In this document: piece after piece, positions 1 through 38,923 of the stretch
Layout: each line of letters starts with the position of its first letter
How positions within the stretch are numbered: the first letter of the stretch is position 1
Assembly: GCF_026008515.1 (NCBI RefSeq)
Contig: NZ_BQYM01000018.1
Location: forward strand, 1-38,923
Direction of reading: 5' to 3'
Length of the DNA stretch: 38,923 nt
DNA from: Hoyosella levis
Lineage (GTDB): Bacteria; Actinomycetota; Actinomycetes; Mycobacteriales; Mycobacteriaceae
Position numbers and translations under genes: made by a program
Notes under the pieces: model-generated
Database searches by the model: none
What the model was told of the DNA's origin: nothing
The model's input: the letters and a program-made list of their open reading frames with translations, nothing else

Positions 1-26
1 GTGGACGGCCGCGACGTGCATCCATG

Positions 27-57
27 CGCAACACCTCTTCTGCTAGAAGGTGTTGCG
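27..57. terminator. Hairpin beyond the 3' end of add
   Basis: CGCAACACC (27-35) pairs with GGTGTTGCG (49-57). An inner TTCT/AGAA stem carries a GCT loop and a two-base bulge. It lies about 130 bases beyond the add stop codon and could end transcription from either side. There is no U-tract, so the terminator role is inferred. Confidence 0.4.
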
Positions 58-75
58 ACCACCCCTTGAACCCAG

Positions 76-120
76 GTGCGAAACCCTGTCGCTTTTCGCA
101 CACTCGCGAAGGTTTCGCAC
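76..120. repeat. Inverted repeat with duplicated TTTCGCACACTC
   Basis: GTGCGAAACC (76-85) is the exact reverse complement of GGTTTCGCAC (111-120). The 12-mer TTTCGCACACTC also occurs twice in direct orientation, near 94-105 and 113-124. The reverse complement of part of this motif, GCGAGTGTGCGA, reappears at the other end of the window (38817-38828). It sits just beyond the add stop codon, so it may be a 3'-end element. Confidence 0.45.
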
Positions 121-189
121 ACTCTCGAGGAGAGCGGGCCACCGCACTCGCCGCGCGAGACATCGATCCCCGGGCGCTCGCGGGCGCGC

Positions 190-1284
190 CTAGCCGACCA
201 GCACCGCGTATCCCGGCTTGATCACGTCATCGATCAATGCCAGGCGCTTGTCGAACCGGTAGAACGCTGACTTCATCGCATTGATCGTGAAACGCTCCAG
301 GTCGCTCCAGCCATAGCCGAAAGCCTCGACGAGGTTCAGCATCTCCTCGCTCATCGAGGTATGGCTGATCAACCGATTGTCCGTGTTCACCGTCACCCGG
401 AACCGCAAGCGCGCCAGGGTATCGAACGGATGCTCCGCGATGCTCGACGCTGCTCCGGTCTGCACGTTCGAGCTCGGGCACAGCTCCAGCGGAATCCGCT
501 TGTCCCGCACATAGTTCGCCAGCAGCCCCAGCTCCACCGAACCATCCGCGCCGACCGCTATGTCATCCATGATGCGCACGCCGTGGCCCAGCCGATCGCA
601 CCCGCAATACGCCACCGCCTCATGAATGGACGGCAAGCCGAATGCCTCCCCCGCGTGGATGGTGAAATGCGCGTTCTCCCGCTGCAGGAACTCGAACGCG
701 TCCAGATGCCGCGACGGCGGAAACCCCACCTCGGCGCCCGCAATATCGAACCCGCAGGCGCCGCGCCCACGGAACCGCACCATCAGCTCCGCGATCTCGC
801 GCGATCGCGCCGCATGCCGCATCGCCGTCACCAGGCACCGCACCATGATCACGCGGCCCCCCTCCTCCTGGACCGCGCGCATCCCCTCCTCGAAGCCGGC
901 AATCGTCTGCTCCATCACCTCATCCAGCGACAAGCCACCATCGAGATGCTGCTCCGGCGCGAATCGAACCTCCGCATACACCACCCCATCCGCTGCCAGG
1001 TCCTCCACGCATTCCCGCGCGACCCGCCGCAACGCGTCGGCCGTCTGCATCACCGCCACCGTATGCGCGAACGTCTCCAGGTAGAGCTCCAGCGAGCCGC
1101 TATCCGCCGCGTCCCGGAACCATGCGCCGAGCTCCGCCTCGTCACGCGACGGCAACCCCCCGTAGCCGGCCTCGTCAGCCAGTTCGATTACTGTGCGAGG
1201 CCGCAGCCCTCCGTCGAGATGATCATGCAGCAGCACCTTCGGGGCCAAGCGGATCGAAGCCAGATCAAGCGGTGCAGCAGTCAT
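190..1284 (-). CDS. add: Adenosine deaminase
   Basis: Cytosolic zinc enzyme that deaminates adenosine and deoxyadenosine to inosine in purine salvage. The 364-aa product carries the family signatures: the HDHLDGGL metal-binding HxH near residue 19, the IHAGEAFG glutamate motif in the middle and VNTDNRL near the C-terminus. Translation is open further upstream to 1479, but the start at 1284 (MTAAP...) is chosen because it gives the N-terminus I remember for mycobacterial Add, and because upstream codons run into a repeated element. No clear Shine-Dalgarno is visible. It is followed in the minus direction by hairpins at 27-120. It belongs with deoA and cdd functionally, but here it is separated from deoA by an unrelated gene. 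Confidence 0.95.
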
Positions 1285-1356
1285 GTCATCGACGGTAGCG
1301 GAACGCTCCATCGCTAGCAGGGCATCGATAACCGGGGCTCGTGGGATTCCCGTTGC

Positions 1357-1402
1357 GGCGGAGTTTCCGCGGCTGCCGGGTTCCCTTGGCGGAGTTTCCG
1401 CG
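1357..1402. repeat. 15-bp direct repeat pair
   Basis: GGCGGAGTTTCCGCG occurs exactly at 1357-1371 and again at 1388-1402, each preceded by a TTCCC-type stretch. The pair lies 22 bases from the 67-bp palindromic element at 1425, in non-coding DNA between add and the next minus-strand gene. Confidence 0.6.
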
Positions 1403-1424
1403 AGGAATCCCGGTGCCCCACAGC

Positions 1425-1491
1425 ATTTGCTAGCTAATGTCACCTTTCCCGTTTCGTGTCGCGGCGTGTCGCGTGACATTGGTCAGCAGAT
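1425..1491. repeat. 67-bp palindromic repeat, copy 1
   Basis: First of three copies of a 67-bp element. The outer arms are ATTTGCT and AGCAGAT (one G-T pair) and the inner arms ATGTCAC and GTGACAT. The core CGTGTCGCGGCGTGTCGCG is identical in all copies and is itself a direct duplication of CGTGTCGCG. It lies just beyond the stop codon of the minus-strand gene at 1523. It could be a bidirectional terminator, a REP/MITE-like element or a protein-binding site. Confidence 0.8.
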
Positions 1492-1522
1492 TTCGCGCGG
1501 GGCCAGGCAGCCCCCGGCCAGC

Positions 1523-2572
1523 TCACTGCGGCAGCGTTGCACGGCAGGGCGCTGGAGAGGGCCAGTCCCCCGGCCCCGGCGCGACCGGCCCCGTCCCAGG
1601 AACATGCTTCCACCACTGCATCGGCACGTTGCGAACCGGATTCCGCGCCAGCAGGCCGGCCATCCGCGCGCCGAGTGACTGCAGGTCCGTGGTGTGCGGG
1701 TATCCAAACCGCAGGAGGTCCAGGCCACACTCGTGCCGGAGGATCCACTCGCGCTCGGCCTGGCGCATGACAATGCTGTGCGCATCGGGGCGATCGTTGT
1801 ACTTCACGGCACCATCCGCCTCGATGGCCACCCAGTGATGTGGCCACAAGCCATCGACGCGAAACTTCGGATAGCCGGGGCCGACCCACGCGTTCGGCAC
1901 CAAGGCAGGCAGCCCGGCCTGGATGCTGGCGAACCTACCGAGGCTCTCGAGGGGCGACTCCGCGGCCGGCGATGCATGCGCGGCGATCCACCGGGCGCGC
2001 GCCGCCCCTTTCCACCCCGCTACGTGATTGGCCGGCTCTGTGAGATCCGCGCCACGCCGCACCGCCGCTTCGGCCACCATCAATGCCGTCGGCAACGGGG
2101 CTTGAAGGGCCACAGTGGTTGCCGCCATCCCCATGCTCACGACTCGTGCTTCCGCACGCACGCCGAGATAGTGGTCCGTCAACGTCGCCCGGCGCACCCG
2201 CGCCACGCTCGTGGACCATCCACCGGCACCGCCGCACGACGGTCCTATTGCCTCCAGATACGGAGGCGGGGAGCCGCGCGACGGCAATCCCCACATGGAC
2301 GCAGCCGACCATCCCGAGAGATGAAGCTGGCGTGGCGCATTGCGCGCGAACGCGGCCACGCACAGGGCGAACATCTCCCACGGCGGAAGTTGCTCCCCCA
2401 GTGCAGCATCGGCATACATCGTGGGCATGGGCCGAAGCAGCGTGCCTGATCCGACGAGCCGTCCAAGACGTTGCCTGCTGATACCGGATTCACGGGCCTC
2501 GGTTGTGTGGATGACGCCGCCGCGGCGGTGCAGGAGGTAGCGGATGTCCTCAGGAATGGCTGGCACGGGCAT
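1523..2572 (-). CDS. AbiEi-like N-terminal / DUF559-like nuclease-fold protein
   Basis: This 349-aa protein resembles actinobacterial proteins annotated as type IV toxin-antitoxin AbiEi-family antitoxin-domain proteins. The N-terminal 60 residues look like a winged helix (PEDIRYLLHRRGGVIHTTEA...GISRQRLGRLVGSGTLLRP). The C-terminal part resembles DUF559/Vsr-type PD-(D/E)XK nucleases, with candidate residues Glu209 (PLESLGR), Asp240 (FRVDGLW), Glu251 and Asp253 (AIEADG) and Lys257. No AbiEii-type toxin gene is next to it, so a toxin-antitoxin role is not supported here. It stands alone between add and deoA, splitting a cluster usually found together, and is bracketed by 67-bp repeat copies 1 and 2. 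Biological function is unknown. Confidence 0.75.
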   Translation of the reverse strand: MPVPAIPEDIRYLLHRRGGVIHTTEARESGISRQRLGRLVGSGTLLRPMPTMYADAALGEQLPPWEMFALCVAAFARNAPRQLHLSGWSAASMWGLPSRGSPPPYLEAIGPSCGGAGGWSTSVARVRRATLTDHYLGVRAEARVVSMGMAATTVALQAPLPTALMVAEAAVRRGADLTEPANHVAGWKGAARARWIAAHASPAAESPLESLGRFASIQAGLPALVPNAWVGPGYPKFRVDGLWPHHWVAIEADGAVKYNDRPDAHSIVMRQAEREWILRHECGLDLLRFGYPHTTDLQSLGARMAGLLARNPVRNVPMQWWKHVPGTGPVAPGPGDWPSPAPCRATLPQ

Positions 2573-2720
2573 ATCGTGCCGGTTCGCCGCGGTCCCGACG
2601 GGTTCCTAGCCGTGACCTGTGGATAGCTTGATTTCTATCCACAAGCAAGCGGGCACGGGCAGTTCATGCGCCAGGGCTGCCGAGCGCGCTAGACGTTGGC
2701 TCACCGAGCGCCACCAAAAG

Positions 2721-2787
2721 ATCTGCTAGCCGATGTCACGTTTCCGCTGCCGTGTCGCGGCGTGTCGCGAGACATTAGCTAGCAGAT
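2721..2787. repeat. 67-bp palindromic repeat, copy 2
   Basis: Second copy, with the best outer arms: ATCTGCTAGC (2721-2730) exactly matches the reverse complement of GCTAGCAGAT (2778-2787). The inner GTGACAT arm has become GAGACAT, weakening that stem. The 19-bp core is unchanged. It lies 3' of deoA, separated from the stop codon by a tandem repeat. Confidence 0.8.
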
Positions 2788-2800
2788 TTCGCGCGCCCCA

Positions 2801-2860
2801 CCCCAGCCTGCGACCCCCCAGCCTGCGACCCCCCAGCCCGCGACCACCCAGCCTGCGACC
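2801..2860. repeat. 15-bp tandem repeat, four copies
   Basis: Four consecutive units of about CCCCAGCCTGCGACC run from 2801 to 2860, with a partial fifth entering the deoA stop codon. The units differ by one or two bases. The stretch lies between 67-bp repeat copy 2 and the deoA 3' end. It is a likely variable-number locus. Confidence 0.8.
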
Positions 2861-2866
2861 ACCCAC

Positions 2867-4147
2867 CTAGGCGATGCGCTCGTGCACGAGCACCCGCCGT
2901 GGCGCGGATTCCCCGATGCTCCACGCGCCATCAAGCGCGGCAAGGGCGGCCGGGAATCGCTCGGGGGTATCGGTGTGCAGCGTGATGAGGGGTTGTCCGG
3001 CGGTGATGGTGTCGCCGACCTGTACGTGCCATTGGACACCAGCGGCGGCTTGCACGGGGTCGCCGAGCTTCTGCCGTCCGGCGCCAAGCCGCCAGGCCGC
3101 GATGCCTACCCCCATGGCGTCGAGGTGGGTGAGGATCCCGCTCTCGGGGGCGGTGATGGTCTCGGTCGCGCGGGCGGTGGGCAGCTCGGCATCGGGGTCG
3201 CCGCCCTGGGCCCGGATCATCTTCTTCCAGGTGTCCATGGCGCGGCCATCGGCGAGCGCGTCGGCGGGGTCGGTTCCGGTGATGCCTGCGGCGTCGAGCA
3301 TCTCGCGGGCGAGGGCGAGAGTGAGCTCGATGATGTCGGCCGGTCCCCCGCCCTCCAGGACCTCGACGGATTCGCGCACTTCGAGGGCATTTCCGGCCGT
3401 CAGGCCGAGGGGCGTGCTCATGTCGGTGAGCAGCGCGGAGGTGCGGACTCCGGAATCGTTGCCGAGGTCGACCATGGTGCGAGCGAGCTCCCGGGCATCG
3501 TCGAGGTTCTTCATGAACGCTCCGGCGCCGGCCTTGACGTCGAGGACGAGCGCGCTGGTCCCCTCGGCGATCTTCTTGCTCATGATGGAGCTGGCGATGA
3601 GCGCGATGGATTCGACGGTGCCGGTGACGTCGCGCAGCGCGTAGAGCTTCTTGTCGGCGGGGGCGAGGCCGCTTCCGGCGGCGCAGACCACGGCGCCGAC
3701 ATCGTTGAGCTGGGCCAGCATCTCGTCGTTGGACAAAGTTGCGCGCCAGCCGGCGATGGATTCGAGCTTGTCGAGGGTGCCGCCGGTGTGGCCGAGGCCG
3801 CGGCCGGAGAGCTGGGGCACGGCGGCGCCGCACGCGGCGACCAGCGGCGCGAGGGGCAGGGTGATCTTGTCGCCAACGCCACCGGTGGAGTGCTTGTCGA
3901 CGGTGGGCGTGCCAAGGTGCTTGAAGTCCATGCGCTCGCCGGAGTTGATCATGGCGTGGGTCCAGCGGGCGATCTCGGTGCGGTCCATGCCGCGCAGGAG
4001 GATGGCCATCGCGAGCGCGGACATCTGCTCGTCGTGGACGTCGCCGCGCGTGTAGGCGTCGATGATCCAGTCGATCTGCCCGCCGCTGAGGGCGTGGCCA
4101 TCGCGCTTGGCCCGGATGATGGTGACGGCGTCGTGGTGAGTGCTCAT
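2867..4147 (-). CDS. deoA: Thymidine phosphorylase
   Basis: Cytosolic enzyme that splits thymidine and deoxyuridine with phosphate into the base and deoxyribose-1-phosphate in pyrimidine salvage. The 426-aa length matches the family (about 430-440). Visible signatures are the N-terminal helical region with RGMDRTEIARWT, the glycine-rich phosphate-binding KHSTGGVGDK near residue 84, the SGRGLGHTGGTLDK loop, and the conserved MSKKIAEG and VLDVKAGAGAFM segments. Start ATG at 4147. Together with cdd immediately upstream it supplies substrate flow from cytidine to uridine and deoxyuridine. The order cdd-deoA-add next to sdh is the mycobacterial order. Confidence 0.95.
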   Translation of the reverse strand: MSTHHDAVTIIRAKRDGHALSGGQIDWIIDAYTRGDVHDEQMSALAMAILLRGMDRTEIARWTHAMINSGERMDFKHLGTPTVDKHSTGGVGDKITLPLAPLVAACGAAVPQLSGRGLGHTGGTLDKLESIAGWRATLSNDEMLAQLNDVGAVVCAAGSGLAPADKKLYALRDVTGTVESIALIASSIMSKKIAEGTSALVLDVKAGAGAFMKNLDDARELARTMVDLGNDSGVRTSALLTDMSTPLGLTAGNALEVRESVEVLEGGGPADIIELTLALAREMLDAAGITGTDPADALADGRAMDTWKKMIRAQGGDPDAELPTARATETITAPESGILTHLDAMGVGIAAWRLGAGRQKLGDPVQAAAGVQWHVQVGDTITAGQPLITLHTDTPERFPAALAALDGAWSIGESAPRRVLVHERIA

Positions 4148-4201
4148 GGCTGGCAGGTCCTTACTCTCGACAGGTCCGGAGGCGTGGCGGGCGGCTAGGG
4201 C

Positions 4202-4248
4202 TGGGGCTGCTGCGAATCTGGGGCTGCTCCGGCGATTCTGGGGCTGCT
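4202..4248. repeat. Three direct copies of TGGGGCTGCT
   Basis: TGGGGCTGCT occurs at 4202-4211, 4219-4228 and 4239-4248 in the 128-base gap between cdd and deoA. Spacing is irregular (17 and 20). No coding or clear regulatory role is visible. Confidence 0.5.
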
Positions 4249-4275
4249 GCGCCCGCCCAAGGGCCGGGGTGCGCG

Positions 4276-4680
4276 CTATTGCTGCCCGGCGGCGTAGTCC
4301 TCGGGACCGAAGGCGCGCGGGAGCAGCTCGCTGAGCGGGATGGGGCCGTCGGGGGCGCCAATGAGCATCGTGGGGCCGCCATGCTCATGGAGGAGCTGGC
4401 GGCAGCGTCCGCAGGGCATGAGGTACTCGCCCCGGCTGTCGACGCAGGCGAGGGCGGCGAGGCGTCCGCCGCCGGTGGTGTGGAGCTGGGAAACGACGCT
4501 GCACTCGGCGCAGAGGGTCAGTCCGAATGAGATGTTTTCCACATTGCAACCCGTGATGATCCTGCCGTCGGTTGTGCTAGCTGCAGCTCCGACGGGGAAT
4601 CGCGAGTAGGGGGCGTAGGCGTTGCGCATGGTTTCGATTGCTGCGCTACGCAGGGTTTTCCATTCGGCTACCATGGTCAT
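4276..4680 (-). CDS. cdd: Cytidine deaminase
   Basis: Cytosolic zinc enzyme converting cytidine and deoxycytidine to uridine and deoxyuridine. The 134-aa product is normal for the homotetrameric form. It has the PYSRFPVGAA substrate-binding segment, GCNVENISFGLTLCAE with the catalytic CAE (zinc Cys and proton-shuttle Glu) and the PCGRC pair of zinc cysteines. The frame is open upstream to 4752, but the family normally starts just before the EWKTLR segment. ATG at 4680 (MTMVAEW) is preferred, with ATG 4674 as the alternative. It diverges from sdhC and is probably the first gene of a cdd-deoA unit. Confidence 0.94.
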   Translation of the reverse strand: MTMVAEWKTLRSAAIETMRNAYAPYSRFPVGAAASTTDGRIITGCNVENISFGLTLCAECSVVSQLHTTGGGRLAALACVDSRGEYLMPCGRCRQLLHEHGGPTMLIGAPDGPIPLSELLPRAFGPEDYAAGQQ

Positions 4681-4951
4681 CACCGTGGTTTCGTGTCGGG
4701 TTTTCTGTTGGTGGGACAGGGTGGGCCACGGCCATGCAACTGAATATGGCAAGGCAACCCTAAATAATACCCGCAGGTCAAAACCTTATATCCGGCTGCA
4801 ACCCACGGAACTGGAAGGACTACAGTTCTCTGTGTCAGCTTAGGTTCACGCCGGACCTCTGTCGCGAAGCGCCCTGCTGACACCGACAACACAGGGACGC
4901 GCCTGACGGGACCTGCGGCGCCCACCGATGACACTGGAGGCAGAGCTCTCA
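4681..4951. promoter_or_regulatory. Divergent cdd / sdhC promoter region
   Basis: This 271-base region has an AT-rich centre (about 4740-4800) that is unusual for the window and should hold both promoters. TATGGCAAGGCAACCCTAA (4745-4763), read on the minus strand, matches the DtxR/IdeR consensus at about 13 of 19 positions, which is weak. CTTATAT near 4784 could be a -10 element for sdhC. A GGAGG at 4936-4940 precedes the sdhC ATG chosen at 4952. Confidence 0.4.
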
Positions 4952-5356
4952 ATGACCAGCACACAAGACGCCACTGGGCAGGTGGTGCGCACACGATCGA
5001 TATACCGGGGCGATCCCGGCATGTGGTCCTGGGTCCTGCATCGGATCACAGGCGTCACGCTCTTCTTCTTCTTGTTCGTGCACGTCCTCGATACCGCCCT
5101 CGTCCGGGTCAGCCCCGAGATGTATGACGCGGTCATCGAGACGTACAAGAACCCCATCGTCGGCACGCTCGAGCTCGGATTGCTCGGCGCCGTCGTCTAT
5201 CACGCGTTCAATGGCCTCCGCGTGATCCTTATCGACTTCTGGTCCAAGGGGCCGAAGTACCAGCGGATCATGTTCTGGATCGTGCTCGCCATCTCCGTCG
5301 CGATCATGATCCCCGCCTCTGGCCGCATCTTCTACTTGCTGTTCGGGAGCTTGTGA
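4952..5356 (+). CDS. sdhC: Succinate dehydrogenase cytochrome b556 subunit
   Basis: Membrane anchor subunit of respiratory complex II, helping bind heme and quinone. The 134-aa protein has three predicted membrane helices. They lie around ITGVTLFFFLFVHVLDTALV, the TLELGLLGAVVYHAFNGLRVILI segment and IMFWIVLAISVAIMI. The HRITG and YHAFNGLR motifs are typical of SdhC, and the histidine in LFVHVLD is a heme-ligand candidate. An ATG at 4928 is in frame, but ATG 4952 has GGAGG eleven bases upstream and is preferred. Its stop codon overlaps the sdhD start (TGATG), indicating translational coupling. Confidence 0.92.
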   Translation: MTSTQDATGQVVRTRSIYRGDPGMWSWVLHRITGVTLFFFLFVHVLDTALVRVSPEMYDAVIETYKNPIVGTLELGLLGAVVYHAFNGLRVILIDFWSKGPKYQRIMFWIVLAISVAIMIPASGRIFYLLFGSL

Positions 5357-5808
5357 TGACTTCTTCGGAGACCCCCGCCGCCAAGACCGTGGCCACGTCC
5401 TACGATCGCCCCGCCGCGTTGTCGCTGCCCCGCACCCCGCGGCGCAGCAACACCAACAACTTCGAGATGTGGGCATGGCTGTTCATGCGCATCTCCGGGC
5501 TGCTGCTGATCTTCCTGGTCATCGGCCATATCTCGATCATGCTGCTGCTCGACGACGGAGTGCACCGCATCAACTTCGCGTTCGTCGCTGGCCGCTGGGC
5601 GAGCCCGTTCTGGCAGTTCTGGGACTTGTCGATGCTGTGGCTCGCGCAGCTGCACGGCGGCAATGGCCTGCGCACCGTCATCAATGACTACGCGCGCAAG
5701 GACTCGACCCGCTTCTGGCTGCAGACGCTGCTAGCAATCTCGATCGTGCTCATCACCGTGCTGGGCACGTACGTAATCTTCACGTTCGACCCGAACATCA
5801 CAGGCTGA
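5356..5808 (+). CDS. sdhD: Succinate dehydrogenase membrane anchor subunit
   Basis: Second hydrophobic anchor of complex II (150 aa). It has three membrane helices: MRISGLLLIFLVIGHISIML, a central segment around WQFWDLSMLWLAQLHGGNGLRTV, and LLAISIVLITVLGTYVIF. GHISIM and LHGGNGLR are family-typical, with histidines available for heme and quinone. A GTG three bases upstream is in frame, but the ATG in the TGATG overlap with sdhC is the natural start. Eleven bases separate it from sdhA. Confidence 0.92.
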   Translation: MTSSETPAAKTVATSYDRPAALSLPRTPRRSNTNNFEMWAWLFMRISGLLLIFLVIGHISIMLLLDDGVHRINFAFVAGRWASPFWQFWDLSMLWLAQLHGGNGLRTVINDYARKDSTRFWLQTLLAISIVLITVLGTYVIFTFDPNITG

Positions 5809-5819
5809 GCGAGGCACAC

Positions 5820-7586
5820 ATGCAAGAACACCGTTACGACGTGATCATCGTCGGCGCTGGCGGAGCCGGAATGCGCGCCGCCATCGAGGCTGGTCCGCGC
5901 GCCCGCACCGCCGTGCTGACAAAGCTCTACCCCACCCGTTCGCATACCGGCGCGGCCCAGGGCGGCATGTGCGCCGCTCTGGCGAACGTCGAGGAGGACA
6001 ACTGGGAGTGGCACACCTTCGACACCGTCAAGGGTGGCGACTACCTCGTTGACCAGGACGCTGCGGAGATCATGGCCAAGGAGGCCATCGACGCGGTCCT
6101 CGACCTCGAGAAGATGGGCCTTCCGTTCAACCGCACGCCCGAGGGCAAGATCGACCAGCGGCGCTTCGGCGGCCACACCCGCGACCATGGCAAGGCGCCG
6201 GTCCGGCGTGCCTGCTACGCCGCGGACCGCACCGGCCACATGATCCTGCAGACCCTCTACCAGAACTGCGTCAAGCATGGCGTCGAGTTCTTCAACGAGT
6301 TCTATGTGCTCGATCTGTGCCTGAGCGAGACCGCCGAGGGCACCGTCGCCACCGGCGTGGTGGCCTACGAGCTCTCCACCGGCGAGATCCACGTCTTCCA
6401 CGCGAAGTCGATCGTGTTCGCCACGGGCGGCTCGGGCCGCATGTACAAGACCACCTCGAATGCCCACACCCTCACCGGTGACGGCATGGCGATCGTGCTC
6501 CGCAAGGGCCTGCCGCTCGAGGACATGGAGTTCCACCAGTTCCATCCGACAGGCCTCGCGGGGCTTGGCATCCTCATCTCCGAGGCGGTGCGCGGCGAGG
6601 GCGGCATCCTTCGCAACGCGGACGGCGAGCGCTTCATGGAGCGCTACGCGCCGACCATCAAGGACCTCGCCCCGCGCGACATCGTGGCCCGGTCCATGGT
6701 CCTCGAGGTCCTCGAGGGGCGCGGCGCAGGCCCGAACAAGGACTACGTCTACATCGACGTGACCCACCTCGGCGCGGATGTGCTCGAGGAGAAGCTGCCG
6801 GACATCACCGAGTTCTCCCGCACCTACCTCGGTGTGGACCCGGTGACGGAGCTCGTCCCCGTGTTCCCGACCTGCCACTACGTGATGGGCGGCATCCCCA
6901 CACTCGTCACCGGCGAGGTTCTCAAGGACAACGACACCGTCGTCAAGGGCCTCTACGCGGCCGGCGAGTGCGCATGCGTCTCGGTGCATGGCGCCAACCG
7001 CCTCGGCACCAACTCGCTGCTCGACATCAACGTGTTCGGCCGTCGCGCCGGCATCGCTGCTGCCGACTACGCCACCCAGTCGGAGCTCGTGCCACTGCCC
7101 GAGTCCCCCGAGGGCATGGTGCAGGAGTGGATGAAGCTCATGCTGTCCGATCGCGGCAATGAGCGCGTCGCCGATATCCGCATCGAGCTGCAGGCGACCA
7201 TGGACCGCAACGCCTCGGTCTTCCGCACCGAGGAGACCCTCAAGCAGGCGCTCGAGGATGTCCGCGTGCTCAAGGAGCGCTACAGCCGGGTCCAGGTGCA
7301 GGACAAGGGCAAGCGGTACAACAGTGATCTCCTCGAGGCCGTCGAGCTCGGGTTCCTGCTCGAGCTGGCCGAGGTCACCGTGGCCGGGGCGCTGAACCGG
7401 AAGGAGTCCCGCGGCGGGCACGCCCGCGAGGACTACCCCGACCGGGACGACACCAACTTCATGCGCCACACCATGGCCTACAAGCAGGTGCCGAAGGACA
7501 GCCGCGCGCCGCTGATCTCCGACATCACGCTGGACTACAAGCCAGTGACCTTCACCCGCTACGAGCCGATGGAGCGTAAGTACTGA
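5820..7586 (+). CDS. sdhA: Succinate dehydrogenase flavoprotein subunit
   Basis: Catalytic subunit oxidising succinate to fumarate on the cytoplasmic face of the membrane. The 588 aa show the N-terminal dinucleotide fold VIIVGAGGAGMRAA, the SHTGAAQGG segment whose His42 should carry covalent FAD, and RFGGHTRDHGKAPVRRACYAADRTG. They also show EFHQFHPTG, HYVMGGIPT and the NRLGTNSLLDINVFGRRAG substrate/flavin region. The C-terminus YEPMERKY is the one I recall from mycobacterial SdhA. The stop codon overlaps the sdhB start. All catalytic motifs are intact. Confidence 0.97.
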   Translation: MQEHRYDVIIVGAGGAGMRAAIEAGPRARTAVLTKLYPTRSHTGAAQGGMCAALANVEEDNWEWHTFDTVKGGDYLVDQDAAEIMAKEAIDAVLDLEKMGLPFNRTPEGKIDQRRFGGHTRDHGKAPVRRACYAADRTGHMILQTLYQNCVKHGVEFFNEFYVLDLCLSETAEGTVATGVVAYELSTGEIHVFHAKSIVFATGGSGRMYKTTSNAHTLTGDGMAIVLRKGLPLEDMEFHQFHPTGLAGLGILISEAVRGEGGILRNADGERFMERYAPTIKDLAPRDIVARSMVLEVLEGRGAGPNKDYVYIDVTHLGADVLEEKLPDITEFSRTYLGVDPVTELVPVFPTCHYVMGGIPTLVTGEVLKDNDTVVKGLYAAGECACVSVHGANRLGTNSLLDINVFGRRAGIAAADYATQSELVPLPESPEGMVQEWMKLMLSDRGNERVADIRIELQATMDRNASVFRTEETLKQALEDVRVLKERYSRVQVQDKGKRYNSDLLEAVELGFLLELAEVTVAGALNRKESRGGHAREDYPDRDDTNFMRHTMAYKQVPKDSRAPLISDITLDYKPVTFTRYEPMERKY

Positions 7587-8362
7587 TGACTGCCACCGTT
7601 TCCGCCGAGACAGGCCAGCGTCCACTTCCGCCGGTGCCCGAGGGCGCGACGATGGTCACGCTCAAGATCCGGCGCTTCAATCCGGAGGACCCGGACGCGC
7701 AGGGCTTCGAGGAGTTCGAGGTCCCAGCCCTGCCCTCCGACCGGCTGCTGAACCTGCTGCACTACGTCAAGTGGTACATCGATGGCTCGCTGACGTTCCG
7801 GCGCTCCTGCGCGCACGGCGTGTGCGGCTCCGATGCCATGCGCATCAACGGGGTCAACCGGCTCGCCTGCAAGATCCTCATGAAGGACATGCTGTCGAAG
7901 GACGGCAAGCCGATCACCGTGACGGTCGAGCCGATCCGCGGACTTCCCGTCGAGAAGGACCTCATTGTCGACATGGAGCCGTTCTTCGACGCGTTCCGTG
8001 CCGTCAAGCCGTTCCTCATCGCCAACGGCCAGGAGCCCACGCGCGAGCGCATCCAGTCCCAGGAGGACCGGGCTCGCTTCGACGACACCACCAAGTGCAT
8101 CCTGTGCGCCTGCTGCACCACCTCGTGCCCCGTGTTCTGGCACGACGGCTCGTACTTCGGGCCCGCGGCGATCGTCAACGCGCACCGGTTCATCTTCGAC
8201 AGCCGCGATGAGGGTGCTGCCGAGCGGCTCGAGATCCTCAACGACATGGACGGCGTGTGGCGCTGCCGCACCACCTTCAACTGCACCGAGTCCTGCCCTC
8301 GCGGCATCCAGGTGACGAAGGCGATCCAAGAGGTCAAGCGGGCACTCTTGTTCGCGCGCTGA
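7586..8362 (+). CDS. sdhB: Succinate dehydrogenase iron-sulfur subunit
   Basis: Electron-transfer subunit of complex II (258 aa) carrying three iron-sulfur centres. The 2Fe-2S ligands lie in the RRSCAHGVCGSDAM segment and the Cys of NRLACKIL. The 4Fe-4S and 3Fe-4S ligands lie in CILCACCTTSCPVFW and CTESCPRG. It starts in a TGATG overlap with sdhA and is the last gene of the operon, closed 15 bases later by a strong terminator. Confidence 0.96.
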   Translation: MTATVSAETGQRPLPPVPEGATMVTLKIRRFNPEDPDAQGFEEFEVPALPSDRLLNLLHYVKWYIDGSLTFRRSCAHGVCGSDAMRINGVNRLACKILMKDMLSKDGKPITVTVEPIRGLPVEKDLIVDMEPFFDAFRAVKPFLIANGQEPTRERIQSQEDRARFDDTTKCILCACCTTSCPVFWHDGSYFGPAAIVNAHRFIFDSRDEGAAERLEILNDMDGVWRCRTTFNCTESCPRGIQVTKAIQEVKRALLFAR

Positions 8363-8376
8363 CCAGCGAATGCATT

Positions 8377-8410
8377 AAGAGGGGCACCCCGCGCCAGGGG
8401 TGCCCCTCTT
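8377..8410 (+). terminator. Rho-independent terminator of sdhCDAB
   Basis: AAGAGGGGCACCCC (8377-8390) pairs perfectly with GGGGTGCCCCTCTT (8397-8410) around a six-base loop: a 14-bp stem followed by a short T-rich run. It starts 15 bases after the sdhB stop. Confidence 0.9.
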
Positions 8411-8518
8411 TGCTTGCTCGGGACACCCTGCGCCACCAGCGCATGGACCGCCGCGACCACCGGGGCGCGGTAGGCTGGTAACTGGGCAGCCGCCTCGCTC
8501 GAACCAAGGGAGACCCCG

Positions 8519-8680
8519 ATGTCTGATCACGTCCTCCACCATCACGAGCCGCCGAACGATGACCTTGCCATGCGCGCCACCAACATCGTGGCCTCGCACA
8601 GCGAGAGCGCGAAGGAATGCCGCGAGTTCCTCGACATGCTCGGTCTCGACACCACCCCTCCCCCGGCTCCCGCGAGCTGA
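8519..8680 (+). CDS. Small 53-aa protein of unknown function
   Basis: ATG at 8519 is preceded by AAGGGAGA with good spacing, and the frame runs to TGA at 8678. The product begins MSDHVLHHHEPPNDDLAM and is histidine- and acid-rich at the N-terminus. A helical middle follows (IVASHSESAKECREFLDML) with one cysteine, then a Pro-rich tail. It sits alone between the sdh terminator and the convergent hydrolase gene. Codon use has the strong third-position G/C of its neighbours. I do not recognise a family. The HHH cluster plus Cys might bind metal, but that is speculation. Confidence 0.7.
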   Translation: MSDHVLHHHEPPNDDLAMRATNIVASHSESAKECREFLDMLGLDTTPPPAPAS

Positions 8681-8717
8681 GGCCTGCGCTCTCGAGTTCC
8701 AGCATCCAGCAGCGCTA

Positions 8718-8737
8718 TCGCTAGCACGTGCTAGCGA
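8718..8737. terminator. Perfect 20-bp palindrome between convergent genes
   Basis: TCGCTAGCACGTGCTAGCGA is its own reverse complement. It lies 37 bases after the 53-aa gene and 4 bases before the stop of the convergent hydrolase. This fits a bidirectional terminator or a dimer-binding site; with no loop, a binding site or cruciform is equally possible. Confidence 0.55.
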
Positions 8738-8741
8738 AGGA

Positions 8742-9296
8742 TCACCGCACCGTCGATGCGAGCACCTCGACCAGCGCTTCGGGCATCTCGCCCTCCAGGA
8801 AGTGACCGCCACCCGGCACACTGATGTCCCGGGCCCCAAGAGCCTTGGCGAGCTGCACGGATAGCTCCGGCGGAACAATCTCGTCATCGTCGGAGTGAAT
8901 AACCGCGGCATGACGGATGCGCGCACCCAGCGGTGCCGCATCCATGCCCGCTCCGATGAATCCATCGAGCTCGGGCACCCCGGGAAGCTTCTCCACGAAG
9001 CCCGCGACCAGCACGAGCCCACCAAGGCCCTGCGCGCCACCGCGACCCCACTGGCTAGCGAGGAAGCGCAGCAGCGCAAGGCATCCCAGGCTGTGCCCGA
9101 TCAGCACGGTGGCCTCGTCGACGGGGCCGATGGCTTGCGCTATTGCCGCATCCCATTCGCCGCGATCCGGCTCGTTCGGCCGGGGAAGCTCCACCCGATG
9201 CACGTCGTGGCCTCGAGCTGCCAGCTCGTCCTCGAGCCAGGGAAACCAATGCTTGCCCGTATGGGCGCTATAGCCGTGCACGATGATCGCGCGCAA
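8742..9296 (-). CDS. Small alpha/beta-hydrolase, RBBP9/YdeN-like
   Basis: Probable cytosolic serine hydrolase of 184 aa, the size of the RBBP9/YdeN group. The catalytic triad is readable: Ser in LIGHSLGCLALLRF, Asp in IHSDDDEIVP and His in GGGHFLEGE. The N-terminal AIIVHGYSAHTGKHWFPWLE supplies the oxyanion region. The start is TTG at 9296, supported by AAGGAG six bases upstream. It follows the Nudix gene by 34 bases on the same strand, so the two are likely co-transcribed. Substrate unknown. Confidence 0.85.
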   Translation of the reverse strand: MRAIIVHGYSAHTGKHWFPWLEDELAARGHDVHRVELPRPNEPDRGEWDAAIAQAIGPVDEATVLIGHSLGCLALLRFLASQWGRGGAQGLGGLVLVAGFVEKLPGVPELDGFIGAGMDAAPLGARIRHAAVIHSDDDEIVPPELSVQLAKALGARDISVPGGGHFLEGEMPEALVEVLASTVR

Positions 9297-9330
9297 CGCG
9301 GTCTCCTTGCTGCACTGGAGGCCTGGTGGC

Positions 9331-9771
9331 CTAGGGGCGTACCTGGCCGATGCTCAGGGGGCGCCGGAGCTCGGGGAGGATCCTCTCCGCGAGCAAGGGT
9401 GCCAGGGAAATACTGCCATGGTCGCCGTAGAGATCGAGCCAGTGGATCTCCTCGATCTCGCCGCTCGGCGCGACAGCCTGGCTGGCGCCTGGCGCAGCGA
9501 GGTCAGTGACGTAGACGGTGGCGTCGACCCGGCGGTCCTGCTCGTTGGCCGCGGGGGCGGTCCATCTGCCGAGGAACCTCAGCGAGGCAGGGCCCAGGTG
9601 CACGGCGACCTCCTCGCGGCACTCGCGGATCGCTGCGGCGTGGATGGACTCCCCCGGCTCGGGCTTGCCCCCGGGCAGCATGAAGCGCTGTGTCCCCGCT
9701 TTGCGGACGAGCAGGATGCGCTTCCCCTCGTGGAGGATGCACACCGCTGCCACGGTGATCGGTCGATTCAC
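9331..9771 (-). CDS. Nudix hydrolase
   Basis: A 146-aa single-domain Nudix enzyme that should cleave a nucleoside-diphosphate-linked substrate. The Nudix box is complete: GGKPEPGES then IRECREEV, giving the metal-binding REUxEE pattern. The N-terminus ITVAAVCILHEGKRILLVRKAG is typical of the family. It starts with GTG at 9771, with AGGAA eight bases upstream. Probably the first gene of a pair with the downstream hydrolase. The substrate cannot be inferred. Confidence 0.9.
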   Translation of the reverse strand: MNRPITVAAVCILHEGKRILLVRKAGTQRFMLPGGKPEPGESIHAAAIRECREEVAVHLGPASLRFLGRWTAPAANEQDRRVDATVYVTDLAAPGASQAVAPSGEIEEIHWLDLYGDHGSISLAPLLAERILPELRRPLSIGQVRP

Positions 9772-10016
9772 GTATCGGGTTCCTGTCGTGGTGTGTGCAC
9801 TCGAGGAGTCGCGTCGAGGTCAGGACGCCCTCGGCCAGGCTACCGCCTGCCAGTCACTAGGGGCTTCACGACGACGGGAAGTGCGATCAACGCAACACGC
9901 TGTGGTCACAGTCGGCTAACCAGTGGAAGCCAAGGCATGCATGATGCCCCCGCATGATCCAAGATCGTGATGACACTATTCAAGCTGTCCTCATTCCCTA
10001 TCGTGCTAGGAGCCCC

Positions 10017-10223
10017 ATGCGTCCCCGGACTGCGAACCGGATCACCCGAGTCGCGTTGCTTGTCGCGGTCCTGAACCTCGGACTCGCCGGCACTGTCGCC
10101 TACGCCCTCGATACCAAGGCAGTCACTTCGAGCACGACCAGTGTCATCGATGTGGCGCCCGCGGGCTCCCAGGGCACCGACGGCACCGCCGGCACGTGCG
10201 CGGTCGTGCCGTTCGGACGGTAG
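10017..10223 (+). CDS. Small membrane-anchored or secreted protein
   Basis: A 68-aa product. ATG at 10017 has AGGAG four bases upstream; the frame is open further upstream to 9954 without a better site. Basic N-terminus MRPRTANRITR, then the hydrophobic stretch VALLVAVLNLGLAGTVAYAL, which could be a signal peptide or an anchor. A short Ser/Thr/Gly-rich tail with one cysteine follows. No family recognised. A 14-bp tandem repeat begins at its stop codon. Confidence 0.65.
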   Translation: MRPRTANRITRVALLVAVLNLGLAGTVAYALDTKAVTSSTTSVIDVAPAGSQGTDGTAGTCAVVPFGR

Positions 10224-10275
10224 GCCCCGAGCGGTAGGCCCCTAGCAGTAGGCCACGAGCAGGAGGCCACGAGCA
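10220..10275. repeat. 14-bp tandem repeat, four copies
   Basis: Four consecutive 14-bp units of the type GTAGGCCACGAGCA start at the stop codon of the preceding small gene and end two bases before the 41-bp hairpin at 10278. Units differ at one to three positions. Confidence 0.8.
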
Positions 10276-10277
10276 GC

Positions 10278-10318
10278 AGTGGAAACTTTTCCCGCCCCGA
10301 GGAGGAAAAGTTTCCACT
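10278..10318. repeat. 41-bp hairpin repeat, copy A
   Basis: AGTGGAAACTTTTCC (10278-10292) pairs perfectly with GGAAAAGTTTCCACT (10304-10318) around an 11-base loop. A second 41-bp copy is at 21603. This copy lies between two convergent genes and could be a bidirectional terminator. Confidence 0.85.
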
Positions 10319-10363
10319 ACCAGTGCCGCACGACGATGCAGCCGTTCGCCCTCGCTGCGCCGC

Positions 10364-11836
10364 TCAGTGCGCGGCGACGGGCGTGCCCTGCTGCGCGGGG
10401 AGCGGACCTGGCCGGAACAGGGTGACGGCGACGATGGCTCCCACGGCGAAGATCCCGGCGCCCCACGCGAAGGCTGCGGTGTAGCTCTCCATGGCGGCCT
10501 GGAGCGGGCCGCCGGTGCCGCCTCCCGCGAGGTAGTCCGAGGCCGCGGTCGCGGCAATGGTGCTCAGCAGCGCGGTACCGATCGAGCCGCCCACTTGCTG
10601 CATGGTGTTCATGGTGGCGGACGCGATGCCGGCATCAGCGGGCGCGACCCCGGAGACGGCGCTCTGGATGGATGAGGCGAAGATCGCGCCCATGCCGAGT
10701 CCCATGATCACCAGCGACGGGAGGATGTGGGCGAGATAGCTGCTCCCGGTCTCGATCTGGGTGAGCCAGGCGAGGCCGAGCGCGCCGAGCACCATGCCGG
10801 TGGTGACGAGGGGCCGCGGACCGTGCTTGGGCAGCAGGACGGCGTTGATGACGATCGAGGAGATCATGATCATCATGACCATGGGCAGGAACGCGAACCC
10901 GGTGCGGATGGGCGAGTAGCCCATGGTCACCTGCAGGTAGTACGTGAGGAACAGGAACACGGCGAACATGCCGCTGCCGGCAAGGAACATCGATAGGAAC
11001 GCGGCGCCGCGGGTGCGGTCGAGGATGATCTTCAGCGGTAGCAGGGGATGCTCGACCCGGCTCTGGAGGTAGACGAACGCCGCGAGAAGGACGACACCGG
11101 CGACGATCCACGCCAGGGTGGACGTGGCGGTCCAGCCGTTGTGCTCGGCGCTGGAGAACCCAAACACGATGGCGAACAGCGCGACCGAGCCGACGACGGT
11201 GCCGGGGATGTCCAGTCGGGGCCGGGTGGTCGAGCGCTGGGGGTCGAGCAGGATGGCTGCGCCAATGAGGGCTACGCCGGCGAAGAACACGTTGACAAGC
11301 AGCGTCCAGCGCCAGTCCGCCCATTCGGTGAGGACGCCACCGAGCAGGAGCCCGACACCCGCTCCGGATCCCGCGATGGCACCAAAGATGCCAAATGCCT
11401 TGGCGCGTTCCTTGGGGTCGGTGAAGGTGGTGGTGAGCAGGGCGAGGGCGGTGGGGGCAAGCAGCGCTCCGAAGATGCCCTGTCCGGCGCGGGCGGCGAC
11501 AAGGATCTCGAAGCTCGGAGCGAGCCCGCCGACAGCGGATGCCGCGGCGAAGCCCACGAGGCCGGTGAGGAAGGTAATGCGGCGCCCGAAGAGGTCGGAG
11601 AGGCGTCCACCGAGCAGGAGCAGGCTGCCGAAGGTGAGGGCGTAGGCGATGATCACCCATTGCCGGTCGGAGTCGGTGAACCCGAGGTCCGCCTGGGCGG
11701 CAGGGAGGGCGATGTTCACGATGGTGGCGTCGAGCACCACCATGAGCTGGGCGATGCCGAGGACGGCGAGGACGAGCCAGCGGCGGTCGCGCTGGGTGCC
11801 GGCGCCGGGGCTGGCGAGGGGCGTGGTGGTGGTCAT
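10364..11836 (-). CDS. MFS multidrug exporter, DHA2 (14-helix) family
   Basis: Proton-driven drug efflux pump of the EmrB/QacA type, about 490 aa with 14 hydrophobic segments. Helix 1 carries LMVVLDATIVNIALP, the DHA2-typical motif D1. Motif A is GGRLSDLFGRRITF, and the motif C-like region is GSGAGVGLLLGGVLTEW. ATG 11836 (MTTTTPLASPG) is chosen. An in-frame ATG at 11914 would lie inside a regulator operator with no room for a ribosome site, though a leaderless start there is possible. It diverges from the TetR gene, which should repress it. Confidence 0.9.
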   Translation of the reverse strand: MTTTTPLASPGAGTQRDRRWLVLAVLGIAQLMVVLDATIVNIALPAAQADLGFTDSDRQWVIIAYALTFGSLLLLGGRLSDLFGRRITFLTGLVGFAAASAVGGLAPSFEILVAARAGQGIFGALLAPTALALLTTTFTDPKERAKAFGIFGAIAGSGAGVGLLLGGVLTEWADWRWTLLVNVFFAGVALIGAAILLDPQRSTTRPRLDIPGTVVGSVALFAIVFGFSSAEHNGWTATSTLAWIVAGVVLLAAFVYLQSRVEHPLLPLKIILDRTRGAAFLSMFLAGSGMFAVFLFLTYYLQVTMGYSPIRTGFAFLPMVMMIMISSIVINAVLLPKHGPRPLVTTGMVLGALGLAWLTQIETGSSYLAHILPSLVIMGLGMGAIFASSIQSAVSGVAPADAGIASATMNTMQQVGGSIGTALLSTIAATAASDYLAGGGTGGPLQAAMESYTAAFAWGAGIFAVGAIVAVTLFRPGPLPAQQGTPVAAH

Positions 11837-11899
11837 GGGGGTCGGCTCTGCTTCCGTGCTGGCGGGCTTGTACTGGTGCGGCTTTGCAGTATCTTTACT

Positions 11900-11963
11900 A
11901 AGTGGAGTTTCCATCTCCGCTTCTCACAACTTATGATCGTAAGCGGAGATTCCCCCTCCGAAT
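11900..11963. promoter_or_regulatory. Double TetR operator between exporter and regulator
   Basis: Two 23-bp dyads share one design: AAGTGGAG-N7-CTCCGCTT (11900-11922) and AAGCGGAG-N7-CTCCGAAT (11941-11963). Their starts are 41 bp apart, about four helical turns. They fill the gap between the divergent MFS and TetR genes, so binding could block both promoters. Confidence 0.75.
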
Positions 11964-11984
11964 AGATCCGTGAGGTGAATCACA

Positions 11985-12665
11985 ATGACCGACGCCACCC
12001 CTGCCCCCACGACGAGCCCCCCGTTGCGCGCCGACGCCGAGCGCAACCGGCAACGCATCATCGAGACCGCCCGCGAGCTCTACGCCACCCAGGGGCTCGC
12101 TATCACCCTCGACGAGGTGGCTCGCGCCGCCGGTGTCGGCGTCGGCACCATCTACCGGCGATTCGCCAACAAGCACGAGCTCATCGAGGCACTGTTCGAG
12201 CTCAGCCTCACCAATCTCGCCGAGGCCGCCGAGCACGCGCTGGGAAACCCCGACCCCTGGGACGGCTACAGGCAGCTCGCCGAGCACGCCTGCCAGCGCC
12301 TCGCCGTCGACCGCGGCCTATCCGAAGTGGTCATCGGTCGCGAGAACGACCGCGAGCGCATCTCCCATGCCGCCGAACGCATGCGCACCTCGTTCGCGGC
12401 GGTGTTCGACCGCGCGCACGACGCTGGCGCGCTCAGGCCGGACGCCACGCTCTCCGACCTCTTCGCCACCATCCATATGGTGGCCAACTTCGCGAGCTTC
12501 TCGGGCCCCGTCGCGCCCGACGCGTGGCGCCGCTACCTGGCGTTGTTCCTCGACAGCCTGCGCGGCGACCGCGAGCACCTGCCACTGCCTGCCGACAGCC
12601 TCACCCCCGAGCAGGTCAGCCGCGCCAAGCAACTCCTGCAGCAGCGGCACGCGCCACCCGCATGA
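11985..12665 (+). CDS. TetR-family repressor of the adjacent exporter
   Basis: A 226-aa regulator. The helix-turn-helix lies at about residues 42-66 (LDEVARAAGVGVGTIYRRF). The C-terminal ligand-binding part is variable. A GAGGTG site precedes the ATG. The gene diverges from the DHA2 exporter over two palindromic operators, the classic arrangement for ligand-relieved repression. The inducer is unknown. It ends 30 bases from the convergent GCS2-type ligase. Confidence 0.9.
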   Translation: MTDATPAPTTSPPLRADAERNRQRIIETARELYATQGLAITLDEVARAAGVGVGTIYRRFANKHELIEALFELSLTNLAEAAEHALGNPDPWDGYRQLAEHACQRLAVDRGLSEVVIGRENDRERISHAAERMRTSFAAVFDRAHDAGALRPDATLSDLFATIHMVANFASFSGPVAPDAWRRYLALFLDSLRGDREHLPLPADSLTPEQVSRAKQLLQQRHAPPA

Positions 12666-12695
12666 CCCCCGCTGGTGCCAGCAGCAGGGCAACCG

Positions 12696-14192
12696 CTACC
12701 AGGGCCAGGTGTGCACGGGATCGCCCGCGCGCATCAGCTCCGCGTACTCGGCGAGCATGCGGGGCAACGCCTCCTGCCGCGTCATCCCCGATTTCTCGAG
12801 CCGTGCCACCATCCCGCGCTGCCACCCCGCGCCGTTGCGTCGCTGCAAGCACCGCTCCTCGATGATCGACAGGTACCGGTCGCGCACCCCAGCCGCCACG
12901 CCATAGTCGGACAGGCCCTGGTCCGCTAGCGGCAACAACCAGCGCAGCGCCAGCTCATCGGGCCCCACCTCGCCGCACGACGGCCAGTACAGGCGCGCAT
13001 CCATGCCATGACGGGCGGCCCTCTCCAGGTTGGTCGCTGCCGCATCGAACGACATCTGCGTCCACGCGGGACGGTCGGCATGGGCGAGCGCATGAACCAC
13101 GCCGTAGTAGAAGGCGGCATTCGCCATCGTGTCGATCACCGTTGGCCCGCCCGGCAGCACGCGGTTCTCCACCCGGATCTGCGGCGTCCCCTCGACGACG
13201 GCGTAGACCGGGCGATTCCACCGGTAGATCGTGCCGTTGTGCATCGACAGCTCCGCGAGCGACGGCGTCTCCCCCGCATCGAGCCGGGCAAGCGGCTCCT
13301 CCTCGGTGGCCTCCGGCAGCAGCGCCGGGAAGTAGCGAGCGTTCTCATCGAAGAGATCGAAGATCGACGTGATCCACCGCTCCCCGAACCACACCCGCGG
13401 TCGCACGCCCTGGTTCTTCAGCTCCAGCGAGCGCGTATCGATGGCTTGCTCGAAGACGGGGATCCGGCTCTCGTGCCACAACGCCGTCTGCGCGAGGAAT
13501 GGCGAGTTCGCGCCCAGCGCCACCTGCACCCCCGCCACGCACTGCGCGGCATTCCAGTGCGCCGCGAACATATCCGGATCCACCGCGAGGTGCAGCTGCA
13601 CCGAGGTGCAGGCCGCCTCGGGCAGCACCGAGGTGCAATCTATGCGCAACCGCTCGGCATCACCATCGAGGCCCGTGCCGCTGATATCGATCTCGATATC
13701 CTCGCCCCGTGCCGCGAAGATCTGATCATTGAGCAGCGCATAGCGCGGGTTGTCGGTGATCCATGCGGCATCGAAATGCTCGGTGCGCAGCGTCGGCAGC
13801 ATCCCCGTGAGCACCACGCGAGCGCCATTGCGCGACGCGACGTCGTCCGCGTGCTCCAGCGACCGGCGCAGTCCTAGCTCCACCTCGCGGATCGACTCCC
13901 CCGCCAGCGGCGCGGGCGCCACGTTCAGCTCGATATTGAACCGGCCCAGCTCGGTCTGGTAGTCATTGTCCGCGATCGCGGCGAGCACCTCATCGTTCGC
14001 CTTCGCCGGCTCCATCGCGTCATCGACAAGATTGAGCTCCACCTCCATGCCCAGCAGCGGCACGGCGCGGTGGCTATCGAACGCGCCATCGTGGAGCATC
14101 CGCTCGAGCGCCTCGGTGCATTCATGCACCTTGCGGCGGAACAAGCGCCGATCCTCGTGGGTGAACCGGATCGCCGTGACTTCCGCGCCCAT
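12696..14192 (-). CDS. GCS2-family glutamate-cysteine-ligase-like enzyme
   Basis: This 498-aa protein resembles carboxylate-amine ligases of the GCS2 family (Pfam PF04107), which join the gamma-carboxyl of glutamate to an amine or to cysteine using ATP. GMEVELN at residues 48-54 is the conserved metal/ATP glutamate strand. TELGRFNIELN and the ENRVLPGGPTVIDTMANAAF segment are further family features. Actinobacteria use such enzymes for ergothioneine (EgtA) or unknown products; here there is no egtB-E neighbour, so EgtA is not claimed. GAGGAAAGG precedes the ATG. It diverges from the peroxiredoxin, a loose redox link. Confidence 0.8.
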   Translation of the reverse strand: MGAEVTAIRFTHEDRRLFRRKVHECTEALERMLHDGAFDSHRAVPLLGMEVELNLVDDAMEPAKANDEVLAAIADNDYQTELGRFNIELNVAPAPLAGESIREVELGLRRSLEHADDVASRNGARVVLTGMLPTLRTEHFDAAWITDNPRYALLNDQIFAARGEDIEIDISGTGLDGDAERLRIDCTSVLPEAACTSVQLHLAVDPDMFAAHWNAAQCVAGVQVALGANSPFLAQTALWHESRIPVFEQAIDTRSLELKNQGVRPRVWFGERWITSIFDLFDENARYFPALLPEATEEEPLARLDAGETPSLAELSMHNGTIYRWNRPVYAVVEGTPQIRVENRVLPGGPTVIDTMANAAFYYGVVHALAHADRPAWTQMSFDAAATNLERAARHGMDARLYWPSCGEVGPDELALRWLLPLADQGLSDYGVAAGVRDRYLSIIEERCLQRRNGAGWQRGMVARLEKSGMTRQEALPRMLAEYAELMRAGDPVHTWPW

Positions 14193-14306
14193 CGCCGCCG
14201 CCTTTCCTCGATGACCGGTGGTACCGACGATAGTGGCCAGGCGCTCTCCGCACGGCCATACCGGTCAGGCGTTCCCGCTCGCGCTGAAGTTCACGGCGAG
14301 CGCCGG

Positions 14307-14312
14307 TAACCT
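14307..14312 (+). promoter_or_regulatory. -10 element for a leaderless peroxiredoxin mRNA
   Basis: TAACCT fits TANNNT and stands seven bases before the GTG at 14320, while no Shine-Dalgarno is present. This is the usual geometry for a leaderless actinobacterial transcript starting at the initiation codon. Confidence 0.45.
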
Positions 14313-14319
14313 CAGCCGT

Positions 14320-14778
14320 GTGAACACTGGAGACAAAGCCCCCGACTTCGCCCTTCCCGACCAGTTCGGGACCGTCCGCTCCCTCGACGAGCTCCTCGCC
14401 GACGGGCCGATCGTGCTCTTCTTCTACCCTGCCGCGAACACCCCCGTCTGCACGGCGCAGGCGTGCCATTTCCGCGACCTCTCGGCTGACTTCGCTGCCG
14501 CTGGAGCAGCTCGCGTCGGCATCAGTACCGACGACATGCAGACCCAGGCGGGCTTCGCCACTGCGCAGGAGATCGACTACCCGCTGCTCTCGGATTCCGA
14601 CGGCACGATTGCCGCCCGGTTCGGCGTCAAGCGCGGCCTCCTTGGTCGGCTCGCGCCCGTCAAGCGCAAGACTTTCGTCATCGACACCGACCGCACGATC
14701 CTCGGTGTCATCTCCAGCGAGTTCAAGGCGAACGCTCACGCCGACGAAGCCCTCGAGATCCTCGCCAACCGCTCCTGA
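14320..14778 (+). CDS. Peroxiredoxin, Bcp/AhpC-TSA family
   Basis: Thiol peroxidase of 152 aa that reduces hydrogen peroxide and organic peroxides. The peroxidatic cysteine is Cys44 in FFYPAANTPVCTAQAC. Cys49 five residues later fits the resolving cysteine of Bcp-type atypical 2-Cys enzymes. GVISSEFKANAHADEAL closes the fold. The frame is open upstream to 14218, but family alignment places the start at the GTG of VNTGDKAPDF. BcpB-like; the exact orthology is not certain. Confidence 0.88.
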   Translation: MNTGDKAPDFALPDQFGTVRSLDELLADGPIVLFFYPAANTPVCTAQACHFRDLSADFAAAGAARVGISTDDMQTQAGFATAQEIDYPLLSDSDGTIAARFGVKRGLLGRLAPVKRKTFVIDTDRTILGVISSEFKANAHADEALEILANRS

Positions 14779-14887
14779 ACCACGCGGATGGGACGCCACC
14801 AGCACCACATGATGGCGCCCCATCCGCGGTGGTCGCGCGGGCATCGGCGCTCGGCCGGTCCCGTGGCGCTCCCCTCCCCCCCCCCGG

Positions 14888-14954
14888 ATCTGCTAGCTGA
14901 TGTCACGTTCTCGCAGCCGTGTCGCGGCGTGTCGCGTGACATTGACCAGCAGAT
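14888..14954. repeat. 67-bp palindromic repeat, copy 3
   Basis: Third copy. Outer arms are ATCTGCT and AGCAGAT; the inner arms ATGTCACG and CGTGACAT pair perfectly over 8 bp, and the 19-bp core is identical to the other copies. It lies between the convergent ends of the peroxiredoxin and the acyl-CoA ligase. A run of ten C (14876-14885) adjoins it on the left and CAGACC-type repeats lie to its right. Confidence 0.8.
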
Positions 14955-15008
14955 TCGGGCTGGCGCAGCACCCAGGCCCAGACCTGGCGCCAGACCCAGA
15001 CCGGCCGA

Positions 15009-16820
15009 TCACCGGCCGTACAGCGCCGCGATATCGGCGGCGTGCTCCTTGGCGACGATGGCCCGCTTGAGCTTCATCGACGGCGTGAGCTGCCCGTCCT
15101 CGACGGTCCAGTCGTGGGCCACGATCCGGTGGGCGCGCACGGATTCGGCCTTGGAGACGGCCTTGTTGCCCTCGGCGATGGCGCCGTCGATCTCGGCGCG
15201 CAGCTCGGTGTCCTCGAGCAGGCCAGCGACGGTGGGGGTCTTGCCCCGGGCCAGCGCCCACGGCTCGAGGGCCTCGGCGTCGAGGGTGATGAGCGCGCCA
15301 ACGAAGGGCTCGTTTTCGCCGACGACCATGACCTGGCTGATCAGCGGGTGGGCGCGGATCCGGTCCTCGATGACGGCGGGCGCGACGTTCTTGCCGCCCG
15401 CGGTGACGATGATCTCCTTCTTCCGCCCGGTGATGGAGAGGTAGCCGTCCTCGTCGAGGGTGCCGATGTCGCCGGTGTGGAACCAGCCGTCCGTGTCGAG
15501 CGCCTCGGCGGTGGCGGCGTCATTGTTCCAGTAGCCCCCGAACACCATGGGTCCCCGCGCGAGGACCTCGCCGTCGTCGGCGATGCGAATGGTGGTGCCG
15601 GGCACGGGCTGTCCGACGGTTCCCATGCGCGGTGCCGCGGGCGGATTGACCGTGATGGCGGCCGTGGTCTCGGTGAGCCCGTAGCCCTCGAGGACGGTCA
15701 GCCCGATGCCGCGGTAGAAGTGCCCGAGCCGGGCACCGAGGGGCGATCCGCCGGAAATGGCGTGGGTGGCCAGCCCGCCGAGGGTGGCGCGGAGCTTGCG
15801 GTAGACGAGCACGTCATAGAGCTTGTGCCGGGCGCGCAGCGACCAGGCGATGCGGCCGGACTGGCTGTCGTCGAGGGCCTCGCTGTAGGCAATAGCGGTG
15901 GCGGTGGCCCGGGCGAAGATAGTGCCCTTGCCCGCAGCGTCGGCCTTGCGTGCCGCCCCGTTGTAGACCTTCTCGAAGACGCGGGGGACGGCGAGGATGA
16001 AGGTGGGCTGGAACTCAGCGAGGTCGTCGAGGAGAGTCTTGATGTCGGGCGAGTGGCCGAGCACCACTCCGGCGTGCACGCAGCCGAGCTGGATGACGCG
16101 GGCGAAGACATGCGCGAGCGGCAGGAAGAGCAGGGTGGCGCTGCCGGGGCGGTCGAACACGTCGGCGAGCTGCGTGGTGACGTTGGTGACCTCGCCGAGG
16201 AAGTGGCCGTGGGTGAGCGCGCAGCCCTTGGGCCTACCGGTGGTGCCAGAGGTGTAGATGAGGGTCGCGGTGGTGGTGGAGCGGAGCCCTTCGCGACGGT
16301 GCGCGACGGTGTCGTCACCGAGTCCGGTGCCGAGGTCGCGGAGCACCGGGAGCGGACGGGCGGGATCGGTGGCTGGGCCCTCGATCTGCCAGATGTCGCA
16401 CTCGTTGCCATCGAGGACCGTGGCGACAGTGAGGGCGAGCGCGGGCGACTCCGCGATGCAGGCGACGGCCCCGGAATCGGAGAGGATCCAATGGATCTGC
16501 TCGGCGGAGGACGTCTCGTAGATCGGCACCGTGATCGCGCCCGCGCTCCAGATCGCGAAGTCGCACAGGGTCCACTCGTAGCGAGTGCGGGAAAGCAGCG
16601 CCACGCGATCTCCAGGCAGGATGCCGCTGGCGATGAGCCCCTTGGCGAGATCGTCGACCTCGCGCAGGAATCCTGCCGCGGTCACGTCGATCCAGTCGCC
16701 CTCGGCCTGTCGCTGGAAGGCGATGCGAGTGGGGTCGGTGATGGCGTTGCGCACGATCATGTCGGCGAGGCTGTCGCCAGGCTCGACGTGCTGCGCTGGG
16801 GGGACGGTCATCTCGAGCAT
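15009..16820 (-). CDS. Long-chain acyl-CoA synthetase, FadD15-like
   Basis: ATP-dependent activation of long-chain fatty acids to acyl-CoA. The 603-aa length agrees with mycobacterial FadD15. The adenylate-forming motifs are all present: P-loop LIYTSGTTGRPKG (187-199), LEGYGLTETTA, the hinge region ITGRKKEIIVTAGGKNVAP and a catalytic lysine near the C-terminus (MKLKRAI). ATG at 16820 has AGGAG seven bases upstream; the open frame continues much further in that direction, but only as an antisense-type shadow. It begins 10 bases after the stop of the preceding hydrolase-like gene and probably ends the lipid operon. Confidence 0.93.
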   Translation of the reverse strand: MLEMTVPPAQHVEPGDSLADMIVRNAITDPTRIAFQRQAEGDWIDVTAAGFLREVDDLAKGLIASGILPGDRVALLSRTRYEWTLCDFAIWSAGAITVPIYETSSAEQIHWILSDSGAVACIAESPALALTVATVLDGNECDIWQIEGPATDPARPLPVLRDLGTGLGDDTVAHRREGLRSTTTATLIYTSGTTGRPKGCALTHGHFLGEVTNVTTQLADVFDRPGSATLLFLPLAHVFARVIQLGCVHAGVVLGHSPDIKTLLDDLAEFQPTFILAVPRVFEKVYNGAARKADAAGKGTIFARATATAIAYSEALDDSQSGRIAWSLRARHKLYDVLVYRKLRATLGGLATHAISGGSPLGARLGHFYRGIGLTVLEGYGLTETTAAITVNPPAAPRMGTVGQPVPGTTIRIADDGEVLARGPMVFGGYWNNDAATAEALDTDGWFHTGDIGTLDEDGYLSITGRKKEIIVTAGGKNVAPAVIEDRIRAHPLISQVMVVGENEPFVGALITLDAEALEPWALARGKTPTVAGLLEDTELRAEIDGAIAEGNKAVSKAESVRAHRIVAHDWTVEDGQLTPSMKLKRAIVAKEHAADIAALYGR

Positions 16821-16830
16821 GGGGAGGCTC

Positions 16831-17505
16831 CTAGGTGGTGGTGATGAGGGATCGGATGGCGGCGCGGCGCTCCGCGCTGGTGGGATTGCGGTCGAAGCGC
16901 AGCGAGCGGATCGCTTCCACCTCGCGGAGGAAGCGGGGCAGGGCTTCCTCCGCCCCGGCGCTGATGCTGACGTGGGTGGAGGCGGGCAGCGCGGCGCGGG
17001 CCTGGGTGTCGAGCTCGAGCAGGGCCGGTGTCCAGGGCGTGCCCGGCGGGAGGAGGATCGCGACGGGGGCGGCGATGCGCGACAGGTCGATGCAGCGGTC
17101 GCCGAGGTGCGTGTGGCCTGGGTGCTGCTCCGCGGGAAGGGCCGCATCTTCGGGAGTGTCGGCGAGCAGGGTGATCGAGGCGATCGGCAGGTGGGGGAAC
17201 TCCGCCGCGCACAGCAGCGCCCGCAGGCCAGCGATGTTGCGGCCGACGAGGTGCACGGGCGCCCCACTCGCCTCGCGGCTGGCCGCGAGGATGGCGTGCG
17301 GCAGCAGCTCGTGGACCCAGCGGCGGGTGCTGGGCCCGCGCAACGGCCAGGGCAGCCGACGGGACTGGACGCGGGAGACGGTGTGGCCTGGCACGGCGAG
17401 CGGGGCCTCGTTCGCCGTGGTGGCGAGGTGCAGGACGGGAGCGGCGGGCTGGTTGGTCATGCGGGGCCGCAGCGAGCGGATGGGGCGCGGGGCGAGGATA
17501 GTCAT
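16831..17505 (-). CDS. Alpha/beta-hydrolase-like protein without nucleophile
   Basis: A 224-aa protein with a clear start (ATG 17505, AGGAG six bases upstream), lying between an SDR gene and fadD. It resembles an alpha/beta-hydrolase, with HLVGRNIAGLRALL where the nucleophile elbow GxSxG would be and LGDRCIDLSRIAAPVAILLPPG like the strand before the acid residue. The expected serine is Asn (GRNIAG) and no clear catalytic Asp or His follows. I infer a degenerate, non-catalytic or repurposed hydrolase. The fold assignment rests on motif shape only. It is likely co-transcribed with both neighbours. Confidence 0.6.
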   Translation of the reverse strand: MTILAPRPIRSLRPRMTNQPAAPVLHLATTANEAPLAVPGHTVSRVQSRRLPWPLRGPSTRRWVHELLPHAILAASREASGAPVHLVGRNIAGLRALLCAAEFPHLPIASITLLADTPEDAALPAEQHPGHTHLGDRCIDLSRIAAPVAILLPPGTPWTPALLELDTQARAALPASTHVSISAGAEEALPRFLREVEAIRSLRFDRNPTSAERRAAIRSLITTT

Positions 17506-17527
17506 GGTGTTCTCCTGGCGGGGTTGA

Positions 17528-18352
17528 TCAGCGACGGCCGACGAAGTCGTCCATGGTCTTGTGGATGCCGAGCACACGGCCGGCGAGGAAGTCCCGGAGC
17601 GGGGTGGGCATGATGCCCTTGACGACCTCGCTGAGCACGACGGTGCGCGGCAGGATAACGAATGCCGAACCCGCCTTGGCGTGCTTCCAGGCCTGGTCAA
17701 CGACATGCTGCGGCTCGAGGATCGGCAGTAGCGGAGCAGGCCGCGCGCCCTCGAACATGCCGGTGCTGATGTAGTACGGGCACACCGTGGTGACCTTGAC
17801 GTGCCGGTGGCCTGCCTGCTCGAGCTCGAGTCGCACCGAGTCCGACCAGCCGACGGCGGCCCATTTGGATCCGCAGTAGGCGGCCATGCGGGGGTTCGCG
17901 GTGAGCCCGGCCGCGGAGGCCACATTGATGACGCGGCATTCCTCGGTGGTCGCGACCATGCCCGGCAGGAACTCGCGGGTGATCAACATGGGTGCCACCG
18001 CGTTGATGGCCATGGTGAGGGTGGTGTCGCCGGCGCTGGGGGTTTCCCAGAAGTAGGAGTTGCCGCGCACGATGCCGGCATTGTTGATGAGGATGTGCAC
18101 GGTGCCGATCTCGTCGCGCACCTTCCGCGCGGCTCCCGCGATGGCGTCCGCATCGGAGACATCGACGATCTGCGCCTGGACGGTGGCGCCGAGCTCGCGC
18201 AGTTCCCGGGCGGTCTTCGCGAGCGCGTGCTCGTTGATGTCCCAGAGGATGAGCGTGGCGGCTCCCTCGGCGAGGGCGCGGTGGGCGTGGAGGGCTCCCA
18301 TGCCCATGGCCGCGCCGGTGATCAGTACGGTCTTGCCATTGATGTTCTTCAT
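17528..18352 (-). CDS. Short-chain dehydrogenase/reductase
   Basis: A 274-aa classical SDR oxidoreductase. The nucleotide-binding motif TGAAMGMG is at 12-19 and NNAG at 90-93. The catalytic set is Ser146, Tyr159 and Lys163 (YCGSK). ATG 18352 (MKNINGKTV) is preferred over an upstream in-frame ATG at 18388 because it starts right at the Rossmann strand and has AAGGA upstream. It follows an Rv1543-like reductase, and may correspond to Rv1544, the neighbouring ketoacyl-reductase-like gene in M. tuberculosis. Substrate unknown, likely a lipid alcohol, aldehyde or ketone. Confidence 0.9.
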   Translation of the reverse strand: MKNINGKTVLITGAAMGMGALHAHRALAEGAATLILWDINEHALAKTARELRELGATVQAQIVDVSDADAIAGAARKVRDEIGTVHILINNAGIVRGNSYFWETPSAGDTTLTMAINAVAPMLITREFLPGMVATTEECRVINVASAAGLTANPRMAAYCGSKWAAVGWSDSVRLELEQAGHRHVKVTTVCPYYISTGMFEGARPAPLLPILEPQHVVDQAWKHAKAGSAFVILPRTVVLSEVVKGIMPTPLRDFLAGRVLGIHKTMDDFVGRR

Positions 18353-18384
18353 GAAGCTCGTGTCCTTCGTGTTGTGGTGGGTGT

Positions 18385-19524
18385 TCACCAGTGGATGCCG
18401 GGCAGCAGCCGCATCATGGCGGTGGCAGTGCCCGAGAGCGGCTGGGTGCGGGCGAGGCGCGAGGCGCGGGCAAGCAGGAGGGTGCGGCGCGACAGGCCGG
18501 GGCTCTTGGTGTTGTTGTCCTGGGCCTTGGTCCCCTGGGTCTGCTCCCCCTGGGTCTGCTCCCCTTGGGCGGCGAGGGAATCGGGGAATGCCTTGTATGC
18601 CTGGTGCAGGATGCGGTCGGTGATCTTGGGCGCGAGGGCGTGCATGAGCTCACCGAAGGTGCCGACGGGGGTGCCGATCTCGACGGGGCGCTTGACGAGC
18701 GCACGGACCACGAGGTTGGCGGCCTCCTCGGGGCTCAGGGTCGGGAACGCGTCATACATGGTGGTGGGCGCGATCATCGGGGTGCGCACGAGCGGCATGT
18801 GGATGGTGGTGAAGGTGACGCCACTGCCGAGGGTCTCGGTCGCCACCACGTCGCTGAACGCGTCGAGCGCGGCCTTGGAGGCTACGTAGGCGGAGAAGCG
18901 GGGAGCGCTGGTCTGCACGCCGATGGAGGAGATGTTGACGACGTGGCCGAACCCGTTGGCCTTCATGTGCGGCAGCAGGCCGAGGATGAGGCGGATCGCG
19001 GCGAAGTAGTTGAGCGACATGGTGCGCTCGAAGTCGTGGAACCGGTCGTGGGAGAGGGCGATCGAGCGGCGGATGGAGCGGCCGGCGTTGTTGACGAGCA
19101 TGTCGATGGTGCCGTGATCGTGGACGAGCTGATCGATGAGGCGATCCACGGCGTCGCCATCGGTGATGTCGCAGGGGTAGGCGAAGGCGGTGCCGCCATC
19201 AGCCTCGATGCTCTCCTTCACCTCGAGCAGCTTGTCGAGGCTGCGGGCGACGAGGAGGACGGTGCCACCGTTGGCGGCGATCTGGTGCGCGGCTGCGGCT
19301 CCGATTCCCGAGGAGGCGCCGGTGATGACAATGCGGCGATCGAGCAGCGGCTTGATGGTGCTGGGGCGGCGCGAGCGCAGGGTGGTGCTCATCGCGGCGG
19401 CGGCCTGGCGGGGAGCGCGCGCTACCGGGGCGAAGGCGTCGCGGGCAGGGGCGGTGAAGTTCTGCACGAGCAGGTCGGCGGGCTGGGTGAAGGCGAGGAA
19501 GGTGGCGGGGGCGAGGGTGGCCAT
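18385..19524 (-). CDS. SDR fatty acyl-CoA reductase-like protein (Rv1543 type)
   Basis: A 379-aa SDR with an extra 60-residue N-terminus. TGASSGIG is at 68-75, NNAGRSIRRSI follows, and the active site is Ser199/200, Tyr213 and Lys217 (YVASK). NNAGRSIRRSI, SSIGVQTSAPRFSAY and the C-terminal LLPGIHW match what I recall of mycobacterial Rv1543 and the C-terminal domain of AcrA1, enzymes reducing acyl-CoA to aldehyde. A GEQTQ-repeat linker precedes the tail. AAGGAG seven bases upstream supports ATG 19524. First gene of the lipid operon, under the TetR operators at 19613-19662. Confidence 0.85.
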   Translation of the reverse strand: MATLAPATFLAFTQPADLLVQNFTAPARDAFAPVARAPRQAAAAMSTTLRSRRPSTIKPLLDRRIVITGASSGIGAAAAHQIAANGGTVLLVARSLDKLLEVKESIEADGGTAFAYPCDITDGDAVDRLIDQLVHDHGTIDMLVNNAGRSIRRSIALSHDRFHDFERTMSLNYFAAIRLILGLLPHMKANGFGHVVNISSIGVQTSAPRFSAYVASKAALDAFSDVVATETLGSGVTFTTIHMPLVRTPMIAPTTMYDAFPTLSPEEAANLVVRALVKRPVEIGTPVGTFGELMHALAPKITDRILHQAYKAFPDSLAAQGEQTQGEQTQGTKAQDNNTKSPGLSRRTLLLARASRLARTQPLSGTATAMMRLLPGIHW

Positions 19525-19612
19525 GGGATTGCTCCTTGGTCGGGGGTCTGGCTTCGGGATTCTTGGCTTGGGCTTGGGTGCTGCGTGACGGCGGTGTCGT
19601 GGCCCCGAGCGG

Positions 19613-19670
19613 TGGTACTACTCCGTACCAGCTGTGCTCCAGTATGGTACGGCACAGTACCGCTTGACAA
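19613..19670. promoter_or_regulatory. Two TetR-type operators over the SDR promoter
   Basis: TGGTAC-N6-GTACCA (19613-19630) and TGGTAC-N6-GTACCG (19645-19662) share one dyad design and start 32 bp apart, three helical turns. On the minus strand, TTGTCA (19665-19670) and CATACT (19641-19646) form a -35/-10 pair 18 bp apart with the second operator in the spacer. Binding would therefore shut off the lipid operon. Confidence 0.75.
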
Positions 19671-19785
19671 GTGGTGTTTGTCACACCCCATCGCCGCAGG
19701 TGGCGCGGCTCGCGTGGCAGCGCCGCCCGGCCGCCACGCCACGAGTACGATCACCTACCGCAGGAACCGAGCCACGAGGAGCGCC

Positions 19786-20394
19786 ATGAGCACCACCCCG
19801 CCCATCGAGGGCGCCGCCAGCCCAGCGCGCGCACGCATGCTCGACGCGCTGGCCGACGCCGTGGCCGACAAAGGATTCAGCGCCACCACGATCACCGATG
19901 TCGTTGGCCGCGCGCATGTCTCGCGCCGCACCTTCTACGAGCACTTCGCCGACAAGGAGGACTGCCTCCTCGCCTGCCACCATGCGTTCAGCACCGGTCT
20001 CGCCCAGCAGCTGTCCGAGGCCTCGCAACGCGGAACCACCTCGACAGAGCGCATCACCGGCACCGTGGCAGCATTGCTCGCCGCCCTGCAGCAACACCCA
20101 TCGGAGGCGCGCGTCTACTTCGTCGAGATGGCCGCCGCCGGGGACCGTCCCCGGCAGGCCCGGCGCGAGACCCAGCACATGCTGGCCACCCTCCTCGAGG
20201 AGCTCGCGCTGCGCGGCAGCCAGCGCAACCCCGCCATGTCCGCCATAACGCATGAGATGGCCCTCGCCCTGGTCGGCGCCATCAGCGAGCTGATTCTCGA
20301 TGCGGCCGAGCGTGGCGCTCTCGACCAGCTAGCGAGCCTCGCCCCCACTGTCGAAACGCTGCTGCGCGCGGTGCTGCTCCGCCGCCAGGACTAG
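19786..20394 (+). CDS. TetR-family regulator of the lipid operon
   Basis: A 202-aa regulator with a helix-turn-helix at about residues 36-57 (ITDVVGRAHVSRRTFYEHF) and a helical ligand domain. ATG 19786 is preceded by AGGAG; the longer open frame reaching back over the antisense of the SDR gene is an artefact of high GC. It diverges from the SDR-hydrolase-fadD operon over two palindromic operators. An acyl-CoA or fatty-acid ligand is a reasonable guess from context. Confidence 0.9.
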   Translation: MSTTPPIEGAASPARARMLDALADAVADKGFSATTITDVVGRAHVSRRTFYEHFADKEDCLLACHHAFSTGLAQQLSEASQRGTTSTERITGTVAALLAALQQHPSEARVYFVEMAAAGDRPRQARRETQHMLATLLEELALRGSQRNPAMSAITHEMALALVGAISELILDAAERGALDQLASLAPTVETLLRAVLLRRQD

Positions 20395-20442
20395 GCGGTC
20401 CCCGGCCTCGAGAGCCGGGCAGCGCTCATGCACTGAATAGCA

Positions 20443-20476
20443 GAAGGGCCCGACCGTGGTGCTGGTCGGGCCCTTC
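20443..20476. terminator. Bidirectional terminator hairpin
   Basis: GAAGGGCCCGACC (20443-20455) pairs perfectly with GGTCGGGCCCTTC (20464-20476) over an 8-base loop. It lies between the convergent TetR gene and the acidic exported protein. A weaker CCCGGC/GCCGGG hairpin precedes it at 20401-20419. Confidence 0.85.
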
Positions 20477-20492
20477 GCGTGGTGTGGGTGGA

Positions 20493-21287
20493 TCAGGCGT
20501 CGTCGCCCTCGGCGGTCGCGCTTGCCTCGGCATCGACATCTGCCTCGGCGTCGGCGTCGGCGTCAGCGTCAGCAGCGGCTTCCGCAGCGGCCTGGGCTGC
20601 CTCGATGATGGTCGCTACCTGCTCGGGCGAGAGGTTGCCCCCAGCGGCCTCGACCTCGGCTGCAGCGGTGGCGGCGGTCTCGTCCTCAGGGGTAGTTGCT
20701 TCCTCGGTGGCTTCCGCAGCAGCGGGCTCCTCAGCGGGCGCTTCCTCGGCGGGTGCCTCTGCCTCGGCAGCAGGCTCCTCGACGGGGTTGGTGACCTCAG
20801 GCTCCTCGGCGGGTGCCTCTTCGGCCGGTGCCTCTTCCTCGGGAGCGGGGAGCGGGAGGACCTCGACGGAGGTGAGGTCGAGGGTCCGCTCGCCCTGCAC
20901 GCCCGAGATGCGGATCTCGGTGAACTCGCGGTCCTCTTCCTCATCGGCCTGCGTCGCGTCGTCGAGCACGATCACGACGGGACTCGAGAATACGGTTCCC
21001 TCCGCGCACGTCGGCTGGCAGTTGTTGATCTGCTCGACGCCGGTACCGACAGCGACGTTGTCGTTCCACACGAGCCAGGTGATGAAGTTGACTGCGTTGT
21101 TCGCGTCGGCCGGGGTGATGATGATCGACTCGGGCTCCACCTGGCTGTTGCCCTGCGGATCGACGATCACCGAGGGAACGACCTCGGGCGAGTTCGCGAT
21201 GACGGCGGCCTGTGCTGCGCCTGCCGTGCCGAGTGCCAGCGCGGCGGTGCCTGCTGTGATTCCGGCGGCGAATCGACGAGCGTTCAT
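20493..21287 (-). CDS. Exported acidic Ala/Glu-rich protein
   Basis: A 264-aa protein with a signal peptide (MNARRFAAGITAGTAALALG... ending AQAA). A folded-looking region of about 110 residues follows, with a cysteine pair in NNCQPTCAEG and a WLVWNDNVAV strand. The second half is low-complexity: EEAPAEE-type repeats, then a helical segment NLSPEQVATIIEAAQAA and a run of Ala-Asp dipeptides. GGGAG lies six bases before ATG 21287. No catalytic motif or LPXTG sorting signal is seen. Probably secreted or cell-wall associated; function unknown. Confidence 0.8.
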   Translation of the reverse strand: MNARRFAAGITAGTAALALGTAGAAQAAVIANSPEVVPSVIVDPQGNSQVEPESIIITPADANNAVNFITWLVWNDNVAVGTGVEQINNCQPTCAEGTVFSSPVVIVLDDATQADEEEDREFTEIRISGVQGERTLDLTSVEVLPLPAPEEEAPAEEAPAEEPEVTNPVEEPAAEAEAPAEEAPAEEPAAAEATEEATTPEDETAATAAAEVEAAGGNLSPEQVATIIEAAQAAAEAAADADADADAEADVDAEASATAEGDDA

Positions 21288-21702
21288 TGGGTTCTCCCTT
21301 CGGCCCACCCGAGCCGGGTGGGGGTGTTGCTGGGCTGTTCTGCTTTGTCGTTCCGGCTAGGCTGACCCGCCGTGTGAAACCAGTGTTGCACTGTTACGTG
21401 TGTTAACTACTGTGATCTCAGGCACGACCCTGAGCTGCAAAAACCTGATCAACCCTCTACCTGCACTTTAGATTGAGGCATAGCGCCGGGATGTGCGCCA
21501 TGACACCACGCATCAAGCCCGAAACGTGATCAACCCGCGACGAAACCGACACTCCAGGAGGGGCATTCACGCGATTCGTCCCGGGCCCGCCTTCGCCTCG
21601 CCAGTGGAAACTTTTCCCCCGTGCAGCGGGAAAAGTTTCCACTCACAGCGCGCCCAGCCCAGCCGCGCCGCCCAGCCCAGCCGCGCATGATCGAATGTGT
21701 CC
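21288..21702. other. 415-base intergenic region between divergent genes
   Basis: Contains the promoter of the acidic exported protein in an AT-richer stretch (about 21370-21480, including CAGTG-TTG-CACTG at 21381-21393). It also holds the 41-bp hairpin copy B and an 18-bp near-exact duplication of GCCCAGCCCAGCCGCG type just before bluB. I looked for a cobalamin riboswitch before bluB and saw no B12 box. No credible gene is present. Confidence 0.6.
21603..21643. repeat. 41-bp hairpin repeat, copy B
   Basis: AGTGGAAACTTTTCCC (21603-21618) pairs perfectly with GGGAAAAGTTTCCACT (21628-21643), 16 bp with a 9-base loop. It has the same 41-bp length and arms as copy A at 10278, but a different loop. 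Unlike copy A it lies 59 bases upstream of a start codon (bluB), so a simple terminator role would need an upstream transcript. Confidence 0.85.
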
Positions 21703-22362
21703 ATGCCCGCACCGCTCCCCCTGTACGAGACCATCGCCGCCCGCCGTGACGTTCGCGCGGAGTTCACGGGCGCCACCATCGACGATGCTGTGCTTTGCCG
21801 CATCCTCGAGGCTGGCCATCGCGCGCCGAGCGTGGGCAATACGCAGCCGTGGGATTTTGTGGTCATCCAGGACCGGGCGCGCCTCGATGCGTTCGCGGAG
21901 CATGTGGCGGCGAGGCGAAACGCGTTTGCTGCCGGGCTGGATCCGGAGCGGCGGTCGGTATTCGACCGGATCAAGGTCGAGGGCATCCGGGAGAGCGGCA
22001 CGGGAATCGTCGTCACCTACGACCCGGATCGTGGTGGCACGCATGTCCTGGGCCGGCACACGGTCGAGGACACGGGCTTGTTCTCAGCGGTGCTGGCGAT
22101 CCAGAATATCTGGCTCGCCGCGACCGCGGAGGGCCTGGGCCTGGGCTGGGTGTCGTTCTACGAGGAGGAATTCCTCGCACGCTTCGTCGGGGCCACTCCC
22201 CCGCTGCGGCCCATCGCATGGCTCTGCGTGGGGCCAGTCACGCACCTGCATGAGATTCCCGACCTCGAGCGGCACGGGTGGCGCTCGCGGCGGCCACTGT
22301 CGAGCGCGATCCATCGGGATCGACTGGGGCACAACGGGGACGGGCCTGCGGGCAACGCCTAG
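21703..22362 (+). CDS. bluB: 5,6-dimethylbenzimidazole synthase
   Basis: Flavin-destructase of the nitroreductase fold that turns reduced FMN into 5,6-dimethylbenzimidazole, the lower ligand of cobalamin. The 219-aa product shows RRDVRAEF at the N-terminus, the HRAPSVGNTQPWDF flavin segment, GGTHVLGRHTVEDTGLFS and GLGLGWVSFYEEE, all BluB hallmarks. A GTG two codons upstream is an alternative start. No other cobalamin gene is nearby. The last four bases are shared with the 3' end of the convergent multicopper oxidase gene. Confidence 0.9.
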   Translation: MPAPLPLYETIAARRDVRAEFTGATIDDAVLCRILEAGHRAPSVGNTQPWDFVVIQDRARLDAFAEHVAARRNAFAAGLDPERRSVFDRIKVEGIRESGTGIVVTYDPDRGGTHVLGRHTVEDTGLFSAVLAIQNIWLAATAEGLGLGWVSFYEEEFLARFVGATPPLRPIAWLCVGPVTHLHEIPDLERHGWRSRRPLSSAIHRDRLGHNGDGPAGNA

Positions 22363-23927
22363 ACGACGGTGAAGTTGGCCATCATGGCCATGTCCTCGTG
22401 CTCGAGGTTGTGGCAGTGCATGACATAGCGCCCGCGGTAGCCGTCGAACCGGGTGATGACCTCGAGGGTCTCGAGCGGGCCGAGGTCCACGGTGTCCTTC
22501 CAGCCGACATCCCCGGGCCGCGTAGGACCACCGTTGCGGCTGAGCACCTGGAACGCGACGAGATGCATGTGCACGGGATGGGCGGCAACGCCGGTGAAGC
22601 GCCATATCTCGACGTCGCCGAAGCGGGGAGTGGCCCAGTCGCGCTCGGTATCGAAGGTGAGGCCGTTGATGGTCCACCGGTGCGGGAGGAATCCGGCCGG
22701 GCGAGCGGCACCGCCGTGGTGGTGGCCAGCCCCGAGCTCAAGAGCGAGGAAGAAGTCACGAGTGCGGACGGCGTCCTCCCGTCGCAGCGCGGGCACGGTG
22801 CTGAGCCGGTCGGGAATGTGTGTCTCGTCCTTGATGCGGCGCACCACGTGGAACTGCATCACCGCGTCGGTGCTGCCGAAGCCGAAGGTGTTGCGGATGG
22901 TGACGCGGCTACCGACCGGGTAGGCGCTGAAGTCGAGAACGGTGTCGATGCGCTCCCCGGGGGCGATGGTGATGACGCGGCGGCGGAGCGGGCGCTCGAG
23001 AAGGCCGCCGTCGCTGCCGATCTGGGTGAGCTCGCCACCGGGGTCGACCTCGAGACGGTAGGCGCGGGCATTGGAGGCGTTGATCCAGCGGAGCCGGTAG
23101 CGGCCAGCGGAGACCTCATGCACGGGCCACGGCGCGCCGTTGACGAGGATCGTGTCGCCGAGCACCCCGGCGAGATAGAGGGGGTGCACGCCGGGATAGG
23201 CCTGGTCGGGGGCGAGAGCGGGATAGGCGAACTGCGCATCGGCATCGAATGACCGATCCGCGAGGATGAGCTCGAGGTCGCGGTCGGCCTCGGGCAGCGG
23301 ATGCGCGCGCTCCTCCTCGTCGCTGATGATGCAGGCACCGGCGAGCCCGGCGTAGACGTTGGGGCCGGTGAAGTCCATGGCGTGATCGTGGTACCAGAGC
23401 GTGGCGGCGCGCTGTTCCATGGGATAGGCGTAGTCACGCTCGCCGACGGTGGTGTGGCCGGGCATCGCGATGCCGGACTCGATGGCCTTGGGGGTGCGGC
23501 CGGACGCGGGAAGCAGCAGGTCGGTGGGGTAGCCGTCCTGCTCGGGAGGCATCCGTCCGCCATGCAGATGCATGACGGTGCCGATGTCGAGCTCATTGCG
23601 CACGCGCACCGCTACTGGCTGCCCGCGGTGAGCGCGGATCGTGGGCCCGGGGAAGGTGCCGTCATAGCCGGTGATGCGGGTGCGAGTGCCGGGGATGATC
23701 TCCTGCTCGGCGATGCGCTGCACGAACGAGACGCTGCCGCCGGTGCGCTGCGCGGGGCGCGGCAGGGGCACGACGAAGCGGGGCGGGAGCGGCCGGTCGC
23801 TGCGCACGAGCGCGGGCAGGAGGTTCGCCGCCTCCGAGGCTCCGCGGCTCGTGAGCACGCTGAGGCTGGCCGCGGCTCCGACGACGAGTGCTCCGCCGCC
23901 GAGCCTCAGGAGTTGACGCCTGTTCAA
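22359..23927 (-). CDS. Tat-exported multicopper oxidase
   Basis: Periplasmic or surface laccase-type copper oxidase of 522 aa. The four copper motifs are intact: H120-L-H122, WYHDH with H180 and H182, HPVHMHLVAF, and the C-terminal HCHNLEHEDM with His504, Cys505, His506, His510 and axial Met515. The N-terminus NRRQLLRLGGGALVVGAAA is a twin-arginine signal, consistent with export of a folded copper protein. The start is TTG at 23927 with AGGAA eight bases upstream; the open frame beyond has no signal-like start. A CueO/CotA-like role in copper or metal oxidation is possible; substrate unknown. Confidence 0.9.
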   Translation of the reverse strand: MNRRQLLRLGGGALVVGAAASLSVLTSRGASEAANLLPALVRSDRPLPPRFVVPLPRPAQRTGGSVSFVQRIAEQEIIPGTRTRITGYDGTFPGPTIRAHRGQPVAVRVRNELDIGTVMHLHGGRMPPEQDGYPTDLLLPASGRTPKAIESGIAMPGHTTVGERDYAYPMEQRAATLWYHDHAMDFTGPNVYAGLAGACIISDEEERAHPLPEADRDLELILADRSFDADAQFAYPALAPDQAYPGVHPLYLAGVLGDTILVNGAPWPVHEVSAGRYRLRWINASNARAYRLEVDPGGELTQIGSDGGLLERPLRRRVITIAPGERIDTVLDFSAYPVGSRVTIRNTFGFGSTDAVMQFHVVRRIKDETHIPDRLSTVPALRREDAVRTRDFFLALELGAGHHHGGAARPAGFLPHRWTINGLTFDTERDWATPRFGDVEIWRFTGVAAHPVHMHLVAFQVLSRNGGPTRPGDVGWKDTVDLGPLETLEVITRFDGYRGRYVMHCHNLEHEDMAMMANFTVV

Positions 23928-24078
23928 CGCTGGGTTTCCTGTTCTGCCGCGCGATGCCGAATGCTCCCAAGGATTGCACACCGGCCCGCTCACTACCGGC
24001 CAAGGCACTACCGTCGCATGGCGCGCGCGTGCTTCTCGTTGCGGGTTCTCCTGCGTCCGCGGACTCGCATCGGGAAGA

Positions 24079-24474
24079 ATGGTGGCGGTGAGAACACTCC
24101 TATCCTCGCCCCGCCCGGTGATCGCCGGCCTTGCTGCCACCTTGCTGCTGGCCTCGTGCTCGTCCGGCTCGCCAAGCCCGGAGGCCGACACGACGTACAA
24201 CGAGGTCTGCGCAGAGGTGAGCACCTATCTGACGCAGATCGAGGAGATGCACCAGGAGCTCGATCTGGGCGAGGTCGATCGCCGCGCCGAGGCGGAGGAG
24301 TTCGTGAGGTTCGCGCAGGAGGACTTCGCCGATCTGCTCGATGCGGCACGCGAGGCCGGTGGCGAGGACCTGGCGACGGATGGCCCCGAGATCGAGACGT
24401 GGGAATCGCTGTCGGAGGAGGAGCGCGAGGCGTTCAAGCGTGCTGCCATCGACGCCGCCGAGGGGCGCTGCTAG
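24079..24474 (+). CDS. Small putative lipoprotein
   Basis: A 131-aa exported protein. The lipobox LLASC places the lipid-modified Cys at residue 27 after VIAGLAATLLLAS. The mature part is strongly acidic and helical, with one internal cysteine (YNEVCAEV) and a C-terminal cysteine (EGRC) that could form a disulfide. GTG at 24088 is an alternative start. It diverges from the multicopper oxidase and precedes the flavin reductase by 51 bases. No family recognised. Confidence 0.75.
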   Translation: MVAVRTLLSSPRPVIAGLAATLLLASCSSGSPSPEADTTYNEVCAEVSTYLTQIEEMHQELDLGEVDRRAEAEEFVRFAQEDFADLLDAAREAGGEDLATDGPEIETWESLSEEEREAFKRAAIDAAEGRC

Positions 24475-24525
24475 CAAGTCCGAGGCCGCGCCGCGGCACC
24501 TGCTCGCCCGGAGAGGAAGCCAGCT

Positions 24526-25920
24526 ATGTCGCAGGACAGCACCATCAACGATGTGACGAGCGCCCACGAGGCGGAGGTCATCGTGCTGGGCATGGGGCCC
24601 GGTGGCGAGGCGGTCGCGGGAGCCCTTGCCAAGGCCGGGCTCGATGTCGTGGGCATCGATGAGCGCCTGGTGGGCGGCGAGTGCCCGTACTACGGGTGCA
24701 TACCGAGCAAGATGCTGGTCCGCGCCGCCAATGCGCTGGCCGAGGCCCGGCGGGTCAATGATCTCGCTGGCTCGAGCAGCGTCGAGCCGGATCTCGGCCC
24801 GGTGGCGCTGCGGATCCGCGAGGAGGCGACCGACTACTGGGATGACCGGGTCGCGGTGGAGCGGTTCGAGGGCGAGGGCGGGCGGTTCATCCGCGGCACG
24901 GGCACGCTCGTGGGGAAGAGTGCCGTGCAGGTAGGCGAGGTGGTGCTGACGGCGCGGAAGGGCGTGGTCATCGCGACGGGCACGGCCCCGGCGGTGCCAC
25001 CGATCCCAGGGCTCGCGGACACGCCGTACTGGACGAATCGCGACATCCTCACGGTGGAGGAACCGCCCCGCTCGCTCGCGATCCTGGGCGGGGGCGCTAT
25101 CGGCGTGGAGCTCGCGCAGGCGTTCGCGCGCTTCGGCTCGGAGGTGACCGTGATCGAGGCCGCGGATCGCATCCTTGCCGCGGACGAGCCGGAGGCCAGC
25201 CGTATCGTCACCGCGGCCCTCGACCGCGATGGCGTGATAATCCATGCCGGTGCTCCTGCCCAGGAGGTGACCCACGATGGCTCGGTCTTCACGATCTCGC
25301 TCCCCGATCGGATTGTCACGGCGGAGCGCTTGCTGGTCGCGGTGGGCCGCACGACAAGGCTCGAGGAGCTCGGGGTGGCGAGCATCGGTGTCGATCCGGG
25401 AGCACGATTCCTGCCTACGGATGGAACGCTGCGCGTGACGGATGGGGTGTGGGCGCTCGGCGATGTCACCGGCAAGGGCGCGTTCACCCACATGTCGATG
25501 TACCAGGCGGGGATCGTGGTGCAGGACATCCTGGGGCAGGATCCGCGGCCGGCGGAGTACCACGCTGTTCCCCGGGTGACGTTCACCGATCCCGAGTCGG
25601 CAGCGGTGGGGCTGACCGAGCAGCAGGCCCGGGACCAGGGCCTTCGCATCCGGACCGGGGTGGCGCGGGTGCCGTCGACAGCGCGGGGCTGGATCCACAA
25701 GTCTGGCAACGAGGGCGTGATCAAGCTGGTCGAGGACGCCGACGCGGGCGTCCTGGTTGGCGCGACGTCAGTCGGCCCGCATGGCGGAGAGGTGCTGGGC
25801 GCTCTCGCGGTGGCGGTTCATGCCCGGGTGCCCGTGCCAATACTTCGCGGGATGATCTGGGCGTACCCGACGTTCCATCGGGGCATCGAGGATGCGCTGC
25901 GGAATCTGCGCGACGCGTAA
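24526..25920 (+). CDS. Class I pyridine nucleotide-disulfide oxidoreductase
   Basis: A 464-aa FAD enzyme of the dihydrolipoyl dehydrogenase/mercuric reductase family. It has VIVLGMGPGGEAVA for FAD, the redox-active disulfide Cys53-Cys58 in GGECPYYGCIPSKML, ILGGGAIGVELAQAFARFG for NAD(P)H, and VWALGDVTGKGAFTH. The C-terminal HPT...E acid-base motif of true lipoamide or glutathione reductases is replaced by Y447-P-T-FHRG, so the catalytic His and Glu are absent. This suggests a different electron acceptor, such as a quinone. GAGAGGAAG precedes the ATG. Substrate unknown. Confidence 0.85.
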   Translation: MSQDSTINDVTSAHEAEVIVLGMGPGGEAVAGALAKAGLDVVGIDERLVGGECPYYGCIPSKMLVRAANALAEARRVNDLAGSSSVEPDLGPVALRIREEATDYWDDRVAVERFEGEGGRFIRGTGTLVGKSAVQVGEVVLTARKGVVIATGTAPAVPPIPGLADTPYWTNRDILTVEEPPRSLAILGGGAIGVELAQAFARFGSEVTVIEAADRILAADEPEASRIVTAALDRDGVIIHAGAPAQEVTHDGSVFTISLPDRIVTAERLLVAVGRTTRLEELGVASIGVDPGARFLPTDGTLRVTDGVWALGDVTGKGAFTHMSMYQAGIVVQDILGQDPRPAEYHAVPRVTFTDPESAAVGLTEQQARDQGLRIRTGVARVPSTARGWIHKSGNEGVIKLVEDADAGVLVGATSVGPHGGEVLGALAVAVHARVPVPILRGMIWAYPTFHRGIEDALRNLRDA

Positions 25921-25942
25921 TGACAACCCCCGCGCCCGCGAG

Positions 25943-25961
25943 GTAGGTTAGGGTTACCTAC
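25943..25961. promoter_or_regulatory. IdeR/DtxR iron box
   Basis: GTAGGTTAGGGTTACCTAC matches the 19-bp DtxR/IdeR consensus at 16 positions and is nearly palindromic. It ends 17 bases before the GTG of the siderophore-interacting protein. Iron-loaded IdeR should therefore repress this gene when iron is plentiful. Confidence 0.85.
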
Positions 25962-25978
25962 TACATCGAGGGGGCTGC

Positions 25979-26869
25979 GTGGCACGCGGAGAAGGTTTCC
26001 ACCTGGGCGAGGTCATCGAGGCACGGCGGGTCACGCCCAGCATGGTGCGCGTGACGCTGGGCGGGCCCGGCCTGGCCGGATTCGCCTCGAGCGGCAAGCC
26101 CGATGAGCGGCTCGGCGTCTACTTCCCCAACCCCGGCAAGCGCGAGCCCCAGCGCCCCTCCATCACCGACGGCTCCTGGGAGTTCGCCGATCCCGAGGAT
26201 GTTCCCGAGGCCCGCAGCTACACGGTTCGCAGCGCGCGGCCAGACCGCGGCGAGATCGACATCGATTTTGTCGTCCACCAGGGCGGGGTCGCCTCGGCAT
26301 GGGCGATGCAAGCACGACCTGGCGATATCGTCGGCCTCTCCGATGCCGATGGATGGTTCGCTCCCCTGCCCGCCACGAGCCGCTACCTGCTCGTTGCCGA
26401 TGCCACTGGCCTGCCCGCCGCGGCGCGCATCATCGAGGAAGCACCGCCGGGAACCCTCGTCGACGCCATCCTCGAGGTTCCCGCTGCCGAGGACGAGCAC
26501 TATCTCGCGATGCCGGCCGGCTGCAGCGCGACCTGGCTCGTCGGCAGCGGGCTCGGCCATGCGCCCTCGCGCCTCGCCGAAGCGGTGCGCGAGCTCGGCC
26601 CCCTCACCGACGGCACCCACGTGTGGGTAGCCGCGGAAGCAGCCACGACGCGGGCGATCCGCAAGGACCTGCGGCGCGAGCGCGGCCTGCCCAACGCGCG
26701 CATGACCGTGATCGGGTACTGGAGGCAGGACAAGGAGGACTTCCTGCGCCGCTACGAGGCCCGGCAGGAGGATCTCCTCCGCACGTACAGCTCGCTGGTC
26801 GAATCAGGCGTGCAGGGCCAGGACCTCATCGAGGCGTGGGATACCGAGCTCGAGCGCGCCGGATTCTGA
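25979..26869 (+). CDS. Siderophore-interacting protein (ViuB/SIP family)
   Basis: FAD-dependent cytosolic ferric-siderophore reductase of 296 aa, releasing iron from imported siderophores. The flavin motif RSYTVR is at 79-84, followed by the conserved DFVVHQGGVASAWA. The C-terminal NAD(P)H half has VAAEAATTRAIRKDL and GYWRQDKEDFLRRY, both family-typical. It starts with GTG, with GAGGGGG four bases upstream. The IdeR box at 25943-25961 fits iron control. No siderophore transporter or synthesis gene is nearby. Confidence 0.93.
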   Translation: MARGEGFHLGEVIEARRVTPSMVRVTLGGPGLAGFASSGKPDERLGVYFPNPGKREPQRPSITDGSWEFADPEDVPEARSYTVRSARPDRGEIDIDFVVHQGGVASAWAMQARPGDIVGLSDADGWFAPLPATSRYLLVADATGLPAAARIIEEAPPGTLVDAILEVPAAEDEHYLAMPAGCSATWLVGSGLGHAPSRLAEAVRELGPLTDGTHVWVAAEAATTRAIRKDLRRERGLPNARMTVIGYWRQDKEDFLRRYEARQEDLLRTYSSLVESGVQGQDLIEAWDTELERAGF

Positions 26870-26899
26870 GTCCCGGCGGCGGGATCCCGGACTAGCTGC

Positions 26900-28207
26900 T
26901 CACACGACGAGCGGCTCGCCGAGGATGGCCTCCGGGTCGCGGGTGATCTCGCGGACGCCCCGCAGCAGCGGCACGATCAGGATCGCGGCGGTCACCGCGT
27001 ACGCGGCCAGGTAGGACCAGCCGATCGAGACGATGCCGATGTCACCGATCAGCAGGATCACGCCGGTCATCACGATGATCGTGTTGACGGTCTGGGTCGC
27101 GACCGCGAGAACGAGCTTGCGACGGATGCGCGCGATGGCCGTGTAGAAGACCTCGAGGGCGAACAAGGGGGTGAACGCGGCGATCAGGAACAGCAGCGGC
27201 GCGCCGTCGGCGCGGTACTGCTCCCCGAGGAACCCGAGCACGGGCGGCGCGATCACCACGAGGAAGAAGGCACCGCCGGCGACCAGCACGGCCAGGATGA
27301 GCACGATCTTGCGGGTCAGGCTCGGGATGCCCTCGGGGTGCCGGGCCGCTTCCGCGACGTAGGGGCTGACCACCATGTGCAGCACGGTGAACAACGCTGC
27401 CGCGATCGACCAGGAGATAGCGAAGTAGGCGTTGGCCTCCGTGCCGAGCTGCGCCACCACGATCAGCGGCAGCACGAGGGGCGTGATCGCGGTCAGCGCG
27501 GTGATCCCGTAGGACGTGGCGAAGAAGGACCACAGCTCGCGCCGGGGCGGCAGCGCAGGGGGCGCGGCGAACCGGGATCGGCGGCCGATGCTGCGCAGCA
27601 GGGCCCACATGAGCACGGCGGTCGCGACAGCGGCCGGGATCGCCCAGGAGAGCGTGATCGTGGTGGCCTCGGCGAGCACGAAGGCGCCGGCGCACAGCAG
27701 CGCGAGCTTGATGACGGCGTGGAAGATGTTCTTCGCCGCGGCCCATCGGGCAACGCCGAGACCGGATGCCGTCTGGTCCTGCAGCGCGTAGACGGCGAGC
27801 ACCACGACGAACACGGGGTAGGCCACCATCGCGGAGGTGGTGGCGAACAATTGCTCGCGCGGCCCGACGAGGATCATCACGATGCTGGCGAGCAGCGCGA
27901 ACGCCGCCACGAGGAGGAAGCCACGGATCAGTAGCGGCCGGGCCGAGGTGCCCGCGCTCGACAGGAACCGCTCATACATCGAGCCGAGGCTGAGATTGGA
28001 GAGCGTGGCGAGCATCAGGCCCGCGGAGATGAGCGCTGCTGCGGCACCGACCTCCGATGCGGGATACAGGCGGGCCGCGAGCGCCCAGTAGGCGAGCCCG
28101 AGGACTGCTGTGATTCCGCCGGAAGCGATATTGGACAAGGCATTGATCTGGAGATTTCGATTTGCCTTGCCGATGCGCTGGTCCGCGGAGAGCACGCTTG
28201 CTGCCAC
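26900..28207 (-). CDS. Polysaccharide flippase-like membrane protein
   Basis: A 435-aa polytopic protein with about 12 hydrophobic helices, of the Wzx/MATE-like (MOP) lipopolysaccharide biosynthesis type. The amphipathic N-terminus NRNLQINALSNIASGGITAVLG and the paired helices around GLAYWALAARLYPASEVGAA are characteristic. GTG 28207 is preferred over ATG 28258, because GGGGGA lies five to six bases upstream of it. It would flip lipid-linked sugar units across the membrane. It lies at the edge of the polysaccharide locus, separated by 202 bases from the GH16/lectin gene on the same strand. Confidence 0.8.
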   Translation of the reverse strand: MAASVLSADQRIGKANRNLQINALSNIASGGITAVLGLAYWALAARLYPASEVGAAAALISAGLMLATLSNLSLGSMYERFLSSAGTSARPLLIRGFLLVAAFALLASIVMILVGPREQLFATTSAMVAYPVFVVVLAVYALQDQTASGLGVARWAAAKNIFHAVIKLALLCAGAFVLAEATTITLSWAIPAAVATAVLMWALLRSIGRRSRFAAPPALPPRRELWSFFATSYGITALTAITPLVLPLIVVAQLGTEANAYFAISWSIAAALFTVLHMVVSPYVAEAARHPEGIPSLTRKIVLILAVLVAGGAFFLVVIAPPVLGFLGEQYRADGAPLLFLIAAFTPLFALEVFYTAIARIRRKLVLAVATQTVNTIIVMTGVILLIGDIGIVSIGWSYLAAYAVTAAILIVPLLRGVREITRDPEAILGEPLVV

Positions 28208-28409
28208 GAGAATTCCCCCATTTTTCTCATCGCCAGTTGCGGGCCCGAGCACCCCCATCCGATCGATTCGATCCCTATCGGGGAATTCTACGTGCCGGCG
28301 CGCGTGGCGCCCGAGTGAGAATCCGCACGGGACGCGGAACGCGTGAGGCGGACCACCCTGGAACCCGCCCAGGCGCGGCCCGCCCCACGCAGCCCATCGC
28401 GGTGGGCGA

Positions 28410-29726
28410 TCAGGGGTTGTAGGAGTACACCGATACCCAGTCGACGAGCAGGTTCCCGGAGGAGTTCCCGGTGCCGATGGTCTCGGTCTGGAGCTGCCAG
28501 CGCATCGGTCCGGAAGGCACCCACTCGGTGCTGTCGAGCACTACCTGGTCATCGAGGATGTAGCGAATGCGACCGGGGGTCCATTCCATGGTGAAGGTGT
28601 GCCATTCGGTGAATGTCTTTCCCGTTTGAATGGCGGATTCCTGGCAACCGTCAGCGCATGCCCCGGCGCCGGACCAGTGGTGGAATCCGCCGATCTCGCC
28701 AGCCGCATTGCCCTCGGGGAAGTCGAACTCGCCGTCCTCGGGCCATTTCTCCGACTGCGGCCAGAGCAGCCAGGCGATGTGGTAGTCGGACATGCTGGGG
28801 CTATCGACCTTGAAGCGGGCGGTATAGCGGCCGTAGGTCTGGTACTGCTGGTTGCCGTCGATCAGTGGCGAGGGGTTGGCCCCGGCGAGCTGGCCGTCAA
28901 CAGTGTGCAGGTGGAAGTTGAGCACGCCGTCCTGCACGCTGAGCACCTCATCGGGCCGGTAGGGGCGCTTGTGATAGGTGTCGAGGTAGCACTTCGGGTA
29001 CGTGCGCCATTTCTGCCCCTCGGCCCCGGTGTAGACGATCTTGTCGGGCTCGCACTCGTTCGCCCACGTGCCCACCGCCGCGTCCTTGGTGAAGTCATCC
29101 AGGAAGATCTGTCGCCAGCCGGGCAGGTCGCCGCGCGGCACGGGCACGCCGGAGGGAGAGCTCACGGGTGGTTCCTCCGGTTCGTCAGGCTCGCTGGGCT
29201 CGCCGGGGTCAAGGGAGCCCACGGGGATTATCGTCCATTCCTGGGCATTGGTGCCATTGCAGGTGTACTGGACGATGGGGTTTCCGTTGGTGTCGCGCGC
29301 GCCGGAGTTGTCGACGCACAGCTTGCTGGCGCGATTGCGGATGGTGCCGTCACCGGCGACATCCCACTTGAGATAGCGGGCGTTGGTGCAATCGTGCAGC
29401 ACCAGGGCGGCGTTGGCCCACTTCGACCCGTCCTTGGGCCCGACGCAGAATCCTTGGATCCGGGCAGTGCCATCGGTGTAGGTGGCGATCTCCTGCGCGT
29501 TGGTCTGGTTGCAGTCGTAGAGCTGGATCGGGTTGCCGATTACCGCTTTGGCCTGGGCATTGTCGATGCAGCGTCCATTGTGGTTCTGGACGTAGGAGAG
29601 GGCGTCCTGGGTCTGTGCGCTCGATGGCGCGGCAGCGAGGGTAGCGCTGCTGGCCATGACGAGCGCGGCGAGGAGGATAGGGGCGCGGCGGGCGCGCGAT
29701 GGGTGGAGCCGATCGGGGTTGTCCAT
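28410..29726 (-). CDS. Secreted GH16 glycanase with ricin-type lectin domain
   Basis: Extracellular 438-aa enzyme. A signal peptide (LLAALVMASSATLAAAPSSAQ) leads to a ricin-B/CBM13-like sugar-binding domain (43-168) with repeated C-I/V-D-N and NAQEW elements. A Pro/Glu linker (170-195) joins it to a GH16 catalytic domain (200-438). The active-site motif is EFDFPE: Glu333 nucleophile, Asp335, Glu338 acid/base. GH16 enzymes cut beta-1,3/1,4-glucans or galactans. AGGGA precedes ATG 29726. Its catalytic domain is a paralogue of the lipoprotein at 29967; both share a GDLPGWR..F.DDF entry motif. Confidence 0.9.
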   Translation of the reverse strand: MDNPDRLHPSRARRAPILLAALVMASSATLAAAPSSAQTQDALSYVQNHNGRCIDNAQAKAVIGNPIQLYDCNQTNAQEIATYTDGTARIQGFCVGPKDGSKWANAALVLHDCTNARYLKWDVAGDGTIRNRASKLCVDNSGARDTNGNPIVQYTCNGTNAQEWTIIPVGSLDPGEPSEPDEPEEPPVSSPSGVPVPRGDLPGWRQIFLDDFTKDAAVGTWANECEPDKIVYTGAEGQKWRTYPKCYLDTYHKRPYRPDEVLSVQDGVLNFHLHTVDGQLAGANPSPLIDGNQQYQTYGRYTARFKVDSPSMSDYHIAWLLWPQSEKWPEDGEFDFPEGNAAGEIGGFHHWSGAGACADGCQESAIQTGKTFTEWHTFTMEWTPGRIRYILDDQVVLDSTEWVPSGPMRWQLQTETIGTGNSSGNLLVDWVSVYSYNP

Positions 29727-29966
29727 GCGTGTCCCTGTCACTGGAAGGCCGAGGATGCACCGCAGAGTGCTTCATGACACATCAGTCACTCTGGGTGCAT
29801 TGCGTCACTCGCGTGACTCTAGGACAGGGTCGCGGTGCTATTTCCCCGATCCGCGATCATTTAGGAAACTAAATGTTGGATTCCTAGTGACAAAATCAGC
29901 AGTGGCCAAAGATTGCGCATTGGTCAATCACAGGTTTATTGGCTGGAATATCCGTCGCGGCGTGGA
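29727..29966. promoter_or_regulatory. 240-base gap with AT-rich inverted repeats
   Basis: Upstream of the secreted GH16 gene. It contains GTCAC-TCGC-GTGAC (29804-29817) and the AT-rich hairpin CATTTAG-GAAA-CTAAATG (29858-29875), unusual in this GC-rich DNA. The sequence around 29840-29950 is AT-richer and could hold the promoter or the end of the upstream operon. No gene is visible. Confidence 0.45.
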
Positions 29967-30920
29967 TCAGTCCTCCTCGATCGCGAAAGGACCGATCTCC
30001 CGGAACTCTGCCCCCGCGTCGCCCAGCGGCTCGCGTGGCGGCACCTCCTCCCACACCGGCTCATGCACCGTCACCCAGTCCACATCGACATTCACAGCGC
30101 CCGGCATGTCCTCGGCGGGACCACACGCGGGCATCCCCCACGAATCCCGCTTCTCGCACGCGCCCGCCTGCGCCTGGATCGCCAGCCACATCGGCTTGGC
30201 CGGAACATGATCAGCAACATCAAGCTCGGCCCACGGCTCGCCGTCGAGCAAGTAGCGGATACGACCGGGCAACCACTCGACCCCCACCGTGTGCCATTCG
30301 TCGAACACGCCCTCGGTGTCGGCCTGCGCGAAGAACCGCTCCTCCCCGTCGCGCCAATGCACGAACGACGACATGGTGCGTCGGTCGCCGTCGATGCTCT
30401 CCGCGATGTCGATCTCGGGCGGCCATTGCTCGTCCTGCGGCCACAGCAGGACGTGATAGCTGACGTCCTGCCCCCGGTCGACCCGCAGCCGCACCTCCCA
30501 GCGCCCATACTCCCGCGCCACCACATCATTGGACGCGCCGCCCGTGATGACCTGGTCCTGGAAGCGCGCGATGCCCAGGCGCAGCACCCCTCCCCCGACC
30601 GAGACGCGATCGGGCTCCCACCAGCTCAGGGGATCACCGCCCGGCTGACCGGAGTACGCCGCCCAGTCCTCGCCGAGCTCGCACCGCTCGAAGTCGTCGA
30701 CGAACACCGGCCGCCACCCCGGCAGGTCGCCCCCGGGCGCAGGCTCCACGCCGTCGATACGCACCGCATCGCTGCCGCACTGAACCGGTCCCGCTGCCCC
30801 CGCCGGCTCCCCGGCCGGCACCGTGCACGAGGTGATGGCGAGCCCGACCGCACCCGCCAAAGCGACGATCCACATGCCCTGCCGGGAGCCAGGCCGGCGG
30901 GTTCCGGCCGGCGCGCTCAC
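29967..30920 (-). CDS. GH16 glycanase lipoprotein
   Basis: A 317-aa surface-anchored glycoside hydrolase. The N-terminal lipobox LAITSC puts the lipidated Cys at residue 32. The GH16 domain (about 65-285) carries EIDIAE with Glu169, Asp171 and Glu174 as the catalytic set. Start is a GTG that overlaps the stop of the small membrane gene (GTGA); no separate Shine-Dalgarno, so it is translationally coupled. It is the last gene of the five-gene polysaccharide operon. A glycanase inside a synthesis operon suggests polymer trimming, release or length control. Confidence 0.9.
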   Translation of the reverse strand: MSAPAGTRRPGSRQGMWIVALAGAVGLAITSCTVPAGEPAGAAGPVQCGSDAVRIDGVEPAPGGDLPGWRPVFVDDFERCELGEDWAAYSGQPGGDPLSWWEPDRVSVGGGVLRLGIARFQDQVITGGASNDVVAREYGRWEVRLRVDRGQDVSYHVLLWPQDEQWPPEIDIAESIDGDRRTMSSFVHWRDGEERFFAQADTEGVFDEWHTVGVEWLPGRIRYLLDGEPWAELDVADHVPAKPMWLAIQAQAGACEKRDSWGMPACGPAEDMPGAVNVDVDWVTVHEPVWEEVPPREPLGDAGAEFREIGPFAIEED

Positions 30921-31123
30921 AACGCGACGTCGATGAAGCGCAGCGCGGTCACCACTGCTGCGGCGACGGTTACCACCAGAGCGCCAGCGACCACGATCCG
31001 CAGATCGCGCGAGCCGCCGCTGATCGCGCCTGCCTCGGCCACATCACGCTCCCGCAGGAGCGTCGCCACCAGGCAAAGGACCCCCGCGGCGCCAAAGAGC
31101 AGCACGCTCGCCACAGTCAGCAT
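30917..31123 (-). CDS. Small two-helix membrane protein
   Basis: A 68-aa product with two hydrophobic helices (TVASVLLFGAAGVLCLVATLL and IVVAGALVVTVAAAVVTAL) joined by a charged loop RERDVAEAG. ATG 31123 lies in a TGATG overlap with the preceding gene; a second ATG at 31126 is directly upstream. GGAGG precedes both. Its stop overlaps the GH16 lipoprotein start. Position suggests an accessory subunit of the polysaccharide machinery; no family recognised. Confidence 0.75.
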   Translation of the reverse strand: MLTVASVLLFGAAGVLCLVATLLRERDVAEAGAISGGSRDLRIVVAGALVVTVAAAVVTALRFIDVAL

Positions 31124-33306
31124 CATTCCTCCAGTTCCAGCACCGGCGCATCGGCACGGCGCAGCACGACCACGGATTCTCCCTGATACTCCGCCCGGTA
31201 TCGCTCGGTCGCGAGCACCAGGTCTAGCTGCGCGCGGCTCTCCCCGAGGGAGATCCCGAACTGCAGCTCGGATTGATGGCGGTTGCTCATCGTGATGAAC
31301 ACATACTCCGGCGCCTGGCGCAGCGTGCACAGCGCCAGCCTGGCGAGGCAATCCTGCGAGTCGATCGTGGTGAGCTGGTAGCCGTCGATCGCGCGCGTGG
31401 TCATCAGCGCCGGCGCGGGCCCCCAGGTGAAGACCTCCGCGCCAGCGGGCACGCGCTCGGCGAAGCGATCGCTCATCGCGATCTGCTCAGCAGTGGAACG
31501 CTCGAATGCCGCGTTGAGCCCACGGTTCGCGGTCAGCAGGAGCGATGACGCGAACAGGGCCACCACTACGATCCCGGTGACCGCGAGGCGCCCGTTGCTC
31601 CCGGCCATCGCCGGTCGACGGGCGAGCTCGGATCCGAGGCGGCCCAGCGCGATCGCGGCCAGCGCGGCCATGACCGGGGAAGCCAGCAGGAACACCCGGA
31701 TCACCGCTTCGCCCCCATAGCTCTGCACCACCACCAGGAAGAACGGCGCCACGACGAGCAGGCCCGAGATCAACCAGGCCCGGCCCCGGCGATGCAGCAG
31801 CCAGCCCGCGAGCGCGAGCAGGCCCAGCCCGCCCGAGGACAGCAGCCGCAAGTACTGCATGGCCATGTAGCCGGGCTGGGCGCCGAGGCGATCGGCCACG
31901 CCTGATTCGACCGCGCCACCGACGCCGCCGATATCGTCGAGCAGCATGCGCAGGTGCCCGGCCCAGAAGTCGACGGCCCCGAAGCTGAACCACGCCGCGA
32001 ACATCAGCCCTGCAGCGAGCCATAGCATCCGGAAGCGGGTAGAGCCGGTCGCGGCGAACAGGAACAGCGCGATGATCAGCACTATCGGGGTGATCTGGTG
32101 CGAGACCACCATCGCCGCGATGATCACCAGCAGCACGCCCTCGAGCGCAAGCATCTGCCCCACTGGCATTCCCGCGGGCCGGCCGGTGACGCGGCGCGGC
32201 ATCGCGAGCACGGCCCGCCACCACGGTGCCGGCAAGCCTGGTCCGGGCGCGGCGACAAGCAGCCACAACAGCACCGCGAGGATCGTCGCGTACAGGAACA
32301 GCGCCACCGCCTGCGGCGCGTAGTAGTCCTGCTGGTACCAGTTGAACACCACATAGACCAGCACCGCGAGCCACGCCAGGCGGGCCGAGCCCGTGATGGT
32401 GCGGGCGATCGAATGCACCGGCAGCAGCATCAGCCCGGTGAGCACCAGCGGGGCGAGCAGCAGCAACGGCTCGAGGTCATCCACCCCGGCGACCGCCAGC
32501 AGATGCGCGGATCCAGCGAAGAAGCCCGCCCAGCTGAACCGGGCATCCACCGGCGGCGGGAGCTGCTGGTAGTCGAGAAGGGTGGCGACGAGCCCGCGGT
32601 GGACGTATCCCGTGGGGACCGAGCTGACCCCGTCGGCGACACTGACGAGGTTGTTGACCACGAGCACCAGCACGAGCGCCCCGAGCGCGAGGAGCAGGTG
32701 ATCGAGCTCGGGACGCAGCAGCGTGGTGCCCAGCACCAGCGCGATGAGCGCGAGCGCCACCAGGTAGGGCCAGCCGATCTCAGTGATGATGCCAAGCTGC
32801 CCGGCGCCGTCGACGTCGAGGATGCTGGCCTGGTAGAGGAACAGCAGCACCGCGGCGCCAAGCAGCAGCAGCGCGGCGGCGCGACGACCATCCAGCCAGT
32901 TCGGTGGCCATGCCCCGGCGGCCCCGCGCTGGCGCAGCAGGGCCATTGCCGACAACACGCCCAGCAGGGACAGCACCAGCTGCACGATCGCGGGCTGCCA
33001 CCATCCCGTGACGATCTGGGCCTGGCCAGCGAGCAGCGTCACCGCCATGGAAAGCGCGACACCGAGCGTCGCGGTGAGCACCATGCTGGGCAGGCGCAGC
33101 GCCAGGGCCGCGGGCATCGCGACGGTCAGGGCGGCAGCGAGCACGAGGAGCAACCGGGCCAGTCCCGGTAGTGGCGCGGCCTGTCCGGCGAGCTCCGCCG
33201 CCGCGACAACGATGGCACCGGCGTTGGCGAGCAGGACGGCAAGCAGCAGCCGCGCCTCGCCGCGGGCCGTGGTGGGCTCCCTCGGGGTCAGGGTTGCCAC
33301 GGTCAT
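31123..33306 (-). CDS. Large polytopic membrane protein, putative GT-C glycosyltransferase or polymerase
   Basis: A 727-aa protein with roughly 14-16 membrane helices and a soluble C-terminal tail of about 150 residues. It has the look of GT-C glycosyltransferases or polysaccharide polymerases: a large loop after the middle helices (VSVADGVSSVPTGYVHRG...LLDYQQLPPPVDARFSWAGFF) and acid residues in VFNWYQQDYYAPQ. I cannot name the family. Its start overlaps the GT2 gene stop (ATGA), so synthesis is coupled. A role in polymerising or transferring lipid-linked sugars outside the membrane is inferred from context. Confidence 0.75.
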   Translation of the reverse strand: MTVATLTPREPTTARGEARLLLAVLLANAGAIVVAAAELAGQAAPLPGLARLLLVLAAALTVAMPAALALRLPSMVLTATLGVALSMAVTLLAGQAQIVTGWWQPAIVQLVLSLLGVLSAMALLRQRGAAGAWPPNWLDGRRAAALLLLGAAVLLFLYQASILDVDGAGQLGIITEIGWPYLVALALIALVLGTTLLRPELDHLLLALGALVLVLVVNNLVSVADGVSSVPTGYVHRGLVATLLDYQQLPPPVDARFSWAGFFAGSAHLLAVAGVDDLEPLLLLAPLVLTGLMLLPVHSIARTITGSARLAWLAVLVYVVFNWYQQDYYAPQAVALFLYATILAVLLWLLVAAPGPGLPAPWWRAVLAMPRRVTGRPAGMPVGQMLALEGVLLVIIAAMVVSHQITPIVLIIALFLFAATGSTRFRMLWLAAGLMFAAWFSFGAVDFWAGHLRMLLDDIGGVGGAVESGVADRLGAQPGYMAMQYLRLLSSGGLGLLALAGWLLHRRGRAWLISGLLVVAPFFLVVVQSYGGEAVIRVFLLASPVMAALAAIALGRLGSELARRPAMAGSNGRLAVTGIVVVALFASSLLLTANRGLNAAFERSTAEQIAMSDRFAERVPAGAEVFTWGPAPALMTTRAIDGYQLTTIDSQDCLARLALCTLRQAPEYVFITMSNRHQSELQFGISLGESRAQLDLVLATERYRAEYQGESVVVLRRADAPVLELEE

Positions 33307-35366
33307 GTGATGCCTTCCTGACGAGCGGCGGAGGGCGTTGCCGTGCTTGCCCCGCCAGGATCGCGGGCAGCGAGGCAGCGCTGCCCGCGCGGCACCGCGA
33401 GGGCGCTGCGCAGGTACAACGCGGGGCCGGCGAGGAGCCCGGCGAGCTCGATCAGGGTGAGCGGGAGCGGCGGCGCGACGGATTTCGCGGATTCGCCGGC
33501 GCCGGGGCGAAGTGCCATGGCCAGCCCCCGGCCGGCGCCCGCTCCGATGGCGCGGGCAGGCTTGCCGCCAGCAAGGACAAGCTTGGCGAGGATAGCGCCC
33601 TGCCCGGTCCCATACCCGTAGGTCTGGCCGCGCAGGTCACTGGCGGTGGCGCGATGCTCGTGCCCCACCACTGCGGCGGGCTCGTAGTAGAGGGTGCCGC
33701 CGCGGAGCACATAGCGGCGCAGCAGGTCGAGGTCCTCGCCGCCACGGGTGGGCGTGCCGGGCCCCAGCGCGTGATCGAACCCGCCGATGGCTCGGACGAC
33801 CCCGCTGCGGAAGGCCATGTTGTTGCCACTGCCGAGCTGCCCTGCGGTGCTGATGCGGAACAGGTCGCCATTCCATTCGGCTCCGGCGATCGGCGGCTCG
33901 GGCGGATCGATGGACCAGGCCCGCGGCTGCTCGCCCTTGTCGAACACCTGCGCGTCCTCGAACCACTGCTGCGCGCCAGTGCTGATCTCGATTCCCGTGA
34001 CGCGGCCGGTGACGCAGCCGATACCGGGGTGGAGCGCGAACGCGTCGCGCAGCGTGGCGAGCCAGCCGGGCGCGGGCATCGCGTCGTCGTCGGTGAAGGC
34101 GATGATCCCGCCCGTCGCGCGGGCGATGCCCGTGTTGCGTGCCGCTGAGGCGCCGCGTCGCGGCTCCGGGATGAGCGAGAGCCGGGGGTCGGTGATGCCG
34201 TCGAGCGCTTTCCTGGCGCGTCCCGTGCTCGGGGCGTTGTCCACGACGATGACCTCGAGCGCGGTATTCTCCTGCGCCAGCGCGGCGGTCACGGCGCGTC
34301 GCAGTGACGCACGGCCGACGGTGGGGATGACCACGGTGATCAGCGTGGCCTCGTTGATGGGATCGCCGTGGAGTGGCGCGAGCTGGTCACTATCCCGCTG
34401 CCGGGCCGGGCGGCGGGCCATGAGGCTCGCGAGGCGGCCACGCAGCATGCCCCACGCTGTGACGAGGAGCCCCACGATGATCGTCGCCGCGCGGCGTGCC
34501 CCGGCGGGATCCCCGCGCAGTGCCTCGCCGAGCGATCGGATCACCCCGGCGGGCAGCGTGCGCGTGGCGTAGGCCCGCTCGCTGGACAACCCGGACTCGC
34601 TACCGACAGCCGCGGTGAGAATGGCCTTCGAGCGGCCCTCGTGGTAGCAGCGGCTCAGGAAGTAGCGGAACTGCTGCCGGTCCTGCGGAACGGCGTGATC
34701 CACCGCGAAGCCGATGCCCCGGACGAGCTCCGCCGCGGGATCATCAGCAGCGATGCGGATGCCCATGAGCGTCTCCTCGCACCCCACGGGCAGCGTGCCG
34801 ACCCGGCCGAGCTCATTGGAGAAGCCGCCGATGCGCAGGAGCGACTCCCTGTCGACCGCCATGCACGCGCCGATGGGGTTGCGGATCGTGGCGCCGTCGG
34901 GGGCGATGCCGGTGTAGTCGCACCCGACGACCCATCCGAACTCCTCCGGGAACCATGCCGGTGCCCGGCCGCCCTCCCAGCGTGGATGCACCGCGCCACC
35001 GACCACGATGGCGGCTCGCTCGATGAGGATCGCGCGGAGCGCATCGAGCGCCTCATCACGGAGGATCGCATCGTCATCGAGGTAGACCAGCACGTCCTTG
35101 GTGGCGGCGCGAGCGCCGGTGTTGCGGGCACCAGAGAGCCCTGGCTGCTCGCTGTTCGCGACCACGCGGGCCAGCGGGAACGCTCGGGCGACACGGTCGA
35201 AGAGGGCCTGGTTGTGATCCACGACCACGATGACCTCGTCATGGGCCGGGATGGCCTGCGCGGAAGCAGCATCGATCGCAAGAGCGAGCAGGTCCCACCG
35301 CTTCTCGGTGTAGCAGCAGATCACCATTGCCAGGGACGCCGCGGGACTGGATGGCGGAAGTGTCAC
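33303..35366 (-). CDS. Tandem double GT2 glycosyltransferase
   Basis: A 687-aa protein containing two GT2 (GT-A fold) domains. Domain 1 (about 12-260) has MVICCYTEKRW, GLSGARNTGA and LVYLDDDA with acids at 97-99. A hydrophobic stretch near 294-310 follows (ATIIVGLLVTAWGML). Domain 2 (about 342-610) has VVIPTVGRASL, GASAARNTGIA and FTDDDA with acids at 426-428, ending in GHEHR and a hydrophobic C-terminal part. Both nucleotide-sugar sites look intact, so one chain could add two sugars. It is overlapped by four bases with both neighbours in the operon. Confidence 0.9.
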   Translation of the reverse strand: MTLPPSSPAASLAMVICCYTEKRWDLLALAIDAASAQAIPAHDEVIVVVDHNQALFDRVARAFPLARVVANSEQPGLSGARNTGARAATKDVLVYLDDDAILRDEALDALRAILIERAAIVVGGAVHPRWEGGRAPAWFPEEFGWVVGCDYTGIAPDGATIRNPIGACMAVDRESLLRIGGFSNELGRVGTLPVGCEETLMGIRIAADDPAAELVRGIGFAVDHAVPQDRQQFRYFLSRCYHEGRSKAILTAAVGSESGLSSERAYATRTLPAGVIRSLGEALRGDPAGARRAATIIVGLLVTAWGMLRGRLASLMARRPARQRDSDQLAPLHGDPINEATLITVVIPTVGRASLRRAVTAALAQENTALEVIVVDNAPSTGRARKALDGITDPRLSLIPEPRRGASAARNTGIARATGGIIAFTDDDAMPAPGWLATLRDAFALHPGIGCVTGRVTGIEISTGAQQWFEDAQVFDKGEQPRAWSIDPPEPPIAGAEWNGDLFRISTAGQLGSGNNMAFRSGVVRAIGGFDHALGPGTPTRGGEDLDLLRRYVLRGGTLYYEPAAVVGHEHRATASDLRGQTYGYGTGQGAILAKLVLAGGKPARAIGAGAGRGLAMALRPGAGESAKSVAPPLPLTLIELAGLLAGPALYLRSALAVPRGQRCLAARDPGGASTATPSAARQEGIT

Positions 35367-36559
35367 GATGCTTCTCCGTTCACGTGATCAATGGTGCCGG
35401 TGCGAGCGAGACGGTGGATCAGCTCGGCGAACGCCGCTCCCCGCGCCTCGATCGAGTAGCGCTCCCGGGCCTGCGCGAGAGCATTGACGACGAGGGAGTC
35501 GCGCAGGCGAGGCTGTCCGTGGATGAGCTGGAGAGCGCGGGCGAGCGCGGGCGGGTCGCGGGGCGGGCACGCAAGACCGGTCGAGCCGGTGGCGATGAAG
35601 TCACGCAAGCCTCCGGCATCGCTCGCCACCACGGGGATACCGCTGGCCTGCGCCTCGAGGGCGATCAGTCCGAACGGCTCCGCGTGGGAGGGACACGCAA
35701 GAACGTCGAGCTGGCGGAGGATTCCGGGCACGTCCTCGGTAGGCCCGAGGATGCGGCACCGGTCGCCGAGCAGGTCGGCCGCGCGACGCCGCAGCTGCGC
35801 GTGATAGCCGCCGCCGTCCTTGCTGGACCAGCCGATTAGCACGAGGCTCGCGTCGATGCCGGAGTCTATGAGGATGCGGGTGGCCTCGATGAGCTCGAGA
35901 AGCCCCTTCTCTGGGTCGAAGCGTCCGATCGCGCCGATCAGGAAGCTCTCTGGCCGCGCGGAGAGCAGGGCTCGCAGGGCATGGTCGGGTGGTCCCGGCG
36001 CGAACCGGCGCGTGTCGACGCCCTGGGGAATCAGGGTCGTGCGCTTCCTGGCCTCGAGGCCGAGCTGGTCCTGCACAGCAGTGCTGACCGCGATCGCACC
36101 GGTGGCGGCGCGGGTGGCGGCGTCGAGCGCCCGGCGTCCGATTCCCTCCGGAACGATGTCGTGCAATTCCAGGACAACGGGCCGCCGTGCGATTCTTCCC
36201 GCTACAGCAGAATCGATATGCGTCATCAGCCAGTTGGAATGAACAATGTCGTACGGGCGAAGCATTCGGGCAAATCCGGCAGTGGATCCGGCGCTCCTCG
36301 ACCCCTGCTGGAGCAATTTCACGAGACCCAGGTAGCGTCCGGTCTCCGCGCAGCGAAAGCCATGGCGGGGCGGCAGGTCCAGCGGCACCAGCGTGCCACC
36401 GCGCTCCTTCCAGCGCCTTGCCGGCTCCCCGGCGGCGGGAGCAGCCAGGGCAATGTCGATTCCGTGCCCCTCGAGCACTGGGGCCAGCGAGAACAGGCTG
36501 CGGTCCGTGCCCCCCATGCTGCTCGACAAGGTCACCGACAACATCGACGTTCGACCCAT
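35363..36559 (-). CDS. GT4-family glycosyltransferase
   Basis: A 398-aa retaining GT-B glycosyltransferase and the first gene of the polysaccharide operon. The N-terminal acceptor domain begins MLSVTLSSSMGGTDRSL. The C-terminal donor domain has IGRFDPEKGL (211-220) and the EX7E motif, Glu294 and Glu302 in EPFGLIALE. GAGGGGGGA precedes ATG 36559. It diverges from the acyltransferase-like gene over a region holding a strong palindrome. Donor and acceptor sugars cannot be read from sequence. Confidence 0.92.
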   Translation of the reverse strand: MGRTSMLSVTLSSSMGGTDRSLFSLAPVLEGHGIDIALAAPAAGEPARRWKERGGTLVPLDLPPRHGFRCAETGRYLGLVKLLQQGSRSAGSTAGFARMLRPYDIVHSNWLMTHIDSAVAGRIARRPVVLELHDIVPEGIGRRALDAATRAATGAIAVSTAVQDQLGLEARKRTTLIPQGVDTRRFAPGPPDHALRALLSARPESFLIGAIGRFDPEKGLLELIEATRILIDSGIDASLVLIGWSSKDGGGYHAQLRRRAADLLGDRCRILGPTEDVPGILRQLDVLACPSHAEPFGLIALEAQASGIPVVASDAGGLRDFIATGSTGLACPPRDPPALARALQLIHGQPRLRDSLVVNALAQARERYSIEARGAAFAELIHRLARTGTIDHVNGEAS

Positions 36560-36861
36560 GCTCCCCCCTCAGCATCGCGCATCCCGTATCCGCGAAATGC
36601 AATAGTCCCCTAGATGAATAAATACGATCCACGGAGCTAGCGCAACCGCAGGAGTGCCCAGCGAGTCAATTGTCACACGGCGCGACCGCCGTCTATGCGA
36701 GAGCTATAGTTCCTGGTAAGCCAGCCGTCATTGAATGGCCGCATGATCAGCCATTCAATGACGCCTGTCACACATCACGAAGAATGTGAACCACACTATT
36801 CCTGCGCCCATGGGCCGCCGAGTTCCCGGGCACGGCCAGCGCACCGAACCCAGGAGGCTCC
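36560..36861. promoter_or_regulatory. 302-base divergent promoter region of the polysaccharide locus
   Basis: Relatively AT-rich for this genome. It includes a possible plus-strand TTGTCA (36669-36674), a TATAGT-like -10 in GAGCTATAGTTCC (about 36705-36715) and the large palindrome at 36726-36763. AGGAGG lies just before the plus-strand ATG at 36862. No gene is seen. Confidence 0.5.
36726..36763. promoter_or_regulatory. 38-bp palindrome with perfect 14-bp arms
   Basis: CGTCATTGAATGGC (36726-36739) is the exact reverse complement of GCCATTCAATGACG (36750-36763), with a 10-base spacer. It lies between the divergent GT4 and acyltransferase-like genes, 167 and 98 bases from their starts. It could be a regulator operator controlling both, or a leader hairpin. 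Confidence 0.7.
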
Positions 36862-38172
36862 ATGTCGCATCACGAGCCCACGACCGCGGTCGTCCCCGTC
36901 ACCGCGCTCGATATCGCGCGCGCGGGCACAACGACGCACGGCACCTTCGGACCGCTCGACATCACCGCCGACCAGCTCCAGCGCCGCATGGAGAAGCTCG
37001 CCACCGCCGCGCCCGCGACGCGCCTGCAAGCCCGGCCGCGCCTCGACAGCACCCGCTGGGAGCACGACCCCACGCTGCTGCGCGAAGCCGTGCTCGCCGC
37101 GCCCGCGGGCACGGCATGGACCCCGGCCGGCCTCACCGCGCACCGGGAGCACGAGCGCTCCGCCGCGCCGCCGATCGCTACCGTCCTGCATGACCAGCAC
37201 ATGCTCGTCGAGTTCGACCACGGGCTCGGCGACCAGAACTTCCTCGTCAACCTCTCGTCAGCGCTGACCTCGCCAGCAGGCGCTCCGCTGCCCGAATGGT
37301 TCTCCACCGCCAGCGTCCGTGCACCCCTGGCCCGAGCCATCGCGCGCACCTTCGGCACCTCTCCCCAGCGTTCGCTGGAGTTCCTCGCGCGCCGCCGCGA
37401 CCAGAACAGCATCCCCGCCGAGGCGCCCGCGACGCCGTCCAGGACCGGCGAGGGATCTCCCGTGCCGTGGGCCCCCTCCTACGCGGTGGCCTACTCCCGC
37501 GGCACCAAGCAGGCCTGGGACGAGGTCGAGGCATGGCGCCGCAGCTTCGCCTCGCCCCCATCGATGGCGGCCATCAACATGGCCGTGCTCACGCTTGCCC
37601 TCCAGGAGGCAGGCATCGAGGTCTCCCCCACCTATCACATGCTGTTCGACGCGCGTCGCTACCTGCGCCCCACCGACCATGTGACGCAGAACTTCGCGTC
37701 GGGAGTGGACCTGCGGATCCCCGGTACCCTCACGCCACAGCGCCTGCACCGAGCGATCATGTCCGCTGTCACTACCGGCGCGCCACTGACCTCGCTCGCC
37801 GCGACGAAGCTCATGGTTGCCCGGCGGCTCCGCCGTGGCGAGCCCATCCCGCATCCGCTCGACCACACCGACCGGCCCGCGCGGCCCATCGCCCGCCTCG
37901 CCTTCACTGATGGCGGCCGGCCACCCCAGATCGCTGCGATGCCCTGGGCCGCCGGACCCGACGAGCGCCACTGCATCGTTGCCTGCACCCCGGGCGGCCC
38001 CGACTGGATCACGCTCGCGACATCACGCGTCGACAAGCGCTTCCACTTCACCGCCTCCTACTACGACAACGTGTTCCCGCGCGAGCGGGTCGAGGCCGCT
38101 GTCATCGCTGCGACCACCGAGCCCGTCGCCTTGCTCGACCGGCACGCCGCCATCACCCAGGAGGAAGCGTGA
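36862..38172 (+). CDS. Condensation-fold acyltransferase-like protein
   Basis: A 436-aa protein resembling the CoA-dependent acyltransferase/condensation superfamily (PapA and WS/DGAT relatives). MLVEFDHGLGDQNF contains an Hx3D motif (His120, Asp124) at the usual position of HHxxxDG, but with Asp in place of the first His and Gln for Gly. The middle region SPPSMAAINMAVLTLALQEAGI and HVTQNFASGVDLRIP fit the second half of that fold. AGGAGG precedes ATG 36862. Divergence from the polysaccharide operon suggests acylation of a glycan or lipid. The assignment is by motif only. Confidence 0.65.
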   Translation: MSHHEPTTAVVPVTALDIARAGTTTHGTFGPLDITADQLQRRMEKLATAAPATRLQARPRLDSTRWEHDPTLLREAVLAAPAGTAWTPAGLTAHREHERSAAPPIATVLHDQHMLVEFDHGLGDQNFLVNLSSALTSPAGAPLPEWFSTASVRAPLARAIARTFGTSPQRSLEFLARRRDQNSIPAEAPATPSRTGEGSPVPWAPSYAVAYSRGTKQAWDEVEAWRRSFASPPSMAAINMAVLTLALQEAGIEVSPTYHMLFDARRYLRPTDHVTQNFASGVDLRIPGTLTPQRLHRAIMSAVTTGAPLTSLAATKLMVARRLRRGEPIPHPLDHTDRPARPIARLAFTDGGRPPQIAAMPWAAGPDERHCIVACTPGGPDWITLATSRVDKRFHFTASYYDNVFPRERVEAAVIAATTEPVALLDRHAAITQEEA

Positions 38173-38831
38173 CCATCGCCCCCTCGCCACGGGCCATCCC
38201 GCCCATGCTGTGCGCGATCGCGATCATCCAGATGCTCGCCGTCGAAGCCCTGGTCATCGCCACCCGCACCGATGGCTACAACCGGGTAGATCGCTATGTC
38301 AGCGAGCTCGGTGGCCCCTGGTTCCCGCTGTCCTGGGCAACGCTGATGGATGTGTCGATCCTGGTCGCGTCCCTAGCGCTCATCGCGCTCGCCGCATGGG
38401 GAACCGCCGCGCGCCTCATCCCCGGTGCCTACGCCGGAATCATGGTGTCCGGCGCGGCAGGTGGCTTCCTGATCGCGCTGTTCCCGCTCAGCGGCGGCTC
38501 GCCCCTGCACGGCATCGGCGCCAATGCGTTGTTCTCCCTGCTGCCGGTCGCGCTCGTGCTGAGCGCCACGGCGGCAACATACTCGGTCCCGCGCCCCTGG
38601 CTCCGTGCCGTGGTCGGCATCCTCGGCGTTGTCGGCTTCCTCGGGTTCACACTGCATGCCTCGATGATCCCGATCGCCGGGGGGCTCGGCCTCACGCAGC
38701 GCCTCGCCGTGTATCCGTCGCTGCTCGGCGCGGTTGCCCTGTGCGCACTGCTCGCCGGGTCGCGCCCGCGCGGTGGCCTGCCTCGCGGAGGCGCGAGCGT
38801 GCCGCCTCGCGGTGGCGCGAGTGTGCGATAA
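38169..38831 (+). CDS. DUF998 family membrane protein
   Basis: A 220-aa polytopic protein with about six helices. The N-terminal helix is followed by the VDRYVSELGGP motif, and HGIGANALFSLLPVALVL and MVSGAAGGFLIALFPLS are typical of DUF998. GTG start overlaps the acyltransferase-like stop (GTGA), so the two are co-translated. The C-terminus is an odd Arg/Gly/Pro repeat produced by a 24-bp tandem duplication. Function unknown; the partnership with an acyltransferase suggests membrane-linked substrate handling. Confidence 0.8.
   Translation: MTIAPSPRAIPPMLCAIAIIQMLAVEALVIATRTDGYNRVDRYVSELGGPWFPLSWATLMDVSILVASLALIALAAWGTAARLIPGAYAGIMVSGAAGGFLIALFPLSGGSPLHGIGANALFSLLPVALVLSATAATYSVPRPWLRAVVGILGVVGFLGFTLHASMIPIAGGLGLTQRLAVYPSLLGAVALCALLAGSRPRGGLPRGGASVPPRGGASVR
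38781..38828. repeat. 24-bp tandem duplication at a gene 3' end
   Basis: Two 24-bp units (38781-38804 and 38805-38828) of the type CCTCGCGG-x-GGCGCGAGTGTG encode the last residues of the DUF998 protein. The second unit ends GCGAGTGTGCGA, the reverse complement of part of the repeat at 94-124. The repeat may be a recent addition to the gene. Confidence 0.65.
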
Positions 38832-38923
38832 ACGACAGCTCCAGCGCGGCGGTTTCAGGGAGCCATCGCAACACCTGCGATCAGTCCTGCCAGCTTGTCA
38901 CAGGGCTTGCTCCAGCCCAGGGT

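Follow-up and report, generated by a model that had tools for sequence, protein, structure and literature searches.

A nuclease gene set between two copies of a 67-bp palindrome in Hoyosella levis, and the palindrome as its candidate recognition site

Results

A nuclease gene lies between two copies of a 67-bp element

The window, meaning the whole stretch of 38,923 nucleotides of Hoyosella levis DNA analysed here, carries three forward-strand copies of a 67-bp element, at 1425..1491 (copy 1), 2721..2787 (copy 2) and 14888..14954 (copy 3), as an earlier note on this DNA had reported with positions and length that proved exact. The earlier reading overlooked the gene that copies 1 and 2 enclose, which is the key to the element. 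Encoded on the reverse strand at 1523..2572, it specifies a protein of 349 residues with an AbiEi-type winged helix-turn-helix (wHTH) and a putative Vsr/DUF559-like nuclease domain. Copy 1 lies 31 bp downstream of the stop codon of this gene; on the other side, 148 bp separate its start from copy 2, which is 79 bp past the stop codon of deoA. Element, nuclease gene and element together form a complete unit of 1363 bp (1425..2787), placed between the adenosine deaminase gene add (190..1236, reverse strand; Pfam PF00962; start assigned by our own gene caller) and a deoA-like pyrimidine-nucleoside phosphorylase gene (2867..4147, reverse strand; PF00591, PF07831 and PF02885). Copy 3 is solo, in the gap between two convergent genes. 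The claim that all copies sit at gene 3' ends is true of these three, but copies 1 and 2 also lie upstream of genes, the distance from copy 1 down to the called start of add being 188 bp. Copy 1 falls within the longest ATG extension of the add reading frame, which is probably too long, the Pfam domain of add beginning at residue 80.

In copy 1 the 19-bp core (1455..1473, forward strand) contains CGTGTCGCG twice as a direct repeat, with the two TGTCGCG motifs 10 bp apart from start to start, and the arrangement CGTGTCGCG-G-CGTGTCGCG is invariant across the three window copies. A search with this core, allowing up to three mismatches, found four places in the window, the three copies among them, against 0.22 expected, a count reached by none of 100 shuffles. 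The arms, previously described as matched throughout, depart from that description in two places: copy 1 has ATTTGCT as its outer left arm, and copy 2 has GAGACAT rather than GTGACAT.

The unit is common to this genome (G000) and two others of the genus, G020 (locus L100) and G046 (L109), in both of which its neighbors are the orthologs of add and deoA. In the fourth congener, G061, the interval between deoA and add holds neither the nuclease gene nor any copy of the element, and 47 bp separate the aligned edges. No AbiEii nucleotidyltransferase toxin gene accompanies the window gene, whose neighbors by Pfam are add and deoA.

By Pfam, the window protein matches AbiEi_4 (1.7e-6), and the protein family to which it belongs, here family A, has no other Pfam match and none in PDB; a profile of families A, B and C likewise finds no PDB match at E 1. 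The profile of the window nuclease aligns to DUF559/Vsr-like relatives with an hhalign probability of 99.1. The nuclease-domain profile of those relatives finds PDB entries 3hrl (1.3e-6) and 3r3p, "Mobile intron protein" (1e-3), and more distant relatives carry the MTES_1575_REase / DUF559 nuclease domain, several of them under the Pfam cut-off. PADLOC matches to AbiEi span E values of 3.5e-5 (window protein) to 2.4e-19 (protein of locus L187). A dN/dS of 0.17-0.21 was obtained for the window nuclease; a single-sequence AlphaFold model (mean pLDDT 40) was too poor for use. Searches with the window nuclease found nothing in plasmids (E 1e-8), phages (1e-5) or viral contigs, and the L187 nuclease had no match in phages. 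Neither plasmids nor phages contained a match to copy 3, and viral contigs gave none to an exact pattern.

The element is dispersed, intergenic and constrained

The family extends well beyond the window, with 26 copies in this genome and 59 over three species, conserved in the two related species, and none in G061; it is confined to one clade. All 59 copies are intergenic and none lies inside a called gene, according to in-house calls from our own codon-based script, in which starts are rough and from which the nuclease gene, miscalled or missed, was recovered by open reading frame plus tblastn. These counts run against both outcomes that the earlier note had named as refuting its reading, namely three copies alone without conservation in relatives, or many copies within coding regions. 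The gaps are convergent for 31 copies, tandem for 23 and divergent for 5 (54 of the 59 convergent or tandem), and the background for the convergent share consists of genes in the neighborhoods of copies only. A class-wide search was run with strict filters, 12 candidates being scored per genome. The fixed length noted for the window copies does not extend to the whole family, since 46 of the 59 copies measure 67 bp and 13 measure 68 bp. Terminal inverted repeats span about 20 bp. Inspection showed that 44 of the 59 copies start with ATCTGC and 40 end with GCAGAT, that a purine precedes 42 and a pyrimidine follows 57, and that neither a GTAG nor a CGTC tag marks an end.

Among orthologous copies, which are not independent and some of which could be separate insertions into the same gap in two species, the core and arms are 86-92% kept, the spacer 69% and the flanks 47-51%; the spacer retains its length while its sequence is free to vary. 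Because core and arms are kept in orthologs while spacer and flanks diverge, the element is under constraint.

The earlier note held that changes often keep pairing, and this was not confirmed: 85.6% of arm cells are paired, and for 25 copies the observed paired-cell share was reached by 417 of 500 shuffles. Over the 59 copies, complementarity of arms within a copy (0.785) is not above that between copies (0.792), and no arm covariation is seen in family A (59 copies), family D (30) or family E (15). Selection for a hairpin is thus unsupported. Each arm behaves as a protein site on double-stranded DNA would, and, the arms showing no covariation, recognition of double-stranded DNA rather than of a hairpin is likely.

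Other nuclease lineages lie between palindromes of their own

The nucleases of families B and C are 45-47% identical to that of family A, and the palindromes of the three are related, with ATCTGC at the ends and GTCA inside; the family A element model picks up copies of family B at E 4e-4. In family C (L155/L170) the pair takes the form of a direct repeat of 77 nt with 74% identity, which is bounded by ATCTGC..GCAGAT and pairs weakly. Family D is a 41-bp palindrome found twice in the window, at 10278..10318 in a convergent gap and at 21603..21643 in a divergent one. The idea that every pair of 41-bp palindromes brackets a nuclease was rejected: of 12 loci retrieved, L187 alone fits it, and such pairs by themselves therefore predict little.

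The same palindrome occurs on both sides at 16 of 24 nuclease loci, a count that mixes automatic, BLAST and by-eye evidence, and most nuclease lineages have a flanking palindrome of their own sequence. For the four genomes of the genus, 14 nuclease matches comprised ten two-sided loci, one one-sided locus with a contig end opposite, and three without; nine loci from a plasmid collection comprised five two-sided, one weakly one-sided and three with none. The last of the 24, L187, had been picked for lying between 41-bp palindromes. A uniform automatic rule was then applied, with the same margins for nuclease genes and controls, nuclease gene bounds partly set by hand, and controls drawn from the neighborhoods of copies only. 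With a margin of 360 bp it was passed by 8 of 24 nuclease loci and by 1 of 282 other genes; with 260 bp the figures were 7 of 24 and 1 of 287. The single control gene that passed adjoins a nuclease. The window gene, L100 and L170 fail this rule because one or both of their copies fall below the pairing threshold, and they were counted by sequence comparison. Eight of the 24 loci have no demonstrated two-sided pair, and four of these (L165, L188, L189 and L193) have no visible palindrome.

Genes of Arthrobacter and Tsukamurella are among the two-sided loci, and the four palindromes from these genera that were searched recur elsewhere in the same organisms. By BLAST, flanking copies included, one Tsukamurella palindrome was found at 20 places (both strands counted) in 8 records and that of a second nuclease at 11 in 9, while the Arthrobacter palindromes were found at 11 places in 2 records and at 8 in 1. 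One Tsukamurella palindrome falls under annotated genes at 3 of 9 places among those listed. The L160 protein shares 48% identity with that of the window, and its palindrome, present on one side only, is of another sequence, which argues against a strict tie between enzyme and site.

Discussion

The earlier note left a choice between a mobile or structural element, REP- or MITE-like, and a protein site. The family is indeed dispersed, intergenic and conserved, and the protein site is the option best supported, because arms and core are conserved, the spacer keeps its length with free sequence, and covariation is lacking; structure maintained by pairing is not borne out. We consider it probable that the AbiEi-type wHTH/Vsr-like nuclease of the window recognises the 67-mer as its cognate double-stranded site, with site-gene-site as the complete unit and the other copies mostly solo sites.

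A life cycle may be proposed from these arrangements. The nuclease would bind the palindrome as a multimer, through two inverted ATCTGCTRGYYRATGTCACG arms and two in-phase TGTCGCG boxes, and would nick or cut solo sites. Repair of a cut solo site from a complete unit would copy the gene in, in a homing-like manner, and recombination between the two direct sites would delete it again, leaving a solo. Persistence mainly in convergent gaps would follow from least harm there. A purely selfish model does not predict constraint on solo sites; either the protein would still need them, or the host would use the bound sites. A homing gene is expected to split its site, while here both flanking sites are whole. 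That these cases represent an unrecognised actinobacterial class of elements, in which AbiEi-wHTH/Vsr-like nucleases each have their own long palindrome, in units and in constrained solo families between convergent genes, with the nuclease copying into solos and recombination restoring them, is a wider proposition that we hold to be evenly balanced. In the open-licence literature (titles and abstract starts, preprints excluded), no link was found between DUF559, AbiEi or Vsr-like genes and dispersed palindromes.

The alternative that survives best, though improbable, is that the copies are host chromosome-architecture sites, comparable to BIME/gyrase sites or matS, bound by a host protein, and that the nuclease gene uses them to land. 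Strong constraint at orthologous places, the bias toward convergent gaps, the fixed spacing and the boxes 10 bp apart would all suit such sites, but the copies occur in three species only, with none in the congener G061, and other palindrome families have the same role beside other nucleases, including those of Tsukamurella and Arthrobacter.

Somewhat less probable still is a miniature element of MITE or REP type, moved by some other transposase and carrying the nuclease as a passenger. It would account for the terminal inverted repeats, the dispersal, and the presence or absence of copies between species. Half-sites at 0-1 mismatch, however, all lie within known copies except one in G020 and one in G061, and these searches of draft assemblies revealed no parent insertion sequence with the same ends. 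Gained copies are each surrounded by 20-60 bp of unshared flank, and no target-site duplication is visible by eye in the flanks of the 59 copies or at aligned empty sites, although the rapid divergence of the flanks keeps this comparison from being firm. The Y1 transposase (PF01797) that the earlier note had suggested looking for occurs in one of the genus's four genomes, G000 (C10:134728), where the closest copy on its contig is about 36 kb away, and none was found at E 0.001 in the carriers G020 and G046. The existence of other nuclease lineages with palindromes of their own also speaks against a passenger.

It is very unlikely that the copies are transcription terminators working in both directions, or RNA hairpins at the 3' ends of genes. 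The convergent genes around 31 of the 59 copies and arms that could fold, given their paired cells, would be expected of them. Against these stand the absence of covariation in all three families examined for it, the five copies in divergent gaps, and runs of T from the last element base that reach at most three in 58 of 59 copies and four in one; the window gave no Rfam match above gathering score. At L091 the copy comes after a classical stem with a T-run, a structure that persists in G046, where the copy is absent. Terminators would leave the pairs around nuclease genes unexplained. An integron-like cassette system with site-specific recombination at these copies as attachment sites is the least credible reading: direct copies do flank variably present accessory genes, as where G020 and G046 have a block of about 3.6 kb and G000 has a single copy without the block, but most copies are single, the genes between paired copies have no common function, and ordinary recombination or duplication can give two-copy blocks, flank similarity at L080 and L104 extending beyond the 67 bp.

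The recognition-site reading invites comparison with several known systems. Vsr-like homing endonucleases are comparable through the profile similarity (E 1e-3) between the nuclease domain of the relatives and 3r3p, which we take to belong to the I-Bth0305I/EDxHD family, I-Bth0305I being a homing enzyme, and through a stand-alone gene tied to a long site; they differ in that here two whole sites flank the gene, an AbiEi domain is N-terminal, and many solo sites occur per genome. AbiEi antitoxins of type IV toxin-antitoxin systems, which bind inverted repeats, share the N-terminal AbiEi_4 domain and the PADLOC matches, whereas the window gene has no toxin partner, a nuclease domain fused to it (by profile) and sites genome-wide. 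MITEs are similarly short and non-coding, with terminal inverted repeats and presence or absence in relatives, whereas the 67-bp element has no visible parent transposon or target-site duplication and is strongly constrained in place. MTES_1575_REase/DUF559, the nuclease domain of the more distant relatives, is named a novel Vsr-REase in an excerpt of PMC3710099 that mentions neither flanking nor dispersed palindromes.

In REP/REPIN-RAYT systems (REPtrons), small palindromes are scattered among the genes, in many cases past the end of an ORF or between two that converge, and flank a dedicated nuclease-type gene, with repeat-specific genes in species that have several families (PMC3733652; PMC3116915). 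The REP-like resemblance raised in the earlier note thus stands for distribution, intergenic and mostly in convergent or tandem gaps, and for the palindrome-flanked nuclease-type gene, but not for the partner, which encodes an AbiEi-wHTH/Vsr-like protein in place of a Y1/HUH transposase. Flanking copies here are mostly in direct orientation, elements measure 41-69 bp, and the arms show no conserved hairpin pairing, their lack of covariation making double-stranded recognition likely.

Many related genes sit between palindromes of their own, and the copies of the 67-mer appear to be matching sites of the nuclease-type protein encoded between two of them, which suggests that palindrome-flanked nucleases make up a selfish or site-keeping type of DNA system that had gone unrecognised. 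The nuclease-palindrome pairs identified here are ready for direct tests of binding and cleavage. If the proposal is true, orphan AbiEi/DUF559 proteins of Actinomycetota would gain a target and a life cycle, dispersed palindromes would be accounted for in bacteria that have no RAYT transposase, and an independent class of enzymes would have arrived at a REP-like way of life.

Copies and genomic setting

The three 67-bp palindromic copies (family A) claimed in the earlier note at window positions 1425-1491, 2721-2787 and 14888-14954 (copies 1 to 3) were borne out, as was the 19-bp core common to them, CGTGTCGCG-G-CGTGTCGCG. At up to three mismatches the core has four matches in the window, three of them the copies, against 0.22 expected, and none of 100 shuffles reaches four; its occurrence there is beyond chance. 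Searched with a sequence-only model of 25 copies, the 3.61-Mb draft genome of Hoyosella levis (G000), of which the window is contig C18, yields 26 full copies at E 2.1e-14 or better. The genome-wide search proposed in the note also finds the element in two related genomes; with a separately built profile (>40 bits), three genomes of the genus carry 59 full copies, 26 in G000, 17 in G020 and 16 in G046. No full copy occurs in the fourth, G061, where the best match is partial (E 0.07). Six of 61 genomes of the GTDB family reach E 0.01: the three carriers plus three partial matches (E 7e-4 to 0.0096) that are taken as chance. Class-wide, one of 394 genomes, G000, reaches E 1e-6, the other carriers evidently lying outside that sample.

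None of the 59 copies lies in a called gene; 31 occupy convergent, 23 tandem and five divergent gaps. For the G000 copies the figures are 12, 12 and two, and the convergent type accounts for 44 of 337 copy-free gaps and 8% of nearby intergenic bases, a copy excess with binomial p of 4e-5 and 3e-7, respectively. A strand-specific RNA is unlikely because orientation in tandem gaps is mixed, 15 copies running against the genes and eight with them. At locus L091, the gene before the copy is already ended by a classical stem and T-run, and the stem is kept in G046, which is without that copy. A 15-bp tandem repeat, CCCCAGCCTGCGACC, lies at window 2801-2860, just after copy 2 and ahead of the deoA stop. 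At L080:8619-10177, DUF3558 genes are duplicated in tandem with a 67-bp copy ahead of each, and another DUF3558-like gene follows a copy in G046 (L112).

Constraint without pairing

Orthologous copies (40 pairs, 20 groups) agree at 92% of core positions (702/760), at 86% and 88% of positions in the two arms (689/800, 637/720) and at 69% of those in the spacer (278/405); agreement drops to 47% and 51% in the left and right 60-bp flanks. The nuclease gene differs between the same species at 0.41-0.44 per synonymous site, so arms and core are kept well above a neutral yardstick. Spacer length is fixed at 10 or 11 nt while its sequence is free. Between paralogues, identity is 88% for the core, 80% and 78% for the arms and 36% for the spacer; spacers have thus not been homogenised between copies, as they would be under wholesale gene conversion.

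Under selection for a hairpin, partner positions should match better within one copy than between copies. The earlier note held that changes keep pairing, a claim that fails with more copies: partner match is 0.785 within and 0.792 between copies (n=59), or 0.769 and 0.786 with one copy per place, and 417 of 500 shuffles of the 25-copy alignment reach the observed arm pairing. The exception among 20 arm positions is position 10, which leans toward pairing (z 2.2). The arms vary independently inside the motif ATCTGCTRGYYRATGTCACG, and the core holds two TGTCGCG boxes, 10 bp apart. Together, arms and boxes would make up a double-stranded protein site of several parts.

The putative nuclease gene and its relatives

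Between copies 1 and 2, and between deoA and add, lies an AbiEi_4 winged-helix gene on the minus strand (1523-2572; 349 residues, AbiEi_4 at residues 9-48). The copy-gene-copy unit stands at the same place in G020 and G046, with 80% protein identity; in G061, 47 bp separate the stretches that align to deoA and add, and the three nuclease matches of that genome are elsewhere. The gene is under purifying selection (dN/dS 0.17-0.21). In a profile-profile comparison, the window protein with its paralogues aligns to DUF559-type relatives over columns 16-311 (hhalign probability 99.1, E 9e-19). In Pfam these relatives hit MTES_1575 and DUF559, in several cases under the curated threshold, and one hits Vsr at 0.003. 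Among solved structures, their profile matches 3hrl (endonuclease-like) at 1.3e-6 and 3r3p (mobile intron protein) at 1e-3, and Vsr itself weakly (0.095-0.28); for a profile built on the window protein and close paralogues, the PDB gave no match.

A protein search of the four genus genomes gave 14 nuclease places. Ten lie between two copies of one palindrome, one runs into a contig end, and three (L160, L163/L169, L165) are without a pair, L160 and L169 having a palindrome on one side. Family B paralogues in G046 and G020 have ~66-bp palindromes, ATCTGCGAG...CTCGCAGAT, on both sides, and one side of the G000 paralogue reaches a contig end. In G061, the nearest relative lies within a pair of its own, a weakly pairing 77-nt direct repeat (74% identical) with the ends ATCTGC..GCAGAT. 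Remote relatives have family E pairs in G000, G020 and G046 (53-59 bp, AGTGTGCGAAAA..) and, in G061, a 60-bp family F pair plus a third copy. Outside the genus, nine loci were taken as the best places of records matched in a plasmid collection. Pairs occur there in Arthrobacter (L190, L195, and L194 with an 83% inverted or 74% direct match) and Tsukamurella (L191, L192); L196 has a weak one-sided palindrome, and no pair surrounds L188, L193 or L189, the last a short match in a gammaproteobacterium. L187, in G020, was chosen for its two 41-bp family D palindromes; a DUF559/AbiEi_4 gene turned out to lie between them.

In total, 16 of 24 nuclease loci lie between like palindromes. One automatic rule, applied to all genes in the same way, finds such pairs at 8/24 nuclease genes versus 1/282 others with a 360-bp margin, and at 7/24 versus 1/287 with a 260-bp margin; the sole control passing adjoins the L168 nuclease. 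With one or both sides counted, 17/24 nuclease genes and 98/282 controls have a palindrome, the controls having been taken from copy-rich neighbourhoods; since palindromes are so common among the controls, the criterion of two like palindromes, one per side, is the informative one. Between G000 and G020, the family B nucleases (L156/L157) differ at 0.08 of synonymous sites, versus 0.36-0.38 against G046, which suggests recent transfer between the first two species.

Sites away from nucleases

The L192 palindrome has 20 BLAST places in eight Tsukamurella records, a count that takes in both strands and the flanking pair. The best place in each of the seven other records lies between convergent genes in five (L197-L200, L202) and tandem genes in two (L201, L203); in L201 the palindrome extends 4 bp over the start of an annotated gene. 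The L191 palindrome has 11 places in nine Tsukamurella records, with an annotated gene over three of the nine listed. In Arthrobacter, the L195 palindrome has 11 places in two records and that of L190 eight in one. Within the genus, 12 distinct places were counted for family B, 31 for family D and 18 for family E, the sites beside nucleases among them and none in called genes; these counts come from stretches chosen for other reasons, and hence are not densities.

Family D, AGTGGAAACTTTTCC..GGAAAAGTTTCCACT, is a second dispersed family in the window (41 bp, 10278-10318 and 21603-21643), with 76, 108, 76 and 0 arm matches at up to one mismatch in G000, G020, G046 and G061. One convergent gap holds a family A element in G000 (L086) and a family D palindrome in G020 and G046 (L126, L131). 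A family B palindrome lies ~45-50 bp from a family A copy in L090:3904-4089 and L107:3970-4146; at L135:2894-2959 (G046) family B was found without a family A copy. Partial family E matches lie near both contig ends (76-107 and 38818-38846), which share a 34-nt inverted repeat of 74% identity (40-73 and 38851-38884); the contig may have broken at repeats of this kind.

A proposed enzyme-site system

Family B and C nucleases are 45-47% identical to that of family A, and their palindromes resemble A's, with ATCTGC at the ends and GTCA at the inner arm; the family A model matches B copies at E 4e-4. The palindromes of more distant nucleases are unlike A's. A strict tie between enzyme and site is weakened by L160, whose protein is 48% identical to A, yet whose palindrome is different and one-sided. 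With this exception weighed in, the 67-bp element is probably the cognate site of the window nuclease.

The simplest account would be that each nuclease recognises its own palindrome. A cut solo site, repaired from a site-gene-site donor, would acquire two whole sites around the gene, and recombination between the flanking sites would restore a solo site. Copies have been gained or lost between species, and some blocks have two flanking copies in one species and one copy in another. A ~3.6-kb block, one gene of which matches RgpF, lies between two direct copies in G020 and G046 (L104:4047-7787, L120:4007-7606); G000 has one copy and no block (L075:3992-4064). Within each species the block's two copies resemble one another, as after gene conversion. 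These patterns of copies and blocks would fit the repair and recombination account, but no intermediate was seen among the compared loci. The constraint on solo sites is the main feature beyond the prediction of a purely selfish model.

REP/RAYT systems (PMC3733652, PMC3116915) have a similar distribution and, likewise, a gene for each palindrome family. The REP/RAYT enzyme, in contrast, is a Y1 transposase, and REP elements are hairpins. The Y1 transposase suggested in the earlier note turned up in one of the four genus genomes and does not adjoin copies: a single IS200-type gene in G000 (L151:1501-1863), not found in the other three. MTES_1575_REase was named a novel Vsr-type nuclease (PMC3710099), and the accessible part of that paper mentions no dispersed or flanking repeats with it; a search of open-licence papers yielded no report of a nuclease-palindrome association. 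Because of these differences in enzyme and element, and because no such report was found, we rate the system as new by enzyme and site, though REP-like in its way of working.
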